Below, piece after piece: positions 1 through 64,000 of a stretch of DNA of 64,000 nt. The notes under the pieces were generated by a model, which had not been told where the DNA came from, searched no databases, and saw only the letters and a program-made list of their open reading frames with translations. Numbering within the stretch: the stretch's first letter is position 1; the number at the start of each line of letters is the position of its first letter. Source of the DNA: Spirochaetota bacterium (lineage in GTDB: Bacteria > Spirochaetota > UBA4802 > JAFGDQ01). The stretch covers positions 1 to 64,000 of the forward strand of contig JAXHTS010000064.1 of NCBI GenBank assembly GCA_034190085.1. The letters run 5' to 3'. A program made the translations under genes and the position numbers.

Positions 1-69
1 TTAGTTAAATTTTATAAATAATTCTATTCATTTTTATTTAACTGTGAGGGTTTTGCCAACTCTTCTTTT

Positions 70-408
70 ATGTCACCTGACATTATTATTAATAATGTTC
101 ATACAAAATTAATTTACACCCATATGTTCAATAGGGCCAAAGGCGAGGTTAAGGTTACTGCTGATAATCCGGTTGGGCCTACTTTTACTTATCCTGTCAA
201 TGCTACCTACAGTGGTGATATTGGGGAAGAATCCTATGGTGGATCTGGGATCAATATCACCTACATTGGAGGGAGCAGGCTGTCGTACAGCTTCAGTTCT
301 TCAGGTATTATCAACAGCAATACTAATTATTATAATGATTTCTTTCACAATGGTTTGGTTATGAAGACATATACGGTAAGTGTTTCATATGATACAAATT
401 TTCTGTAA
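70..408 (+). CDS. Hypothetical protein, possibly the remnant of a larger secreted protein
   Basis: An open frame of 112 codons follows an in-frame stop at 19-21. The product is rich in Gly, Ser, Thr, Asn and Tyr with alternating polar and hydrophobic residues, as in beta-rich surface or adhesin domains. It has no signal peptide, and I see no clear Shine-Dalgarno sequence before the ATG. It could be the C-terminal part of a surface protein whose beginning lies outside the window or has been lost. I do not recognise a family. Confidence 0.3.
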   Translation: MSPDIIINNVHTKLIYTHMFNRAKGEVKVTADNPVGPTFTYPVNATYSGDIGEESYGGSGINITYIGGSRLSYSFSSSGIINSNTNYYNDFFHNGLVMKTYTVSVSYDTNFL

Positions 409-741
409 TGATTTGCAGAGTCTGTTATTACTTCATCTGAATAAATTTTATCATTTCTTATGTCAACCTTCCTATTTTTTACTTTCTTTTCTTCGAGCAT
501 CTGTTGCAAGCTGATAGCTGACTTAATCCTATCATACTAAGTGTTATACCACAGAACAAAAATAAGTTTGCATGAATCCCTTAATTTAATCTTTTGAATA
601 AATACAAAATTGGATCACCTAAATAGCATTTATTTTTTTAAACAAAATATAATAAATGTTAATTTTAATAAACTGTAATTTTCTTGCTTTTTTTTATATT
701 TAGTCCTAAAATAAGTATAGGAGGAATTTATATTTTTTGGC

Positions 742-891
742 CTATCGCTTAACTTGACGCTTGAAACATCCAAAAGCTGTATAGTGCGAATAAATATAGT
801 ATTTTGCATACTTTGCCGTATTCTTGCTACCGATATAATCCAAGGTGGCAAAGGGTGATTGTTCTGTATAGATTTCAGAGTTTCTTCGCAT
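742..891 (-). CDS. Possible small ORF (49 aa) divergent from the kinase operon
   Basis: On the minus strand an AAGGAGATT Shine-Dalgarno-like sequence sits about 10 bases before an ATG at 891, opening a 49-codon frame. The product is basic and Tyr-rich and begins MRRNSEIYTEQ. I recognise no family. It may be a real small protein or a remnant of an older gene. The rest of 409-981 shows no other coding signal. Confidence 0.25.
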   Translation of the reverse strand: MRRNSEIYTEQSPFATLDYIGSKNTAKYAKYYIYSHYTAFGCFKRQVKR

Positions 892-981
892 TTTTTCTAA
901 TCTCCTTGAATCTACTATAAATACAGCTTTATACTTTTAAAAATCAATTATATTAAAAAGAATAGTGTGGAGGATAATAAT

Positions 982-2910
982 ATGAGTAAAGAACAATTTT
1001 CAGAAATTATATTAAAAGATAGAGAGGAACATAAAAAAGTTGTATTTGAAGGCACTTTTCTAGATTATATTGAGAAACTCGAAAAGGACACATCAATTCC
1101 AAAACTATCTCATGCAAGAATTTTTGAGATGTTAAATAGTAAAGGTGTCTCTACCATAGAGGAAAAGAATGATATCAGACTAATGAAACTCCATAAGAAT
1201 AAGCAACTACCATTATTCAATTTTTTCATGGATGATTTTTATGGTCTTGAAGAAACCATAACGAACATCGTACGATATTTTCAATCGGCATCAATGAAGG
1301 CTGAACAGAGCCGTCAGGTTTTATATTTAATTGGGCCAGTAGGTTCGGGTAAGTCTTCAATTGTGGATAAGCTGAAGAAGGGACTTGAGGAGAGCAATCC
1401 TATCTTTGCCATAGAGGGTTGCCCTATGCATGAGGAACCACTTCATCTTGTCCCTTTACACCTTAGGAGTGAGTTTGAGTCTCGCTTAGGTGTAACAATT
1501 GAAGGAGATCTCTGCCCAATATGCAGATACCGATTAGATGATGAATTCAATAATGAATATGAGAGATTCCCAATACAATTAATTGAATTTTCAAAAAACT
1601 CAAAGATTGGTGTAGCCGAAGTACCTCCAGTAGATCCTAATAATCAGGACACATCTGTACTTATAGGATCAGAGGACATTTCAAAGCTAGATAAATACTC
1701 AGAAGATGATCCTCGTGTACTAACCCTTGGTGGAGCATTTAATAGAAGCAACAGGGGGATTATTGAATTTATTGAAGTATTTAAGAATGCAATTGAGTTT
1801 CTACACGTCATTATCACCGCTACTCAAGAAAAAAATATTCCGGCACCTGGCAAGCATGGAATGATATACTGGGATGGAGTGATTGTCGCGCATTCTAATG
1901 AAGCAGAGTGGAATAAGTTTAAATCAGACCACACAAATGAGGCGATCCTTGATAGGATTGTAGTAATTAAAGTGCCCTATGTCCTTTCCTTGAATGAGGA
2001 GATTAAGATATATCAAAAATTCATGCATAAGAGCGATTTCAAACCTCACATAGCCCCTCATACCCTAGAAATCGCTTCAAAGTTTGCCATTCTTACTCGA
2101 TTAGAAAAAACAAATAAGTGTGACCTTCTTACTAAGCTTAAAATATATAATGGAGAGGAGATCATTGAAAAGGGAAAGACAAAGCATATAGATATTCATG
2201 AACTCAAGGAAGATTGTAAACGTGAAGGTCTCTTTGGATTATCTACTCGATTTATTATAAAAGCAATAAATAACGCACTTGCAGATAACATGATTTGCAA
2301 TTGTATCAATCCAATAAATATTCGTGAATCCTTAGTAAAAATGGTTAAGGAATCAGATTTTTCTGATGATACGAAAAAGGAATACCTTGGTTTTTTGCAT
2401 GATATTCTTCATAAGGATTATCTTGACATACTTGAGGATGAGATCGGCAAGGCCTTTGTCTATTCTTATCATGAGCAGGCAGAATCCCTCTTCCAGAGCT
2501 ACCTAGACCATGCCCAGGCATGGGTCAATAAGGAAAAGATAAAGGATAGTGATACTGGTGAAGAGCTGGAAGCAGACGAAAATTTTTTGAAATCAATCGA
2601 AGAACAGATCGAGATTACAGGCAGCACAGCGGATGGATTCAGAAGGGATGTTATGGCATATCTATTAACCCTTTCACGAAGGAATGAAAAATTATCCTAT
2701 AAATCCTATGAGCCGCTAAAAAAAGCAATCGAGAAAAAACTTACTATCTCCGTTAAGGATATTAGCCGAATAGTAACTACCTCCAAGACAAGAGATGAGG
2801 AGCAATTAAAGAAGTATAATGATATGGTTACAAATCTTATCAACAACGGCTATTGTGATCATTGTGTAAATGTAATTCTAAAATATGCAGCAAATCATCT
2901 ATGGAAATAG
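982..2910 (+). CDS. prkA: PrkA-type serine protein kinase (YeaG family)
   Basis: 642 aa, matching the usual length of about 640 for PrkA/YeaG. The N-terminal AAA-like domain carries a P-loop, GPVGSGKS, near residues 118-125, and the C-terminal half is the helical PrkA kinase region. The ATG at 982 is preferred over the upstream GTG at 967 because GGAGG (969-973) is correctly spaced for it. It is the first gene of a three-gene operon with DUF444 (YeaH/YhbH) and SpoVR genes, a widely conserved set. In enterobacteria the set responds to nitrogen starvation and stress, and in Bacillus its members act in sporulation. The cytoplasmic kinase role is taken from the family. The partner genes make the identification very safe. 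Confidence 0.93.
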   Translation: MSKEQFSEIILKDREEHKKVVFEGTFLDYIEKLEKDTSIPKLSHARIFEMLNSKGVSTIEEKNDIRLMKLHKNKQLPLFNFFMDDFYGLEETITNIVRYFQSASMKAEQSRQVLYLIGPVGSGKSSIVDKLKKGLEESNPIFAIEGCPMHEEPLHLVPLHLRSEFESRLGVTIEGDLCPICRYRLDDEFNNEYERFPIQLIEFSKNSKIGVAEVPPVDPNNQDTSVLIGSEDISKLDKYSEDDPRVLTLGGAFNRSNRGIIEFIEVFKNAIEFLHVIITATQEKNIPAPGKHGMIYWDGVIVAHSNEAEWNKFKSDHTNEAILDRIVVIKVPYVLSLNEEIKIYQKFMHKSDFKPHIAPHTLEIASKFAILTRLEKTNKCDLLTKLKIYNGEEIIEKGKTKHIDIHELKEDCKREGLFGLSTRFIIKAINNALADNMICNCINPINIRESLVKMVKESDFSDDTKKEYLGFLHDILHKDYLDILEDEIGKAFVYSYHEQAESLFQSYLDHAQAWVNKEKIKDSDTGEELEADENFLKSIEEQIEITGSTADGFRRDVMAYLLTLSRRNEKLSYKSYEPLKKAIEKKLTISVKDISRIVTTSKTRDEEQLKKYNDMVTNLINNGYCDHCVNVILKYAANHLWK

Positions 2911-2967
2911 AGGATATTGATGACTTGCTAACATATTCATTTAATATATGACCATGAGGTGGGAGCC

Positions 2968-4149
2968 ATGCCATACTTATATCAATACGAAACAGGCATC
3001 AGCAAAGAAGGGAGAGGCGAGGGAGATAGAAGACGCCATCGTGAAAAAGTACGAGAAGCGATAAAGGGAAATATTGCAGACATTATATCTGACCAACCAA
3101 TTGTCGGTCAACGCAAGGATAAAATTATTAAGATACCCATTAAAGGCATCAAAGAATATCAGTTTATCCGCGGAGACAATCAGGAAGGTGTGGGACAGGG
3201 GGATGGAACGGAAAATGAGGGAGATATCCTCAAAAAAGGAGATCCAAAACATCCTGGAAGACAACCAGGTGCTGGTGCGGGAGAGGAAGAAGGGATTGAT
3301 TACTATGAAACTGATGTCACATTGGAAGAGCTTATCAATATTATGTTTGAAGACCTCGGTCTTCCAAATTTAGAAGAAAAAAAAATCAGGGAGATTGAGA
3401 GCAGCAGCAAATTCAAATATAATGGAATAAGGCACCAAGGAATACGCCCACGCTTGGATAAGAAGCGAACACTAAAAGAGAAGGTTAAAAGAAAAGTTGC
3501 CTCAAAGAAATCTGGATCTACTACAAATCATAACGATGAAGAGGGATTCTCATTCAGAGAACAGGATTTGCGCTATCATCACGTTGATGAACAGAAGACC
3601 TATGAATCGAACGCTGTAGTGATCTGCATTATGGACACATCTGGCAGCATGGATGAGACCAAGAAATATCTGGCCAGAAGCTTTTATTTTCTCCTTTACA
3701 ACTTCGTGCGCTTAGAATATCGCAATGTTGAAATCGTCTTCATCTCTCATCATACAGCCGCACAAGAGGTAGATGAGAATTCCTTCTTTCACAAGGGTGA
3801 GAGCGGCGGTACCTTTATCTCTTCTGGATATTATAAAGCGCTAGAAATAATTGAAAAAAGATATAATCCTGAACTATGGAATATCTATGCTTTTCATTGT
3901 TCTGATGGGGATAACTGGGGTAATGATAATACAAAAGCTATAAACTCAGCCCGTGAACTTCTTGATAAATGCAACCTATTGGGTTATGTTGAAATAAAAC
4001 CATTTTTACCCTATTTTCCTGTATATTCAACTATAAAAAAAATATACGAAGAGGAATTATCACGATATAAAAACTTCTGTATAGTGGACATTCCTAATAA
4101 AGAATCACTTTGGCCATCGTTTAAACGTTTTTTCCAAAAATCTGCATGA
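2968..4149 (+). CDS. yhbH: DUF444 family protein (YeaH/YhbH), von Willebrand A-like
   Basis: 393 aa, almost the length of Bacillus YhbH. The N-terminal third is charged and Gly-rich, typical of DUF444. A vWA-like metal-site motif, DTSGS, lies near residues 223-227, followed by SGGTFISSGY. The ATG at 2968 is preferred over the GTG at 2959 because AGGTGGG sits just upstream. It lies 57 bases after prkA, and its stop at 4149 is followed 15 bases later by the SpoVR start, so the three genes are very probably one operon. The molecular role is not established; it is thought to act with the PrkA kinase. Confidence 0.92.
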   Translation: MPYLYQYETGISKEGRGEGDRRRHREKVREAIKGNIADIISDQPIVGQRKDKIIKIPIKGIKEYQFIRGDNQEGVGQGDGTENEGDILKKGDPKHPGRQPGAGAGEEEGIDYYETDVTLEELINIMFEDLGLPNLEEKKIREIESSSKFKYNGIRHQGIRPRLDKKRTLKEKVKRKVASKKSGSTTNHNDEEGFSFREQDLRYHHVDEQKTYESNAVVICIMDTSGSMDETKKYLARSFYFLLYNFVRLEYRNVEIVFISHHTAAQEVDENSFFHKGESGGTFISSGYYKALEIIEKRYNPELWNIYAFHCSDGDNWGNDNTKAINSARELLDKCNLLGYVEIKPFLPYFPVYSTIKKIYEEELSRYKNFCIVDIPNKESLWPSFKRFFQKSA

Positions 4150-4164
4150 TTGAGAGGTAATCTG

Positions 4165-5586
4165 ATGTCACGCAATTGGACAAATAAAGAGCTTGAAGAT
4201 TGGGGGAAGAGTATTGAGGAAAAGGTTGAAGAAATTGGATTGAACTGCTATCCCCAGGATTTTATTATTGCAGATCACTACGATATGTTGACATACATGA
4301 CCTTTAACGGGATGCCGACTATCTACCCTCACTGGTCATGGGGTAAGCACTATGAGATTACAAAGACCTTGTATGATTATGGGATTACAGGATTACCATA
4401 TGAGTTGGTGATAAACAGCAACCCCTGCATCGCCTATTTAATGAAAGACAACACCCTTCTATTACAGATTCTAACCATGGCTCATGTATATGCCCATAAC
4501 GATTTCTTCCGAAATAATTTCATCTACAAATCCACTGTCCCATCTGATGTTGTCTCAATGTTCAACCGTCATGCCAACCGAATACAAAAATATATTGAAG
4601 ATCCTAGTATTGGAGTTGGGGCTGTTGAAAAATGTATCGATTCACTCCATTCCATAAGGTATAATTGCTCAAGACTGCCTGAAATAAAAGAAGAAACCCA
4701 TGATAAGCAAATTGAGAAAAAGACAAAAAAACCACAAATAACCGACGATCCCTTTGCAGATATTCACACAAAGGAAGAGAAGGCGGAGTTGCCTGATATG
4801 AAAAAGGTACCCATTGAGCCTATTGAAGATATAATGATCTTTATAAGAGATCACAATCCCTATCTCTCAGAATGGGAAAAGGATATATTTACAATTGTTC
4901 GTGAAACCACCAACTACTTTCTCCCTAATATTCATACTAAAATAATGAATGAGGGGTGGGCAAGTTTATGGCATAAAAGAATTATAGATGAGCTTGATCT
5001 TTCTCAGGAATTGTATCAGGAATTCCTTGTGCAACACAACAGGGTAGTAAGCCCCGTTCCAGGCAGAATAAACCCATACTATATTGGCATAAAAATATGG
5101 GAGGATATCTTTAAAAGATGGGATAACCCGTCTAACGATGAAAAGGATCAGTATAAAATTGACGGGAATGGGGGATTAGACAAAATCTTTGAGGTTCGAG
5201 AATGTGATCGGGATGCTTCATTTATTCGACGATTCCTTACTGATGAGCTGATTCGTGAATTATTGCTTTTTACTCATAAAAAGAATGATCAGGAGGATGT
5301 GGTTATTACTAAAGTGGCTGATGAGAACAGCTGTGAGCACATTCGAAATTCACTTATCAAAAGTACAGGTCTTGAGTCTTACCCAGTGATCAAGATCGAA
5401 GATGCCAACTTTTGGGGCACGCGTACACTTTTCCTGAAACATTATCCTATAGATGAGGGCGAGGAACTAGACATGGATTTTGCTCAAAGAACATTAGATC
5501 ATATAGCCTATCTATGGCAGGGTATGACAATACTTGAAACATCTGTGAAGAATGAAAAGAGGATAATCCAAAGCAAGAAAGAATAA
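4165..5586 (+). CDS. spoVR: SpoVR family protein (YcgB-like)
   Basis: 473 aa, near the family's usual 470-510. The N-terminus has the conserved SpoVR block with YPQDF, the DHYDMLTYMTFNGMPTIYPH region and WSWGKHYE. The middle holds GWASLWH and NPYYIG, and the C-terminus ends the usual SpoVR fold. A charged linker around residues 180-220 separates two halves. I chose the ATG at 4165, which follows GAGAGG, over a TTG at 4150. It is the third gene of the prkA-yhbH-spoVR operon. The protein is cytoplasmic and its biochemical function is unknown. The name comes from a Bacillus cortex phenotype and does not imply that this organism sporulates. Confidence 0.93.
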   Translation: MSRNWTNKELEDWGKSIEEKVEEIGLNCYPQDFIIADHYDMLTYMTFNGMPTIYPHWSWGKHYEITKTLYDYGITGLPYELVINSNPCIAYLMKDNTLLLQILTMAHVYAHNDFFRNNFIYKSTVPSDVVSMFNRHANRIQKYIEDPSIGVGAVEKCIDSLHSIRYNCSRLPEIKEETHDKQIEKKTKKPQITDDPFADIHTKEEKAELPDMKKVPIEPIEDIMIFIRDHNPYLSEWEKDIFTIVRETTNYFLPNIHTKIMNEGWASLWHKRIIDELDLSQELYQEFLVQHNRVVSPVPGRINPYYIGIKIWEDIFKRWDNPSNDEKDQYKIDGNGGLDKIFEVRECDRDASFIRRFLTDELIRELLLFTHKKNDQEDVVITKVADENSCEHIRNSLIKSTGLESYPVIKIEDANFWGTRTLFLKHYPIDEGEELDMDFAQRTLDHIAYLWQGMTILETSVKNEKRIIQSKKE

Positions 5587-5756
5587 CACATATAAATGGC
5601 ATTGAAGCTATACGTACCCTCGAATCCTATCCTACAAGAATTTTATCACAATCAGTATAACACTCAACCCTAGGGATATCATACTAGTCAATTATAGATA
5701 AAGGCAAATCATCCACCAATTACTGCTTGACTGAACTCTATCATTTCACCAAATTC

Positions 5757-7082
5757 TCAAAACAAATACTCCATAACCTCTGAAATATTTCTTACACCTA
5801 TTATTTCCCCATTATAATCATTTATCCCGTCTTTCGAATCCTTTATTGAAAGTACTATTCTTCGAAAGCCCGATCTCTGTAATTCCTGTATTCTTCTCAA
5901 ACATTGTGATACAGGACGTACCTCACCTGAAAGGGATATCTCGCCTAAGAATCCTGTCATAGGTGGTATTGGCTCTTCTTTCAAGCTCGAAGCAATAGAC
6001 ATGGCTACAGCAAGATCAGCAGATGTCTCATTGATGTGATATCCTCCAGCTACATTAACAAATACATCGAAGGATGAAAGCTTCAAAAAACCATGCTTCT
6101 CCAAAACCGCAACGATAAGGATCAACCTGTTAAAATCAAATCCATCAGACATTCGTCTCGGATTTGAATAATTAGTGAAAGCGACTAACGATTGGACCTC
6201 AAAGAGTATAGTCCTGCTTCCCTCCAGGGCAACAGATATGGCGTTACCCTGAGAGTTGGATGTATAGGAATTCAGAAATATGCTATTCTTATCACTAACC
6301 TCCGTTAATCCCTTATCAGTCATCCTGAATAATCCAATCTCATTAACTGAACCAAATCTATTCTTAAAGGCCCTTAACATTCTAAAGTCCTTGGAAAAAT
6401 CTCCTTCAAAATACAGCACCGTGTCAACAAGATGCTCCAAGACCTTGGGACCAGCTATACTACCCTCCTTTGTGATATGTCCAATTAGAATAATGGGTAT
6501 ATTAGTTTTTTTTGTAATCTCAACTAATCTTGAGGTTGATTCTTTTATCTGGCCAACTGAGCCAATAGGTCCAGGAACCTCTATACTGCAAAGTGTTTGA
6601 ATAGAGTCAATGATGACGCATTCAGTACCTTCCGACATTATCAGGTTTGAGATATCTTCTACTACAGTAGTAGATGTCACCTTAATCTTTTCAATATTTA
6701 ATTTAAGTCTTTCAGCCCTATAGCGTAATTGCACCGGCGACTCTTCTCCAGAAATATATAGCGTATTGATGAAATGAGCTATCTGGAGCGCAAGTGTAGA
6801 TTTGCCAACACCTGGCTCTCCCCCAATAAGAATTGTTGAACCAGGCACAATTCCACCTCCACATACTAAATCAAATTCATCGATTCCGGTTTTAATCCTG
6901 CTTATATCATTATAATCAATCGATGAAAGTGGAATCACCTCTGCCTTTACTTGATTTTTTGGAGTCTTTGGATCGATCTCAACTATTGTGTTCCACTCAT
7001 TACAACTAGGGCATCGTCCAAACCATTTAGATAATTCAAATCCACAGGATACACAGAGAAAGGCTTTAGTTTTTTTTGCCAT
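5757..7082 (-). CDS. radA: DNA repair protein RadA
   Basis: 441 aa. The N-terminus has a C4 zinc finger (CVSCG and CPSC spaced as in RadA), then a RecA-like ATPase with Walker A GGEPGVGKST, the RadA-specific KNRFGS motif, and a C-terminal Lon-protease-like domain (GGYHINETSADLAVAM region). RadA is a RecA-related ATPase that drives branch migration in recombinational repair. The ATG at 7082 is chosen because MAKKTKAFLC is the normal beginning of the family; a longer form from 7121 would overlap the upstream gene's stop. It converges with spoVR across about 170 bases in which I see no strong terminator. Confidence 0.96.
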   Translation of the reverse strand: MAKKTKAFLCVSCGFELSKWFGRCPSCNEWNTIVEIDPKTPKNQVKAEVIPLSSIDYNDISRIKTGIDEFDLVCGGGIVPGSTILIGGEPGVGKSTLALQIAHFINTLYISGEESPVQLRYRAERLKLNIEKIKVTSTTVVEDISNLIMSEGTECVIIDSIQTLCSIEVPGPIGSVGQIKESTSRLVEITKKTNIPIILIGHITKEGSIAGPKVLEHLVDTVLYFEGDFSKDFRMLRAFKNRFGSVNEIGLFRMTDKGLTEVSDKNSIFLNSYTSNSQGNAISVALEGSRTILFEVQSLVAFTNYSNPRRMSDGFDFNRLILIVAVLEKHGFLKLSSFDVFVNVAGGYHINETSADLAVAMSIASSLKEEPIPPMTGFLGEISLSGEVRPVSQCLRRIQELQRSGFRRIVLSIKDSKDGINDYNGEIIGVRNISEVMEYLF

Positions 7083-7110
7083 ATTATTACCTGAAATCCA
7101 ATTATTGTCG

Positions 7111-7467
7111 CTATTTACCAATGATCATATTAATTGAGATTAGAAGAATAAGCACTCCGAAAATCCTTCTCAGAAGAATATCATCGATAGGCAATGCACA
7201 TTTAGCGCCGACATAACCACCAAATATGAATCCCAATGCAATAAATAATGCTACAGGAATGTTTACATAACCACTATTATAATATTCATATGCTGCAAGT
7301 ATTCCAATTGGGGGAATCATTGCCGCAAGGGTTGTACCCTGTGAAAGATGTTGATTAAATTTTAGGATGAACGAAAGAGCAGGTATCATAATCACCCCTC
7401 CCCCTATTCCGACAAATCCGCTTAAAGTACCAGCAATAATACCAATTAAAACAGCTATAAGAAACAT
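7111..7467 (-). CDS. TSUP/TauE-SafE family membrane protein (half-size)
   Basis: 118 aa, with about four hydrophobic segments and the TSUP signature GxxSGFVGIGGGVIMIPAL near the N-terminus. TSUP proteins export or import sulfur compounds and organic anions across the inner membrane. Full-length members have about 250 aa and two such repeats, whereas 115-125 aa single-repeat forms are also common and probably dimerise. The start at 7467 is supported by a TTTAGGAGGG sequence just upstream; an in-frame ATG at 7569 would add a non-family extension. It lies just upstream of radA with 28 bases between, so the two may be co-transcribed. Confidence 0.8.
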   Translation of the reverse strand: MFLIAVLIGIIAGTLSGFVGIGGGVIMIPALSFILKFNQHLSQGTTLAAMIPPIGILAAYEYYNSGYVNIPVALFIALGFIFGGYVGAKCALPIDDILLRRIFGVLILLISINMIIGK

Positions 7468-8190
7468 TTTCCCTCCTAAATAATGAATAAATATGAATCT
7501 TTCAGAGACAAAGGTGAAGAGTTCTGCTGAAACTCTTATTATAAATGACTTGGATTCCTTGTCTGTCAAGCCCTTATAGTGTAACTTATAAAACTATTAG
7601 TACTACTAAAATTTTAACGAACAGCAAGTGTAAATACCTGCCTTATTGGTTAGCAAAATAGACAGGGTATTATCATCGCAATAATGATTTTCTTTCCTTT
7701 ATGTAAGATAACAAAAAGTAATAAAAAAAGTATATAGTTTTTCCGTAAATAAATAACAGGGGGTTGATTATATGAAGATAATAGGAACAGAAACCATTGA
7801 ACTTGACTGATTGCGTTATTATAAAATAATCCTGAGTAAAAATTAATTTTTTGCATTGAAATTTTATTATTATAAATATATAAATGCAAATAATAGATGC
7901 ACTTTTTCCCAACTTGTATTATAATTTAATTGTTATTCACCAAATTTTCAAATTCTAGATAAGAATGTAAGAAAAATATATAAGATATATAGATATATTA
8001 TTCGCTTTTCTCATTGATTAAGGGATTGGTTGTTGTTTTTATATTAAAAAACTGTTTTTTCATGTATGGAAGTTTTTCTCTTTTTAGGAATTGTAAACAA
8101 TTATATAGTATTTACCAAGATTCAGCTAGAATGTTTTTATTTGAACAGTATTAAATAATATATAATAATGAAAACTATTTGAGGAAATAT
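7468..8190. other. Intergenic region without convincing genes
   Basis: About 720 very AT-rich bases between the divergent TSUP and DUF4234 genes. Two overlapping minus-strand open frames here (7650-7912) have Phe/Ile/Tyr-rich low-complexity products and no ribosome-binding site, so I treat them as chance. Promoters for both flanking genes must lie here, but I cannot single them out in this composition. Confidence 0.5.
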
Positions 8191-8499
8191 ATGAACAATG
8201 AGTATATGCCCGAGAATAATCTCGTGATTCTACTTTTATTAATACTATTAACAGCAGGACTCTACTATTTCTGGTGGCTTGCAAGGGCAAGTAAAATATT
8301 TAATGATGACCCAGCTATGAACATTTTGCTTGTTATCCTTACTATTGGAATTTGGGGTCTGTATATAAATCTGAAATATATGCAGAAATCTGAAGAAATT
8401 AATGGAAGGGATATGAAATGGTATTTATTCTTGTTTTTGCCAATATCCTTTTTAATTATACAACATAATATTAACGAAAGATATTTCCCAGGCAAATAG
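8191..8499 (+). CDS. DUF4234-like small membrane protein
   Basis: 102 aa with three hydrophobic segments: residues about 10-30 ending FWWLARASK, about 40-60 with the GIWGLYINLKYM pattern, and about 75-90. The repeated GLYYFWW and GIWGLYI motifs are those of DUF4234 membrane proteins of unknown function. The ATG at 8191 follows GAGGA; a TTG at 8179 is less likely. The next gene starts 15 bases downstream, so the two are probably co-transcribed. Confidence 0.65.
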   Translation: MNNEYMPENNLVILLLLILLTAGLYYFWWLARASKIFNDDPAMNILLVILTIGIWGLYINLKYMQKSEEINGRDMKWYLFLFLPISFLIIQHNINERYFPGK

Positions 8500-8514
8500 G
8501 AGCATATTGAAAAG

Positions 8515-10617
8515 ATGCTAGTAAAATGTACAAATTGTGATACTTCATATTCAGTTAATGATGAGAAGGTAAGAAATAAGAAGTTTAGCTTTTCATGTCC
8601 CAATTGTGCAACAAATGTTATTATTGATAATAGAGAAGAGAAAGAGCCTACAAGAGATCCAATTGAAGGGGCTAACATTTCTGAACCTCCCTTATCAGAA
8701 GAGCAACAACAAGAAGAGCCTCTCATAGAGGAAGGGATAATAGATAACAAGGCTAGTACTGATACTACAACAGCAATAGAGGAACCTGAAACTCAAGAAT
8801 TAATCGAAGGGGAAGAGGAGTTAGATCTCTCTGACATTGAAAGTGAGTCTTTAGTGGAGGAAGGACAAGAAGAAGAACTAAACCTTGAAGATATGTCACT
8901 CGATGAAGAAGTAAGATCAGAAGATATTCTATCAGGTATAGACGCTAATGATAGCGAAAAAGCAATAGTTAGTGAAGGAAATTTAGAGGAGTCTGTTATA
9001 TCTAATATTGATAATGAGATTACTGATTCAACTGAAGCTGGAACAGAGTCGGAATTAGAATTAAATAAAATGGTGGAGACTACAGAGACCATTCTCATTG
9101 AGGAATCTGATGATACATCTTACATTAGAGCAGAGAGTCAGGACCTACCTCTTGACAATGAGGATGATTTCAGACCAATAGAAGTTGAGACAAACGATTC
9201 TGAATTCAACCTAGAAGAACCCATAATAGATGTTGAGAAAGTTTCATTACATGAGGATGGACATGTAGAAGTAGTCATGGATAAAATCTATCCTCACTCG
9301 AACGAACTTACTGAAAAGATTAATCAGGTAGCTGATGATGTACAAGAAGAGGAGATGAAAACTGAGGATATCTTTTCCAAAGAAGACGGAGATGTAGATG
9401 AGAGTATTACTATTGATCTTGATTCTCTTGATATTCAATTTGATGATAAAGAGACAAATGGAATAACAGAGTTAGGAACATCTAAAGATGGTTCGACATC
9501 AGATGTTCAAGATGAAGATCATCAAATATCATCACAGGAGGAGGATTTAGATATCACGATAGATCTTGACTCTCTTGATCTGCCCTTAGAAGAGGTAGAA
9601 GAGGTAGAAGAGGTAAAAAGGGGTGACTTTATTGATGAAGAGGATAAAATTACAGTAGAGGATACTGGCACAACAATGGAAGATCTGATTGCTAATGAAG
9701 AAAAGCCTCTTGTCATTGAAAGCAGTGTTGAAGATGAGATTAAATTAAAAATTGATGAAGTAGCGCCGGAGATAGATGTAAATGGATATACAGGAAAGTC
9801 TGAAGGTGTCTTGGAGATAAAATCTGAAGGGATTAAATCAAAAGATAATGATTTTGATGATATCGATCTTGAAAACATAATAATTGATGATATAGATACA
9901 GAGTCAGAATCATCACTAAAGGTAGCAGATGAGTTACCTGATGTAGAAACTTCACGGGATTTTGTAAAATATAAAGCGGAGTTGGATAAATTTGAGAAAG
10001 AGACTTCAGATACAGTTCCGGGAGGAGCTGTAATCTTTTCAATTGATTACTCCTTAAAGTACTCTTCATTAGGTGCGCTTGCAAGACTGTTGATTTTATA
10101 TCTTATAAGGCTTCTTCCTCATCTACTTGTCATACTAGTCTATCTTATCCTATCAGTTATTTTAGGTCTTATAAACTCGATTGTGATTCTATTTACAGGA
10201 GAATCCGTTGAAGATTTTCAAGAGATACAGGAAAATACTATTAGATATATCACCTCTATAGCCGCTTGTGCAATGGATGTAGTTGAAGAGGTACCAAAAT
10301 TCGCCGGAAAGAAGGATATCGATTATTCCCTTCAGTACAGCATAATTTACCCTATTAAATCCTCTAGGATCCTTTCAATTCTAAGGTTATCTGTAGCAGG
10401 CATTATCTTAATTACATTGCCACACATATTACTACTAACCTTGCTTACTGTTGGTAGCATATTGGTTTGTCTTGTGGGAATGATCTCAATTATAGTTATA
10501 AAGAGATGGCCTAATGCCTTATTTACTTTTATGGTTCATTATTTTAAATATCTTGTGAGTGTCATCTCATTTCTATTTGGAGTAGTAGACAGATATCCAT
10601 CCTTCAAATTTGAATAA
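8515..10617 (+). CDS. MJ0042 zinc-ribbon / acidic linker / DUF4389 membrane protein
   Basis: 700 aa in three parts. Residues 1-40 are an MJ0042-type zinc ribbon (CTNCDTSY and CPNC). Residues about 45-500 are an extremely acidic, low-complexity region dominated by Glu, Asp, Ser and Ile, with internal repeats such as ITIDLDSLD (twice) and EEVEEV. The last 200 residues hold two DUF4389-like halves with hydrophobic hairpins; the second ends RWPNALFTF and DRYPSFKFE, matching the DUF4389 pattern of RYPRALFDF and DRYPPF. It is probably an inner-membrane protein with a long cytoplasmic acidic arm. Its function is unknown. Confidence 0.7.
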   Translation: MLVKCTNCDTSYSVNDEKVRNKKFSFSCPNCATNVIIDNREEKEPTRDPIEGANISEPPLSEEQQQEEPLIEEGIIDNKASTDTTTAIEEPETQELIEGEEELDLSDIESESLVEEGQEEELNLEDMSLDEEVRSEDILSGIDANDSEKAIVSEGNLEESVISNIDNEITDSTEAGTESELELNKMVETTETILIEESDDTSYIRAESQDLPLDNEDDFRPIEVETNDSEFNLEEPIIDVEKVSLHEDGHVEVVMDKIYPHSNELTEKINQVADDVQEEEMKTEDIFSKEDGDVDESITIDLDSLDIQFDDKETNGITELGTSKDGSTSDVQDEDHQISSQEEDLDITIDLDSLDLPLEEVEEVEEVKRGDFIDEEDKITVEDTGTTMEDLIANEEKPLVIESSVEDEIKLKIDEVAPEIDVNGYTGKSEGVLEIKSEGIKSKDNDFDDIDLENIIIDDIDTESESSLKVADELPDVETSRDFVKYKAELDKFEKETSDTVPGGAVIFSIDYSLKYSSLGALARLLILYLIRLLPHLLVILVYLILSVILGLINSIVILFTGESVEDFQEIQENTIRYITSIAACAMDVVEEVPKFAGKKDIDYSLQYSIIYPIKSSRILSILRLSVAGIILITLPHILLLTLLTVGSILVCLVGMISIIVIKRWPNALFTFMVHYFKYLVSVISFLFGVVDRYPSFKFE

Positions 10618-10726
10618 TTTACCTTATACCTATACAAATCATACATATATGGGTAAAAAAGCATATCTAATCCCTAATTAATATAACTAAATTTTCATTT
10701 TTATACATCTCATTTTAGCGCATCGG

Positions 10727-10764
10727 AATTTTGAAAAACTTCACAGATGTGATTTTTCAAAATT
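10727..10764. terminator. Bidirectional terminator between convergent genes
   Basis: A perfect 12-base inverted repeat (AATTTTGAAAAA at 10727-10738 and its complement at 10753-10764) encloses an inner hairpin, TCACA-GA-TGTGA. It lies between the end of the DUF4389 gene (plus) and the end of the MetE-like gene (minus). The A/T runs in its arms would give a U-tract on either strand. Confidence 0.6.
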
Positions 10765-10836
10765 GACCTTACTACGCACCAAAATAATCCACAGATGGGT
10801 TGTTTTATAACTATTATAATTAATAATGAATGACTC

Positions 10837-11862
10837 TCAGATGCAGATGTATTTATCTCGAAGTTGAAGTGAGAGTTGTTTAACCAAAGAAAATGCTTTC
10901 TCAACGGTTTTCTCACCATCTGGATTGATTAAACAGCATGTGGCAGGTGAAAGCAGGCTTTTTGAAATAAGAAATTGACGGTCAATTCCTACCTGATCTA
11001 AATTATTCCATATGTCAGTAATTTTTTTTTCAAGGGAGTCTATCCCTTCCCTCTCAAATGGTTCAATATTTGTTGGCACGATTCCCCATGAGATGATACC
11101 CCCTCTATCAAGAAATCTCTTTATGGATGGAGCATATTGAACGAATACCTCTGAATTTGTATAGACATCCAGTGAAAGGATATCAAGATCAAGTCTTAGT
11201 AAAAAATCCCAGTCTGGATTACCACAGAGATGAATACCGCGAGGACGCTCTATGGAACATAGAAATGCTTCAATATCATCATGCGCCTTGATATCATTAT
11301 AACCAGACATGGCGTTGAAAATAAACTGCAAACCCGGCTCATCAATATACATAAATGCATTGGCATTCTTTTTCTTAAGGCGATTTAGTTGAGCGTTTAT
11401 GCGCTTAGACATGATCTCAAGCATGATTGGACGTATGGTATCGTCGTACAGAATTGGACGATTATCTTGATCAAGGACATTGAATCCAAAGCTTATAGGC
11501 CCTTCAAGCTGTCCTCTGATTGCAGGTCTATCTGAGAGATCGAGTTCAAGAAATCTATGATAGACAGATGAGTACTCCTTGCTGATATCAAAGTATTCTG
11601 TTTCATCATAATGAGCGAAAGTCTCCTCATACTCTTCTATAAATTTATCCATAGAAAAACATATGCTACGCTTCTGAATATCAATCATTATGCCTGGGAA
11701 GTGTTCAGATGCCTGTACATACATGTCTTCATAATAGCTTAGATGAGGAAGTTGAGGCCAAAAGGGTATATCCATAATAAGGGCGAGCTCTAGAGCCTGT
11801 TCAATATCCCGATGTGGCATTACTGCCATTGCAGTTGTGAGCAAATTCCCAGGTATTGTCAT
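10837..11862 (-). CDS. MetE C-terminal/UROD-like TIM-barrel protein
   Basis: 341 aa. The sequence follows the MetE-C/UROD barrel pattern: an early PHRDIEQAL segment, GQLEGPISFG, MYIDEPGLQF near residue 171, HLCGN at 211-215 (the His-x-Cys zinc-ligand pair of cobalamin-independent methionine synthase), WGIVPTN, and a late Cys in SPATCC that could be the third ligand. Stand-alone relatives are often methyltransferases acting with corrinoid proteins or thiols. No corrinoid protein is next to it, so the substrate is unknown. The start follows TAGGTAATGAG. Confidence 0.65.
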   Translation of the reverse strand: MTIPGNLLTTAMAVMPHRDIEQALELALIMDIPFWPQLPHLSYYEDMYVQASEHFPGIMIDIQKRSICFSMDKFIEEYEETFAHYDETEYFDISKEYSSVYHRFLELDLSDRPAIRGQLEGPISFGFNVLDQDNRPILYDDTIRPIMLEIMSKRINAQLNRLKKKNANAFMYIDEPGLQFIFNAMSGYNDIKAHDDIEAFLCSIERPRGIHLCGNPDWDFLLRLDLDILSLDVYTNSEVFVQYAPSIKRFLDRGGIISWGIVPTNIEPFEREGIDSLEKKITDIWNNLDQVGIDRQFLISKSLLSPATCCLINPDGEKTVEKAFSLVKQLSLQLRDKYICI

Positions 11863-12077
11863 TATCTCATTACCTATTATTCGAAATATATATTCTCAAT
11901 TCATGCATAGAAATAAATTCTGAATATTTGTTAACACTGTATATGATAGAATCATTGTACACAATAACAAATCAATAGAATAAATGGTTAAACTGAAAAA
12001 AATGGCTTTGCCAATATTTAAGCAAAATCACAACTACCATCCATCATGATAAATCCATATGTCTAATCACCTATATA

Positions 12078-12114
12078 AACAGCGAGAGGGGGGTCAAGCC
12101 TCCCTCTCGCTGTT
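12078..12114 (-). terminator. Strong hairpin downstream of the lipoprotein gene
   Basis: A 16-base stem, AACAGCGAGAGGGGGG pairing with CCTCCCTCTCGCTGTT around a five-base loop, lies about 80 bases past the lipoprotein stop. There are one or two imperfect pairs at the loop side. The following T-tract is weak (TTTATATAGG on minus). Confidence 0.6.
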
Positions 12115-12137
12115 AAATACAATCCTATTCTTGATCA

Positions 12138-12174
12138 ATACATTCTTTTTTATTATTATTCCTTAAGAATGTAT
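12138..12174. repeat. 10-base inverted repeat
   Basis: ATACATTCTT at 12138-12147 is repeated in inverted form, AAGAATGTAT, at 12165-12174 around a T-rich 17-base loop. It sits between the lipoprotein stop and the stronger hairpin at 12078-12114 and could be a second termination or processing structure. Confidence 0.4.
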
Positions 12175-12195
12175 TTAAAAGAACTAGTGTTATAA

Positions 12196-13092
12196 TTAAT
12201 CACATAGCTCCATAGCTCCCGCTATTTCAGAGCCATCAACTCGAATTGCATTAACATAGCTGTCATCCTCATCAGAATTAATAGTTATGTCATCCCCTAC
12301 AAGCGTTATTGTACCATTCTTTACATATGGTATTTCATCAATTGTAATGTTGACAGTGATTTGCTCTTCATCAACCATGTAAGTGCCGTCGTCTTGTGGA
12401 CAATACCAGACTCCAGCAAGAGGATCATACAATCCCTGGCATGTGCCGTTTATATTATTCACGACATTTTTCGTATACCCTCGAATTATTCCATCATTCA
12501 TAAATTCTGCATATAGATCACTGATGATCTGGGTGTCAGCATTTTCGTCATAATCACAATCAAATGTAAAGGGTAAAGGTAACAGATATAGATGATCCTC
12601 TGGCGCATCATATGCCTCAGTGATCTTCCATACTCCCAATAAAGCATTTGTCATATCGCACATCACGTCTATTGCTGCCTCTGTGTCAAAATCCATTAGC
12701 AACTCTGCCCTCATAGAGAGATCAATGTCTGTTCTGCGCAGTTCAAGCACATTTACAGTCCTTGAAACCGTGTAGACTTCTCCCAAATCAGTCATGGTTA
12801 ATTCATCTCCTTCCACTGTATAAGCGCTGTCTTCATCTGTACAATGGAGAAGATCTCCCGCTACTTCCTGAATGTAGGTACTGGAACTACCTCCCAACAA
12901 AAAGAGTACGCGCGACTCAATGTCATCATTTGGGAAATTGGTTGTCACTCCATCCTCAATCATAATTTTGATACTCCAAATCCCTTCTACATCCACATCC
13001 TCATCCTCACTACATCCAGCCACGTTGAAAACCAGAGACAAAGCGATCATTAGTCCCAAGAATGAACCCCAAAACCCTTTAAAATTAGTCAT
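12196..13092 (-). CDS. Putative lipoprotein
   Basis: 298 aa with an N-terminal signal sequence and a lipobox, VAGC, at about residues 24-27, so it should be cleaved by signal peptidase II and lipidated at the Cys. The mature part is acidic and contains two lipocalin-like or META-like halves (VEGIWSIKIM and LLGVWKITEAYDAP each open a beta-rich stretch). This suggests a duplicated beta-barrel domain. It stands alone with its own terminator. I do not recognise a specific family. Confidence 0.7.
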   Translation of the reverse strand: MTNFKGFWGSFLGLMIALSLVFNVAGCSEDEDVDVEGIWSIKIMIEDGVTTNFPNDDIESRVLFLLGGSSSTYIQEVAGDLLHCTDEDSAYTVEGDELTMTDLGEVYTVSRTVNVLELRRTDIDLSMRAELLMDFDTEAAIDVMCDMTNALLGVWKITEAYDAPEDHLYLLPLPFTFDCDYDENADTQIISDLYAEFMNDGIIRGYTKNVVNNINGTCQGLYDPLAGVWYCPQDDGTYMVDEEQITVNITIDEIPYVKNGTITLVGDDITINSDEDDSYVNAIRVDGSEIAGAMELCD

Positions 13093-13681
13093 AAAAAACC
13101 TCCATTTAATTGATTTATTATTTTATTGAGAATTTTATTGGCATTCGCCGATATTAATTCTCAAAAATCATTCATAATAACTTAATTTCAAGTATATTGT
13201 CAACAAAAAAATGAAAAAAAATTATTTTTCTAATTTTTTTTAAAGGTACACCTTAATTTGCGAGCAAATCATATCAATTTATCCCTTTGATAAGATTATG
13301 ATCAAAAAAATCCTATAATAATATATTATCCCCTAATACTTCCTAGCTATCTTTATAAGATTTACAATGGGGTGATTGTAAAATCAAGTATAACATTGTA
13401 AAAATTCATAGACGAAATCCTTAATGCTATTGTAAATTTGCAGCATAATAACATATAGTTAGGCTTATTATCTATTTATTAATCCCCTTTTTTATAATGC
13501 ATTCTCAATCAATATGAGCATAATAAATATAAACGAAAAACAATTAAATAATAAATTGCTTCATCAACTAAGCTTCTTATTCTATTTAATTTTTGACAGC
13601 TACTTGTACATTAGAAGTGAAAAAATGAAAATTGAAGCGCTCTGTAATAATCCAATAAGATTACTATTAAAATAGAATACC
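13093..13681. other. Long intergenic region
   Basis: About 590 AT-rich bases between the divergently transcribed lipoprotein gene and the signal-peptidase-like gene. I see no ORF, repeat or RNA structure that I can support. The two promoters should be here. Confidence 0.4.
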
Positions 13682-14596
13682 ATGAAAAACAGGATTGTCA
13701 GATCAGAGAGTGTTTTGCAAAAAAATCCAATAACTGCATTCCTCTTATCTTTCTTTTTCACAGGCCTTGGTCAAATATACAATGGAGATTTGTCTAAGTG
13801 TATCGTTTTCTTTGGATTGAAGACCCTAACACTACTAATCATTCCCCTTTATGTAATCCATAAAAGCGCTGATTCGAATATTTCATTTTTTGTTTTCACC
13901 AGCATTTTACATCTCGCTATCATTTTCATCTCTCCCCTTGAAGCGATGTATAAAGCCAGGAAGGAGAGATCATTCAATTTCAAGGGATATAATTCTTTAT
14001 TATTCTATTTCATATATGCTGTACTACACACAGGAATAATATTAATATCTTTTTTTATTGTATCCTTCTATTTTAATATCAATAAGATAAAAGCGAATCT
14101 CATGAATCCTACCTTACATGAGGGAGAGTATGTACTGATTAATAAATATGAAGAAAATAATTATGGTGTTGGGAATGTCATTAAATACACCTACAAAGGA
14201 CAACAGAGGATTGGAAGGATATTAGCAAAAGAGGGTGAACAGGTATATTATAAAGGGAATATATTCTATATCAAAGGGAAAACTCCAAAATTAAATATAA
14301 TGAGTGAAAGCCAACTGAAAGTGATAGGATTAGACAATAGAGAGGATCTATTTATCGAGTCAATCTCTGGGATACAATACCCCGTTCAGATAACCCTTTC
14401 TAAATCAGCGTCCAATTCGAGAAGGGGTAGATCAATTATCATTGAAAATAATATGTTTTTCATAACCTTTGACAACCGAAGAAAAAATATTAAATATGAG
14501 TTAATTGAGAAGAAGATAATTGAAGGCAAGGTTGAGGGTATTATATATAGTAGTAAAATTAAGAGGATATTGTTAAAGCCATATGTAATGAACTGA
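13682..14596 (+). CDS. Signal peptidase I-like membrane protein lacking the catalytic dyad
   Basis: 304 aa. The first 130 residues form several membrane segments, starting with a TM2/DUF5683-like pattern (PITAFLLSFFFTGLGQIYNGD). From residue 138 the sequence follows the S26 signal peptidase I fold: LMNPTLHEGEYVLINKY resembles SMxPTLxxGDyvLVNK, and RIGRILAKEGEQV resembles xIKRVIGLPGDxV. The nucleophilic Ser position is Leu140 and the general-base Lys position is Gly178, so proteolytic activity is very unlikely. The protein may be a scaffold or binding protein derived from LepB. The frame is intact throughout. It stands alone and converges with adk. Confidence 0.65.
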   Translation: MKNRIVRSESVLQKNPITAFLLSFFFTGLGQIYNGDLSKCIVFFGLKTLTLLIIPLYVIHKSADSNISFFVFTSILHLAIIFISPLEAMYKARKERSFNFKGYNSLLFYFIYAVLHTGIILISFFIVSFYFNINKIKANLMNPTLHEGEYVLINKYEENNYGVGNVIKYTYKGQQRIGRILAKEGEQVYYKGNIFYIKGKTPKLNIMSESQLKVIGLDNREDLFIESISGIQYPVQITLSKSASNSRRGRSIIIENNMFFITFDNRRKNIKYELIEKKIIEGKVEGIIYSSKIKRILLKPYVMN

Positions 14597-14681
14597 TTTT
14601 TATAAATCTTAAATTATTCTATAAGAGATGATGACTTATCAGTCTCCTAAATCAGTAAATTGACGAGACTATAGATAATAC

Positions 14682-15377
14682 CTATTCCAGCCTGGAAAGT
14701 AGTTTTTCACTCACCTCTTTAACATCGGGTCTGCCATCAACTTCTATTATTATTGGAATCCCATTATTCTTATTCGATAAATCTTTAAAAAATTGCATAG
14801 CTGCTAGGGTACCCTTATCTTCATCATAATAAATATTGTGCCGCTTATTTATAGCTGCTTCATCCTGATCATCCGACCTGACTGAAATATTGGCTCCACA
14901 CACTCTGCATACATCCTTATCACCATTGGCCCTTGCAGGTTTAATATTATCTATATATATGTTGTTGGGATGATTGCCATCCTTTTCGCATATTCGTCTA
15001 CCCATAATACGCTTCTTAGCTATCTCTCTATCCAATACAATTTCAATTACATAATCCAGCCTAATTCCTTCTTCCTCGAGTGCAATGCTTAAAGATTGTG
15101 CCTGAGCCCTGTTTCTTGGAAAACCGTCTAAAAGCCATCCATCTTTACAGTCACCCTCTTTGAGTCTGTCGAGTATCATCGGTATAGTGATCTCATCTGG
15201 GACTAAATCACCATTATTAATAAATTGTTTTGCCTTTCTACCCAATTCAGTTCCATTTTTAATATTCTCTCTGAAAATAACGCCTGATTCAACATGAACA
15301 ATACTATACTTCTTTTGTATAATAGCCCCTTGAGTCCCCTTCCCGCTTCCATTAGGACCAAAAATAAGAATATTCAT
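14682..15377 (-). CDS. adk: Adenylate kinase
   Basis: 231 aa. Walker A GPNGSGKGT is at residues 7-15, followed by the AMP-binding region, DGFPRN, and a long LID with CRVCG plus a more distant Cys (GRRICEKDG) that could bind zinc. It converts ATP and AMP to two ADP in the cytoplasm. The LID, with NNIYIDNIKP and a long insert, resembles adenylate kinases I associate with sulfate-reducing Desulfobacterota; this is memory, not a search. It is the downstream neighbour of the GMC oxidoreductase gene on the same strand. Confidence 0.9.
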   Translation of the reverse strand: MNILIFGPNGSGKGTQGAIIQKKYSIVHVESGVIFRENIKNGTELGRKAKQFINNGDLVPDEITIPMILDRLKEGDCKDGWLLDGFPRNRAQAQSLSIALEEEGIRLDYVIEIVLDREIAKKRIMGRRICEKDGNHPNNIYIDNIKPARANGDKDVCRVCGANISVRSDDQDEAAINKRHNIYYDEDKGTLAAMQFFKDLSNKNNGIPIIIEVDGRPDVKEVSEKLLSRLE

Positions 15378-15435
15378 CTAATTCTCCTGATACTAGTATT
15401 CGAAATATAAGGATAATCTATAATTCGCCCTCAAG

Positions 15436-17001
15436 TTATATATTACTGAGTATATCCGACACCCTTAGGGAATTAGCAGCAATAGTTAAACTTGGATTCA
15501 CTGATCCGCCAGAGGGCATAAAGCTTGCATCAAGCACGTATAAATTTTTTACCCCCCATACTCTACATTCAGGATCTAAGACTGAAGTTGCACTACTCTC
15601 TCCAAATCTGCAGGTACCAAGTGCATGAGAGAAGGTTTCTATTGGTGCTATGTAGTACAAATGGCTACCTGCCCTTTTCAATATCTTTTTTGCTACTCTA
15701 TAAAGGGCATTAATCGCATCAAAATCCCTTTTGTTATATCTATGATATACCCTTAATGTTGGCATTCCAAAAATATCACGATTCTTCCAATCAACAAATA
15801 CCCTATTCCTATAGTGTGGTATATCCTCAGCTATACATAATTGATTTATTGAATAGTCCGATAAGAATGCTCCGATATTCCTTAACCCCCATGGGGCATT
15901 TGTCTTAATATAACCTTTACCTACGCATGAAACATCCTGAATAATTCCCCAATTACCAGGAGGCCAAGACTTCCTCTTTTTTATGTCACCATAATAAAAA
16001 TCTGAAATAGCAATCTGCTTTTGAAATTTTTTTTCAGGATTTGTTTTAAAAGGGAATACACCACATACTACACCAGAGATATGACGCATTAATGATCTAC
16101 CGATAAAGGATCCGCCATTATATATAGTGTCAATTCCTGAGGTGAGCAGCAGATGAGGTGTTGAGAGTGCCCCACATGCGACGATTAGAACCTTCGTATT
16201 TACTGTTTTTCTTTCACCACTAGCCTGATCCACAAGATCAACAGAAACAACCTTGCCATTTGAAAGATTGATTTTCACAACTCGAGTATTTGAAATAATT
16301 CTTGCACCATGTTTCATTGCATAGGGCAATACAGAAACGGAAAGATCATTCTTTGCCTCAATTTTACAAAGGTAATGATCACAGGTACCACAAAGAATGC
16401 ACTTCGCTTTGCCATTATTATTCGAAAAATTGATTGCTAATGGGATATGAAAGGGGTGTAGACCGATGTCTAATGCTGCATCCTTTATTTTTTGTGATGG
16501 CAAAGAAAGTGTCTTTGGGGGTGTTTGCGGATAATCACTCTCTCTTTGGGGTTCGGTGATATCCTCACCCATTACACCAGCAACATTCTGTAATGCCTCT
16601 GCTTCATCGTAATAGGGCGAGAGGGCTTGATAATTGAAAGGCCATGTAAATCGCCTTTCCTTCTGATCAGAATTTTGACGTGGAGGTCCTTCGAAATCGC
16701 TTTCCCTCAATCTGAATGCCGCAGCACCATAAAAGGTCGACATTCCTCCAACTGTGTCATCAGGCCACTCCAGATCTTTTCGTCGCCACTTCTGATTTAC
16801 AATCGTTGGTGTCAATCCCCTATATATAGGATCATCAATATGCAGTTTTCTTTCATCCCAGCAGGTATCATCCCTTTGAACCCATCTACCTCGTTCAACA
16901 ACAAGTACCTCTTTCCCAGCTTTTGAGAGGTTATAAGCTGCGAAAGCCCCCCCAAAACCGCTTCCAACTACTATATATTCATAACTATCATTCAATTTCA
17001 T
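15436..17001 (-). CDS. GMC family FAD-dependent oxidoreductase
   Basis: 521 aa. An FAD-binding Rossmann motif, VVGSGFGGAFAA, begins at about residue 12. The C-terminal GMC_oxred_C domain includes FSHALGTCRFG with the conserved His and the final GGSVNPSLTIAANSLRVSD block with the Asn-Pro pair. A CILCGTCDHYLCK cluster near residue 200 is unusual and could hold an iron-sulfur cluster, as in glucose/fructose dehydrogenase-like or cholesterol-oxidase-like GMC subgroups. The family oxidises alcohols or sterols. The substrate here is unknown. There is no Tat signal. Confidence 0.8.
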   Translation of the reverse strand: MKLNDSYEYIVVGSGFGGAFAAYNLSKAGKEVLVVERGRWVQRDDTCWDERKLHIDDPIYRGLTPTIVNQKWRRKDLEWPDDTVGGMSTFYGAAAFRLRESDFEGPPRQNSDQKERRFTWPFNYQALSPYYDEAEALQNVAGVMGEDITEPQRESDYPQTPPKTLSLPSQKIKDAALDIGLHPFHIPLAINFSNNNGKAKCILCGTCDHYLCKIEAKNDLSVSVLPYAMKHGARIISNTRVVKINLSNGKVVSVDLVDQASGERKTVNTKVLIVACGALSTPHLLLTSGIDTIYNGGSFIGRSLMRHISGVVCGVFPFKTNPEKKFQKQIAISDFYYGDIKKRKSWPPGNWGIIQDVSCVGKGYIKTNAPWGLRNIGAFLSDYSINQLCIAEDIPHYRNRVFVDWKNRDIFGMPTLRVYHRYNKRDFDAINALYRVAKKILKRAGSHLYYIAPIETFSHALGTCRFGESSATSVLDPECRVWGVKNLYVLDASFMPSGGSVNPSLTIAANSLRVSDILSNI

Positions 17002-17232
17002 CTCAAATTGCCTTTTAGCTCATATGTATTAGTATCTTCCGCTTAGCATGTGCCTTTCAACAATAGAGATATTATTCTTCCACTAAATATTAAGAAATGA
17101 AAAAACTTATAACCTTATTTCACTCATTGAGTAATAATAAACTAACATGCTAGAGCTTAAATATGGGAGACATAAGTATTTATTGTATAGTTTTTGCTTG
17201 AATTATTATGATGCTTTGCTATTGAAAATAAT

Positions 17233-17730
17233 TTAAACAAATGGCCAAACAGCCTCCTGATAAGCACGAATAAAGAGAAAAAGAAAGGCCCCTCCCTCTA
17301 ATATCCATGGCCAAGCCTGAATGTAGCTGCCTTTCATTGTCTCCCATCCAAAATATCCTGAATCAGCCCAAAGCCTAATAGAAAATCTTCTGTCATTCAA
17401 TGGCAACAATAAAGGCAATCCAACTGTACTGGGCAAATCTGATATATAATGGAAAATTAAGCTTATAATAGCCAGTATTGCCCATGAAATATTAAAGGGC
17501 ACAAGCAACAAACCTACTATCAATATGAAGAGCAGAGAGTGTGACCAAGTACAATGAAATGAAGGCTTCGCTATTTTGAGCCAGATGGGAATAACATCAA
17601 AATTTGGTAACCAATGAGCTACCATCACTAACGCAATACTCTCGAAGGAGAATGCGTCTATCTCACCACCAGTCAATTCTGGAGAATAGGAAGAAATCGC
17701 TAAAGCCACTGCTATATGTCCAGCTTGCAT
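17233..17730 (-). CDS. YdjM-like membrane protein (metal-dependent hydrolase family)
   Basis: 165 aa with several membrane segments. It carries conserved His and Asp residues: AGHIAVAL at the start, HWLPNFDVIP, HCTWSHSLLF and HYISDLPSTVGLPLLLPL. This is the pattern of the YdjM/DUF457 family of inner-membrane predicted hydrolases. Its ATG follows directly after the stop of the small upstream gene, and GAGGATAAATAA provides the ribosome site, so translation of the two is coupled. Confidence 0.75.
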   Translation of the reverse strand: MQAGHIAVALAISSYSPELTGGEIDAFSFESIALVMVAHWLPNFDVIPIWLKIAKPSFHCTWSHSLLFILIVGLLLVPFNISWAILAIISLIFHYISDLPSTVGLPLLLPLNDRRFSIRLWADSGYFGWETMKGSYIQAWPWILEGGAFLFLFIRAYQEAVWPFV

Positions 17731-17985
17731 TTATTTATCCTCATAAAAGTTGATTTTACTTAGTTTTTGAGTGGTTTCTCTGGCTATGGGATCAAAGAGC
17801 AATGCAATTCCCAATGATATGAACAATGAAAGAAAATATAAAACGACAGCATCTTTAATAGTAAAGGGACGGGAGGGTATTTCAAAAATTAATATTATTA
17901 TTATTGATAAAATTCCTGCTAAAACAAGCGCTATAAGTGGAGTCCTCTTTAACATATTTCTTTTCTTGATAAACACAAAGTACAT
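17731..17985 (-). CDS. Small two-pass membrane protein
   Basis: 84 aa with two hydrophobic segments and a charged C-terminus. It is directly coupled to the YdjM-like gene (stop and start adjacent). A second in-frame ATG at 17955, giving MLKRTPLIA and 74 aa, has a weak AAGAAAAG upstream and may be the true start. I recognise no family. The bases 17986-18356 upstream hold no gene that I can support; a short GC-rich patch, CGGTGACCGGG, lies near 18116. Confidence 0.5.
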   Translation of the reverse strand: MYFVFIKKRNMLKRTPLIALVLAGILSIIIILIFEIPSRPFTIKDAVVLYFLSLFISLGIALLFDPIARETTQKLSKINFYEDK

Positions 17986-18356
17986 TATCGTAATTTAATA
18001 ATAACAGAGCATAACTATTCACAATGAAGCAATAATAAATCAACAAATTTTTTATTTTCATTTAAGAAAACTGAGTATCATGTGAAAAATAAAAACATAG
18101 TAGGATATTCCGCGTCGGTGACCGGGACAACTTTCAACAAAGTAAGATGTTGCCAATGTAACAAACTTTTTTATTTATTATTTAACTAATAAAACTTTAG
18201 TCACTCAATTTAATCATCTTTTCTCCGAAAATAATATTATAACATAATAATTATAAGAGGTATAGTAAATACTTATATATGGCTGTAGGTTGAAGTCACA
18301 ATAGACTAATTCACTTATTTATACAACAAAATAATATATTATATAAGGGATTATGG

Positions 18357-18776
18357 ATGCAAGAATTACACAATAATATTGAAAAATCAACCAGAAAAAT
18401 ATTCCGAATATTTTTCGGAAGCAAATTGTATAAGAAAAAAAAATGGGAATCCTTAAGCAATGACCTACTAGGTGTGGATCTATATTTAAACTATAATGGC
18501 AACAAAAGGCTATATCTTTATCTGGAAGATGAAACAATAAACTCTATAATGGATAGCCTATTGATAGATAAAGATATCCAACCCAGTGATAAAGTAGCTT
18601 CAGATATAATTAGAGAAATGGCGTGTTTAATAACAGGAAATGCTGTAGAGGATGAATGTGAGGAACTAAGAATATCCACTCCTAGTAGATTTCAAAATAT
18701 TAAACCTATTAATGAAAATACTCTGAACTTCTCATCAAAATTAGGCAACCTTTCAATCGGAATTGAAGATATCTAA
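18357..18776 (+). CDS. CheX/CheC-like chemotaxis phosphatase family protein
   Basis: 139 aa. The segment DIIREMACLITGNA near residue 94 resembles the E-x-x-N-x-x-x-G-N active-site helix of CheX/CheC, and ISTPSRFQN follows as the family's LxxPTxxxG strand. The catalytic Asn is not obvious (Ala or Cys at that place), so activity is uncertain. CheX proteins dephosphorylate CheY-P. No other chemotaxis gene is near. AAGGGA precedes the ATG. It converges with the next gene with only four bases between. Confidence 0.5.
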   Translation: MQELHNNIEKSTRKIFRIFFGSKLYKKKKWESLSNDLLGVDLYLNYNGNKRLYLYLEDETINSIMDSLLIDKDIQPSDKVASDIIREMACLITGNAVEDECEELRISTPSRFQNIKPINENTLNFSSKLGNLSIGIEDI

Positions 18777-18780
18777 TCAA

Positions 18781-19116
18781 TCAATGAAGACTTCTCTCAT
18801 CTTTGCTATTTTCTTGTAGAACCCTATTCAAATTCTGGATAGTTAAAACTGCACAATTAAAAAGGCAACCAGTAATCAAAAATTTTGAGAGATTTTCATT
18901 ATCCTTTGACATTTGAAATATCTGATGAGTAACATAGATACAATTATCCATTATCTCCTTCAATAAAAGATCATTTTCATTTTGATCAAAATCTGTTTTC
19001 AGGAGATTTTTAATTTTTATTTGAGATTCATGTATGATTGAATCTATAAGATTATAGAAAAAAACATCAAAATCCTTATTATACTCTACTTCAATTCCAC
19101 TCTTTAGTTTTATCAT
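18781..19116 (-). CDS. Hypothetical protein
   Basis: 111 aa, mostly helical with no membrane segment. Cysteines are scattered, and the middle is rich in Asn, Asp and Lys. It converges tightly with the CheX-like gene. I recognise no family. It could be a small regulatory or helical-bundle protein. Confidence 0.45.
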   Translation of the reverse strand: MIKLKSGIEVEYNKDFDVFFYNLIDSIIHESQIKIKNLLKTDFDQNENDLLLKEIMDNCIYVTHQIFQMSKDNENLSKFLITGCLFNCAVLTIQNLNRVLQENSKDERSLH

Positions 19117-19255
19117 TATTATGTGCGGTTATTTAGGATTATTCCTAATTAGCATTACATGCTTCAAGATTATCCCTATAAAAATAGATATAATAACCTG
19201 TGATAATATTCAGTCTCTTTGACAAATGAAAGTATTTTGAGGATAATCGAACTAA

Positions 19256-19273
19256 GCTCATCAATGGATGAGC
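19256..19273. repeat. Hairpin in the gap 19117-19524
   Basis: GCTCATC-AATG-GATGAGC forms a 7-base stem with a four-base loop followed by AATTTTAT. No gene ends nearby on plus, so it may be regulatory or fortuitous. The rest of this 400-base gap is AT-rich without a gene. Confidence 0.3.
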
Positions 19274-19524
19274 AATTTTATACACTATTTGTATTTTTTT
19301 TAACTTGACCTATGAAAATATATAATTATTGTTTTTGCATATTGTCAAATGTTATTTTCTAAACTTTGATATTACTGAATAGAGTTGATCAACATAATGA
19401 AAACTCTAATTACATCTAATCAGAAAAGAATATAACCACTTTCAAATCTCCAAAAGCAAATTTGGAGGAGTCAAGTAATAGCAGTTTTTACTCAATCTCA
19501 AATTGTTTTAAGGGTGATGCATAG

Positions 19525-20313
19525 ATGAAAAGTGACTTCTCGTTCTTTGATCAACCGGAGATATTACAGTCCATCTTCTTTCCAAGAAAAGACTTCATAA
19601 ACCCTGATTCTTCAGAGGGACAAACCTACTTCATCCAGGTTGAAGATAAAATTAAGATTAGCTGTCGATATTGGGTAGAAGGTAAAGATTCACCCTCCAT
19701 TCTTTACTTTCATGGCAATGGAGAGACTACAGGAGATTATGAGTCAATTGCTAAGCTCTACAAAAAAATTGGGATTAATCTATTTGTTGCTGACTTTCGT
19801 GGATATGGTCTTAGCAATGGAGAACCGACATTTAGCAGTATGATTAAAGATGCCCATATAATTTTTAGAGAGTTCAAGACTATAATAAAGGAAGGGGGTT
19901 ATAAGGAAAATATTTTTCTTATGGGCAGGTCACTTGGTAGCATTTCAGCAATTGAGCTTGCTTACCATTATCAGGAGAGTATCTGTGGTCTTATTATTGA
20001 AAGCGGATTCTCGGGATGTAGCCTTATCCCCAGATTCCAAACCATGAACAATGATTTCAATTTAAGGGAGAAGAATGGGATACTGGGTGGTAGAAAAATT
20101 CAATCGATTCGAATTCCTACCTTAATCATACATGCAGAATATGATTCAATTCTGCCAGTAATTGAAGGGATAGATCTATACAAGAATTCAGGCGCTGAGG
20201 ATAAGGATATCCTTATTATACCTAAAGCTGACCATAACAATCTAATGTTAGTGGGACAAGAGATATATTTTAAAAAAATTGAGGAGTTTATAAAGATATC
20301 CAATATTACCTAG
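19525..20313 (+). CDS. Alpha/beta hydrolase
   Basis: 262 aa. The alpha/beta hydrolase pattern is complete: the oxyanion strand YFHGNGE near residue 61, FRGYGLS near 91, the nucleophile elbow GRSLGS with Ser136, an acid in HAEYDS (Asp207), and the catalytic His in KADHNN (His237). It resembles BEM46/YfhR-like cytoplasmic esterases. There is no signal peptide. The substrate is unknown. It stands alone; 20314-20678 downstream holds no gene. Confidence 0.75.
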   Translation: MKSDFSFFDQPEILQSIFFPRKDFINPDSSEGQTYFIQVEDKIKISCRYWVEGKDSPSILYFHGNGETTGDYESIAKLYKKIGINLFVADFRGYGLSNGEPTFSSMIKDAHIIFREFKTIIKEGGYKENIFLMGRSLGSISAIELAYHYQESICGLIIESGFSGCSLIPRFQTMNNDFNLREKNGILGGRKIQSIRIPTLIIHAEYDSILPVIEGIDLYKNSGAEDKDILIIPKADHNNLMLVGQEIYFKKIEEFIKISNIT

Positions 20314-20678
20314 AGAAGTGAGTTTATTTTCAATAACTAATATGCTATACTCTGATAATTCCTAATCCATCAGCTTGAAAATATGCATCATTGACACTTC
20401 CAACAATAATTGATAATCAATAAACAATAAGTTACTCACTATCCCTTCAGGTTTAGAGGAGAGGAATAATAAATTGTGAATTAGGATAATAACTATACCA
20501 TATGAATACATTTGGCTTGATAAAATATTTGACAGAATTATATTTTTATGAAAACATACCCCTAAAGTAGATGTTGATATTTATTAAAGAGGTGAATCCA
20601 TTTCCCTTTCATTATACTTATGCTGAAGAAAATATATTATTTATCAATTAAATCTCCTAATAAATAATGAGGTATATT

Positions 20679-21164
20679 ATGAAAAAACCCCTGTTAGCAA
20701 TACTTTCAATCTCTCTTGTAATGACAATTGTATATGCAGATGACGCTCAAAAAAAGGCTGTAAATGATCAAGAGAAGTCTAAATCCGCAAAGGAGTATAT
20801 TGAAGACCTTTCCAGCGATAATGAGGAGACTGTTATTACAGCCGTTGACTGGATAGGGAAGGAAAAGGAAAAGGGTGCTGTTACTAAATTGACCGACCTT
20901 TTAAAAAGTGACAAAAGGGTCAAGGTTAGGCTTTATGCAGCGATTGCTTTAGGATTAATTGGTGAAGATGGATATATTGACTCCCTTAATGAAGCTTTCT
21001 TGAATGATAGTAGTGCAGATGTAAGATATTCAGCACTTCTTGCAATACATAGAATTGGATCTATGAAGTCTTTGGATGCATTAAAAAAGGCAAAGGAGAG
21101 TGAATCCGATCCATTTATCAAAGACTATATTGAGAAGATGGAATCTAAGGTTAAAAAGAAATAG
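20679..21164 (+). CDS. Secreted HEAT-repeat protein
   Basis: 161 aa. A signal peptide (MKKPLLAILSISLVMTIVYA then DD) should be cut after Ala20, giving a periplasmic protein. Three HEAT/PBS-lyase-like repeats follow, seen as AVDWIGKEKEKGAVTKLTDL, AAIALGLIGEDGYIDSLNEA and ALLAIHRIGSMKSLDALKKA. The ATG at 20679 is preferred over 20667 because GAGGT sits in front of it. It is a likely protein-binding scaffold with no partner visible. Confidence 0.7.
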   Translation: MKKPLLAILSISLVMTIVYADDAQKKAVNDQEKSKSAKEYIEDLSSDNEETVITAVDWIGKEKEKGAVTKLTDLLKSDKRVKVRLYAAIALGLIGEDGYIDSLNEAFLNDSSADVRYSALLAIHRIGSMKSLDALKKAKESESDPFIKDYIEKMESKVKKK

Positions 21165-21309
21165 GCTAAATTGTACCTTTTTTCATTCATGAACTGATGA
21201 GGTACACTCAATAAATGATAGTTATACTAATGGATATTATAATATTACTATATCTACTTATTTCAAAGTCATATATTCCCAGCCTATAATTTTTCCTCAT
21301 TATTAAAGT

Positions 21310-21359
21310 GGATTCGGAAAAGATGTATTTATACTTTTCGATGAAGGGAATCCGAATCC
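21310..21359 (+). repeat. Nested inverted repeat between genes
   Basis: GGATTCGGA (21310-21318) and TCCGAATCC (21351-21359) are perfect complements. AAAAG and CTTTT inside them form a second stem. The structure sits between the HEAT gene's stop and the exonuclease gene. It could be a terminator for the first or a small structured leader for the second. No U-tract follows. Confidence 0.4.
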
Positions 21360-21459
21360 TGCTTAAATAATAATTAATTTATCAAAACATAAAACAAAGA
21401 TGCAATCTTTTACAAATACTAACTAAATTTTCATAAGCTCTTTATTAAGGATTACACTT

Positions 21460-22272
21460 TTGGGACATGAAGATGTAAAATATCTCGTTTTTGATATTGA
21501 ATCAATTCCTGATTCAAAATTAATTAAGATGGTCAAATATCCTGATCTAGATATTGATGAGATATCTGCAGTAAGAAGATATCAGGAGGAGATATTAAAC
21601 ACATCAGGTGGGTCCACTTTTTTTATACCTGTTACCTTTCAATATCCCATCTCAATTTGTGTAGCCAAGGTAAGGGAGGACTTCAGTCTCATTGAAATGA
21701 TATCCCTTGATGAACCAGCATTCAGGCCTAAGGAGATGGTCAGATTGTATTGGCAGGCTGTAGAAGAATTCTATACTAATGCTTCACTGGTTACCTTTAA
21801 TGGTCGCGGTTTTGATATACCACTTCTTGAGTTGATGGCCTTTAGATATGGATATACTGCTCGTAGGCATTTTAGAGATAAATATGCCTCAAGATACAGA
21901 TTTGGGACAAAACATATTGATTTGCATGATTGGTTATCCAATTATAATGCAATCAGGATGGCTGGAGGATTGAATCTTCTTGCTAAGGTGTTGGGAAAAC
22001 CTGGGAAGATGGATGCACATGGAGAAGATGTATACGACATGTTTCTTGAAGGGAAAATGGAGGAAATAAACAATTATTGTTTTCATGATGTATTGGATAC
22101 ATATTTCGTTTTTCTAAGATCAAGGGTTATGTTTGGAGAAATAACAATTGAAAGAGAACAGGAATTAGTTAAATCAACTCGAGAGCACCTCTCAAACAAC
22201 GTTGATAAAATACCTGCCTTCGAAATGTATTTGAAGAATTGGGGAAACTGGGCTCCATGGCCTGAAGAATAA
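21460..22272 (+). CDS. PolB-type 3'-5' exonuclease domain protein
   Basis: 270 aa. It carries the DEDD exonuclease signature: VFDIESIP with Asp12 and Glu14, VTFNGRGFDIPLL with the second Asp, and YCFHDVLDTYF with the third-motif Asp. This is the stand-alone family annotated as a predicted 3'-5' exonuclease related to the proofreading domain of DNA polymerase B. It begins with TTG at 21460; AAGG lies about nine bases upstream, and no ATG lies before the essential DIE motif. The in vivo substrate is unknown. Confidence 0.75.
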   Translation: MGHEDVKYLVFDIESIPDSKLIKMVKYPDLDIDEISAVRRYQEEILNTSGGSTFFIPVTFQYPISICVAKVREDFSLIEMISLDEPAFRPKEMVRLYWQAVEEFYTNASLVTFNGRGFDIPLLELMAFRYGYTARRHFRDKYASRYRFGTKHIDLHDWLSNYNAIRMAGGLNLLAKVLGKPGKMDAHGEDVYDMFLEGKMEEINNYCFHDVLDTYFVFLRSRVMFGEITIEREQELVKSTREHLSNNVDKIPAFEMYLKNWGNWAPWPEE

Positions 22273-22360
22273 TCTCTTAAAAATTTATCATTGTAATACT
22301 ATATATACACAAAGTAGTATTTCACAAAATAGAATTAGGAATTCATTAATAATTATATAA

Positions 22361-22400
22361 AAGGTTAAATAGTTATTTTTATTCTTCCCATTTTAACCTT
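22361..22400. repeat. Inverted repeat upstream of the LysE gene
   Basis: AAGGTTAAA (22361-22369) is mirrored by TTTAACCTT (22392-22400) around a T-rich loop of 22 bases. It could be the terminator of the exonuclease gene or an operator for the exporter gene. Confidence 0.35.
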
Positions 22401-22484
22401 ATATATTATCTTTGCCCAAATATGAATAATTTTATCAATCATCTGGATTAAATTGATTAATTCAATAAAGGTAACCAACATAAA

Positions 22485-23171
22485 ATGGAATCAATAATTG
22501 ATTTGAGAATATTTATTCTCATTAGTTTTGGCCTAATTTTAGGATTTTTATCCGCCATACCCGTTGGCGCTGTTCAACTCGATGTTGCGAAAAAAGCAAT
22601 CAATGGACACCTCTCTCCTGCCATTGCTACAGTATTTGGATCTGTAACATCTGATTTTATATATGGTACATTAACACTCTTTGGAATAGGCCATTTCCTA
22701 TTCCATAAGGAATCCCAAATAATAATTTACATTATCGGCATTTCAGTTCTGCTTTTCCTCTTCTTTCGTTCATTTCAGGAATATCGTTTCGGGGTACATA
22801 ATGTGGATAATTCAATTGTATTTCGAAAGAGACAATCCTTTTTAACAGGCTTTACAATTGCAATTACTAACCCTGGAATAATAATCTGGTGGATAGTTGG
22901 ATATAAATTACTATTAGACTTTTCAATTTACAATGAGATATCATCCCCTATGAAAATTATATTTATTCTATCCGGTTGCATCGGTTTAGGGGGATATCTA
23001 ATATTAATAGCCTCTCTTCTTCATAGAATCCAAAAATCATTTTCTGATAATTTCATTCATAAAATGAACTTAATCCTATTATTTTTATTAACCCTACTAA
23101 TTGTATACTTCGCATTAAGGATAATCGCTATTGCCTTTAACTATAACTCTAATATTCCCTTTTTTGAATGA
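22485..23171 (+). CDS. LysE/RhtB-type amino-acid exporter
   Basis: 228 aa with about six membrane segments. The N-terminus has the LysE motif GFLSAIPVGAVQLDVAKKA (usual form PGP), and TNPGIIIWW is the central motif. These inner-membrane exporters move amino acids or similar small metabolites outward. It stands alone, and the substrate cannot be told. The 316-base gap 23172-23488 after it shows no gene. Confidence 0.75.
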   Translation: MESIIDLRIFILISFGLILGFLSAIPVGAVQLDVAKKAINGHLSPAIATVFGSVTSDFIYGTLTLFGIGHFLFHKESQIIIYIIGISVLLFLFFRSFQEYRFGVHNVDNSIVFRKRQSFLTGFTIAITNPGIIIWWIVGYKLLLDFSIYNEISSPMKIIFILSGCIGLGGYLILIASLLHRIQKSFSDNFIHKMNLILLFLLTLLIVYFALRIIAIAFNYNSNIPFFE

Positions 23172-23488
23172 ACTGAACTAATAGTCAATTTATATCCTAA
23201 ATGAAGGATATCCCTTTGCATATAGATGATAATCAATTCATATATTGCAATACGCATTATACTTCTATGCTTATAAATTGCATTTTGCAATCAATCTGTT
23301 AATTCATACCATAATTTTACCCCATTAGGTTATTGATTCCAAGAGTATGTGGATTCATGAGGGGAAAATGCCACACTAATTAGTAAAACATGACTTCACA
23401 TGCTTCGTATGCTATTGGAAGACCTTCCTTAATGAACAAAAAATCAAGATAGTCAATACTTGGCATGATTAATGCATATTAAAATAAC

Positions 23489-23914
23489 ATGAAAATTGAG
23501 AAGACAGCATTTCCAGTATACAAAGACAGGATATCCCCCCTATTTGATGTATCTGACATATTTTTCATAGTGGATATTATAAATGAGAGTATAGGCAGGA
23601 AACATATTTATGATATTTCAAATGTAACAGGGATTAAAAAGATCGATAGGCTTGAAGAATTGGGAGTCAGCATAGTAATTTGCAGCGCTATAAGTAAAAT
23701 TTTTGCTGATTCATTATTAAGCAGGGGAATTGACCTTATACCAGGGATTATTGGTAAAGTAAATGACGTTGTTCATGCTTATCTGAATAATTGTGTAATG
23801 GCTGATGCATATATTATGCCAGGATGTAAATGGAGGAGGAGATACAAGGGAGGACAAGGGTTTGATAATAATGGATTCTTTTGCAGCTCCATGAAATGGA
23901 ATAAATTGCTATAG
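23489..23914 (+). CDS. NifX/MTH1175-like Fe-Mo cofactor-binding-fold protein
   Basis: 141 aa. FPVYKDRISPLFDVSDIFFIVD is the opening strand-turn-strand of the NifX/NafY/MTH1175 fold (usual form: a short N-terminal strand, then HFGxAxxF). The middle EELGVSIVICSAISKIFADSLLSRGI matches the rest. The C-terminus is basic with Cys in MPGCKWRRRYKGG. These proteins carry iron-sulfur or metal clusters and often occur with DUF5320 proteins and MinD/Mrp ATPases, as here. No nitrogenase is present in the window, so a nitrogen-fixation role is not implied. Confidence 0.65.
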   Translation: MKIEKTAFPVYKDRISPLFDVSDIFFIVDIINESIGRKHIYDISNVTGIKKIDRLEELGVSIVICSAISKIFADSLLSRGIDLIPGIIGKVNDVVHAYLNNCVMADAYIMPGCKWRRRYKGGQGFDNNGFFCSSMKWNKLL

Positions 23915-23948
23915 TCATATAAATACATAACCTAAAGGGAAGGTAATT

Positions 23949-24026
23949 ATAAAATTTTTTGTTGACGGAACTAAGGGTATAAGTGGAGAACTTGGTATAG
24001 ATTCACTTCTAAGGATCCTTCAATGA
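23949..24026 (+). pseudogene. Remnant resembling the N-terminus of LarC
   Basis: After an AAGGTAATT ribosome site, the frame reads ATA (probably a mutated ATG), then KFFVDGTKGISGELGIDS and LLRILQ, and stops at 24024. The D-x-x-x-GISG-(D/E)-L and following LL match the opening of LarC/UPF0272 proteins (nickel-pincer cofactor synthesis). No continuation is readable up to 24220 beyond a short scrap near 24090-24160. This is a weak match. Confidence 0.25.
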
Positions 24027-24232
24027 TATAACCATGATCTGAGATTCTAAAGGAGCAAGTGAGTCAAGATCTAAATATTTATTGATGACTGTGTATCTGT
24101 TGCATTAAGAAAGTGTGAGAGTGAATTCATTAAGAATAATCATTTAATGAAACAATATTAAATCTCCTTACAACCATTAATAGCATCATTGCAAGTTCAT
24201 CTTTGTTTAATTAAAATTAGGAGGTGAAAATT

Positions 24233-24448
24233 ATGCCAAGAGGGGATAGGACTGGTCCTTCTGGTCAAGGTTCAAGAACTGGGGAAAAAAATGGTTATTG
24301 TAGTGGTAATGATAAACCAGGTTTTATAAATTCTGAGGGAACCTGTTTGACAGGACACCAGATGAGAGGACATTTCAATCATTGTGTTAGGCAAAATAGC
24401 AATAAAGGTAAGTGTTCAAAAAAAGAATTAAAGAAAAATGAAAAATGA
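24233..24448 (+). CDS. DUF5320-like small Gly/Cys-rich protein
   Basis: 71 aa. The opening MPRGDRTGPSGQGSRTGEKN and then GYCSGNDKPGF is the DUF5320 pattern (M-P-x-GD-x-TGP-x-G-x-G-x-x-TG...G-x-C...PG). Such proteins accompany NifX-like and MinD-like genes in anaerobes. AGGAGG just before the ATG at 24233 makes this start firm over the GTG at 24224. Four cysteines could bind metal. The function is unknown. Confidence 0.7.
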   Translation: MPRGDRTGPSGQGSRTGEKNGYCSGNDKPGFINSEGTCLTGHQMRGHFNHCVRQNSNKGKCSKKELKKNEK

Positions 24449-24673
24449 ACATATAGCAACCTTTATTATTATGATAATTACAAGTTAATATGCATTAATT
24501 TCTGCTGAAGTGTAGAAATAAAGACACCTACTAAAGAAGTCAGAAGATGAAGTAGTTGTTAGCATATTTTAACTAATCAACAATAATTCAGGCAAGAATT
24601 ACATTAAAGGACAAATCAAATAATCTGGAGAAAAAGCATAACAATTGGCTCTATTATTGCTCAATATGGCAAC

Positions 24674-24805
24674 ATGTTAGTGGAAAGGATTGACTCTGAT
24701 ACAGTGATCAATTACACATTATATTACTCAATAACCATAGAGAAGGGAAAAGTTGATTCCCAAATGGTTATAAATAATTATAAAAAGCAGGAGTACAATA
24801 CATGA
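24674..24805 (+). CDS. Short ORF or gene remnant overlapping the TRAP gene start
   Basis: A frame open from about 24608 has an ATG at 24674 and ends with TGA overlapping the ATG of the next gene (ATGA). The 43-aa product contains the strand-like VINYTLYYSITIEKGKVDS. The overlap is typical of coupled genes, but no ribosome site precedes the ATG. It may be the tail of a decayed gene. The rest of 24449-24801 shows nothing. Confidence 0.25.
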   Translation: MLVERIDSDTVINYTLYYSITIEKGKVDSQMVINNYKKQEYNT

Positions 24806-25839
24806 AAAAAATGAAAAAGAAATACCTACTATTTTCTATAATATTGGGTTTACTTATTATTGGATTTTCTTTATCAGGCTTGATGGCTGATAAGAAACCC
24901 AAATATAAATGGAAATTTGCTACCCTTGGTCAGGATTCCATTAAAATGATAAGCCTCTTAACAGTAGATTTTACTCAGGATGTCCTAAAAGCTACTAATG
25001 GGGATGTGAAACTCGTCTGGTACATGGGCGGAACAATGGGTGACGAGGAGGATTATGTGGCAAAGATGAGGATCAACCAATTGCAGGGAGCAGGAATCAC
25101 CGGCACAGCCAATGCAATGGTATGTCCTGGTATATCAGTGCTGGAACTACCATTCCTTTTTAATAATTGGCCAGAAGTACATTATGTCAGGAAAAAGTTA
25201 AGGCCCACGGTTAATAAAATTTCTGAAAAAAACGGCTTTAAAGTGTTAGCTATGATGGATGTGGATTTTGAACATTTCTATTCAACAAAATATCCCATGA
25301 AAACACCAGAAGATATCAAGAAGAGCAAGGTTCTTTCCTGGCATGGTCCTCTTGAGGCTGAAGTAATAAAAGCGCTTGGGGGAAGTCCTATTCCAGTAAA
25401 CGTGCCTGAGGTTGTACCTTCTACAAGATCAGGGGTGACAGATGCGGCTATATCCCCATCCTTTTGGTGGTTAGCAGCTCAGTTATATACGATTACAAAG
25501 TATATAAATCCACTTCCGATTAGATATGATCCTGGTGTATTTATAGTTTCTATGAAGGCATGGAATAAAATTCCAGTTAATTTTCAAAATGCTATTAGTA
25601 AATTAGCAAATGATTTAGAAAAAAATGTTAATGTTGAAATTCGTATACTCTGTGCTGATGCCCTTAAGGCTATGATTAATTATGGCTGCAAGGAGGTTAA
25701 GATGACACCTGATGAGATTGCTGTATTTAAAAAGAAAACGCGGCCAGTATGGGAAAAAATGGTCGGCAAAGCCTATCCTCGTGAATTATTAAATGAAGTA
25801 TTGAGTCATCTGAATACATATCGAGCTAAAAAAAGATAG
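24802..25839 (+). CDS. TRAP transporter substrate-binding protein (DctP family)
   Basis: 345 aa. It begins with a positively charged signal/anchor (MKKMKKKYLLFS then a hydrophobic core). The mature part has DctP features: an early KWKFATLGQ strand, WYMGGTMGDEEDYVAKM, ELPFLF, and EVVPSTRSGVTDAAI, the conserved arginine loop that normally binds a carboxylate. It would deliver an organic acid to a TRAP permease. No DctQ or DctM gene is near, so it is an orphan receptor here. GGAG precedes the ATG. Confidence 0.8.
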   Translation: MKKMKKKYLLFSIILGLLIIGFSLSGLMADKKPKYKWKFATLGQDSIKMISLLTVDFTQDVLKATNGDVKLVWYMGGTMGDEEDYVAKMRINQLQGAGITGTANAMVCPGISVLELPFLFNNWPEVHYVRKKLRPTVNKISEKNGFKVLAMMDVDFEHFYSTKYPMKTPEDIKKSKVLSWHGPLEAEVIKALGGSPIPVNVPEVVPSTRSGVTDAAISPSFWWLAAQLYTITKYINPLPIRYDPGVFIVSMKAWNKIPVNFQNAISKLANDLEKNVNVEIRILCADALKAMINYGCKEVKMTPDEIAVFKKKTRPVWEKMVGKAYPRELLNEVLSHLNTYRAKKR

Positions 25840-26108
25840 ATCCAGTTCCTTAATAAGAGCCTGAATAATGATAATCATAAATAACACAGCAGGTACTATT
25901 CTGAAAGATTAGCTTAATAAACAATATTTAATGCCTATAGATCGCTGGATAAACTGAGAAGACGAAAGAAATGTCAAGATTTCTTTAAAAGAATCTATTG
26001 ACTGAGTTATAATTTTTGTAAATAGTCACTAGATAATAAAAGCACGAATGAACAAGATAAAGAAATGGCATAATAATTGTACCACCATAGTAACCTCCTT
26101 TCATGTAT

Positions 26109-26142
26109 ATGTATTTGAGGGCTCCAAAGCCCTCAAATACAT
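26109..26142. repeat. 15-base hairpin just upstream of the MBL gene
   Basis: ATGTATTTGAGGGCT-CCAA-AGCCCTCAAATACAT is a perfect 15-base stem with a four-base loop. It ends 36 bases before the next start codon and lies 270 bases after the TRAP gene. It has no U-tract, so it may be an RNA control element or an insulator. Confidence 0.5.
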
Positions 26143-26177
26143 CCCTTTAATCCTATTAGTTATATTCGAGGTTGCGA

Positions 26178-27020
26178 ATGAAAACAAGGATTACTGTTAT
26201 ATGCGATAATATCGTTTATAAACCCCTGAAATTAATTGGTGAGCACGGTCTATCGCTCTTAATTGAGTCTAATGACATAACCCTCTTCGATACCGGTCAA
26301 GGTCTTGGTATAATCAATAATTTTAAAGCTTTAGGAAAAGATATATCTTCAATTAATAGAATCATATTGAGTCATGCCCATTATGATCACACAGGTGGGT
26401 TGATGAATATTTTGAAAGCCTATCATGGAAGACTTTCTGTTTATGCAAACACATCTATCTTTATGGATAAAATAGCTGAATTTGACGGGCCGGAAGAAAA
26501 AATCAATGTGCCGATTGGGATGCCATGCAAAAAAGAGCAATATGAAAAAGAGGGTGCTGAGTTTCAACTGATAAATAATTTTATTAAAATCAATAATAAT
26601 ATATCAGCCATCTCAAATATAAAAAGGGAGCCAGGCTGGAAGAGTTGGGATGCAAAATTAAAACAGAGAGAGAATGATCTATTGGTGGATGATCCCTTCA
26701 ATGATGACCTCTCACTCCTAATCGAGACTGATTCTGGACCAATAGTGCTTCTTGGATGTGCTCATGCCGGCATAGTTGAAATTTTGAATAATCTAAAGGA
26801 TGTGACAGGATACAAGGAGTTTCATGCTGTTATTGGTGGGACACATCTCGGCAATGCCTCAGACTTTTATATCGATAAGGCAATGAAGGCATTAAAGGAC
26901 TATAATATTAAAATTATAGGAACTTCTCACTGCACTGGATTTAGAGTATCCTGTATTTTTTCTTCATTTTTTAATGATAGTTTTTATAATGCTTCGGTGG
27001 GTAGTGTGTTTGAGTTTTAA
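26178..27020 (+). CDS. Metallo-beta-lactamase-fold hydrolase
   Basis: 280 aa. The metal motif HAHYDHTGG is at residues 66-74, with further ligands in GCAHAG and GTSHCTG. It resembles the archaeal/bacterial group annotated as 7,8-dihydropterin-6-methyl-4-(beta-D-ribofuranosyl)-aminobenzene-5'-phosphate synthase-like, which often sits beside NifX/MinD genes. The ATG at 26178 follows GAGG; TTG at 26172 is unlikely. It is cytoplasmic and the substrate is unknown. Confidence 0.75.
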   Translation: MKTRITVICDNIVYKPLKLIGEHGLSLLIESNDITLFDTGQGLGIINNFKALGKDISSINRIILSHAHYDHTGGLMNILKAYHGRLSVYANTSIFMDKIAEFDGPEEKINVPIGMPCKKEQYEKEGAEFQLINNFIKINNNISAISNIKREPGWKSWDAKLKQRENDLLVDDPFNDDLSLLIETDSGPIVLLGCAHAGIVEILNNLKDVTGYKEFHAVIGGTHLGNASDFYIDKAMKALKDYNIKIIGTSHCTGFRVSCIFSSFFNDSFYNASVGSVFEF

Positions 27021-27073
27021 CATCATAATGGATAACAAATGACATTATCAATTTCAAGTAAAAGGACAGAACT

Positions 27074-27268
27074 GTAAAGACAACGATCTCTCTTGGAGTC
27101 TTTGAATATATGGCAAAGCATAAAAATTCTATTTCTCTTCTCGACTGTGATATCGAAGAACCAAATATCAATTTGTTTCTTAAGGTTCAATATTTTGATT
27201 CGCGAGACTGTCTACATCCCAATACCATTTGTTATTGGGAATTAGCGCATCGGTTGAGAGAAATATGA
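27074..27268 (+). pseudogene. Remnant of a MinD-superfamily P-loop ATPase
   Basis: A frame without a start reads VKTTISLGVFEYMAKH and then SISLLDCDIEEPNINLFLK. This matches the Walker A tail (GKTT) and the LLDCDVEEPN-x-HLFL segment of MinD ATPases that carry an inserted ferredoxin domain. The Walker A glycines, the start and everything after about 50 residues are gone, and the frame then runs through a CCCAATA/TATTGGG hairpin to a stop. These ATPases normally sit beside NifX, DUF5320 and Mrp genes, exactly this setting, so a lost gene is likely. Confidence 0.5.
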
Positions 27269-27355
27269 AAATATATGTATTTAGTTCAATAATAAGTATA
27301 GAGGACAAGCCTATATTTATTTAAAAATAATAGATTTTATGGAGGAATAACGATA

Positions 27356-28267
27356 ATGTTTAATCGGAAGGTCAGGAATGACTCATGCTCAGCTGAAAAA
27401 TCAGTTAATGCAAACGTAAATGAAAGGGAAGCGGAGGAGAGAAGAGAACTTAAGGTTAATTTAGAGAAGATAGATCATAAAATAGTTGTCCTCTCGGGCA
27501 AAGGGGGGGTCGGGAAGAGCACTGTGGCTGTAAATTTGGCCATCTCCTTATCTCAAAAGGGATTCAGGGTTGGTCTTCTCGATATTGATATACATGGCCC
27601 TAGCATACCGAAACTGCTAGGATTAGAAGAGGAGAGGCTATATGCTGATGAGACAGGAAAACTTATACCTGTTGTATATGGCGAATCGATGAAAGTAATT
27701 TCTATAGGTCTATTGATTGGGAAGGGCGATGATGCCGTTATATGGCGAGGCCCTCTTAAGTATAGCGCCATTAAACAATTTCTTAAGGATGTAGAGTGGG
27801 GGGAACTGGATTATCTAATAATTGATTCTCCTCCCGGAACTGGTGATGAGCCGCTCTCAGTATGCCAGCTAATTGAAAATCCTGATGGCGCTATTGTGGT
27901 TACCACACCACAGGATTTAGCGATTATTGATGTTAGAAAATCGATTACATTTTGCAATAAACTAAACATGCCTGTGTTGGGAGTTATTGAAAATATGAGC
28001 GGTTTTGTATGTCCACACTGCGGCTCAAGGGCGGATATATTTAAGAGTGGCGGCGGTAGAAAGATGTCTGAGGATATGGGAGTACCCTTTTTAGGGAGCA
28101 TACCAGTAGAGACGGATATTTCAGAGATGGGCGACTCTGGAAAGCCCTTTATTAGTATGAATTCGGATAATAAAACCGAAGCAGGCAAAGCATTCGAAGA
28201 AATAGTAAATAAGATTACAAAGATGGAGGTGGAATGTGAAAATTGCAATACCTGTAGCAGGGAATAA
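27356..28267 (+). CDS. Mrp/NBP35 family iron-sulfur carrier ATPase
   Basis: 303 aa. The deviant Walker A GKGGVGKST is at residues 48-56, DIDIHGPSIPKLLG follows, then DSPPGTGDEPLS and IENMSGFVCPHCG (the CxxC that holds a bridging Fe-S cluster). An N-terminal Cys and a C-terminal CENCNTCS add possible ligands. The family carries and transfers [4Fe-4S] clusters. GGAGG precedes the ATG. Its last 32 bases overlap the next gene, so the pair is translationally coupled. As the gene just before GRE1 it could support iron-sulfur enzymes of the island, but this is inference. Confidence 0.85.
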   Translation: MFNRKVRNDSCSAEKSVNANVNEREAEERRELKVNLEKIDHKIVVLSGKGGVGKSTVAVNLAISLSQKGFRVGLLDIDIHGPSIPKLLGLEEERLYADETGKLIPVVYGESMKVISIGLLIGKGDDAVIWRGPLKYSAIKQFLKDVEWGELDYLIIDSPPGTGDEPLSVCQLIENPDGAIVVTTPQDLAIIDVRKSITFCNKLNMPVLGVIENMSGFVCPHCGSRADIFKSGGGRKMSEDMGVPFLGSIPVETDISEMGDSGKPFISMNSDNKTEAGKAFEEIVNKITKMEVECENCNTCSRE

Positions 28268-28574
28268 ATTATGTCTACATTTTGGCCACTGTGAAAAATT
28301 TGCTTTAATTGATGTTGATGAGAAGGCAAATAAGATACAATCAGAAAATTATGTAGATGCTCCGCCTCACCAACCAGGACTATTGCCCAAATGGCTCAAT
28401 GAACTTGGAGCAGATTGCATCATTGCCGGCGGAATGGGTAGCAGGGCTAAGGAAATCTTTGAGAGTTATAATATAAAAGTAATTATTGGTGTTAATCCTG
28501 ATTCCCCTAAGCAAATAGTGCATAATTTCCTAAATAATGAGCTAAGGGTGGGGGACAATGTCTGCGACCATTGA
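28236..28574 (+). CDS. NifX/MTH1175-like Fe-Mo cofactor-binding-fold protein
   Basis: 112 aa, the typical size of MTH1175-like proteins. It contains the canonical opening MKIAIPVAGNKLCLHFGHCE, then FALIDVD, and IIAGGMGSRAKEIFESYNIKV. It starts at a GTG inside the end of the Mrp gene, with GGAGG correctly spaced. A Mrp-NifX pair of this kind is common in anaerobes. The function is metal-cluster binding by family, not proven. Confidence 0.8.
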   Translation: MKIAIPVAGNKLCLHFGHCEKFALIDVDEKANKIQSENYVDAPPHQPGLLPKWLNELGADCIIAGGMGSRAKEIFESYNIKVIIGVNPDSPKQIVHNFLNNELRVGDNVCDH

Positions 28575-28661
28575 TATACTATTATAGTTAATCCGGACAA
28601 AGACTTTTTCAATAACGACTTTCCATTTATAATTTTACAAAAATTATTGGAGGTAAGAAAA

Positions 28662-31184
28662 ATGACATCAAAGATGGGATCTATCAAGGATGTATTACAA
28701 AAGAAAAGTATTGATGAGTTAGAAAAGAGCAGAGAATGGTGGTGGGTAGCTGAGAAGAAGAGGTCAGAGCGCCTTGATTATTTGAGAAAAGCAGTTTGGA
28801 AGAAGGGGAAAAAGGGAGGGATGTATGAGCCTGGCGTAAAAATTGATCTTGAAAGGCCCCTCCTCTTTACAGAAAGTTGGAAGGAAAATGAAAATGATCC
28901 AATTATGATGAAACGAGCAAAGGCCCTAGAGCATGTGCTTGACAATATTACTATACACATAACAGATCATGCTCAAATTGTGGGTTATCTTGGAAGCCTA
29001 CCTAATACACTCATGTGGTATGTTGATATAGCAAGTTTCCTGAATGAAGAGATATATAATGACCCGATGGTAATACCTGAACCTCAGGAGGAATCGCTTA
29101 AGACTATGGCTGAACTTAACAACTACTGGGGACCTAGAGATAATCTGGGAAAGGTCTTCAGGGAGTTATCAAGCGAAGAAGCTGTTAAGATGATGAGCAC
29201 TGTTATAATGTGGGGTCTTCCTGTTGGGGGCAGTTTTGGGTATTCAGGCAAGGACTATGAGTACATGATGACGGGCAAGAGGGGATTTGAAGACATTATA
29301 GATGAGATACAGGAAAGAATAGATGAAGCAGAGGAGAAGATTGATGGGAATCCAGGGCCGGACATTCTTCCACTCTATGACAAGCTAGCCAATTGGGAGG
29401 CTATGCAGATCATCTTAGAGGCATGCATCAGATACGCAAAGAGATATTCGAGACTTGCACGGATAATAGCAGAAAATTTTGAATCTGATCCTAAAAGGAA
29501 GGAGGAACTCCTGCGCATTGCTGAGTCCTGCGAGAGGGTGCCTGACAAACCGCCAAGGACTCTTCAGGAATCGTTGCAGTATGATCATTTTATACAGGTA
29601 TGGGCAAGATTTGAGGATGGCGAAGCCGCATGGCCATGCCGGCCGGATTATTACCACTGGCCTTGCTATAACAGGGATGTTAATATAGAGAAGAATATTA
29701 CAAAGGAAGAGGCGATTGACCTTATAGGAGAGTTTATGATCAGGTCTTATGAATTAGCCGGGTATACCCCAAGCTTTGCCTCTGAGGCCCTTCAGGGCAT
29801 ACAGGCCACCTGGGTATGGACCCTTGGCGGAGTAAACCAGGATGGCACTGACGCATGCAATGATCTCACCATTGCCTTTATGCAGGCTGCAAGGCTTGTG
29901 CGTGTTGCGAATCCTACCTTTGGGTTCAGATGGCATCCAAAGGTAAAGGATGATGTATGGAGAGAAGTATTCGAATGCATCAGGCATGGATTGGGCTATC
30001 CAAGCATACGAAATGATCCAATACTTATTGCAAATGGTATGCATTGGTTTGGTCATCCCCTTGAAGAGATGAGAACATGGGTCCATCAGGCCTGCATGTC
30101 TCCCTGCCCCACGACAAAGCATGGCGCACAGCCTGCTCGCATGGCCTCAACAACATTAAATACTTCAAAGATGGTTGAATATGCTCTGCACAATGGATTC
30201 GATAATTGCATCAAGATGCAGATGGGTCCTAAGACGGGTGATGCGCGAAAGTTTACAGATTTTGAAGAGCTTTTCGAGGCATGGGTAAATCAGATGGAAT
30301 GGTTGATGAACTTTGGCACAAGGATAGTAAACCGAGGCAGAGTGAAAAGTCCTGAGTATTATGGTCGCCCCTTTCTCTCTGCTATTTCAGAAGCGTCTGT
30401 TGAGACCGGTCTTGACAGACTAGAGCCATCGCTCGAAAGGGGCAATGCATGGGTTACCTTCTTTACTTGGGTGGAGAATGTTGACAGTCTGGCAGCGGTA
30501 AAGAAATTGGTTTTTGATGATAAGAAATACACTATGGATGAACTTATTACTGCCCTTGAGACTAATTGGGAGGGTAAGGAGGATATGAGGTTGGATTTTG
30601 TGAAGAACGCTCCTAAGTGGGGTAATGATGATGATTATGTGGATGATATAATGGTACGCTGTTTAAAAGAGGTTGCGAGGCACTCCCATGAGATAAGGTG
30701 TCCATCGGGCAATACATGGCCTGCATTGCCTGAGAATGTAAGTGGTAATATCCATTTTTCTACTATGGTTCACGCGCTTCCCAATGGAAGGAAGTTGGGA
30801 GATGCTCTATACGATGGCGGTATTTCACCAGGCCCTGGTCTTGATAAAAAAGGACCTACAGCAGTGCTGAAGTCATGTGGGAAGATAGATCATATAAGCG
30901 ATGGAAGGGCATTCCTCTTGAATCAACGCTTATCTCCTACCCAGCTTTCTGGCGAGAAGGGCTATCAGTTATGGAAGTCTTACATGAAAACATGGGCTGA
31001 CCTTGGAATAGACCATGTACAGTTCAATATGGTAGATGATGCGACACTTCGAGCAGCGCAGAAGGACCCTGAGCAGTATCAGGAGGTGATCGTTCGTGTG
31101 GCCGGTTACAGCGCGCATTTTGTGGACATCAGCCGCAAAACACAGGATAATATTATACAGAGAACAGTTCAAGGTCTGGGATAG
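28662..31184 (+). CDS. GRE1: glycyl radical enzyme, alkyl/benzylsuccinate synthase alpha-subunit-like
   Basis: 840 aa, in the pyruvate formate-lyase-like superfamily and near the length of benzylsuccinate synthase (BssA, about 860). The glycyl radical loop RVAGYS places Gly at 815. The thiyl Cys is Cys478 in ACMSPCP, and Arg493 stands at the place of the BssA arginine that holds fumarate. Further BssA-like blocks are ARIIAENFESDPKRKEELL, GGVNQDGTDACNDLT, APKWGNDDDY and DHVQFNMVDDATLRAAQKDP. It would add a C-H substrate to fumarate in the cytoplasm after activation by a radical-SAM enzyme. Subtype markers are WGLP (184-187), the longer ASTTLN loop and NAW (Ala596). The ATG at 28662 follows GGAGGT; a TTG at 28647 is unlikely. 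The substrate is unknown. Other names: pyruvate formate-lyase family protein. Confidence 0.85.
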   Translation: MTSKMGSIKDVLQKKSIDELEKSREWWWVAEKKRSERLDYLRKAVWKKGKKGGMYEPGVKIDLERPLLFTESWKENENDPIMMKRAKALEHVLDNITIHITDHAQIVGYLGSLPNTLMWYVDIASFLNEEIYNDPMVIPEPQEESLKTMAELNNYWGPRDNLGKVFRELSSEEAVKMMSTVIMWGLPVGGSFGYSGKDYEYMMTGKRGFEDIIDEIQERIDEAEEKIDGNPGPDILPLYDKLANWEAMQIILEACIRYAKRYSRLARIIAENFESDPKRKEELLRIAESCERVPDKPPRTLQESLQYDHFIQVWARFEDGEAAWPCRPDYYHWPCYNRDVNIEKNITKEEAIDLIGEFMIRSYELAGYTPSFASEALQGIQATWVWTLGGVNQDGTDACNDLTIAFMQAARLVRVANPTFGFRWHPKVKDDVWREVFECIRHGLGYPSIRNDPILIANGMHWFGHPLEEMRTWVHQACMSPCPTTKHGAQPARMASTTLNTSKMVEYALHNGFDNCIKMQMGPKTGDARKFTDFEELFEAWVNQMEWLMNFGTRIVNRGRVKSPEYYGRPFLSAISEASVETGLDRLEPSLERGNAWVTFFTWVENVDSLAAVKKLVFDDKKYTMDELITALETNWEGKEDMRLDFVKNAPKWGNDDDYVDDIMVRCLKEVARHSHEIRCPSGNTWPALPENVSGNIHFSTMVHALPNGRKLGDALYDGGISPGPGLDKKGPTAVLKSCGKIDHISDGRAFLLNQRLSPTQLSGEKGYQLWKSYMKTWADLGIDHVQFNMVDDATLRAAQKDPEQYQEVIVRVAGYSAHFVDISRKTQDNIIQRTVQGLG

Positions 31185-31198
31185 GAAACGATTATTTA

Positions 31199-31223
31199 AA
31201 AGGATTCAAATAATAAGTCCTTT
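31199..31223 (+). terminator. Weak hairpin after GRE1
   Basis: AAAGGATT pairs with AAGTCCTTT with one bulge, followed by ATTATAAGG. It is a weak structure just past the GRE1 stop. Confidence 0.3.
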
Positions 31224-31320
31224 ATTATAAGGCTGTATTATAAGTTGATAATATATCTTAACGCATTATACAAGATGTTAAGGTTAATAAATACAAAACA
31301 CAATTAAAGGAGGCAAAGAA

Positions 31321-33840
31321 ATGCCACAAGAAGAACAAAAATTAAGTAGTCCGTCTGAAAAAAAGAGTATAGACGAGTTAGAAAAAAACAAAGAATGGTG
31401 GTGGGTGGCGGAAAAAAAGAGATCCAAGCGTCTTGATTATTTGAGAAAAGCGGTCTGGAAGAAGGGGAAAAAGGGAGGTATGTATGAGCCTGGACTCAAG
31501 GTAGATCTTGAGAGACCATTGCTCTTCACAGAGAATTGGAAGGAGAATGAAAATGATCCAATTATGATGAGAAGGGCAAAGGCTTTATCGCATGTCTTTG
31601 ATAATATAACTATCTTTATCACAGATAATGCCCAGATTATGGGTTATTTGGGGAGCCTTCCCAACACAATCATGTGGTATAATGATGCTGCGAGTCTCAT
31701 CAATGAGGAGATATACAATGATCCAATAATAATACCTGAACCTGAGGAAGAATCGCTAAAGACTATGTCAGATTTAAACAACTACTGGAACACAAGGGAT
31801 AGTATGGGAAAGGTGTTAAGGGATTTATCAGCAGAGGAAGCCATAAAGTTTATGACCATGGTCCTGATGTGGAGCGCTCCATTTGGAGGCAGTTTTGGTT
31901 ATTCAGGTAAGGACTATGAGTACATGATGACAGGTAAGAGGGGATTTGAGGACATCATTGATGAGATACAGGATCGAATAGATGAGGCTGAGGAAAAAAT
32001 AGACGGCAATCCAGGACCGGATATTCTTCCGCTCTATGATAAACTATCCAACTGGGAGGCAATGCAGATCATTTTGGAGGCTTGCATAAGATATGCCAAG
32101 AGATACTCAAGGCTTGCTAGAATAATAGCAGAAAATTTTGAATCGGATCCAAAGCGCAAAGAGGAGCTTTTACAGGTAGCTGAAACATGCGAGCGAGTAC
32201 CTGGGAAAGCCCCAAAGACATTTCAGGATTCACTCCAGTATGACTTCTTTATACAGACATGGGCTAGGTTGGAGGACTTGGAAGGGGCATGGCCGGCTCG
32301 TCCTGATTACTATCACTGGCCATACTATAATAAGGATGTCAACATAGAGAAGAATATAACAAAGGATGAAGCGATTGATCTTATTGGGGAGTTTCTAATT
32401 CGTGCATATGAGACTGGACATTATCTTCCACAAGCTGGATCAGAGGCGCTTCAGGGTATTCAGGCTACCTGGGTGTGGACCATTGGCGGAGTCAATCAGG
32501 ATGGCACAGATGCATGCAATGATCTTACTACAGCCTTATTGCAAGCGGCTAGGCTCGTACGAGTGGCAAATCCTACCTTTGGATTCAGATGGCATCCAAA
32601 AGTAAAGGATGAAATGATGAGAGAGGTATTCGAGTGCATCAGACAAGGATTAGGTTATCCAAGTCTACGAAATGACCCAATACTCATATCAAATGGAATG
32701 AATTGGCATGGTCATCCTTTAGAGGAGATGAGGACATGGGTTCACCAGGCTTGCATGTCTCCATGCCCAACAACAAAGCATGGTGTTCAACCCTGCAGAA
32801 TGGCCGTTACGCTGAATTGTGCTAAGATGGTTGAATATGCCCTGCATAATGGATTTGATCATGTAGTAAATATGCAGGTTGGTCCTGAATCTGGAGATGC
32901 CAGGAAGTTTACCGACTTTGAGGAGCTTTTTCAGGCATGGGTCAAACAGATGGAGTGGTTGTGCAATTTTGGAGTGCGGATAATGAACCATGGAAGGGTA
33001 AGGAGTCCTCAAAATTATGGACGACCCTTTCTATCATCCATTACTGAGAGATCAATAGACATGGGTGTTGATGTAATGGAGCCAGATAAAGAGAATGGTA
33101 ATTGCTGGATGACCTTTTTCACATGGGCAGAGAATGCGGATAGTTTAACAGCAGTAAAAAAGTTGGTCTTTGATGATAAAAAATACACCATGGATGAGCT
33201 TATTACTGCCCTTGAGACTAACTGGGAAGACAAAGAGGATATGCGTCTGGATTTTGTGAAGAACGCTCCCAAGTGGGGTAATGATGATGATTATGCGGAT
33301 GAGATGATGGTACGGTGCCTTAGAGAGGTAGCAAGACATTCACGAGAAATAAGATGCCCATCTGGCAACACATGGCCAGCGCTGCCGGAGAATGTAAGCG
33401 GAAACATACATTTTTCGAATCTAGTCCATGCCCTTCCCAATGGAAGGAAGTTGGGGGATGCGCTATACGATGGCGGGATTTCACCTGGTCCTGGATTGGA
33501 TAAGAAGGGGCCCACAGCAGTATTGAAGTCATGTAGCAAGATTGACCATATCAATGATGGAAGAGCATTTCTATTAAACCAGCGTTTATCTCCGACTCAG
33601 CTTTCAGGAGAAAAGGGTTATCAGCTATGGAAATCCTACATGAGGACATGGGCTGACCTTGGAATAGACCATGTACAGTTCAATATGGTAGACGATGCGA
33701 CACTTCGAGCAGCGCAGAAGGACCCTGAGCAATATCAGGAAGTGATCGTTCGTGTGGCAGGCTATAGCGCTCACTTTGTGGATATCAGCCGTAAGACGCA
33801 GGATAATATTATACAGAGAACCATTCATGGGTTGGGTTAG
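31321..33840 (+). CDS. GRE2: alkyl/benzylsuccinate synthase alpha-subunit-like glycyl radical enzyme
   Basis: 839 aa. Catalytic Cys478 (ACMSPCP), fumarate-type Arg493 (VQPCRM) and Gly814 (RVAGYS) are all present. It belongs to the second active-site subtype: WSAP in place of WGLP, RDLSAEE in place of RELSSEE, one residue fewer after the Arg (AVTLN), and NCW in place of NAW. Elsewhere it resembles its neighbours GRE1, 3 and 4 (IDEAEE, CIRYAK, RVANP). The variable pocket segment reads AYETGHYLPQAGSEALQGI. AAAGGAGG precedes the ATG. A good terminator follows, and the 136-base upstream gap could hold its own promoter. Confidence 0.85.
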   Translation: MPQEEQKLSSPSEKKSIDELEKNKEWWWVAEKKRSKRLDYLRKAVWKKGKKGGMYEPGLKVDLERPLLFTENWKENENDPIMMRRAKALSHVFDNITIFITDNAQIMGYLGSLPNTIMWYNDAASLINEEIYNDPIIIPEPEEESLKTMSDLNNYWNTRDSMGKVLRDLSAEEAIKFMTMVLMWSAPFGGSFGYSGKDYEYMMTGKRGFEDIIDEIQDRIDEAEEKIDGNPGPDILPLYDKLSNWEAMQIILEACIRYAKRYSRLARIIAENFESDPKRKEELLQVAETCERVPGKAPKTFQDSLQYDFFIQTWARLEDLEGAWPARPDYYHWPYYNKDVNIEKNITKDEAIDLIGEFLIRAYETGHYLPQAGSEALQGIQATWVWTIGGVNQDGTDACNDLTTALLQAARLVRVANPTFGFRWHPKVKDEMMREVFECIRQGLGYPSLRNDPILISNGMNWHGHPLEEMRTWVHQACMSPCPTTKHGVQPCRMAVTLNCAKMVEYALHNGFDHVVNMQVGPESGDARKFTDFEELFQAWVKQMEWLCNFGVRIMNHGRVRSPQNYGRPFLSSITERSIDMGVDVMEPDKENGNCWMTFFTWAENADSLTAVKKLVFDDKKYTMDELITALETNWEDKEDMRLDFVKNAPKWGNDDDYADEMMVRCLREVARHSREIRCPSGNTWPALPENVSGNIHFSNLVHALPNGRKLGDALYDGGISPGPGLDKKGPTAVLKSCSKIDHINDGRAFLLNQRLSPTQLSGEKGYQLWKSYMRTWADLGIDHVQFNMVDDATLRAAQKDPEQYQEVIVRVAGYSAHFVDISRKTQDNIIQRTIHGLG

Positions 33841-33853
33841 AGAATGATTATAC

Positions 33854-33880
33854 TGAAGGGCTCATATATTGAGCCCTTCA
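33854..33880 (+). terminator. Rho-independent terminator after GRE2
   Basis: TGAAGGGCTCA-TATAT-TGAGCCCTTCA is a perfect 11-base stem followed by CTTTGTTAT, 14 bases after the stop. Confidence 0.75.
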
Positions 33881-34029
33881 CTTTGTTATGAAATTTACCA
33901 ACCAATCAGGATTAGTTGAATAATATTTATTACTAATAATGAATTAAATAAATCTGAAGAGAAGGAGGTGATATAATATATTAGAATAGATATTATTATT
34001 AGATAAATAAAAAATGGGAGGTAAGAACA

Positions 34030-36552
34030 ATGACACAAGATGAACAAAGATTAAATATTGCGCCAGATAAAAAAAGTATAGATCAATTGGAGAAAAGCAG
34101 AGAATGGTGGTGGGTAGCTGAAAAGAAAAGGTCTAAAAAACTGGACTACTTGAGAAAGGCAGTGTGGAAGAAGGGCAAAAAAGGAGGGATGTATGAACCA
34201 GGCGTAAAGATTGATCTTGAAAGGCCCCTCCTCTTTACAGAAAGTTGGAAGGAAAATGAAAATGATCCAATTATGATGAAACGAGCAAAGGCCCTAGAGC
34301 ATGTGCTTAACAACATTACTATACATATAACGGATCATGCTCAGATTGTGGGCTATCTTGGGAGTCTTCCCAATACTCTCATGTGGTATGTGGATATTGC
34401 AAGCTTTCTCAATGAAGAAATATACAATGACCCAATGGTAATCCCAGAGCCCCAGGAGGGATCCCTCAAGACTATGGCTGAACTCAACAACTACTGGGGG
34501 CCAAGAGATAATCTCGGGAAGGTCTTCAGAGAACTCTCCAGTGAGGAGGCGGTTAAGGCCATGAGCACTGTTCTTATGTGGGGTCTCCCTATTGGAGGGA
34601 GCTTTGGATATTCAGGCAAAGACTATGAGTATATGATGACGGGCAAGAGGGGATTTGAGGACATTATTGATGAGATACAGGAGAGGATAGACGAAGCAGA
34701 GGAGAAGATTGACGGCAATCCTGGTCCGGATATTTTGCCACTATATGACAGGTTATCCAATTGGGAGGCTATGCAGGTTATCTTAGAGGCATGTATTAAA
34801 TATGCTAATAGGTATTCGAGGCTGGCAAGAATAATAGCGGAAAACTTTGAATCAGATCCCAAAAGGAAAGAGGAACTACTTCGCATTGCTGAGACATGTG
34901 AAAGGGTACCGTCCAAACCTCCAAGGAGTTTTCAGGAATCGTTGCAGTATGATCATTTTATTCAAGTGTGGAGCAGGTTTGAAGATGGAGAAGGAGCCTG
35001 GCCATGCAGACCTGACTATTATCACTGGCCCTGCTATAACAGGGATGTTAACATTGAAAAAAATATTTCCAGGGATGAAGCGATCGATCTTATAGGCGAA
35101 TTTATGATTCGTTCAGCTGAATTGGCGGGTTACATGCCATCAGTAGGAGCCGAAGCGCTACAAGGAATACAGGCCACTTGGGTATGGACTCTTGGTGGAG
35201 TGAATAAGGACGGCACTGACGCATGCAATGATCTCACCATTGCCTTTATGCAAGCAGCAAGATTGGTGCGCGTGGCAAATCCTACCTTTGGATTCAGATG
35301 GCATCCCCAGGTGTCCGATGAGGTATGGAGAGAGGTATTTGAGTGCATACGACATGGTTTGGGTTATCCAAGCATACGAAATGATCCAGTACTAATAGCA
35401 AACGGAATGCATTGGTTTGGTCATCCTCTGGAGGAGATGAGGACATGGGTACACCAGGCCTGCATGTCTCCCTGTCCTGCTACGAAGCATGGCGCACAAC
35501 CTGCCCGCATGGCTTCCACAACACTTAACACATCAAAAATGGTTGAATATGCTCTTCACAATGGATTTGATCAGTGCATTAAACTGCAGATGGGGCCCAA
35601 GACGGGTGACGCAAGGACCTTTACAGACTTTGAAGATCTTTTCCAGGCATGGATAAAACAGATGGAGTGGTTGATGAATTTTGGCACAAGGATAGTAAAC
35701 CGCGGTAGGATGAAGAGTCCTGAGTTTTACGGACGTCCCTTTCTCTCTGCTATTTCTGAAGCCTCGGTTGAGACGGGTCTTGACAGGCTTGAGCCATCGT
35801 TAGAGAGGGGCAATGCATGGGTTACCTTCTTTACATGGGTGGAGAATGCAGATAGCTTGGCGGCGGTAAAAAAACTCGTATTTGATGAAAAAAAGTACTC
35901 GATGAAAAATCTAATAGACGCTTTGGAGAGCAATTGGGAAGGAAGAGAGAAGATGCGTTTGGATTTCGTGAAGAACGCTCCAAAGTGGGGAAATGATGAC
36001 GATTATGTTGACGAAATCATGATAAGATGCCTGAAAGAGGTGGCAAGGCATTCACATGAGATAAAGTGTACATCCGGCAACAACTGGCCGGCATTGCCTG
36101 AAAATGTCAGCGGAAATATTCACTTTGCACCTATGGTTCATTCACTACCCAATGGCAGAAAACTGGGTGATGCGCTATACGATGGCGGTATTTCACCAGG
36201 CCCAGGTCTTGATAAAAAAGGACCTACAGCAGTGCTGAAGTCATGCGGAAAGATAGATCACATAAGCGATGGAAGGGCATTTCTGTTGAATCAGCGGCTT
36301 TCGCCAACTCAGCTTTCTGGCGAGAAGGGTTATCAGTTGTGGAAATCATACATGAAGACATGGGCTGATCTTGGAATAGATCATGTACAGTTTAATATGG
36401 TTGATGATGCTACGCTAAGGGCAGCGCAGAAGGATCCTGAGCAGTATCAGGAGGTGATCGTACGTGTGGCTGGTTACAGCGCGCATTTTGTAGACATCAG
36501 CCGCAAAACACAGGATAACATTATACAGAGAACAATTCAAGGACTCGGTTAA
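34030..36552 (+). CDS. GRE3: alkyl/benzylsuccinate synthase alpha-subunit-like glycyl radical enzyme
   Basis: 840 aa with Cys478 (ACMSPCP), Arg493 (AQPARM) and Gly815. First subtype: WGLP, RELSSEE, ASTTLN, NAW. It is closest to GRE1, and a 99-base stretch near the 5' end (34210-34308) is identical to GRE1 28842-28940 while the bases on both sides differ at silent positions, suggesting gene conversion. Its pocket segment reads SAELAGYMPSVGAEALQGI. It differs locally near 633, with KYSMKNLIDALESNWEG. GGGAGGT is its ribosome site. A second strong Shine-Dalgarno-like AAGGAGGTGA lies 59 bases upstream with no reading frame of its own. Confidence 0.85.
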   Translation: MTQDEQRLNIAPDKKSIDQLEKSREWWWVAEKKRSKKLDYLRKAVWKKGKKGGMYEPGVKIDLERPLLFTESWKENENDPIMMKRAKALEHVLNNITIHITDHAQIVGYLGSLPNTLMWYVDIASFLNEEIYNDPMVIPEPQEGSLKTMAELNNYWGPRDNLGKVFRELSSEEAVKAMSTVLMWGLPIGGSFGYSGKDYEYMMTGKRGFEDIIDEIQERIDEAEEKIDGNPGPDILPLYDRLSNWEAMQVILEACIKYANRYSRLARIIAENFESDPKRKEELLRIAETCERVPSKPPRSFQESLQYDHFIQVWSRFEDGEGAWPCRPDYYHWPCYNRDVNIEKNISRDEAIDLIGEFMIRSAELAGYMPSVGAEALQGIQATWVWTLGGVNKDGTDACNDLTIAFMQAARLVRVANPTFGFRWHPQVSDEVWREVFECIRHGLGYPSIRNDPVLIANGMHWFGHPLEEMRTWVHQACMSPCPATKHGAQPARMASTTLNTSKMVEYALHNGFDQCIKLQMGPKTGDARTFTDFEDLFQAWIKQMEWLMNFGTRIVNRGRMKSPEFYGRPFLSAISEASVETGLDRLEPSLERGNAWVTFFTWVENADSLAAVKKLVFDEKKYSMKNLIDALESNWEGREKMRLDFVKNAPKWGNDDDYVDEIMIRCLKEVARHSHEIKCTSGNNWPALPENVSGNIHFAPMVHSLPNGRKLGDALYDGGISPGPGLDKKGPTAVLKSCGKIDHISDGRAFLLNQRLSPTQLSGEKGYQLWKSYMKTWADLGIDHVQFNMVDDATLRAAQKDPEQYQEVIVRVAGYSAHFVDISRKTQDNIIQRTIQGLG

Positions 36553-36553
36553 G

Positions 36554-36579
36554 CATTATTATGGAAATCCATAATAATG
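36554..36579 (+). terminator. Palindrome after GRE3
   Basis: CATTATTATGGA-AA-TCCATAATAATG is a 12-base inverted repeat starting two bases after the GRE3 stop. No U-tract follows, so it may stabilise or end the transcript. Confidence 0.4.
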
Positions 36580-36679
36580 GATTATTCACTATAACTAATT
36601 ATGCTAATAGGGTGGAGGATCTATTATACATTTTAGCAGTATATACTATTCAATATTAAGAAATAGGAGGTAATAATAG

Positions 36680-39199
36680 ATGTCAGATAAAGCAGGGAAT
36701 ACTAGTGTAACACAAAAAAAGAGTATTGAAGAGTTGGAGCAGGATAAAGAATGGTGGTGGGTAGCTGAAAGAAAGAGATCCAAAAGACTGGACTACCTAA
36801 GAAAAGCGGCTTGGAAGAAGGGAAGAAAGGGCGGGATGTATGAACCTGGCGTGAAGATTGATCTTGAAAGGCCGCAATTGTTTACAGAGGCTTGGAGAGA
36901 AAACGAGAATGAACCTCTTTCTATGAGAAGGGCTAATTCATTAGCACATATCCTAGATAACATCACCATATTTATTACTGACAGCTCACAAATTATGGGT
37001 TATCTGGGAAGTCTTCCGAACACCCTTATGTGGAATTGCGAGCTGGCAAGCTTTGTAAACGAAGAGATTTATAATGATCCGGTTGTAATTCCTGAGCCTG
37101 AAGATGAATCGCTTAAGATTATGGCTGAAATAAATAATTATTGGGGTTCAAGGGACAGTCTGGGCAAGGTGTTTAGAGAGTTATCCAGCGAAGAAGCTGT
37201 GAAGATGATGTCTAGCGTAATAATGTGGGGGGTACCTATCGGAGGTAGCTTCGGGTATGCTGGCAAGGATTATGAGTATCTCATGACTGGCGAGAGGGGA
37301 TTTGAAGACATAATCGATGAGATACAGGAAAGAATAGATGAGGCAGAGGAGAAGATAGACGGCAATCCAAGGCCGGATATTCTACCACTCTATGACAGGC
37401 TATCCAATTGGGAGGCAATGCAGATTGCGCTTGAGGCATGCATAAGATATGCAAAGAGATATTCCAGACTTGCCCGAATAATAGCCGAGAACTTCGAATC
37501 TGATCCAAAGCGAAAAGAAGAACTGCTCAAGATTGCTGAGTGCTGTGAGAGGGTGCCAGGCAAACCCCCAAATACCTTTCAGGAATCGTTGCAGTATGAT
37601 CACTTTATTCAAGTATGGAGCAGGTTTGAGGATGGGGAAGGAGCTTGGCCGGCCCGTCCGGATTACTACCATTGGCGATGCTATGATAGAGATGTTAACA
37701 TAGAGAAAAATATTACAAATGACGAAGCGATCGATTTTATAGGAGAATTTTTAATTCGCAGTTATGAATTGGCGGGTTATATGCCTAGATTTGGGGCTGA
37801 GGCGCTTCAGGGCATACAGGCTACCTGGGTATGGACCCTTGGTGGAGTAAATCAGGACGGCACTGACGCATGCAATGACCTCACCATTGCCTTTTTACAG
37901 GCTGCAAGGCTTGTGCGTGTGGCAAATCCTACCTTTGGATTCAGATGGCACCCCAAGGTACAGGATGAGGTGTGGAGAGAGGTATTCGAGTGCATCAGAC
38001 ACGGATTGGGTTATCCCAGCATACGGAATGATCCGGTTTTGATTGCTAATGGTATGCACTGGTTCGGTCATCCCTTGGAGGAAATGAGGACATGGGTTCA
38101 CCAGGCCTGCATGTCGCCTTGCCCCACAACAAAGCACGGCTCTCAGCCATGCCGAATGGCCTCAACAACACTTAATTGTTCCAAGATGGTTGAATATGCC
38201 CTGCATAATGGATTCGATAATTGCATCAAGATGCAGATGGGACCCAAGACTGGAGACGCGAGAAACTTTACAGACTTTGAAGAGCTTTTCCAGGCATGGG
38301 TAAAACAGATGGAGTGGATGACGAACTTCGGGACACGGATTATTAACCGTGCTCGCTATCAAAGTCCAAAGGCTTTCACACGACCCTTTCTTTCGGCCAT
38401 CTCTGAAGTTTCCATTGAGAGTGGTCTCGACAGGCTTGAGCCATCACTTGAGAGAGGGAATGCATGGATCACATTCTTTACATGGGTTGAGAATGCTGAT
38501 AGTCTCGCTGCAGTAAAAAAAATGGTATTTGATGAGAAGAAATATACTATGGATGAGTTGGTTGAAGCTCTAGAAAACAATTGGGAAGGCAAAGAGGAAA
38601 TGAGATTGGACTTTGTAAGGAATGCGCCTAAGTGGGGCAATGACGATGATTATGTTGATGAAATAATGGTTCGCTGTTTAAAGGAGGTGGCGAGACATTC
38701 ACATGAGATAAAGTGTCCATCCGGCAACAACTGGCCGGCATTGCCAGAGAATGTGAGTGGGAATATTCACTTTGCTCCTATGGTTCATGCCCTGCCAAAT
38801 GGAAGGAAGCTGGGGGATGCGCTATACGACGGGGGCATATCACCAGGTCCCGGACTGGATAAGAAGGGGCCTACAGCGGTATTGAAGTCATGCGGAAAGA
38901 TAGATCATATAAGCGACGGAAGGGCATTCCTCTTGAATCAGCGTTTATCACCAACCCAATTGGCTGGAGAGAAGGGTTATCAGTTATGGAAATCCTACAT
39001 GAAGACCTGGGCTGACCTGGGATTAGATCACGTTCAATTTAATATGGTTGATGATGCTACGCTAAGGGCAGCACAGAAGGATCCTGAGCAATATCAGGAG
39101 GTGATCGTTCGTGTGGCCGGTTACAGCGCGCATTTTGTGGACATCAGCCGCAAGACGCAGGATAATATCATACAGAGGACAATTCAGGGATTAGGATAA
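36680..39199 (+). CDS. GRE4: alkyl/benzylsuccinate synthase alpha-subunit-like glycyl radical enzyme
   Basis: 839 aa; its N-terminal tail is one residue shorter than in the others, so the catalytic residues are Cys477, Arg492 and Gly814. First subtype: WGVP, RELSSEE, ASTTLN, NAW. Its pocket segment reads SYELAGYMPRFGAEALQGI, and the normally conserved NRGRxKSPE is changed to NRARYQSPKAFTRP, the most divergent such loop in the set. An extra GTGGAGGATC lies about 65 bases before the start in addition to the AGGAGGT ribosome site. It is the last gene of the left GRE block and converges with rmlB. Confidence 0.85.
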   Translation: MSDKAGNTSVTQKKSIEELEQDKEWWWVAERKRSKRLDYLRKAAWKKGRKGGMYEPGVKIDLERPQLFTEAWRENENEPLSMRRANSLAHILDNITIFITDSSQIMGYLGSLPNTLMWNCELASFVNEEIYNDPVVIPEPEDESLKIMAEINNYWGSRDSLGKVFRELSSEEAVKMMSSVIMWGVPIGGSFGYAGKDYEYLMTGERGFEDIIDEIQERIDEAEEKIDGNPRPDILPLYDRLSNWEAMQIALEACIRYAKRYSRLARIIAENFESDPKRKEELLKIAECCERVPGKPPNTFQESLQYDHFIQVWSRFEDGEGAWPARPDYYHWRCYDRDVNIEKNITNDEAIDFIGEFLIRSYELAGYMPRFGAEALQGIQATWVWTLGGVNQDGTDACNDLTIAFLQAARLVRVANPTFGFRWHPKVQDEVWREVFECIRHGLGYPSIRNDPVLIANGMHWFGHPLEEMRTWVHQACMSPCPTTKHGSQPCRMASTTLNCSKMVEYALHNGFDNCIKMQMGPKTGDARNFTDFEELFQAWVKQMEWMTNFGTRIINRARYQSPKAFTRPFLSAISEVSIESGLDRLEPSLERGNAWITFFTWVENADSLAAVKKMVFDEKKYTMDELVEALENNWEGKEEMRLDFVRNAPKWGNDDDYVDEIMVRCLKEVARHSHEIKCPSGNNWPALPENVSGNIHFAPMVHALPNGRKLGDALYDGGISPGPGLDKKGPTAVLKSCGKIDHISDGRAFLLNQRLSPTQLAGEKGYQLWKSYMKTWADLGLDHVQFNMVDDATLRAAQKDPEQYQEVIVRVAGYSAHFVDISRKTQDNIIQRTIQGLG

Positions 39200-39211
39200 T
39201 GAATCAGAACA

Positions 39212-39234
39212 GGAGGCCTCTGCAAAGGGGCCTT
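39212..39234. terminator. Imperfect hairpin between convergent GRE4 and rmlB
   Basis: GGAGGCC and GGCCTTCC pair with one bulge around TCTGCAAAGG, in the 91 bases between the two stops. Confidence 0.4.
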
Positions 39235-39290
39235 CCCTATGCTCAAATTATTCTATGAATTCCAAAATTGTATAAAATAAAGGAAATCTC

Positions 39291-40361
39291 CTATCGCTTC
39301 TCATAATTCTTCTCAATCCATTTTTTATAATTACCGCTTCTTATATTATTCACCCAATCCTCATTCTTAAGATACCATTCAATAGTCTTATTAAGCCCCT
39401 CATCAAAGTCTACACCCTGACACCATTGCAATTCACCCTTTATCTTATCACAATTTATTGCATATCTTCTATCATGTCCTGGTCTATCCTTTACAAATTC
39501 AATGAGATTCTTATATTCATCCCTATGTTTGCCTAAATATGCCGCCATTTTCTCACTTATCACATTAACAAGCCTAATATTTTCCCATTCATTCTCACCG
39601 CCAATATTATATGTCTCTCCAATTATTCCTTTGTTCATTATCATCCATACTGCGCTGTTGTGGTCATCTACATAGAGCCAATCCCTTATATTCTTTCCGT
39701 CACCATATATGGGCAATGGCTTTCCTTCCATGATATTCAATATCATAAGCGGAATAAGCTTTTCAGGAAACTGATAAGGACCATAATTGTTTGTGCAGTT
39801 GGATATGGTTACAGGCAACCCATAGGTATGGGAATAAGCCTTTACCATATGGTCTGAGGAAGCCTTTGACGCTGAGTAGGGGCTGTGTGGATCATAGGGT
39901 GTATCCTCATAAAAATACCCCCTCTCCCCAAGGGAGCCATATACCTCATCAGTGCTAACGTGATGAAACAATACATCGTCCCTTCCCTCCCATAATGATC
40001 TGACAATCTCAAGCAGGGTGAATGTGCCGACTATATTGGTCTCAATAAAATCCTTAGGTCCGTATATTGATCTATCCACATGCGATTCAGCAGCGAAGTG
40101 TACAATTGTATCAATATCATACCTCTTACAAATATCATTAATTTTATCAAAATTGCATATATCTGCCTTCTCAAAAAAATATTTCTCTCCACCATAAATT
40201 TCATCAATATCCTTAAGATTCTCCGGATTGCCTGCATAGGTAAGATTATCAACATTTATTATTCTCCCATCAAAATTTCCTCTTTCAAAGATATGGTGAA
40301 TAAAATTTGATCCTATAAAACCAGATCCTCCGGTTACTATGATGTTCTTCAATTTTCTCAT
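39291..40361 (-). CDS. rmlB: dTDP-glucose 4,6-dehydratase
   Basis: 356 aa, the family's usual length. The N-terminus has the NAD motif TGGSGFIGSNF, then HFAAESHVDRS, STDEVYG and the catalytic YSASKAS (Tyr-x-x-x-Lys). It makes dTDP-4-keto-6-deoxyglucose, the second step toward dTDP-L-rhamnose for surface polysaccharide. It lies on minus, 83 bases after rmlD, at the end of the rml cluster. Confidence 0.95.
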   Translation of the reverse strand: MRKLKNIIVTGGSGFIGSNFIHHIFERGNFDGRIINVDNLTYAGNPENLKDIDEIYGGEKYFFEKADICNFDKINDICKRYDIDTIVHFAAESHVDRSIYGPKDFIETNIVGTFTLLEIVRSLWEGRDDVLFHHVSTDEVYGSLGERGYFYEDTPYDPHSPYSASKASSDHMVKAYSHTYGLPVTISNCTNNYGPYQFPEKLIPLMILNIMEGKPLPIYGDGKNIRDWLYVDDHNSAVWMIMNKGIIGETYNIGGENEWENIRLVNVISEKMAAYLGKHRDEYKNLIEFVKDRPGHDRRYAINCDKIKGELQWCQGVDFDEGLNKTIEWYLKNEDWVNNIRSGNYKKWIEKNYEKR

Positions 40362-40444
40362 GCCTTTATATTCCCTTATGCTTTATTTTACAATTAACAC
40401 CGGTTTTCCTAAGGAAGTGAATCCCGATTGAGTCCCTTCCTTTA

Positions 40445-41323
40445 TTATTTATTCATCTTATTATTGGCGATATCCCTTAAGAAATTGTCTATTGCCCTCT
40501 GCCATGATGAAATACTAATACTCAATGCCCCCTTAATCTTTTCCTTTGACAAATAGGAATTTTTTGGCCTCTCTGCCCTGGTTGGATATTCCTCTGTTGT
40601 TACCTGCACAATTTGAACAGATTTACCAATTAGTTCATATTCTCTTGCTAATCTATATATCTCCATGGCAAATTCAAACCAGTTGGTCATGCCTTCATTA
40701 GTAAAATGATATATACCATACTCTTTATGATCATCAATAATTATCTTAGATATTACCTCGGCTACATCCCTAGCATAGGATGGGCTACCCCATTGATCGG
40801 ATACTACCCTAACCTCATCCCTCTCACCAAACAATCTCAACATTGTATAAACAAAATTATTACCATGCTTTCCAAAGAGCCATGATATTCTTATGATGAA
40901 GTAGCAACTAAGGTTATCTATAATATTTCTCTCACCTTCCAGCTTGCTTCTACCATAAATCCCCATGGGTTTCGTCTCGTCCTGTTCAACATACCCATCA
41001 TTGTTATGACCATCAAAGACATAATCGGTAGAGACATGTATAAGCCTTGCCTTCTTCCACTTTGCAATTTTAACAATATTTAAGACGCCCTCTGCATTGA
41101 TCCCAAAGGCCATAGCAGGCTCATCCTCTGCCTTATCAACAGCCGTATATGCAGAACAATTTACTATCCATTGAATATCCCTATCCCCAATGAAATTCTT
41201 TAACGCTTCATGATCCATTATATCAACTTCTCTGTCAGATGCAAAGTAATCAACATTCATTCGCTTAAAGCCCTCTTCAACATCAGTACCGAGCATACCC
41301 TTATTTCCAATAAGCCAAATCAT
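40445..41323 (-). CDS. rmlD: dTDP-4-dehydrorhamnose reductase
   Basis: 292 aa. It opens with the variant Rossmann motif IGNKGMLGTDV, has NCSAYTAVDKAEDE, the STDYVFDG block, the catalytic YGRSKLEGE, and RISWLFG. It reduces dTDP-4-keto-L-rhamnose to dTDP-L-rhamnose, the last step of the pathway. It sits between the CDF transporter gene and rmlB. Confidence 0.93.
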   Translation of the reverse strand: MIWLIGNKGMLGTDVEEGFKRMNVDYFASDREVDIMDHEALKNFIGDRDIQWIVNCSAYTAVDKAEDEPAMAFGINAEGVLNIVKIAKWKKARLIHVSTDYVFDGHNNDGYVEQDETKPMGIYGRSKLEGERNIIDNLSCYFIIRISWLFGKHGNNFVYTMLRLFGERDEVRVVSDQWGSPSYARDVAEVISKIIIDDHKEYGIYHFTNEGMTNWFEFAMEIYRLAREYELIGKSVQIVQVTTEEYPTRAERPKNSYLSKEKIKGALSISISSWQRAIDNFLRDIANNKMNK

Positions 41324-41381
41324 AATTATTCATTCCTAATAATACAAAGGATGGTAAAATAAACTATCAAAATCAATATTC

Positions 41382-42302
41382 TCATTTACAACAACCACCA
41401 TCCATATTGCAAAGATTTCTATTCTCCAACTGCAATGTTGTATGACCTATCCCAAATTTCTCTTCTAACATTGAATTAACATTAATAATAATATCATCCG
41501 AATCAAATAAATCGAAATTATTAAGGCAAATATGACAGGAGAGGAAAACCTCCGAAGAGCTGACTGACCAAACGTGAAGGCCATGAATGCTTTCAATATT
41601 ATCAATAGCTAACATGCTGGCATAAATCGCATCTATGTCAATATTATCAGGCACTCCTTGAAGAAAAATTCGTAGTGATTCTCCAATTATAGATATTGAA
41701 CTCCAAATAATCATGAATACAATTAGAATACTGATACCAATATCTATCCAAAGCCAATTTGTATAATAGAGTACAATTCCAACAATCATTACTGCAATTG
41801 ATGATATTGCATCATAGAAAAGATGCAGAAAAGCAGCCTTCATGTTGAGATTGCTCTCTTTTGCTATGTTCAATATGAGGATTGAAAATAGATTTCCAAG
41901 AAAACCAATAAATGCAATTGGCAGCACTATCTTAATATTAATGGAAACCGGATTTGCATATCTCTCAGCTGCTTCATAAAGAATGTATATCCCAATGGCA
42001 ACCAGACTCAGTGCATTTGCTAATGCTATAAGCGTCTCAAATCTCTTTAATCCGAAGGAATATTTACGACCAGGTTTGATCTCTGATACCCTCTCCCCAG
42101 CATACCCGAGCATTAGGGAAAGCACATCAGATAGATTATGTCCGGCATCTGAAATAAGAGCCAGGCTTCCCGAAAGGATACCACCAATATATTCTGTAAC
42201 AGTTATTACTGAATTTAATAATATTACAAGTCCAAGCCTTTTCCTGCTGGATATCCTTTTACAACCATGATCATGATGGCCCAAACTCTTCAAAATTCTC
42301 AC
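41382..42302 (-). CDS. Cation diffusion facilitator (CDF) metal transporter
   Basis: 306 aa with six membrane segments. Metal-site motifs HNLSD in TM2 and HLFYD in TM5 are those of zinc-transporting CDF proteins (ZitB/CzcD group), with a His-rich N-terminus (GHHDHGC) and a C-terminal Cys-rich tail (CNMDGGCCK). It exports zinc or a similar divalent metal. It is inserted between rmlC and rmlD, which is unusual for a sugar-nucleotide cluster, and is likely a passenger. Confidence 0.88.
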   Translation of the reverse strand: MRILKSLGHHDHGCKRISSRKRLGLVILLNSVITVTEYIGGILSGSLALISDAGHNLSDVLSLMLGYAGERVSEIKPGRKYSFGLKRFETLIALANALSLVAIGIYILYEAAERYANPVSINIKIVLPIAFIGFLGNLFSILILNIAKESNLNMKAAFLHLFYDAISSIAVMIVGIVLYYTNWLWIDIGISILIVFMIIWSSISIIGESLRIFLQGVPDNIDIDAIYASMLAIDNIESIHGLHVWSVSSSEVFLSCHICLNNFDLFDSDDIIINVNSMLEEKFGIGHTTLQLENRNLCNMDGGCCK

Positions 42303-42476
42303 TTAAACGCTTCCTAAAAAAATAATGACCTTTAGTTGATATTTCTTTGAAGCAATCAAAAATGATACAATAATAAGGGATGGATACACCTATAGAATAC
42401 TACATTAGGATGATAATATAAAGAAAATTATCATTCTATTCGCCCACCCTCTTCTTATTTTCAAAGGAGGTCATTA

Positions 42477-43034
42477 TTACTTATCCCAATCAAATAGTAT
42501 AGCATTCTTAAATAAGGGTAATTGCTTATCCTTTTCTGATACAATTACCTCCTTCAAAGGCCACCTGATTCCGATATCCGGATCATCCCATCTGATGCCA
42601 GTATCAAGAATTAGATCATACTCCTCTGTACATTTATATGTTAAATGTACATTATCCGTTAAAGCAATAAATCCATGCGCAAATCCAGGAGGGATATAGA
42701 GCATTTTATTATTCTCCCCTGAAAGCTCAACCCCTAGCCACTTTAAAAATGTTGCAGAATCCTTGCGAATATCAACAGCCACATCCCATACCGCCCCGGT
42801 CATAACCCTTACAAGCTTACCCTGGGCTTTTGGATTAAGCTGATAGTGAAGCCCCCTAATCACACCCTTTTTCGATAGGGAATGGTTATCCTGAACAAAA
42901 TCATGGGTTATTCCATTTGAGATAAAATCGGATTCCTTATATGATTCAAGAAAAAAGCCCCTCTCATCACTAAAGACCCTGGCCTCAACCAATATCAAAC
43001 CTTCTATCTCCAATGTTGTAAAATTGAAAGGCAT
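42477..43034 (-). CDS. rmlC: dTDP-4-dehydrorhamnose 3,5-epimerase
   Basis: 185 aa. The cupin-fold epimerase motifs are present: DERGFFLESYKE, QDNHSLSKKGVIRGLHYQ with the catalytic His, GAVWDVAVDIRKDS, and PPGFAHGFIAL. It makes the L-rhamno ketosugar from the RmlB product. The ATG directly follows the rmlA stop, so the two are coupled. The gap of 174 bases to the next gene is where the CDF gene's own promoter could be. Confidence 0.94.
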   Translation of the reverse strand: MPFNFTTLEIEGLILVEARVFSDERGFFLESYKESDFISNGITHDFVQDNHSLSKKGVIRGLHYQLNPKAQGKLVRVMTGAVWDVAVDIRKDSATFLKWLGVELSGENNKMLYIPPGFAHGFIALTDNVHLTYKCTEEYDLILDTGIRWDDPDIGIRWPLKEVIVSEKDKQLPLFKNAILFDWDK

Positions 43035-43907
43035 CTATATCTTCGTCTCCAGTATCTTTAACAAATATTCGCCATAGCCAGACTTCCTCAATGGCTCGGC
43101 TATTTTTCTCAATTGCACTTCATCTATAAATCCCTTCTTGTAAGCGATCTCCTCAATGCTTGCAATCTTCAAACCCTGCCTGTCTTCAATTGTCTTAACA
43201 TACATTGCAGCATCAATCATTGAAGTATGTGTGCCTGTATCAAGCCATGCGAATCCTCTACCCATCAGTTTAACCTTTAGGGTTCCCCTGTCAAGATAGA
43301 CGCGATTTACATCAGTTATCTCGATCTCTCCCCTTGGGGATGGTTCTAATGATTTAGCAATCTCTACAACAGTGTTATCATAAAAATATAATCCTACAAC
43401 AGCAAAGTTCGATTTTGGATTCTTAGGTTTCTCCTCAATTGATAATACTCTACCATCATTGTCAAATTCAACCACACCATACCTCTCAGGATCATTTACA
43501 TAATAACCAAATACTGTTGCTCCATCCTGATTTGACTCAGCATCCATCAATAATTCCGGCAATCCATGCCCATAAAAAATATTATCACCAAGGATAAGAC
43601 AAACATTATCATCACCAATAAACCCATCGCCAACAATAAAGGCATCCGCCAGGCCTCTGGGCTCATCCTGAACCATATAGGAAAGGCTTAACCCAAGAGA
43701 AGCGCCATCCCCCAGCAGCTCCTTAAACCTTGGTAAATCAACCGGAGTTGATATAATAAGAATCTCATTGATGCCAGCAAGCATAAGCGTGGAAAGGGGA
43801 TAGTAGATCATGGGTTTATCGTATACAGGCAAAAGCTGTTTGCATACAACCCTGGTGATAGGATATAACCTTGTGCCATATCCTCCTGCAAGTATAATTC
43901 CCTTCAT
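43035..43907 (-). CDS. rmlA: Glucose-1-phosphate thymidylyltransferase
   Basis: 290 aa. The start at 43907 ([16 protein letters not shown]) gives the usual RmlA length and follows AAAGGA; an ATG at 43976 would add 23 residues outside the family. It has [24 protein letters not shown], and [12 protein letters not shown]. It makes dTDP-glucose from glucose-1-phosphate and dTTP. First gene of the rml cluster, divergent from ispD. Confidence 0.94.
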
Positions 43908-44222
43908 TCCTTTATCTTCCTTTTTTATTTTATATAACTTTTGACGACTAATATCAGAAAGTAATTGTTTTGTCAAAGTATAATCAGCTAAAAAGGAACA
44001 AATTGAACAATTTCCAAACCAGTCTCCAATTGTTGAGTACCTGCTTTATACTTATTCTCCTATAGCGGGGTGAAGGGTATCATAATAATTAATATCATCT
44101 TTCCAACTAGGATCAGGAAGAATTTTAATCAGTTTACTACCGATAAAATGGTTGCCAAACTGAAGGTATTGTAAATCATCCTATAATTAAGATAATTTAC
44201 GATAGGGGATAACCTACATCCT

Positions 44223-44948
44223 ATGAATGATGGGGGACAAACCAATAAGAAGATGTATAGAGTATTTGGCATAATCTTAGCAGGCGGACAGGGAGCAAGA
44301 CTTGGGAATAATCTCCCAAAGCAATTTGTCAATCTATACAATAGACCAATAATTACATGGTCCCTGGAGAAATTCAATATTCATCCCAAGATAAATGGAA
44401 TAATAGTAATTACCCCACTTGAATATACTCTACTCATAGAAGAGATAGTTAAGGAACATAAAATCTCTAATATCACTAAAATTATACCTGGAGGCGAGAC
44501 CAGACAGGGATCATCATACAATGCATTGCATAGCATTGATTTTAATAGCGATGATATTCTAGTTTTTCATGACGCAGCAAGGCCGTTTATAAAAAAAGAA
44601 TTAATAGATAAATGCATAGAAGAGACTGAGGCTTATGGAGCCTGTGGCGTTTACATAAAAGCGATTGATACCATCGCTGAAGCTGACAGAGACCTCATCA
44701 AGCATATACCAGATAGAGCAAAACTATATTACACTCAAACCCCACAATCATTCAAATATAGCATAATCAGAGAAGCCCACGAGGTTGCACTTCTAAGGGA
44801 TATAACAGATTCTTCTGATGATGTTCAACTGGCAATAGAAGCAGGATATAATGTAAAAATTATCGAGGGAGACTATAGTAATATTAAGATCACAACACCC
44901 CTTGACCTTGAATTTGCTAGGTTTATAGCAGAAAAAAAATGCAATTGA
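44223..44948 (+). CDS. ispD: 2-C-methyl-D-erythritol 4-phosphate cytidylyltransferase
   Basis: 241 aa. It contains the nucleotidyltransferase motif LAGGQGARLGNNLPKQF near residue 20, then FHDAARPF, and TQTPQSF with the conserved Thr/Gln block, and TDDVQLA-like SSDDVQLA. IspD makes CDP-ME in isoprenoid synthesis. The related TarI/ribitol-phosphate cytidylyltransferases look very similar, and the polysaccharide neighbourhood makes that alternative possible. No ispF follows. Confidence 0.8.
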   Translation: MNDGGQTNKKMYRVFGIILAGGQGARLGNNLPKQFVNLYNRPIITWSLEKFNIHPKINGIIVITPLEYTLLIEEIVKEHKISNITKIIPGGETRQGSSYNALHSIDFNSDDILVFHDAARPFIKKELIDKCIEETEAYGACGVYIKAIDTIAEADRDLIKHIPDRAKLYYTQTPQSFKYSIIREAHEVALLRDITDSSDDVQLAIEAGYNVKIIEGDYSNIKITTPLDLEFARFIAEKKCN

Positions 44949-44999
44949 TATCTTCAATTATATAACTACCTGAAAAAAGTTAAAATATATCTTATATAA

Positions 45000-46643
45000 A
45001 TGAAATTCTTATCACTTATCAAAAATCTGGAAAAGAGAAGGGTTCATTTTTTTTTAATCCTATTTTTTATTAGCCTGCTATTTCGTCTTCCAACCCTATT
45101 CAATGACTATTATGATGTTGATGAACTAGCTGCCATTGTCCAGGTATATGAATATTTAGCTGGTAATATACCTGGTGAGGATTTCGATGAAAGCAAATTA
45201 CCGCTGTATCACGCTATATTTAAACTATCATACAGTCTCTCATATGATAAGGGTTTTGTAATAGTCCATTTATTCACAATTTTTATCATCTTCTCTACAT
45301 CCATATATATATTTCTAATTGGAGTCAAACTTCAAGACTTCCATACTGGGGTTCTTGGAGCTATATTGTACGCAATTCTAATCTCTTCATTCAATCGACA
45401 TTTTATGGCGACCAATGGTGAAATAGTCTATAACCTTCCCATTACAGCAGGGCTATATTATTTTATAATGTATTTAAGTAACAGGAAGTGGAAGAGGATA
45501 TTATTCCTTTTATTATTTATGGTGATGGGGTTTGCCGCTGCTTATGTGAAGATTCATGGGTTAATATTTTTTATATTTATCGCCCTATATACAATAGTAT
45601 ATTATCCCTATTTAACAAAGAGGGTAAACACAAAATATATCCTTATGGTGATTTCGATCGGACTGCTATTGCTAATTATTTCTATATACTTGATAGATTA
45701 TAGTTCTATTACAACCCATACACAAAAAATTATTGCATACCTCAAAACGTGGATATTCTATTCAACTGTTCGCGGTTTCGATCCATTTATATTCATAATA
45801 AAATATGCTCATCGCCAGGGGATGCTTTTACTCTGGCATTGTGTTTTATGGATTCCTGCAATTATATATATTATTAGATTCTTCAATAATAGATTTAAAT
45901 CCGATACTCCCTACGAGTCAGCAGTCTCGCTCCTTTTCATACTCTCATTTTTGATGGTATTTTCAGGAGGGATTCGTCTATATTTTCATTACTTTATTGC
46001 AATCTATCCTAGCCTATGCATCCTTTCATCTATTGCTTTGATAAAATACAAAACCAGAATGATCTGTTGCCTTAAGCAGAGATTGACACCATTGATTCTA
46101 ATACCATCGCTCTTCTTTTTATTATGGAATACAAAGGACATTATCATAAAGCATTATTTCCCTATCGGCTTCTATAAAGAGGGGAAGATCCTTTACTGGA
46201 CTAGAACAGTGTTGATTGGAAGCTTTAATGACTATCTTTTACCAGATTCTACATATATGGAAGCCTGCAATTATATTAAAGAAGTAACACAACCAGAAGA
46301 TAAGATCTTTGTTTGGGGTGATGGTCCCTATCTCTATTACTTTTCAGAGAGGAGAATGGGAGGAAAATCTCTATGGCTAAAAAATATGATTATCCATATC
46401 TCTAACTTATACATAAGTGGCGATCCCCATTCAATAGATTTAGCAAGGATATTTGAAGAATACTTTATTAACATCATTGAAACCAAAAAACCTGTTCTGT
46501 TTATTGATACTTCAGAAAATGGCCTCTCAAATTTCCATCTTAAACCTGAAGCATTACCACTGATAAACAAATATATCAAGAAAAACTATTATTACCTCAA
46601 CAATATCAATAACATAAAAATCTATAGATTAAAAGGGAATTAA
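45000..46643 (+). CDS. Multi-pass membrane glycosyltransferase (PMT/ArnT-like)
   Basis: 547 aa with about ten hydrophobic segments in the first 400 residues and a soluble C-terminal part. DVDELA near residue 40, in the first external loop, is the D-x-D/E motif of GT-C enzymes such as protein mannosyltransferases and ArnT. It would move a sugar from a polyprenyl-phosphate donor to an envelope acceptor on the outer face of the inner membrane. It follows ispD by 51 bases and is probably co-transcribed. Confidence 0.7.
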   Translation: MKFLSLIKNLEKRRVHFFLILFFISLLFRLPTLFNDYYDVDELAAIVQVYEYLAGNIPGEDFDESKLPLYHAIFKLSYSLSYDKGFVIVHLFTIFIIFSTSIYIFLIGVKLQDFHTGVLGAILYAILISSFNRHFMATNGEIVYNLPITAGLYYFIMYLSNRKWKRILFLLLFMVMGFAAAYVKIHGLIFFIFIALYTIVYYPYLTKRVNTKYILMVISIGLLLLIISIYLIDYSSITTHTQKIIAYLKTWIFYSTVRGFDPFIFIIKYAHRQGMLLLWHCVLWIPAIIYIIRFFNNRFKSDTPYESAVSLLFILSFLMVFSGGIRLYFHYFIAIYPSLCILSSIALIKYKTRMICCLKQRLTPLILIPSLFFLLWNTKDIIIKHYFPIGFYKEGKILYWTRTVLIGSFNDYLLPDSTYMEACNYIKEVTQPEDKIFVWGDGPYLYYFSERRMGGKSLWLKNMIIHISNLYISGDPHSIDLARIFEEYFINIIETKKPVLFIDTSENGLSNFHLKPEALPLINKYIKKNYYYLNNINNIKIYRLKGN

Positions 46644-47265
46644 TGTGCTCCCCTAACTATAGGATTTCACTTTCAGCTTTGATACAATGAAAATAACTAA
46701 ATGTCAGCTTTTGTTCTTGATTTTTTCTTCATGTACAGATTTTATTACCACAAAAGCTAATCTGAGGGAAAAGCAAAGCAATTGAAGTCACATAGACTTG
46801 AGGCTTTAAAAGCTATAGATAGGTATCATATTGGGAATCAACCTAGATCTACTAATTCCTATTGCTTTATACACAAAGAGATGTCTGTTTTCTCTCATTC
46901 GCCAATGCCGTTCTGGACCTACCATTACTAAACAAATCAATAAGTCTTGACTAATCTTATTAAAACCGAAGAGGCATGACATTTATGCATAACATGTGGA
47001 GGAATAATCTACACTCCCCACTGATAACTGAAGTAATTAAAATACTTCTATTTGTGAATCCAATGAAAATCGAGTTTTTATATACTGCTGTTAGTTAGAT
47101 GGAAGACTTTGCAATAGAATCCTATTCTAAGCTAAAACTACTGTAACTGCATTCACGCTGGTTAACGATCAGATGCTGATTCACAACTCATTGTGTACAC
47201 AACTCTGCGTCTAATACAATAAATAGATATGTATTCAAGGGAAATTTCATTTTGGAGGTGTAATT
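46644..47265. other. Intergenic region upstream of the CoA-transferase genes
   Basis: About 620 bases with no ORF I can support. A 12-base perfect palindrome, TTGTGTACACAA, lies at 47191-47202, about 65 bases before the next start codon. Confidence 0.4.
47191..47202. promoter_or_regulatory. Palindromic possible operator
   Basis: TTGTGTACACAA reads the same on both strands and sits about 65 bases upstream of the first CoA-transferase gene, a plausible site for a dimeric repressor or activator. No second copy was noticed in the window. Confidence 0.35.
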
Positions 47266-48564
47266 ATGGTTGTTGAGCAAGAAGTTGAAACTCTTCTCGG
47301 GGGTTATCGGATTCTTGATCTGTCCGATGAGGGTGGAATGCTATGTGGGAAGATATTGGGAGATCTTGGAGCTGATGTGATCCAGATTGAACCACCAGGT
47401 GGGAGCCCAGCTAGAAACATCGGCCCATACTATCACGATATCCCTGATCCAGAAAAGAGTCTTTACTGGTTCTGGACTGCCCTTAATAAGAGGGGAATAA
47501 CCATGGATATCGAGTCTAATGATGGGAGGGATATCTTCAAGAGATTAGTAAAGAAGGCTCATTTTGTAATTGAAAGCTTTCCCCCTGGGCATATGGAAAG
47601 CCTTGGATTGGGATACTCTGAATTAGAGAAGATCAATCCTGGAATCATCATGACCTCAATCACCCCCTTTGGTCAGACTGGGCCTTATGCTCATTATAAG
47701 GCTACTGACATCGTTGGTGTATCCATGGGTGGAATGAGCTGCATCTATGGAGAGATAGATCGAGGACCTGTGAGAATTAACGCGCCTCAATTCTATTTCC
47801 AGGGGGGGGTGCATGGCGCTCTGGGTTCAATAATGGCACATTACTGGAGAGAGTTAACTGGCGAAGGACAACATGTTGATGTATCCTGCCAGCAGGCGGT
47901 TGTTTTGTCCCTGATGATTGCTGCCGAGATGTGGGATATATGCAAAATGATATGTACAGGGGTTGGTCCTGGAATGGGTTTTATGGGCAAGAGGGTCTCG
48001 CAACTCATCTATCCAACTAAGGATGGCTATGTTTTAAGTATGTTAGGAGGGGGGGCTCAGGCAGGGATGGTAACCTCATCTAAAAATTTGACTTCAATAG
48101 CCAACTCCGATGGATACTTACTGGATCTCAAGGACTTTGATTGGTCCAATTGGGATTTCATGTCTGCAGCAATAAATAAAGCCCTTGGAGTGGAGTCAGA
48201 TGGGACAACAATAATTGATCAATTAGAAAAAGGATTAAACGAATATTTTCCTACCAAACGAAAACAAGACCTCTTTGATGAAGCTGTGGCTAAAGATATT
48301 CTGCTTATCCCAGTTTGCGATCCCAAGGATGTAGTTGAAAGTCCTCAACTAGCAGCTAGAGAATTTTGGGTACAAGTGGAACACCCTGAATTAGGAGAGA
48401 CAATCACATATCCAGGGTATCCTATTAAATTTAATGGTCTTCCATCATACAAACCACAACGACGAGCCCCATTAATTGGAGAGCACAATGAAGAGATATA
48501 CTCGAAAGAATTGGATTTAACAAGGGATCAACTTTGCCTCTTGAAGGGTCAGGGAGTAATATAA
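47266..48564 (+). CDS. CaiB/BaiF (family III) CoA-transferase, BbsE-like non-catalytic subunit
   Basis: 432 aa with the family III pattern: GKILGDLGADVIQIEPPGG, NKRGITMDIES, ITPFGQTGPY, and TGEGQHVDVS. Aligning to formyl-CoA transferase by the GxH-x-L stretch, the position of the catalytic Asp is Tyr177, so this subunit should not form the acyl-anhydride. Its partner, ten bases downstream, keeps the Asp. This layout, one dead and one active subunit, is what I recall for BbsEF, which activates benzylsuccinate with succinyl-CoA. GGAGGTG precedes the ATG. A role in activating GRE products is inferred. Confidence 0.75.
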   Translation: MVVEQEVETLLGGYRILDLSDEGGMLCGKILGDLGADVIQIEPPGGSPARNIGPYYHDIPDPEKSLYWFWTALNKRGITMDIESNDGRDIFKRLVKKAHFVIESFPPGHMESLGLGYSELEKINPGIIMTSITPFGQTGPYAHYKATDIVGVSMGGMSCIYGEIDRGPVRINAPQFYFQGGVHGALGSIMAHYWRELTGEGQHVDVSCQQAVVLSLMIAAEMWDICKMICTGVGPGMGFMGKRVSQLIYPTKDGYVLSMLGGGAQAGMVTSSKNLTSIANSDGYLLDLKDFDWSNWDFMSAAINKALGVESDGTTIIDQLEKGLNEYFPTKRKQDLFDEAVAKDILLIPVCDPKDVVESPQLAAREFWVQVEHPELGETITYPGYPIKFNGLPSYKPQRRAPLIGEHNEEIYSKELDLTRDQLCLLKGQGVI

Positions 48565-48574
48565 GGAGGAGGAT

Positions 48575-49828
48575 ATGAATAGGAAAAAACAGATATTCAA
48601 AGGAATAAAGGTCGCTGACTTCTCCTGGGTCGGCGTTGGTCCTCAGGTAGTGAGGGAACTTGCTGAGCATGGAGCCAAGGTTATACGTGTTGAATGTCAT
48701 CGCTATCCGGATACCCTACGGACTATTTTTCCTTTTAAGGATTTCAAACCTGGAATAGACCGAAGCGCATTTGGGGCTTGCTATAATACAAATAAATATG
48801 GCATGAGTCTTGATTTGAATATGCCCAAGGGACAAGAGGTTGCTAAAAGACTGGTTGAATGGGCTGATGTTATTACTGATAGCATGACTCCAGGGACAAT
48901 GGCCAAATGGGGGCTGGATTATGAAAACTGCCAAAAAATAAAACCAGACATTATATACTACTCTACTTGCCAAATGGGTCAAATCGGGCCTTATGCCAAA
49001 TTCGGTGGCTATGGGATGTTCGGCACCTCATACGCGGGTTTCTGTCATCTTCTGGGTTGGCCCGATAGATCACCCTTACCACTCTTTAACAACTACACCG
49101 ATTTCATTTCACCCTGGTATTTATGTTTGACTCTAATATTAGCCCTTCTTAGGCGAATGAAAACGGGTAAGGGGATGTATCTTGATCAATCTCAGGTGGA
49201 GGTTGGAGCTCAATTTATCGGACAGATTCTTTTGGATTATACAGTCAACGGTAGGATCCAAAATCGCTTGGGCAATCGAGATAACCAAATGGCTCCACAT
49301 GGTATATATCGTTGCAAGGGTGAAAACCGCTGGATAGCTATAGCAGTAATGAACAACAAACAATGGAACGCCTTTTGCAACATCACTGACAATACTGCAT
49401 TAGCCAATGATCCAAGATATACTACCATCCTTCAGAGAAAGCAAAACGAGGATGAGCTTGATAATATCATAAGTAGGTGGACCTGCAATTATACTCCTGA
49501 ACAAGTGATGGAAATGATGCAAAAAGAAGGAATACCCGCAGGTATAGTAGAGACTGCTGAGGATTTGTTCAAGGACCCACAACTGAAACACCGCAAACAC
49601 TTCCGCTTTATGAAACATAGAGTTATTGGAAATATGGCGTTTAATTCTCCAGCCTATCAGCTTTCCAAAACCCCGAATCATATCTGGAAAGTATCCCCTT
49701 GCCTAGGCGAGGATAATGACTATGTGTATAGGGAGATACTGGGATATAGCAAAAAAGAGATAGCTGAAATGCTGGCAGAGGGAGTAATCACGACCAAAGA
49801 AGATGTCCCCGCTGTACTTAAGGAATAG
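48575..49828 (+). CDS. CaiB/BaiF (family III) CoA-transferase, BbsF-like catalytic subunit
   Basis: 417 aa. It has the family III fold (VRELAEHGAKVIRVE, NTNKYGMSLDLNMP, TCQMGQIGPYAKF, KTGKGMYLDQSQVE), and the presumed catalytic Asp is Asp176 in NNYTDFISP. It starts ten bases after the first subunit with AGGAGGAGG as ribosome site, so the two are made together. It would transfer CoA from succinyl-CoA to a substituted succinate. GRE5 follows after 250 bases with its own promoter-like region. Confidence 0.78.
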   Translation: MNRKKQIFKGIKVADFSWVGVGPQVVRELAEHGAKVIRVECHRYPDTLRTIFPFKDFKPGIDRSAFGACYNTNKYGMSLDLNMPKGQEVAKRLVEWADVITDSMTPGTMAKWGLDYENCQKIKPDIIYYSTCQMGQIGPYAKFGGYGMFGTSYAGFCHLLGWPDRSPLPLFNNYTDFISPWYLCLTLILALLRRMKTGKGMYLDQSQVEVGAQFIGQILLDYTVNGRIQNRLGNRDNQMAPHGIYRCKGENRWIAIAVMNNKQWNAFCNITDNTALANDPRYTTILQRKQNEDELDNIISRWTCNYTPEQVMEMMQKEGIPAGIVETAEDLFKDPQLKHRKHFRFMKHRVIGNMAFNSPAYQLSKTPNHIWKVSPCLGEDNDYVYREILGYSKKEIAEMLAEGVITTKEDVPAVLKE

Positions 49829-49894
49829 GTCGAAATTATAAACAGGAGAATAGAACTATAAAAAATTTTCAATATTTTACATTTTTATTAAATA

Positions 49895-49938
49895 ATTGAT
49901 TTTGGATTGATTGAATATTGATTCTATATTGATTTTCA
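49895..49938 (+). promoter_or_regulatory. Four 11-base tandem direct repeats, PhoB/OmpR-type operator candidate
   Basis: ATTGATTTTGG, ATTGATTGAAT, ATTGATTCTAT and ATTGATTTTCA follow one another without a gap, so ATTGATT recurs at 49895, 49906, 49917 and 49928. Seven conserved bases plus four variable ones per turn is the layout of PhoB-family sites. The last repeat ends 10 bases before a TATAAT at 49944. Confidence 0.6.
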
Positions 49939-49943
49939 TTTTA

Positions 49944-49949
49944 TATAAT
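49944..49949 (+). promoter_or_regulatory. Candidate -10 box of the GRE5 promoter
   Basis: TATAAT lies nine to ten bases after the repeat block and about 130 bases before GRE5. No -35 box is at the right spacing, as expected if an activator on the repeats replaces it. Confidence 0.5.
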
Positions 49950-50079
49950 GACCACAACCTGAGGATACGTACCATAAAATGTATACATAGAAATAAAATT
50001 CAAATAAAGGGAGGTGAGTGAAAAGGATTAAATATTGATAAATTGTTATAAATTATAAAAAAAATGGAGGTATTGTAAA

Positions 50080-52599
50080 ATGTCACCAGAAACAGAAACT
50101 ATTAGTGATGCACCCCAGAAAAAAAGTATGGAGGAACTCGAAAATAATAAGGAGTGGTGGTGGATTGCTGAAAAGAAAAGATCCAAACGACTGGATTATC
50201 TAAGAAAGGCTGTTTGGAAGAAGGGGAAAAAGGGCGGAATGTATGAACCCGGTATCAAGATGGACATTGAGAGGCCGATTTTATTTACAGAGGCGTGGAA
50301 AGAAAATGAGAATGAGCAGGTGATGATGAGGAGAGCAAAGGCTATTTCACATGTTATGGATAATACCAGCATCTTTATTACTGACCATGCTCAATTAGTG
50401 GGTTATTTAGGCAGTCTGCCAAACACCCTCTCATGGAATTGCGATTTAGCTACATTGGCCAATGAAGAGATATACAACGATCCAATTGTAATACCTGAAC
50501 CACAGGAGGAATCGCTTAAGATAATGGCTGATATTAATAACTATTGGGCTCCGAGAGACTGTTTAGGCACAATGTTGAGAGATCTCTCAGGTGAAGAGGC
50601 TGTTAAATTCATGACTTTTGTACTTATGTGGAGTTTTCCGGTTGGTGGAAGCTTTGGCTATTCAGGCAAGGACTATGAATATTTTATGACAGGCGAGAGG
50701 GCATTTGAAGACATAATAGATGAGATACAGGAAAAAATAGATGATGCCGAGGAACAGATTGACGGCAATCCAGGGCCGGATATCCTCCCGCTCTATGACA
50801 AGCTAGCCAATTGGGAGGCTATGCAGATTATACTTGAGGCTTGCATCAGGATGGCTAAGAGATATTCCAGATTAGCTCGAATAATAGCAGAGAACTTCGA
50901 ATCCGATCCCAAACGAAAAGAGGAACTACTTAGAATCGCAGAAACCTGTGAGAGAGTTCCAGCAAAACCTCCGAGAACCCTCCAGGAATCCTTTCAGTAT
51001 GACCACTTTATTCAGATATGGGCAAGAATTGAAGATGGGGAGGGGGCATGGCCTGCCCGTCCTGATTACTACCATTGGCCATATTATAACAACGATGTTA
51101 ACATTGAGAAGAAGATTACTAGAGAGGAGGCCATCGATCTAGTTGGAGAATTCATGATTCGCTGCAATGAAGTAGGGGCATATGTACCCGCAGTAGCAGC
51201 TGAAGCCCTCCAGGGCATCTCAGCTACCTGGGTATGGACATTGGGCGGAGTCAATACAGATGGCAGTGATGCTTGCAATGATCTTACTACAGCCTTTTTG
51301 GAGGCAGCGCGACTCGTGCGCGTATCCAATCCTACCTTTGGCTTTAGATGGCACCCACAGGTAAAGGATGAGGTGATGAGGGAGGTATTCGAGTGCATAC
51401 GGCATGGATTGGGTTATCCAAGCATTCGTAATGATCCTATTTTAATAGCAAACGGCATGAACTGGCATGGACATCCCTTGGAAGAGATGAGGACATGGGT
51501 GCACCAAGCCTGCATGTCACCATGCCCAACAACGAAACATGGTTCTCAACCAGCACGAATGGCAATGACCCTGAATTGTGCTAAGATGGTTGAATATTCT
51601 CTGCATAATGGATTTGACCATATTGTTAATATGCAGATGGGGCCAGAGACAGGCGATGCAAGGAAGTTTAAGGATTTTGAAGAACTCTTTCAGGCATGGG
51701 TACAGCAGATGAAATGGCTGGTTAACTATGGCACACGGATAATGAATCGGGGACGTATGAGGAGCCCCCAAAAATATGGTCGCCCATTCCTCTCAGCCAT
51801 ATCAGAGAAATCCGTTGAAGCCGGTCTTGATGCTTTAGAGCCATCCCTCGAGCGAGGAAACTGCTGGCTTACTTTCTTTACCTGGGCAGAGAATGCTGAT
51901 AGTTTAGCAGCGGTGAAGAGATTGGTGTTTGATGAGAAGAAATACACAATGGATGAACTTATTGAAGCATTGAAGACTAACTGGGAAGGCAAAGAAAAGA
52001 TGCGTTTGGACTTTGTAAAGAATGCTCCTAAATGGGGTAATGATGATGATTTTGTGGATGAGATAATGGTACGATGTCTGAGAGAAGTTGCTAAGCACTC
52101 GAAGGAAATACAATGTCCATCAGGCAATAGCTGGCCTGCATTACCTGAGAATGTAAGCGGAAATATACTTTTTTCGAGTCTGGTACACGCTTTGCCAAAC
52201 GGCAGGAAACTGGGGGATGCGCTATACGACGGCGGCATATCGCCAGGCCCAGGACTCGATAAAAAGGGGCCTACAGCAGTGCTGAAATCTTGCGGAAAGA
52301 TAGATCATGTGAGTGATGGAAGGGCATTTCTGTTGAATCAGAGACTTTCTCCCACTCAACTCTCCGGAGAGAAGGGGTATCAGTTATGGAAGTCCTACAT
52401 GAAGACATGGGCAGATCTGGGATTGGATCACGTACAGTTTAATATGGTTGACGATGCCACGCTTCGAGCAGCACAGAAGGATCCTGAGCAGTATCAGGAG
52501 GTGATCGTTCGCGTGGCAGGCTACAGCGCTCACTTTGTGGACATAAGCCGCAAGACGCAGGATAATATTATTCAGAGAACAATTCAAGGACTAGGATAG
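50080..52599 (+). CDS. GRE5: alkyl/benzylsuccinate synthase alpha-subunit-like glycyl radical enzyme
   Basis: 839 aa with Cys478 (ACMSPCP), Arg493 (SQPARM) and Gly814. Second subtype: WSFP, RDLSGEE, shortened AMTLN loop, NCW. It also has GMNWHGHP, shared only with GRE2. Cluster-specific positions are of the right-hand kind (IDDAEE, CIRMAK, RVSNP). The pocket segment reads CNEVGAYVPAVAAEALQGI. GGAGGT is its ribosome site. A second Shine-Dalgarno-like GGGAGGTGA lies 63 bases upstream in the leader. It sits directly downstream of the CoA-transferase pair and has the clearest promoter region of the set. Confidence 0.86.
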   Translation: MSPETETISDAPQKKSMEELENNKEWWWIAEKKRSKRLDYLRKAVWKKGKKGGMYEPGIKMDIERPILFTEAWKENENEQVMMRRAKAISHVMDNTSIFITDHAQLVGYLGSLPNTLSWNCDLATLANEEIYNDPIVIPEPQEESLKIMADINNYWAPRDCLGTMLRDLSGEEAVKFMTFVLMWSFPVGGSFGYSGKDYEYFMTGERAFEDIIDEIQEKIDDAEEQIDGNPGPDILPLYDKLANWEAMQIILEACIRMAKRYSRLARIIAENFESDPKRKEELLRIAETCERVPAKPPRTLQESFQYDHFIQIWARIEDGEGAWPARPDYYHWPYYNNDVNIEKKITREEAIDLVGEFMIRCNEVGAYVPAVAAEALQGISATWVWTLGGVNTDGSDACNDLTTAFLEAARLVRVSNPTFGFRWHPQVKDEVMREVFECIRHGLGYPSIRNDPILIANGMNWHGHPLEEMRTWVHQACMSPCPTTKHGSQPARMAMTLNCAKMVEYSLHNGFDHIVNMQMGPETGDARKFKDFEELFQAWVQQMKWLVNYGTRIMNRGRMRSPQKYGRPFLSAISEKSVEAGLDALEPSLERGNCWLTFFTWAENADSLAAVKRLVFDEKKYTMDELIEALKTNWEGKEKMRLDFVKNAPKWGNDDDFVDEIMVRCLREVAKHSKEIQCPSGNSWPALPENVSGNILFSSLVHALPNGRKLGDALYDGGISPGPGLDKKGPTAVLKSCGKIDHVSDGRAFLLNQRLSPTQLSGEKGYQLWKSYMKTWADLGLDHVQFNMVDDATLRAAQKDPEQYQEVIVRVAGYSAHFVDISRKTQDNIIQRTIQGLG

Positions 52600-52612
52600 C
52601 TATAAAGATGAT

Positions 52613-52635
52613 GGGGCCTCAGAGGTAGAGGCCCC
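52613..52635 (+). terminator. Rho-independent terminator after GRE5
   Basis: GGGGCCTC-AGAGGTA-GAGGCCCC is an 8-base GC-rich stem followed by TAATTTATAT, 13 bases after the stop. Confidence 0.7.
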
Positions 52636-52730
52636 TAATTTATATCTATTTATTTACTATCAGATATAAAAATAGAAATCACGTTAAGTATTAACTACAT
52701 TGGTAATATTAATGAAAGGAGGAAGAAGGG

Positions 52731-55250
52731 ATGACTTCAGAAACAAAAAAAACTAATAATTCATCTCCGAAAAAAAATACTGAAGAACTTGAGAAGAGCA
52801 GAGAATGGTGGTGGGTAGCAGAGAAGAAGAGATCCGAAAGACTCGATTATCTACGGAAAGCAGTTTGGAAGAAAGGCAGGAAAGGAGGGATGTATGAACC
52901 TGGAGTCAAGGTTGACCTCGAAAGGCCGCTACTCTTCACAGAGAGTTGGGAAAAGAATGAAAATGATCCAATAATGTTAAGAAGGGCAAAGGCAGTAGCA
53001 CATGTAATGGACAATATTAGTATCTTCATTACGGATAAGGCTCAAATTGTTGGATACTTGGGAAGTCTTCCAAATACCATATTCTGGTATTGTGAATTAG
53101 CTAGCATTCTTAATGAAGAAGTATATAACGACCCAGTTATTATACCTGAACCTCAGGACGAATCGCTTGAGACAATGGCTGAAATCAACAATTACTGGGG
53201 AGCAAGAGATAGTATGGGGAAAGTGTTAAGGGATCTCTCAGGAGAGGAAGTAGTAAAGTATATGACACGCACCCTTATGTGGAGTTCGCCTATTGGCGGC
53301 AGCTTCGGTTATGCTGGCAAGGATTATGAGTACTTTATGACAGGCAAGAGGGGATTTGATGAGATCATTGATGAGATACAGGTAAAGATAGATGATGCTG
53401 AGGAAAAAATTGACGGCAATCCTGGACCGGATATCCTCCCACTCTATGACAAGCTAGCCAATTGGGAGGCTATGCAGATAATACTTGAGGCCTGCATCAG
53501 AATGGCTAAGAGATATTCCAGATTGGCGCGAATAATAGCCGAGAACTTCGAATCCGATCCCAAACGAAAAGAGGAACTCCTTAGAATTGCTGAAACCTGT
53601 GAGCAGGTACCTGGGAGACCACCCAGATCTCTACAGGAATCCTTTCAGTATGATCATTTTATTCAGGTTTGGACTAGATTTGAGGATGTTGAGGGGGCAT
53701 GGCCGTCTCGACCAGATTACTATCATTGGCCATACTATGACAATGATGTAAACATCGATAAACGTCTAACCAAGGAGGAGGCGCTTGATCTAGTAGGCGA
53801 ATATATGATCAGATGCAGTGAAACAGGTTTTTATCTTCCTAGATCTGGAGCAGAGGGAATTCAGGGTATAACTGGCACCTGGGTATGGACCATAGGTGGA
53901 GTAAAACAGGATGGGAATGATGCCTGCAATGACCTGACCATAGCACTCTTGCAGGCTGCAAGGCTCGTGCGTGTATCTAATCCCACTTTTGGATTCAGGT
54001 GGCATCCAAAGGTGTCTGATGAGGTATGGAGGGAGGTATTCGAGTGCATACGGCATGGACTGGGGTATCCCAGCATACGCAATGATCCGGTGTTAATTGC
54101 CAATGGTATGCACTGGCATGGACATCCCTTGGAGGAGATGAGGACATGGGTACATCAGGCCTGCATGTCGCCCTGCCCTGCTACGAAGCATGGTTCTCAA
54201 CCAGCAAGAATGGCAACAACTCTTAACTGTTCCAAGATGATTGAGTATGCCCTGCATAATGGGTATGATCATTGTATAAAGATGCAGATGGGACCCCAAA
54301 CAGGAGATGCCAGGAAATTCACAGATTTTGAAGAACTATTCCAGGCATGGGCAAAACAGATGAAGTGGCTAACTAATTTTGGAGTCCGGATAATGAGTCG
54401 CGGCAGATATAAAAGTCCAAATAATTATGGTCGCCCCTTTTTATCAGCCGTATCCGAAAGGTGTATTGAGACCGGTTTTGATGCTCTTGAGCCATCAATC
54501 GAACGTGGGAATTGCTGGTTAACATTTTTCACATGGACTGAAAATGCTGATAGTTTAGCAGCAATAAAGAGATTAGTCTTTGATGAGAAGAGGTATACGA
54601 TGGAAGAGCTTATTGATGCATTGGAGAATAATTGGGATGGCAAGGAGGAGATGCGCTTGGACTTTGTGAAGAATGCTCCCAAGTGGGGCAATGATGATGA
54701 TTATGTGGATGAGATTATGGTACGATGCCTTAGAGAGGTGGCCAGGCATTCCAAAGAGATTAAGTGTCCCTCTGGAAACAATTGGCCTGCGTTACCAGAG
54801 AACGTGAGTGGGAATGTACTATTTTCAAGCATTGTGCATGCATTACCAAATGGAAGGAAATTGGGTGATGCCCTGTACGATGGCGGCATATCGCCTGGCC
54901 CAGGACTCGATAAAAGAGGCCCTACTGCGGTGCTGAAGTCATGCGGAAAGATAGATCATATAAGCGATGGAAGGGCATTCCTCTTGAATCAGAGGCTTTC
55001 GCCCACTCAGCTCTCAGGAGAGAAGGGCTATCAGTTATGGAAGTCCTACATGAGTACCTGGGCTGATCTGGGATTGGATCATGTGCAATTTAATATGGTT
55101 GATGATGAGACTCTTCGAGCAGCGCAGAAGGATCCTGAACAGTATCAGGAGGTGATTGTTAGAGTGGCTGGTTACAGCGCTCACTTTGTGGACATAAGCC
55201 GCAAGACGCAGGATAACATCATACAGAGGACGATTCAAGGACTTGGATAG
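52731..55250 (+). CDS. GRE6: alkyl/benzylsuccinate synthase alpha-subunit-like glycyl radical enzyme
   Basis: 839 aa with Cys478 (ACMSPCPATKHG), Arg493 (SQPARM) and Gly814. Second subtype: WSSP, RDLSGEE, shortened ATTLN loop, NCW. Unlike GRE1-5 the pocket segment ends EGIQGITGT, as in GRE7 and 8, so its pocket mixes features of both subtypes: CSETGFYLPRSGAEGIQGI. One change in the strongly conserved tail, VDDETLRAAQ in place of VDDATLRAAQ, is unique. GGAGG precedes the ATG and a terminator follows. Confidence 0.85.
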   Translation: MTSETKKTNNSSPKKNTEELEKSREWWWVAEKKRSERLDYLRKAVWKKGRKGGMYEPGVKVDLERPLLFTESWEKNENDPIMLRRAKAVAHVMDNISIFITDKAQIVGYLGSLPNTIFWYCELASILNEEVYNDPVIIPEPQDESLETMAEINNYWGARDSMGKVLRDLSGEEVVKYMTRTLMWSSPIGGSFGYAGKDYEYFMTGKRGFDEIIDEIQVKIDDAEEKIDGNPGPDILPLYDKLANWEAMQIILEACIRMAKRYSRLARIIAENFESDPKRKEELLRIAETCEQVPGRPPRSLQESFQYDHFIQVWTRFEDVEGAWPSRPDYYHWPYYDNDVNIDKRLTKEEALDLVGEYMIRCSETGFYLPRSGAEGIQGITGTWVWTIGGVKQDGNDACNDLTIALLQAARLVRVSNPTFGFRWHPKVSDEVWREVFECIRHGLGYPSIRNDPVLIANGMHWHGHPLEEMRTWVHQACMSPCPATKHGSQPARMATTLNCSKMIEYALHNGYDHCIKMQMGPQTGDARKFTDFEELFQAWAKQMKWLTNFGVRIMSRGRYKSPNNYGRPFLSAVSERCIETGFDALEPSIERGNCWLTFFTWTENADSLAAIKRLVFDEKRYTMEELIDALENNWDGKEEMRLDFVKNAPKWGNDDDYVDEIMVRCLREVARHSKEIKCPSGNNWPALPENVSGNVLFSSIVHALPNGRKLGDALYDGGISPGPGLDKRGPTAVLKSCGKIDHISDGRAFLLNQRLSPTQLSGEKGYQLWKSYMSTWADLGLDHVQFNMVDDETLRAAQKDPEQYQEVIVRVAGYSAHFVDISRKTQDNIIQRTIQGLG

Positions 55251-55263
55251 ATAACCAAATTGA

Positions 55264-55288
55264 TGGGCCCTAGTAAATATAGGGCCCA
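55264..55288. terminator. Terminator after GRE6
   Basis: TGGGCCCTA and TAGGGCCCA form a 9-base stem around a 7-base loop, followed by ATACATTTTC, between the convergent GRE6 and rseC-like genes. Confidence 0.7.
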
Positions 55289-55320
55289 ATACATTTTCGT
55301 AAGATATTCATAGACTATAA

Positions 55321-55761
55321 TCACGGTGCAATATTGATGACTTTTGTTATTTCTGGCATATATTTTTTCCTTTTGCCCATACTCTTACTTAATATACTAA
55401 TCACAATAAATGCAAGCGCAAAGAAAATGATAGCTAACAGTAATGAGAATAATTCAGCATGATCAGGGGAATGAGAACCAATAACATTTAAACCCACAAA
55501 AGCCCCCAAAACAAGACTCAGAAGAGGAACAATATATACAAGAAATGTCATCTTCAGAAATGAAGATGACTCTAATGATATTTGTACACGATCACCCTTT
55601 GTTGCCCCTGCTGTGTTAAGAACCTCAACCTCCATATCATTACCACCACCCAATGACCTGCACATACCCTTATTACTACATGCATTACACATTGTGCTTC
55701 TCTGTAGAATAACCAAGGCCTTATTCCCTATAACCTCTCTAATTACACCTTCTTCTCTCAT
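55321..55761 (-). CDS. RseC-like SoxR-reducing system family protein
   Basis: 146 aa. The N-terminal domain has a C-x2-C-x4-C cluster, CNACSNKGMC at residues 25-34, plus an ALVILQRS strand, and two membrane helices follow (about 70-92 and 105-128). This is the RseC/MucC family, which in other bacteria works with the RNF/Rsx electron-transport complex or sigma-E control. No rnf genes are in the window. TTAGAGGGAG precedes the start. Confidence 0.75.
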   Translation of the reverse strand: MREEGVIREVIGNKALVILQRSTMCNACSNKGMCRSLGGGNDMEVEVLNTAGATKGDRVQISLESSSFLKMTFLVYIVPLLSLVLGAFVGLNVIGSHSPDHAELFSLLLAIIFFALAFIVISILSKSMGKRKKYMPEITKVINIAP

Positions 55762-56245
55762 AATTAGACCAACTCCCTCTAATTAAATTTAATAGTATCA
55801 AAATTATAAAGGTTAATTTATTACAACAATCTTAATCAACATATAAAGTAATTTTATCAATTACTTCTGATAGCATAATGATAAATTATTTCATCTGTTA
55901 GTAACCATACCAACACTCTGTTAAACATATATACAAATAATATAATGAAACTATCAAGTACTTTCTTCATAATCTATTAAAATAACCTTTTCTAGACAAG
56001 TCTCGAAATAATACGACCCCTCTCTAAATTCACTTGACATTCTTAATATATAAGTATCACATAATATCAGTTCAATAAGCTATGATAACTACGATATCAT
56101 CCAACACCCTGCATATAATATGGATTGGATTACCCCCTCCTTACAATCATACTTATTGAATATTGCTACCATTGAAAGTAGATTAATCTGTCATCTACTC
56201 AAGTGTTTACTAATCACTAATTGATAAATTAATGTGGGTTAAGAT
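55762..56245. other. Intergenic region
   Basis: About 480 AT-rich bases between the divergent rseC-like and panB genes, with no gene or clear repeat. Confidence 0.4.
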
Positions 56246-57094
56246 ATGCATCAACGAAAAAAGGTTACTCCCCCAAATTTGATAGCTAAAAAAGCTAATA
56301 ATGAAAAAATTACCATGCTTACTGCCTACGATTTCTCTATGGCTGGGGTATTGGATGAGGCTGGAGTTGATACAATATTAGTTGGAGATTCCCTAGGTAT
56401 GGTTGTATTGGGATATGAAAACACTGTCCCGGTTTCAATGGAAGAGATGATACATCATTGCAGAGCTGTTAAGCGTGGAATGAAATATGCTCTTCTGATA
56501 GGGGATATGCCCTTCATGTCCTACCAAGTTAGCCTTGAAGAGGCTAAACGAAATGCTGGTCGTTTCTTGAAAGAGGGTGGATGTGATGCAGTGAAGCTGG
56601 AGGGCGGTCTTGAGATGGTGAACACCATCAAGGGTATTGTTAATATCGGCATCCCTGTTGTGGGACACATTGGACTCACTCCACAAATTGCCACATCTTT
56701 GGGTGGTTTTAAAGTACAGGGAAAAGATTTATCATCTGCCCAATATCAATTGGATTCCGCTATGGCTCTTGAGGAAGCCGGCGCAAGCCTAATTGTGCTT
56801 GAGTGTATTCCTGATAGTTTAGCAAAAATAATTACAGAAAACATCAGCATCCCCACAATCGGAATCGGTTCAGGCCCTCACTGTGATGGTCAGGTACTTG
56901 TTATAAATGATCTTCTCGGTCTATTCAACAAATTTATACCTCGATTTGTCAAACAATATGCCAAGCTATATCCTATTATAGAAGATGCAATTAAATTATT
57001 TATAAGGGATGTATTGGATGAGAAGTTCCCTAGCGCTGAGCATTCCTTTGAAATGGATGATAACATAATAACTCAGCTTAAGGTGCCATCATGA
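56246..57094 (+). CDS. panB: 3-methyl-2-oxobutanoate hydroxymethyltransferase
   Basis: 282 aa. KITMLTAYDFSMAG, the metal ligands in LVGDSLGMV and IGDMPFMSY, VKLEGG, GHIGLTPQ and the catalytic LECIP Glu are all present. It adds a hydroxymethyl group to ketoisovalerate, giving ketopantoate for CoA synthesis. Its stop overlaps the panE start (ATGA), so the two are one coupled unit. Confidence 0.95.
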   Translation: MHQRKKVTPPNLIAKKANNEKITMLTAYDFSMAGVLDEAGVDTILVGDSLGMVVLGYENTVPVSMEEMIHHCRAVKRGMKYALLIGDMPFMSYQVSLEEAKRNAGRFLKEGGCDAVKLEGGLEMVNTIKGIVNIGIPVVGHIGLTPQIATSLGGFKVQGKDLSSAQYQLDSAMALEEAGASLIVLECIPDSLAKIITENISIPTIGIGSGPHCDGQVLVINDLLGLFNKFIPRFVKQYAKLYPIIEDAIKLFIRDVLDEKFPSAEHSFEMDDNIITQLKVPS

Positions 57095-58026
57095 GAATAG
57101 CGATCGTTGGTCCTGGAGCTATGGGGCTTCTCTTATCAGGACTTCTACATAGAGCAGGAGCTATTGTTACTATAATCGATTACTGTAGAGAAAGAGCTAA
57201 TCAGTTAAATAAAAATGGTGTACGATGGCAGGGGATGGATGATGAACAAATTCTTCATTTGAAGGTCACAGTTGGAATGGAGGACCCACTTAACACTGAC
57301 CTCGTAATACTGTGCGTAAAGGCATATCAGACCGAATCTGCTATTCTTGAGCTTGTGCAGGTAAATTACCAGGGCCCAATATTAACATTACAAAATGGCG
57401 TTGGCAATGTGGAAACGATACTAAGTCATATGCCGGATGCGAAGATTATTGCAGGAATAACCTCCGAAGGGGCTACACTTATTGATATTGATCATGTCCG
57501 ACATGCGGGAAAAGGTGAAACCTCCTTTGGCTCCGTTAAATCCGATCATCCTGAGGATTCATTTTTAAATAAATTATCCAAACTCTTCAATGATGCTGGC
57601 ATTAAAACAGGAATTGCAAGTGAGGTTGATAATTTAATCTGGGGTAAACTACTCATAAATGTTGGCATAAACGCACTAACAGCAATCCTTCGCATTCGAA
57701 ATGGGCAGCTTCTTGAGATTCAACCAGTCCGAGATTTGATGTCTGATCTTGTGATAGAGGCATATAGTGTAATTGAAGCCAAGGGAGTCACCCTACCCTA
57801 CCCTGATCCAGTCTCAAGGGTTGAAGAAGTCTGTCGAATGACAGCGGATAACATCTCATCAATGCATCAGGATATACTTCGTGGCAGTCGTACAGAGATT
57901 GATTATATAAACCAGGCAATATATTCCGAAGGCAAATCACTGGGGATACCCTGCCCTCTTAACAGAACTATGGCCCTCCTTATTCAAGGATTGGAGCATT
58001 CAATTCAGAGTCAAGATTCTCCTTAA
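57091..58026 (+). CDS. panE: 2-dehydropantoate 2-reductase (PanE/ApbA family)
   Basis: 311 aa. It begins with the NADP motif IVGPGAMGLLLSG, has ILTLQNGVGN, and contains the catalytic-Lys block LIWGKLLINVGINALTAI and the C-terminal SSMHQDILRGSRTEID. It reduces ketopantoate to pantoate. It overlaps panB by four bases, and it lies inside the GRE island converging with GRE7. Confidence 0.92.
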   Translation: MRIAIVGPGAMGLLLSGLLHRAGAIVTIIDYCRERANQLNKNGVRWQGMDDEQILHLKVTVGMEDPLNTDLVILCVKAYQTESAILELVQVNYQGPILTLQNGVGNVETILSHMPDAKIIAGITSEGATLIDIDHVRHAGKGETSFGSVKSDHPEDSFLNKLSKLFNDAGIKTGIASEVDNLIWGKLLINVGINALTAILRIRNGQLLEIQPVRDLMSDLVIEAYSVIEAKGVTLPYPDPVSRVEEVCRMTADNISSMHQDILRGSRTEIDYINQAIYSEGKSLGIPCPLNRTMALLIQGLEHSIQSQDSP

Positions 58027-58038
58027 TCTGTTATCATT

Positions 58039-58078
58039 GTGTACAGGAATAGATATTATTGAGTCCACCCCTGTACAC
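58039..58078. terminator. Inverted repeat between convergent panE and GRE7
   Basis: GTGTACAGG (58039-58047) and CCTGTACAC (58070-58078) are perfect complements around a 22-base loop, in the 73 bases between the two stops. Confidence 0.5.
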
Positions 58079-58099
58079 TAATAATATTATAATATAAGC

Positions 58100-60622
58100 C
58101 TAGCCCAAACCTTGTATTGTCCTCTGTATGATGTTATCCTGCGTCTTGCGGCTGATATCCACAAAATGCGCGCTGTAGCCTGCCACGCGAACGATCACCT
58201 CCTGATACTGCTCGGGATCCTTCTGTGCTGCCCTGAGGGTCGCATCATCTATCATGTTGAACTGAACGTGATCCAATCCCAGATCAGCCCAGGTCTTCAT
58301 GTAGGACTTCCATAATTGATACCCCTTCTCTCCGGAGAGCTGAGCTGGTGATAACCTTTGATTCAACAAAAATGACCTGCCATCGCTTACATGATCTATC
58401 TTTCCGCAAGATTTCAGCACCGCAGTAGGTCCTTTTTTATCGAGCCCTGGACCTGGCGATATACCACCATCATACAGCGCATCTCCCAATCTTCTACCAT
58501 TGGGAAGTGCATGCACCATATTAGCAAAATGAATATTCCCACTCACATTCTCAGGCAATGCAGGCCATGTGTTACCAGATGGACATCTTACCTCCCTCGA
58601 ATGCCTAGCCACCTCCCTAAGACATCTTACCATAATCTCATCCACATAATCTTCGTCATTGCCCCACTTGGGAGCATTCTTCACAAAGTCCATGCGCATC
58701 CCTTCCTTGCCTTCCCAATCGTTCTCCAATGCCTCAACAAGCTCTTTCATCGTATACTTCTTCTCATCAAAGATTAATCTCTTTACTGCCGCTAAGCTAT
58801 CAGCATTCTCAGTCCATGTGAAGAAGGTAATCCAAGCATTGCCTCTCTCTATCGATGGGTCAACTGCGTCAAGACCACTCTCGATACTCTTCTCTGATAT
58901 AGCCGAGAGAAATGGTCGGCCATAATATTCTGGACTCTTCACTCTACCACGATTTACTATTCGTGTTGCGAAATTCACAATCCACTCCATCTGCTTTACC
59001 CATGCCTGAAACAGTTCTTCAAAATCTGCAAATTTCCTGGCATCCCCTGTTTTGGGTCCCATCTGCATATTTATACATCTGTCAAAACCATTATGAAGAG
59101 CATACTCAATCATCTTAGATGTATTCAACGTAGCTGTTGCCATTCTAGCTGGTTGAAAACCATGCTTCGTAGCAGGGCATGGCGACATGCAGGCCTGGTG
59201 TACCCATGTTCTCATCTCCTCCAAGGGATGGCTGTGCCAGTGCATACCATTGGCAATTAACACCGGATCATTGCGTATGCTGGGATACCCCAATCCATGC
59301 CGTATGCACTCGAATACCTCCCTCATCACCTCATCTGACACCTGTGGATGCCATCTGAATCCAAAGGTAGGCCCTGATACACGCACTAGCCTTGCAGCCT
59401 GCAAGAGTGCTATGGTCAGGTCATTGCATGCATCGCTTCCATCGAGTTTAACTCCGCCTAAAGTCCATATCCATGTACCGGCTATACCCTGAACCCCCTC
59501 AGACGCGAATCGTGGAGCATATCCTCCCACTTCATGGCAGCGAATCATAAACTCACCAACAAGATCAAGCGCCTCCTCCTTGGTTAGACATTTATCAATG
59601 TTTACATCTTGATTATAATATGGCCAATGATAATAATCAGGTCGAGATGGCCATGCCCCCTCTAAATCCTCAAATCTGGTCCATATTTGTATAAAATGAT
59701 CATATTGCAATGACTCCTGAAAAGTCCTCGGTAGTTTATTAGGCACCCTCTTACAGGTCTCCTCTATCCTTAAGAGTTCTTCCCTACGCCTTGGATCGGA
59801 TTCAAAATTCTCAGCAACAATCTTTGCTAACCTAGCATATCTTTTCGACATCCTGATGCAGGCCTCAAGTATAATCTGCATGGCCTCCCAATTGGTCAAC
59901 CTGTCATAGAGCGGAAGGATGTCCGGCCCAGGATTGCCGTCAATCCTTTCCTCAGCATCATCTATTTTTTCCTGTATCTCATCTATTATGTCTTCAAATG
60001 CCCTCTTCCCTGTCATAAAATATTCATAGTCCTTACCGGCATAACCGAAACTACCACCAATAGGAAGCCCCCACATAACAACAGTACTCATGAGTTTAAC
60101 AGCCTCTTCACTGGAGAGTTCCCTAAACACCTTCCCAAGATTATCTCTTGGCCCCCAGTAGTTGTTGAGTTCAGCCATAGTCTCAAGCGATTCATCCTGA
60201 GGCTCAGGTATAATAACTGGGTCATTATATATCTCCTCATTAAGGAAGCTTGCTATGTCCGGATGCCACATAAGAGTATTTGGAAGACTCCCATAATATC
60301 CAACAAGCTGAGCATGATCAGTAATAAAGATTGTTATGTTATCAAAAACGTACGAAAGCGCCTTTGCCCTTCTCATAATTATCGGCTCATTTTCGTTTTC
60401 TTTCCAGGCCTCTGTGAATAAGAGCGGTCTTTCAAGATCAACCTTGAGCCCTGGCTCATACATTCCCCCCTTTTTCCCTTTCTTCCAAACTGCTTTCCTG
60501 AGATAATCGAGTCTTTCGGATCTCTTCTTCTCTGCTACCCACCACCATTCCCTGCTCTTCTCAAGTTCCTTTAAACTTTTCTTTTTAAGTACTTCAGTAA
60601 CTCTAAGTGCTTCTGGTTCCAT
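58100..60622 (-). CDS. GRE7: alkyl/benzylsuccinate synthase alpha-subunit-like glycyl radical enzyme
   Basis: 840 aa with Cys478 (ACMSPCPATKHG), Arg493 (FQPARM) and Gly815. First subtype (WGLP, RELSSEE, NAW), but the loop after the Arg reads ATATLN rather than ASTTLN. Two otherwise fixed sites differ: HWHSHP for HWHGHP and RVSGP for RVSNP. The pocket segment reads CHEVGGYAPRFASEGVQGI. GGGAGGT precedes the ATG. A second, perfect AAAGGAGGTGA lies about 77 bases upstream with no frame of its own. Only 103 bases separate it from GRE8 and no terminator is seen between, so the two may share a transcript. Confidence 0.85.
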   Translation of the reverse strand: MEPEALRVTEVLKKKSLKELEKSREWWWVAEKKRSERLDYLRKAVWKKGKKGGMYEPGLKVDLERPLLFTEAWKENENEPIIMRRAKALSYVFDNITIFITDHAQLVGYYGSLPNTLMWHPDIASFLNEEIYNDPVIIPEPQDESLETMAELNNYWGPRDNLGKVFRELSSEEAVKLMSTVVMWGLPIGGSFGYAGKDYEYFMTGKRAFEDIIDEIQEKIDDAEERIDGNPGPDILPLYDRLTNWEAMQIILEACIRMSKRYARLAKIVAENFESDPRRREELLRIEETCKRVPNKLPRTFQESLQYDHFIQIWTRFEDLEGAWPSRPDYYHWPYYNQDVNIDKCLTKEEALDLVGEFMIRCHEVGGYAPRFASEGVQGIAGTWIWTLGGVKLDGSDACNDLTIALLQAARLVRVSGPTFGFRWHPQVSDEVMREVFECIRHGLGYPSIRNDPVLIANGMHWHSHPLEEMRTWVHQACMSPCPATKHGFQPARMATATLNTSKMIEYALHNGFDRCINMQMGPKTGDARKFADFEELFQAWVKQMEWIVNFATRIVNRGRVKSPEYYGRPFLSAISEKSIESGLDAVDPSIERGNAWITFFTWTENADSLAAVKRLIFDEKKYTMKELVEALENDWEGKEGMRMDFVKNAPKWGNDEDYVDEIMVRCLREVARHSREVRCPSGNTWPALPENVSGNIHFANMVHALPNGRRLGDALYDGGISPGPGLDKKGPTAVLKSCGKIDHVSDGRSFLLNQRLSPAQLSGEKGYQLWKSYMKTWADLGLDHVQFNMIDDATLRAAQKDPEQYQEVIVRVAGYSAHFVDISRKTQDNIIQRTIQGLG

Positions 60623-60725
60623 TTACTTATACCTCCCTTCATTTTTTTAAATAAGTTTACAATTATAAATATAAAATTTTATCTCAACAAAAAATCAATC
60701 ACCTCCTTTAGCCGCATTTTTATAT

Positions 60726-63248
60726 CTATCCTAACCCTTGTATTGTCCTCTGTATAATATTATCCTGCGTTTTGCGGCTGATGTCCACAAAATGCGCGCT
60801 GTAACCAGCCACACGAACAATAACCTCCTGATACTGCTCTGGGTCCTTCTGCGCTGCACGAAGGGTCGCGTCATCTACCATATTGAATTGCACATGATCC
60901 AATCCCAAATCAGCCCAGGTCTTCATGTAGGACTTCCATAACTGATACCCCTTCTCCCCTGAGAGCTGAGTTGGAGAGAGTCTCTGATTCAACAGGAATG
61001 CCCTTCCATCACTCACATGATCTATCTTTCCGCAAGATTTCAGCACTGCTGTAGGCCCCCTTTTGTCTAATCCCGGCCCCGGTGATATGCCGCCATCGTA
61101 CAGGGCATCTCCCAACTTTCTTCCATTGGGTAAGGCATGTACCATATTTGCAAAATGTATATTTCCGCTCACGTTCTCAGGTAACGCAGGCCAATTGTTG
61201 CCAGAGGGACACTTAATCTCTTTGGAATGCCTGGCCACCTCTCTCAGGCATCGTACCATTATTTCATCAGCATTATCATCATCATTTCCCCATTTAGGAC
61301 CATTTTTTACAAAATCCAATCTCATCACCTCTTTGCCATCCCAGTTAGCCTCCAAAGCATCCAACAATTCATCCATTGTGTATTTCTTTTCATCAAATAC
61401 CAATTTCTTTACCGCTGATAGACTATCTGCATTCTCTACCCATGTAAAGAATGTAATCCATGCATTACCCCTCTCTATTGATGGTTCTAATGCATCCAAT
61501 CCACTCTCAACACATCTTTCGGAAATTGCGGAAAGATATGGACGACTATAAAATTCGGGACTCTTCACTCGACCACGGTTAACTACCCGAGTTCCAAAGT
61601 TTGTCATCCACTCCATCTGCTTTACCCATGCCTGGAAAAGCTCTTCAAAATCCTTAAACGTCCTTGCATCACCCGTCTTAGGCCCCATCTGCATCTTGAT
61701 GCAATTATCGAATCCATTATGCAGGGCATATTCAACCATTTTTGAACAATTTAGGGTTGTCGATGCCATGCGACAGGGTTGATAGCCATGCTTAGTAGTC
61801 GGAGCTGGAGACATGCAGGCCTGATGTACCCATGTTCTCATCTCTTCCAAGGGATGTCCATGCCAGTGCATACCATTGGCAATCAACACCGGATCGTTCC
61901 GTATGCTGGGATACCCCAATCCATGCCGTATGCACTCGAATACCTCTCTCCATACCTCATCCTGTACCTGTGGATGCCACCTGAATCCAAAAGTGGGATT
62001 TGATACACGAACAAGCCTTGCAGCTTGAAGAAATGCAATTGTCAAATCATTGCATGCATCAGTGCCATCCTTATTTACTCCACCAATTGTCCATACATAT
62101 GTACCAGGTATTCCTTGAATACCCTCTGCACCAATTCTTGGGAGATAATAACCCATCTCATTGGAGCGAATCAAAAACTCTCCCACAAGATCAAGCGCTT
62201 CCTCATAAGATATACTTTTCTCTCTGTTTACGTCCTTATCATAATAGGACCAATGATAGTAATCAGGACGGGCAGGCCATGCCCCATCCAAATCTTCAAA
62301 TCTGGAAAATATTTGTATAAAGTGATCATACTGTAGCGATTCCTGAAAGGACCCTGGGGGGCTCTCCGGCACATTCTGACAGGTTTCTGCGATCCTAAGT
62401 AGTTCTTCTTTACGCTTGGGATCGGATTCGAAGTTCTCTGCTATTAGCTGCGCTAATCTGGAATATCTCTTAGCCATCCTAATGCAGGCCTCAAGTATAA
62501 TCTGCATAGCCTCCCAATTGGCTAGCTTATCATAGAGCGGAAGAATATCCGGTCCTGGATTGCCATCTATTTTATCCTCAGCATCATCTATTATTCCCTG
62601 TATCTCATCTATGATATTCCCAAATGCCCTCGTCCCACTCATTAAATATTCATAATCTTTTCCTGCATATCCGAAGCTGCCACCTACTGGTATGCCCCAC
62701 AGAAGGACGGTGCTCATAAGTTTCACCGCCTCTTCACTGGATAATTCTCGAAATACCTTGCCCAGACTATCCCTTGAACCCCAATAATTGTTGATTTCAG
62801 CCATTGTTTTGAGCGATTCATTTTCTGGCTCAGGTATTATAACAGGATCGCTGTATATCTCCTCATTGATAAAACTTGCTATTTCTGGATACCAATAGAT
62901 AGTGTTTGGAAGGCTGCCCAAATATCCAACAAGTTGAGCTTGATCTGTAATGAAGATAGTAATATTATCCAAAACATGCGCTAAAGACTTGGCTCTCCTC
63001 ATCATTATTGGATCATTCTCGTTCTCCTTCCAGGCTTCAGTAAAAAGAAGCGGCCTCTCAAGATCGACCTTTATACCCGGTTCATACATTCCTCCCTTTC
63101 TCCCCTTTTTCCATACTGCTTTTCTCAGATAATCCAGTCGCTTGGACCTCTTCTTCTCAGCAACCCACCACCATTCTTTATCCCTCTCTAACTCATCAAT
63201 GCTCTTCCCATGAGATGCATCACTAATACTTTGATTCTTTTGTACCAT
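60726..63248 (-). CDS. GRE8: alkyl/benzylsuccinate synthase alpha-subunit-like glycyl radical enzyme
   Basis: 840 aa with Cys478, Arg493 (YQPCRM) and Gly815. First subtype: WGIP, RELSSEE, ASTTLN, NAW. It is the only complete copy in which the thiyl motif reads ACMSPAP, losing the second Cys (position 482). Its pocket segment reads SNEMGYYLPRIGAEGIQGI, and PGTYVWT replaces the ATWVWT of GRE1-5. GGGAGG is its ribosome site. Its upstream region contains the terminator of GRE9. Confidence 0.85.
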   Translation of the reverse strand: MVQKNQSISDASHGKSIDELERDKEWWWVAEKKRSKRLDYLRKAVWKKGRKGGMYEPGIKVDLERPLLFTEAWKENENDPIMMRRAKSLAHVLDNITIFITDQAQLVGYLGSLPNTIYWYPEIASFINEEIYSDPVIIPEPENESLKTMAEINNYWGSRDSLGKVFRELSSEEAVKLMSTVLLWGIPVGGSFGYAGKDYEYLMSGTRAFGNIIDEIQGIIDDAEDKIDGNPGPDILPLYDKLANWEAMQIILEACIRMAKRYSRLAQLIAENFESDPKRKEELLRIAETCQNVPESPPGSFQESLQYDHFIQIFSRFEDLDGAWPARPDYYHWSYYDKDVNREKSISYEEALDLVGEFLIRSNEMGYYLPRIGAEGIQGIPGTYVWTIGGVNKDGTDACNDLTIAFLQAARLVRVSNPTFGFRWHPQVQDEVWREVFECIRHGLGYPSIRNDPVLIANGMHWHGHPLEEMRTWVHQACMSPAPTTKHGYQPCRMASTTLNCSKMVEYALHNGFDNCIKMQMGPKTGDARTFKDFEELFQAWVKQMEWMTNFGTRVVNRGRVKSPEFYSRPYLSAISERCVESGLDALEPSIERGNAWITFFTWVENADSLSAVKKLVFDEKKYTMDELLDALEANWDGKEVMRLDFVKNGPKWGNDDDNADEIMVRCLREVARHSKEIKCPSGNNWPALPENVSGNIHFANMVHALPNGRKLGDALYDGGISPGPGLDKRGPTAVLKSCGKIDHVSDGRAFLLNQRLSPTQLSGEKGYQLWKSYMKTWADLGLDHVQFNMVDDATLRAAQKDPEQYQEVIVRVAGYSAHFVDISRKTQDNIIQRTIQGLG

Positions 63249-63293
63249 TTAACTAACCTCCCATTAGTGTAATATTTAATAAATCTAATCCCT

Positions 63294-63333
63294 ATAAAAA
63301 AACCCCCACAATAACTTATAGTAATGTGAGGGT
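63294..63333 (-). terminator. Rho-independent terminator of GRE9
   Basis: On the minus strand ACCCTCACA pairs with TGTGGGGGT (one G-U pair) around a 14-base loop and is followed at once by seven T. It lies about 180 bases after the GRE9 stop and before the GRE8 start. Confidence 0.75.
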
Positions 63334-63508
63334 ATATTGTCTTACATTTCTAACATTCACTACCTCATAATAGTCAAAGCTGCTCATTGTCCTTGGCAAC
63401 ACACTGCAGAGTATTGACTTAAATGAATAGTAATTAACTTAAAGGTATTGGTAGTCAGCTAATTTTATTATAGATATGTATATTAGATTCAAATCGTCTC
63501 CCTGACAT

Positions 63509-64000
63509 CTATCCAATACCCTGAATCGTCCTCTGTATAATATTATCCTGCGTTTTGCGGCTTATGTCCACAAAGTGAGCGCTGTAACCTGCCACGCGAA
63601 CGATCACCTCCTGATACTGCTCTGGATCCTTCTGCGCTGCACGTAGAGTGGCATCATCTACCATATTAAACTGTACATGATCAATTCCCAGATCAGCCCA
63701 TGTCTTCATGTAGGACTTCCATAACTGATACCCCTTCTCTCCGGAGAGCTGAGTGGGAGAAAGTCTCTGATTCAACAGGAATGCCCTTCCATCGCTCACA
63801 TGATCTATCTTTCCGCAAGATTTCAGCACTGCTGTAGGGCCCTTTTTATCCAGTCCTGGACCTGGCGACACGCCACCATCGTATAACGCATCTCCCAGTT
63901 TCCTACCATTTGGCAAAGCATGTACCATAGGAGCGAAGTGAATATTGCCGCTCACATTCTCGGGCAGGGCCGGCCATGTATTTCCCGATGGACAACGTAT
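63509..64000 (-). CDS. GRE9: alkyl/benzylsuccinate synthase alpha-subunit-like glycyl radical enzyme, C-terminal part
   Basis: Partial: the frame runs through the window edge (reading RCPSGNTWPALPENVSGNIH before the apparent internal ATG), and about 164 C-terminal residues are visible. They include DDGVSPGPG-type GGVSPGPGLDKKGPT, DHVQFNMVDDATLRAAQ and the RVAGYS radical loop, ending IQGIG. It has NIHFAPMVHA, a feature of the first subtype. The catalytic Cys lies outside the window. Confidence 0.85.
   Translation of the reverse strand: MRCPSGNTWPALPENVSGNIHFAPMVHALPNGRKLGDALYDGGVSPGPGLDKKGPTAVLKSCGKIDHVSDGRAFLLNQRLSPTQLSGEKGYQLWKSYMKTWADLGIDHVQFNMVDDATLRAAQKDPEQYQEVIVRVAGYSAHFVDISRKTQDNIIQRTIQGIG

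Follow-up and report, generated by a model that had tools for sequence, protein, structure and literature searches.

The DNA stretch analysed here (the window; bases 1-64000 of the 121,382 bp contig C64) carries a series of glycyl radical enzyme (GRE) genes of nearly the same length, which raises the questions of what reaction these enzymes catalyze and why one genome would keep so many of them. Alkanes make up a major share of crude oil and are hard to attack in the absence of oxygen, and characterised anaerobic alkane degraders have one or two copies of the catalytic enzyme. The original prediction, made from the window alone, held that eight complete GRE genes plus the terminal part of a ninth, arranged in three blocks, encode fumarate-addition enzymes, and that each complete copy retains the thiyl cysteine in CMSP, an arginine at Cys+15 and the RVAGYS glycyl radical loop. 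The list of open reading frames agrees, showing eight full frames, each 839-845 codons long, besides the 3' part of the ninth (Table 1), and the genes are placed in tandem with short gaps between them. The motifs were confirmed as well, and the CMSP cysteine, the arginine at Cys+15 and RVAGYSAH are present in all copies of two gene lineages, A and B (described below), that span those sites. The PF02901 score of each window copy exceeds 410 bits, and a chance match is thus excluded.

Table 1. Position and assignment of the array genes and neighboring genes in the window.
Feature	Position	Strand	Remarks
masD-like copy 1	28647..31184	+	845 aa; Cys483, RVAGYS 817; lineage A
masD-like copy 2	31321..33840	+	839 aa; lineage A; sister is the contig copy 67681-70194 (92%)
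masD-like copy 3	34030..36552	+	840 aa; lineage A; 92% vs copy 1
masD-like copy 4	36680..39199	+	839 aa; lineage A
masD-like copy 5	50080..52599	+	839 aa; Cys478, Arg493, Gly814; lineage A; copy modelled
masD-like copy 6	52731..55250	+	839 aa; lineage A
masD-like copy 7	58100..60622	-	840 aa; lineage A
masD-like copy 8	60726..63248	-	840 aa; lineage A
masD-like copy 9, 3' end	63509..64000	-	whole gene on contig 63509-66031, 840 aa; lineage A
Class III CoA-transferase, pair member 1	47266..48564	+	PF02515; NCBIfam below cut-offs
Class III CoA-transferase, pair member 2	48575..49828	+	PF02515; NCBIfam below cut-offs
DctP-type TRAP substrate-binding protein	24802..25839	+	PF03480

The window copies are 64-67% identical to MasD (PDB 9o8u) and 35-37% identical to BssA. 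The predicted function as hydrocarbon-succinate synthase is therefore supported, but the comparison with BssA on which it was built is not the best one, since MasD fits better. When the copy chosen for modelling was compared with PDB sequences, MasD (9o8u_A) scored 1319 bits, BssA/TutD 501 bits, and dehydratases and lyases at most 349 bits. The AlphaFold2 model of this copy (mean pLDDT 85.4, below 50 from residue 812 in the C-terminal Gly loop) has 9o8u_A as its best structure match (TM 0.94, E 7e-92), followed by benzylsuccinate synthase (TM 0.87-0.88). In a tree of 108 rows, constructed without NmsA, HbsA, IbsA and Desulfoglaeba alkanexedens, all copies of this genome are found within the AssA/MasD group, which also contains the solved MasD and sequences of Desulfatibacillum, Desulfosarcina and Smithella, while BssA branches outside this group and dehydratases are placed apart. 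A grouping with decarboxylases or dehydratases, named in the original prediction as the contrary outcome, did not occur. Genome-wide, identity to MasD is 63-67% for long copies assigned to lineage A or B and 45-46% for the three divergent copies of lineage C; identity of all copies to BssA is 33-37%, and to other GREs 28-33%. Identity, tree, fold and pocket residues thus agree with the fumarate addition originally proposed, of the alkane type, and support an assignment of the window genes to the alpha (catalytic) subunit of (1-methylalkyl)succinate synthase (MASS/AssA). From the strong homology we infer that these enzymes would add n-alkanes to fumarate.

In MASS, fumarate is surrounded by Cys477, Arg492, Glu690, Tyr194 and Thr598, while Trp185 and Phe600 line the site and gate for the alkane, and Phe192 lies deeper, in the direction of the cavity's far end (PMC12358834). 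In MASS numbering, the thiyl Cys, Arg492, Tyr194, Phe600 and the radical Gly occur in all 29 long copies, i.e. 28 intact genes plus a frameshifted copy on contig C52. Thr598 and Glu690 are present in 28 of the 29, the exception being C52_150616 with Ser and Gln, and the BSS pocket residues Asn615, Ile617 and Gln707 are replaced by Thr, Phe and Glu. Judged from the alignment with 9O8U and the overall similarity in fold, the arginine is predicted to be placed at the fumarate. Trp185 is found in each of the 26 copies of lineages A and B and is absent in lineage C, which lies outside the window and has the motif CMAP. Position 192 is Phe throughout lineage A (18/18) and in lineage C, and Ala or Gly (with one gap) in lineage B. 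The most variable positions within lineage A include 178, 181, 187, 366, 368, 371 and 488; several of these adjoin the gate, with exchanges such as Leu/Ala/Val/Phe/Ile. This pattern, which was noticed post hoc, suggests tuned cavities.

Past position 64000, where the original prediction had advised that the flank be inspected, the ninth gene is complete and four further GRE genes follow, giving 13 in about 49 kb (28.6-78.0 kb). The nine-copy array is accordingly real, but the count was too low, both for the contig and for the genome with its 33 PF02901 matches. The metagenome-assembled genome (MAG) is a draft of 4,273,953 bases in 86 contigs, 96% complete and 1.9% contaminated, in which 16S rRNA was not found. 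Copies were counted with a single-protein query (1e-150), supplemented by an alignment profile and PF02901. The 33 matches represent about 32 loci, two matches on C66 being pieces of one split gene, and 28 of them are intact open reading frames of 829-864 aa. Three masD genes look broken. The C52 copy is frameshifted (127 + 728 aa), a copy on C76 has internal stops, and a copy on C18 is cut off by the contig end. No GRE of the pyruvate formate-lyase (PFL) or dehydratase type was recognised among the intact GRE genes of the MAG.

Comparison genomes were located with two peptide patterns, taking at most 80 loci, and 50 public genomes carry the type among the matches listed; with a scan of this extent higher copy numbers may exist elsewhere. 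The next highest counts, from at most 19 candidates per genome, apparently the best ones, were about nine full copies plus three fragments in CSMAG_2994, about seven in DeMMO5_3 and five in PL23a_bin.76. In the published record, two clusters are described for D. alkanexedens and two genes for strain AK-01 (PMC7180275), and our search for genomes with many assA copies, with most subscription literature outside it, returned only reports of two. The proposal that the array represents a new scale of diversification is thus supported and was even too modest, with 28 intact copies against two in published AssA genomes.

The copies belong to three lineages, each with outside neighbours in the tree: A with 18 intact copies (on C64, C67, C66 and C79), B with seven intact copies and the frameshifted one (C52, C79, C56 and C43), and C with three intact copies (C45 and C4). 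Members of A and B are interleaved on C79. Lineage A copies are 79-95% identical to each other. The dN/dS medians are 0.063, 0.063 and 0.050, and dS is near or beyond saturation in most pairs, with 0.42 for the closest pair. Low dN/dS combined with mostly saturated dS indicates that the copies are old and individually constrained, and that they do not stem from recent amplification or from duplication during assembly. A few outside sequences (L043, L044 and L092) branch inside lineage A or beside it, and the copies of this lineage need not go back to a single origin inside the present genome.

Among the 46 genomes of the order that were examined, this one included, the MASS/AssA type was absent from all others, and the one other match in the order (G001, 399 bits) scores in the range of other GREs. 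The radA gene is located on the same contig about 20 kb upstream of the array, and its product is 66% identical to RadA of a same-family genome, 56-64% to that of the other genomes of the order tested, and 43-45% to that of AssA-bearing genomes of other groups. These identities indicate that radA is vertically inherited and that the contig belongs to the assigned lineage. The GREs, on the other hand, are up to 78% identical to copies in AssA-bearing genomes of other groups. Since the type is absent from the rest of the order and RadA is vertical, the enzymes were acquired from outside and then multiplied. PrkA, also encoded in the window, proved unsuitable as a placement marker, since genomes of the same family have no such protein. 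No gene of the MASS/AssA type was found in plasmid records.

The MASS enzyme is composed of four subunits (PMC12358834). In the window, neither an activase nor any MasB, MasC or MasE small subunit was found. The genome as a whole has five MasB (beta) genes (homologue of 120 aa, E 5e-17 to 9o8u_B), one MasC (gamma; 54 aa, E 7e-12 to 9o8u_C) and two MasE (delta; 79 aa, E 1.4e-4 to 9o8u_D) plus weaker matches, together with two GRE activases above the TIGR02494 cut-off. Contig C35 contains an operon in the order MasE-activase-activase-MasC (45826 down to 43145, minus strand), the same order as that directly before masD in other genomes, for example L068, L085 and L091. By PF02901, however, there is no GRE gene on C35, and with the small subunits missing from the window it follows that the alpha genes are detached from the activation operon. 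An operon that unites the catalytic gene with its activase and accessory genes was thus not found here, which we take as a variant of organisation and not as a defining feature of the enzyme. Since the other subunits have not multiplied in step with alpha, one accessory set would serve many alphas in trans. This sharing of MasC, MasE and the activases is deduced from gene numbers in a draft genome, which may lack additional masC or activase genes and in which genes for products as short as 54-79 aa readily escape notice; alternatively, the excess of alpha over the other subunits may reflect many silent copies. A radical SAM gene on a GRE-bearing contig (C79:9974-11182) was considered as a third activase and rejected, as no glycyl-radical activase model reached its cut-off.

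Genes for the subsequent steps were also observed. The genome has eight genes of the methylmalonyl-CoA-mutase type, five of which (two on C55, two on C9 and one on C83) are of the family that other genomes have in the vicinity of masD. The ligases encoded close to masD in Desulfatibacillum and Smithella loci likewise have a match here, a CoA ligase on C55. The class III CoA-transferase pair just precedes copies 5 and 6 and may possibly activate alkylsuccinates with CoA, and the DctP-type TRAP binding proteins, ten of which are encoded in the GRE regions of the genome, may take up dicarboxylates. No dsrA was found in the genome, and a fermentative or syntrophic lifestyle, or the use of another electron acceptor, is therefore likely.

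The explanation that in our opinion best accounts for these observations is that MASS alpha subunits were acquired from outside the lineage, multiplied to some 30 genes in three lineages, and diversified in alkane range while depending on a common accessory and activation set acting in trans; to this whole we assign a probability of about 0.85. By homology, a radical SAM activase would generate a radical on the glycine of RVAGYS, which would then move to the CMSP cysteine. The cysteine would abstract hydrogen from the alkane, and the alkyl radical would add to fumarate held by Arg492 and Glu690. The products would be activated with CoA, rearranged by one of the five expanded mutases and oxidised. 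Old age, purifying selection on each copy and variation beside the gate and cavity suggest differences between the copies in hydrocarbon range. A further step, to which we would give slightly less than an even chance, is a combinatorial system in which some 30 substrate-tuned alphas cover much of the alkane range of crude oil on a common chassis of one gamma, two delta and a few beta subunits plus two activases, all acting in trans. No description of such an arrangement was found in the literature searched.

The copies could alternatively be functionally redundant and serve dosage or condition-specific expression, not different hydrocarbons. The invariant catalytic and fumarate residues, the short-gapped tandem order as in dosage arrays and the identity of position 192 across lineage A would all fit. 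We nevertheless regard redundancy as unlikely, since dosage arrays are usually near-identical, whereas these copies have diverged, carry the marks of age in their synonymous sites and, at the identities seen within lineage A, bear no trace of recent homogenisation. Moreover, the end of the alkane cavity is not the same in lineage A as in lineage B, and accessory subunits and activases were not amplified along with the alphas. Far less probable is that the diversity was created by binning or assembly, either by collecting masD genes of several organisms in one MAG or by assembler-made tandems. The MAG is indeed a fragmented draft with several copies at contig ends, besides the broken ones, but 13 copies share a single contig with the vertically inherited radA, A and B alternate on another, and the estimated contamination is low. 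Most synonymous sites differ between copies, which are consequently not assembler duplicates.

Regarding the type of enzyme, the BssA/NmsA-type aryl- or benzylsuccinate synthases, whose substrates are methylated aromatics, belong to the same superfamily and likewise have CMSP and the arginine at Cys+15, and the CoA-transferase pair in the window presumably resembles the bbsEF arrangement. The identity of 36% to BssA against 65% to MasD, and MasB- and MasE-type subunits and alkane-pathway mutases of the masD-linked family elsewhere in the genome, make this assignment very improbable, and a BssA-type function was rejected on the pocket residues, Tyr194, Thr598, Phe600, Glu690 and Trp185 being those of MASS and not of BSS. 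Dehydratases, lyases and PFL were brought into consideration by NCBIfam models for such enzymes, which match at about 240-450 bits. The curated cut-offs, at 678-1150 bits, are much higher than these scores, and those for choline lyase, hydroxyproline dehydratase, sulfopropanediol dehydratase, HPAD and PFL were not reached in any case. With sequence identities of 29-33%, better scores for the MasD and BssA structures, and a fumarate arginine that is present here but absent in GDH, IslA and HypD, we consider the chance of such a function negligible.

With diversified MASS alpha subunits as the preferred reading, the genome of one uncultured anaerobe holds some 30 distinct versions of the enzyme, each conserved in its own right, which appear to share one small helper set. 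To our knowledge only one structure of such an enzyme has been solved, and about 30 diverged copies constitute a natural library for finding the residues that determine alkane length, branching and the position attacked. With this gene set, fumarate addition is also placed in a lineage where it is missing from the relatives sampled. In a masD survey, identities below 96% were taken to indicate different species and below 86% different genera (PMC4703814). By these cut-offs the 29 long copies would count as 29 species, 21-22 genera and two to three families, so that the reported richness of alkane degraders may be inflated where genomes of this kind occur.

Among known systems, BssA/TutD has in common with these copies the superfamily, CMSP, the fumarate arginine and the fold, and differs in sequence, in its other fumarate and substrate pocket residues and in having no delta subunit. 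In atribacterial fumarate-addition operons a DctP TRAP gene adjoins the fumarate-addition genes, as here, but DctP, DctQ and DctM there form part of complete operons with the deep-branching FaeA (PMC6776118), while the DctP genes in the present genome are found near scattered masD genes. AssA of Desulfatibacillum alkenivorans falls in the same tree group as our copies, and in both this species and D. alkanexedens the gene is part of operons with masE, activase and mutase genes. Each has two copies and, unlike here, every copy sits in a full cluster belonging to it alone; in D. alkanexedens the difference between the two is 3.1% (PMC7180275). The Deltaproteobacteria MAG CSMAG_2994 (G077) also has many diverged AssA-type copies, although less than half as many and elsewhere in the tree. 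The closest likeness is to MasBCDE of Azoarcus HxN1 (9O8U), with which the copies agree in catalytic fold, in the residues of the fumarate and alkane sites and in 64-67% of the sequence, and whose beta, gamma and delta subunits and activases also have homologues in this genome. HxN1 has one mas cluster (PMC12358834), in contrast to about 30 alpha genes here, in tandem arrays on many contigs and apart from the C35 operon.

Three intact masD-like genes of G000, the Spirochaetota MAG under study, constitute the divergent lineage C. These copies, located on contigs C45 and C4 (covered by loci L039 and L040), share 84-88% pairwise identity and are 45-46% identical to MasD. In all three, CMAP replaces the CMSP motif, and the position of the Trp185 alkane gate is occupied by Ala, Pro or Gly. 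Lineage C may act on a substrate other than n-alkanes. Relatives were found in further MAGs (L113, L114).

Coordinates of features in the window and in other G000 loci
Feature	Position	Remark
PrkA-DUF444-SpoVR cluster	window 967-5586
DctP-type TRAP binding protein	window 24802-25839
DctP-type TRAP binding protein	L034:8180-9223
DctP-type TRAP binding protein	L037:361-1395
DctP-type TRAP binding protein	L040
dTDP-sugar and cation-efflux genes	window 39291-43976	between GRE blocks 1 and 2
Hydrophobic membrane protein, 547 aa	window 45000-46643	upstream of CoA-transferase pair
Lineage C masD-like copy	C45:2010-4499	intact
Lineage C masD-like copy	C4:25730-28228	intact
Lineage C masD-like copy	C4:31274-33769	intact
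Mutase genes	L164:10849-14600
Mutase genes	L165:4250-7975
Mutase gene	L168:7202-8965
MasE, two activases, MasC (operon)	L133:13145-15826 (C35:43145-45826)

In a Dehalococcoidia MAG, CSMAG_2522 (Chloroflexota; L049, L116), lineages A and B each have relatives. This MAG is a possible donor or fellow recipient, although misbinning may also account for their presence there. The AssA-type genes of the Deltaproteobacteria MAG CSMAG_2994 (L066, L067, L073, L074), about nine full copies and three fragments, represent a second expansion, independent of that in G000.

Five G000 mutases belong to a family linked to masD elsewhere: four lie in two tandem pairs, with 80-85% identity, and the fifth stands alone. 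The putative rearrangement step downstream of alkane activation has also been expanded.

Within the window, the PrkA-DUF444-SpoVR cluster was missing from two same-family genomes searched with PrkA only, and two AssA-bearing MAGs hold relatives at ~62%; it may also have been acquired. The dTDP-sugar set (glucose-1-phosphate nucleotidyltransferase, 4,6-dehydratase, 3,5-epimerase and RmlD-like reductase) and the cation-efflux gene apparently bear no relation to the GRE blocks, and the membrane protein had no match in Pfam or PDB.

Expansion of the DctP-type family has left the GRE regions of G000 with about ten such genes, some of them close to each lineage C copy, and relatives adjoin masD in Smithella. 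A radical SAM protein with a ferredoxin-like N-terminal part (L034:9974-11182, on GRE contig C79) scored under all activase cut-offs. In other genomes the MasE-activase-activase-MasC order adjoins masD, whereas the C35 operon of G000 has no adjacent masD.

Follow-up and report, generated by a model that had tools for sequence, protein, structure and literature searches.

A period-11 heptamer array upstream of an alkylsuccinate synthase-type glycyl radical enzyme gene as a probable SARP-type promoter

In the stretch of DNA analyzed here (the window; 64,000 nt of contig C64 of a Spirochaetota bacterium), a glycyl radical enzyme (GRE) gene, GRE5, is preceded by four evenly spaced copies of ATTGATT and a TATAAT hexamer. 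Which kind of regulator might read these repeats and switch on GRE5? The initial annotation had proposed a promoter of the PhoB/OmpR type, activated by a two-component response regulator. In this study, we analyzed the array itself, its occurrence elsewhere in the genome and in other genomes, and the regulators encoded beside arrays of the same layout.

The GRE5 locus and its repeat array

The features of the locus are as follows (window coordinates).

47266 to 48564, second CoA-transferase gene
48575 to 49828, plus strand, class III CoA-transferase gene on the 5' side of the array
49857 to 49894, plus strand, A/T-rich stretch abutting the 5' side of the array, a possible UP-like element
49895 to 49901, plus strand, heptamer 1, exact ATTGATT
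49906 to 49912, plus strand, heptamer 2, exact ATTGATT
49917 to 49923, plus strand, heptamer 3, exact ATTGATT, at about -39 to -33 if the -10 hexamer occupies -12 to -7
49928 to 49934, plus strand, heptamer 4, exact ATTGATT, at about -28 to -22 on the same presumed numbering
49944 to 49949, plus strand, -10 hexamer TATAAT
50066 to 50070, plus strand, ribosome-binding site GGAGG of GRE5
50080 to 52599, plus strand, GRE5, of predicted AssA/MasD (alkylsuccinate / 1-methylalkylsuccinate synthase) type, with Pfam PFL-like and Gly_radical domains
52731 to 55250, plus strand, GRE6, a tandem AssA/MasD-like GRE, 131 nt past GRE5

As initially annotated, the four exact copies follow a period of 11 (spacers TTGG, GAAT and CTAT, in order), and GRE5 lies just past the CoA-transferase genes, with the array in the 251-nt gap between the nearer of these and GRE5. 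The distance from the last copy to TATAAT, previously given as about 10 bases, was measured as 9 nt (TTCATTTTA), and the reported lack of a -35 box was confirmed, since no sigma-70 -35 box was found on the plus strand 16-18 nt from TATAAT. When all periods from 8 to 20 were scanned, this array was the single four-copy exact heptamer of the window, and 60 dinucleotide shuffles of the window produced arrays of neither three nor four copies at period 11. The claim that no other GRE of the window carries the ATTGATT array also held.

The best solved relative of GRE5 was MasD (9o8u; 1319 bits, residues 9-839), followed by benzylsuccinate synthase with 501 bits. Thus, GRE5 is assigned to the AssA/MasD type, being closer by sequence to AssA/MasD than to other GREs and carrying the Gly_radical domain. 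Judging from their spacing, GRE5 and GRE6 are possibly co-transcribed. The genome (4.27 Mb) contained 35 Gly_radical matches, some of which were fragments at contig ends. Most GREs were found in tandem runs of genes of about 840 aa that were 76-95% identical (window 28647-39199, 50080-55250 and 58100-63248; C64:67681-78010). Given the assignment of GRE5 to the AssA/MasD type, these tandem GREs may represent a large amplification of alkylsuccinate synthases. As a separate observation, a second Shine-Dalgarno-like sequence (AAGGAGGTGA/GGGAGGTGAGTG) was present 66-204 nt upstream of several GRE starts, including those of GRE5 and a GRE on contig C18 (window 50009, 33963 and 60707; L018:2033), with no clear ORF behind these sites.

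Further ATTGATT arrays and the regulator encoded on C18

The initial annotation had recommended a genome search for the 11-base array. Allowing up to three mismatches, we found three further ATTGATT sites (C18:2253-2292, C64:80243-80282 and C2:86820-86870), a number that may be too low as the genome consists of 86 contigs and several GRE clusters run off contig ends. The reversed pattern, used as a control, had no match genome-wide. Two of the three sites, on C18 and at 80 kb on C64 (approximately 16 kb past the window end), had the same layout as GRE5, namely four heptamers followed after 9 nt by TATAAT, TATAGT or TATACT. A search of the whole genome with zero mismatches for two repeats, 9 nt and TATANT returned only these two sites and GRE5. 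The final heptamer on C18 was GTTGATT, and the C2 array had five units, identical TTGA spacers and a weak -10 (AATAAA) at 9 nt. A/T tracts like that of GRE5 were also observed 5' of the C64:80 kb and C18 arrays, as well as of an array with another heptamer on C38 (see below). The elements associated with these arrays are:

C18:2533-5811, minus strand, gene of a MalT-like STAND ATPase/TPR regulator of 1092 aa ending in an OmpR-type winged helix and BTAD
L019:15418-15990 (C64:79417-79989), minus strand, ECF sigma factor gene 3' of the C64:80 kb array
L017:2573-9655 (C2), TolC-like/HlyD/ABC efflux operon 3' of the five-unit array

The C18 array is flanked by two genes, the regulator gene 241 nt to the 5' side, in the same orientation, and a GRE gene that starts at 1828, approximately 410 nt to the 3' side. 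On C64, the ECF-sigma gene is followed by a gap, a TetR gene and GREs; this arrangement, in which the GREs form a run of four, is a possible regulatory cascade. Downstream of the C2 array are an outer-membrane efflux gene and then HlyD and ABC-transporter genes.

In a tree of 13 GREs, GRE5 and the C18 GRE were sisters (86% identity, support 100/99). Upstream of the two genes, the DNA aligned at chance level except around the array; a repeat kept while the flanks of sister genes diverge is what would be expected if it is under selection. GRE5 and the C64:80 kb site had somewhat more promoter sequence in common. Outside this genome, a search of 58 other genomes gave two isolated one-mismatch matches, which is the chance level, and no clear relative of the array. 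The comparison of related genes, which the initial annotation had named as a test, thus covered paralogues, and the closest GRE paralogue carries the array.

These comparisons also bear on the possibility that slippage produced the array as a short tandem repeat without function. Within the C18 and C2 arrays the spacers are identical, as recent duplication of a unit would give. However, at GRE5 and C64:80 kb the heptamers are exact whereas the spacers vary, and we rejected slippage for this reason; moreover, three arrays keep the same 9-nt gap to TATANT, and the array has persisted despite the divergence of the sister-gene flanks. Slippage is thus considered highly unlikely.

The regulator gene adjoining the C18 array encodes a MalT-like NOD (residues 12-454), TPRs and a BTAD (residues 951-1091). 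Its C-terminal 258 residues matched EmbR and AfsR in a profile search across residues 5-256, covering both the winged helix and the BTAD. The AlphaFold model of this domain had a mean pLDDT of 93.6, and its top six Foldseek matches were AfsR-RNA polymerase complexes and EmbR. A single-sequence PDB search with the domain yielded TPR proteins only, the AfsR/EmbR match having come from the alignment profile; because most sequence matches to solved structures were TPR designs fitting the BTAD helices, the EmbR/AfsR matches are the informative ones. On the basis of the profile and the model, the C-terminal domain is classified as a SARP domain (OmpR-type wHTH plus BTAD). Among 12 relatives, BTAD was detected in all and Trans_reg_C in four, the latter falling below the Pfam threshold in the C18 regulator. 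Against the NCBIfam AfsR equivalog model, the protein scored 33 bits over part of the SARP domain only (cut-off 1430).

In total, four MalT-like STAND/TPR proteins with a C-terminal SARP domain were identified in the genome (on C18, C12, C38 and C19). In the C18, C38 and C19 regulators, the first ~450 residues scored 268-276 bits with the MalT model, below its equivalog cut-off of 537 bits. In their SARP domains, the C12, C38 and C19 paralogues were 50-59% identical to C18. No full-length relative in the class or in a sample of the phylum was as close to the C18 regulator as these paralogues. The C12 gene (L021:880-4104) has many stops and frame changes in its N-terminal half and an intact 580-aa C-terminal frame.

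Two side observations concern the paralogue loci. The C12, C38 and C19 regulators are each followed by large MMPL/RND-type transporter genes (L059:10877-18021, L060:9742-16984 and L021:8449-10869). In addition, L021 encodes a 290-aa protein (L021:5976-6848) in which an Fe-S domain (PF04060) is joined to a LuxR-type HTH, possibly a redox-sensing regulator.

Arrays beside related regulators and the choice of activator

To define arrays beside the 12 regulators, we took 700 nt 3' of each gene (3.8 kb for C12 and 1.55 kb for C19), and heptamers of only two letter types, such as that of C38, were kept in the locus scans. In 8 of the 12 cases, a near-perfect three-heptamer array was present 3' of the regulator at period 11, while all other periods between 8 and 15 gave none, and shuffles rarely or never equaled the arrays of these eight. 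On C38, three copies of AATTATT, 9 nt and TATATT lie approximately 350 nt past the regulator stop codon, with no second such site in the genome. On C12, three copies of ATCGATT, 9 nt and TATATT lie 3.7 kb 3' of the regulator; although this regulator gene is disrupted, the array is perfect. The 53% identical regulators of L062 and L121 have three copies of ATTTGTT about 90 nt to the 3' side, those of L064 and L067 have ATCGATT-ATCGATA-TTCGATT directly 3', and in L071 from Thermosyntropha lipolytica, ATTTAGA-type units occur 60 nt 3' of the regulator, followed by 9 nt and TATAAT. The -10 elements of L064, L067, L062 and L121 were weaker than those in this genome (in L064 and L067, the hexamer at 9 nt is TAACGA or TAATTA, and the one at 7 nt GATAAC or GATAAT). 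C19 showed a weak, degenerate array that was borderline (3 of 100 shuffles were equally good), and no clear array was found just 3' of the L063, L065 and L066 regulators or beside the genes of same-family STAND-BTAD proteins of G001 and G002. Over whole related loci (3-23 kb), period-11 arrays were no commoner than those of other periods, and hence the signal is confined to the region immediately following the regulator gene. Period-11 arrays with regulator-specific heptamers therefore adjoin most of the MalT-SARP regulators examined, a linkage that consists of layout and adjacency.

Two OmpR-type response regulators were detected in the genome at the Pfam threshold:

C18:15581-16276, PhoB, beside pst/phoU/phoR
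C15:116037-116732 (L198:8038-8733), orphan winged-helix response regulator

The receiver part of the latter is weak, and no kinase was seen next to its gene. In the pho box, each PhoB unit has seven plus four bases, the units form 11-bp direct repeats near the -10, and they are bound by an OmpR-type winged helix. A two-component regulator of the OmpR/PhoB family, either PhoB or the C15 orphan, could thus be envisaged to bind the ATTGATT repeats and activate GRE5, as both belong to the same DNA-binding fold class, at least two 11-bp direct repeats lie over the -35 region, and the PhoB gene lies approximately 13 kb from one of the ATTGATT arrays, on C18. On the other hand, neither ATTGATT nor a comparable intergenic array was found near the PhoB/pst/pho genes or the C15 regulator, so that no cognate response regulator is linked to the sites. 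PhoB, which is a phosphorylated two-component response regulator, sits among phosphate genes, and arrays sharing this layout but built of other heptamers go with SARP-domain regulators instead of response regulators. Because the layout cannot tell a PhoB-type from a SARP-type promoter, the case for the latter rests on this adjacency and on the heptamers differing between regulators. We consequently rejected the two-component reading, which is unlikely. What is supported of the original proposal is a winged-helix-activated promoter built on 11-bp direct repeats; the orphan winged-helix regulator that was expected near such arrays does exist, although no array accompanies it.

If the promoter is of the SARP type, its activator might also be another paralogue (C12, C38 or C19), or several of them in common. 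The similarity of the SARP domains noted above favors this, as does the C12 heptamer ATCGATT, which is one base off ATTGATT, and C19 is without a clear array of its own. However, of the four it is the C18 regulator that lies next to ATTGATT repeats; C12 and C38 are accompanied by heptamers of their own, and the C12 gene is disrupted. We regard this alternative as very unlikely.

Taken together, we estimate a probability of about three in four that the array and TATAAT form an activator-dependent promoter of GRE5 (and probably GRE6) read by the SARP-type regulator of C18. Our computations cover the array, the -10 spacing, the four genome sites, the regulator domains and the adjacency of same-layout arrays to related regulators, and we infer that the C18 regulator binds ATTGATT and activates. 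Further members of the regulon would be the TolC/ABC-efflux operon, the GRE of C18 and, near the GRE run at 67-78 kb on C64, the ECF-sigma gene.

A broader proposal is more tentative, and its chances seem slightly short of even. It assumes a MalT-SARP family in anaerobes in which each member has its own heptamer within a fixed frame (3-5 heptamers, period 11, 9 nt, TATANT) just 3' of its gene. One member in this genome would be a dedicated switch for alkane activation by fumarate addition; under its control would be two genes for alkylsuccinate synthases, a cascade through the ECF sigma factor, and an efflux pump. Specificity may follow one residue of the recognition helix. Asp at that position (C12, C19, L064 and L067) went together with CGATT in the heptamer, although the C19 array is weak, and Val, Asn, Ala or Ser with its absence. 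C12 did not join L064 and L067 in the regulator tree, the support of which was poor. Such a residue code is a post hoc pattern from small numbers and may serve as a lead only.

The placement of the arrays suggests how genes for oxygen-free alkane breakdown could switch on. In the papers searched (subscription journals lay largely outside the search), neither a regulator of alkylsuccinate synthase genes nor a SARP-type operator outside actinobacteria was described. If correct, our reading would provide a candidate activator, DNA site and regulon for oxygen-independent alkane activation in a genome that encodes about 30 enzymes of this kind. It would also carry the SARP mode of promoter activation over to anaerobes, where regulators and heptamers could be read as pairs.

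Candidate mechanism and comparison with known systems

In the proposed mechanism, one SARP protomer would occupy each ATTGATT with its 4-nt spacer, with all protomers lined up along the same side of the DNA helix. The pair closest to the -10 would stand in for the missing -35 and dock sigma region 4 of RNA polymerase, as AfsR does. The C18 regulator would be controlled by an ATP/ligand switch in its STAND domain, perhaps sensing a hydrocarbon-derived signal, which is a guess.

EmbR of Mycobacterium tuberculosis (2fez, 2ff4) shares the SARP fold (wHTH and BTAD) but has an FHA domain and no STAND/TPR part. MalT itself ends in a LuxR-type HTH, whereas the C18 regulator ends in the SARP domain. 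PimR, a SARP-LAL regulator, is likewise a large protein combining SARP and MalT/LAL-like ATPase parts, and its operator consists of three directly repeated heptamers with 4-nt spacers like those of the GRE5 array (PMC5930380). However, the SARP domain is at the N terminus of PimR, so the C18 protein lacks the N-terminal SARP and C-terminal LAL half of that subfamily; the PimR heptamer is CGGCAAG, and the PimR operator is clear of the -35, whereas repeat 3 of GRE5 sits at the -35 position.

A close parallel is found in AfsR of Streptomyces (afs box; RNA polymerase complexes 8hvr and 8k60), which also has wHTH, BTAD, STAND (NOD) and TPR domains and uses 11-bp direct repeats before the -10 where a good -35 is missing. 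The order is reversed in the C18 protein, with the MalT-like NOD first and the SARP domain last. Furthermore, the GRE5 promoter has four exact repeats with an A/T-rich heptamer and AfsR has two, and AfsR acts in the setting of an actinobacterial antibiotic cluster rather than of alkylsuccinate synthase-type GREs. Following the definition of SARP-type promoters in PMC5930380 and PMC10936776, a SARP site is built of repeats in the same orientation at 11-bp intervals, the last of which, on the 3' side, is separated from the -10 by 8 bp (PMC10936776). The GRE5 array has heptameric direct repeats at 11-bp spacing and a 9-nt gap, a comparison that is good to 1 bp as repeat ends are defined differently between papers; the same gap is found at the three ATTGATT arrays and at the C12 and C38 arrays. 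In the AfsR box, one unit occupies -40 to -30 and the other the 11 bp that follow; docking of sigma region 4 replaces the poor -35 (PMC10936776). With the start site placed from the -10 hexamer, the first bases of heptamers 3 and 4 of GRE5 would be at about -39 and -28. These positions differ from those of the AfsR box units by no more than 1 bp, and this agreement in spacing, conditional on that start site, appears to be the strongest mechanistic link between the GRE5 promoter and the SARP systems.
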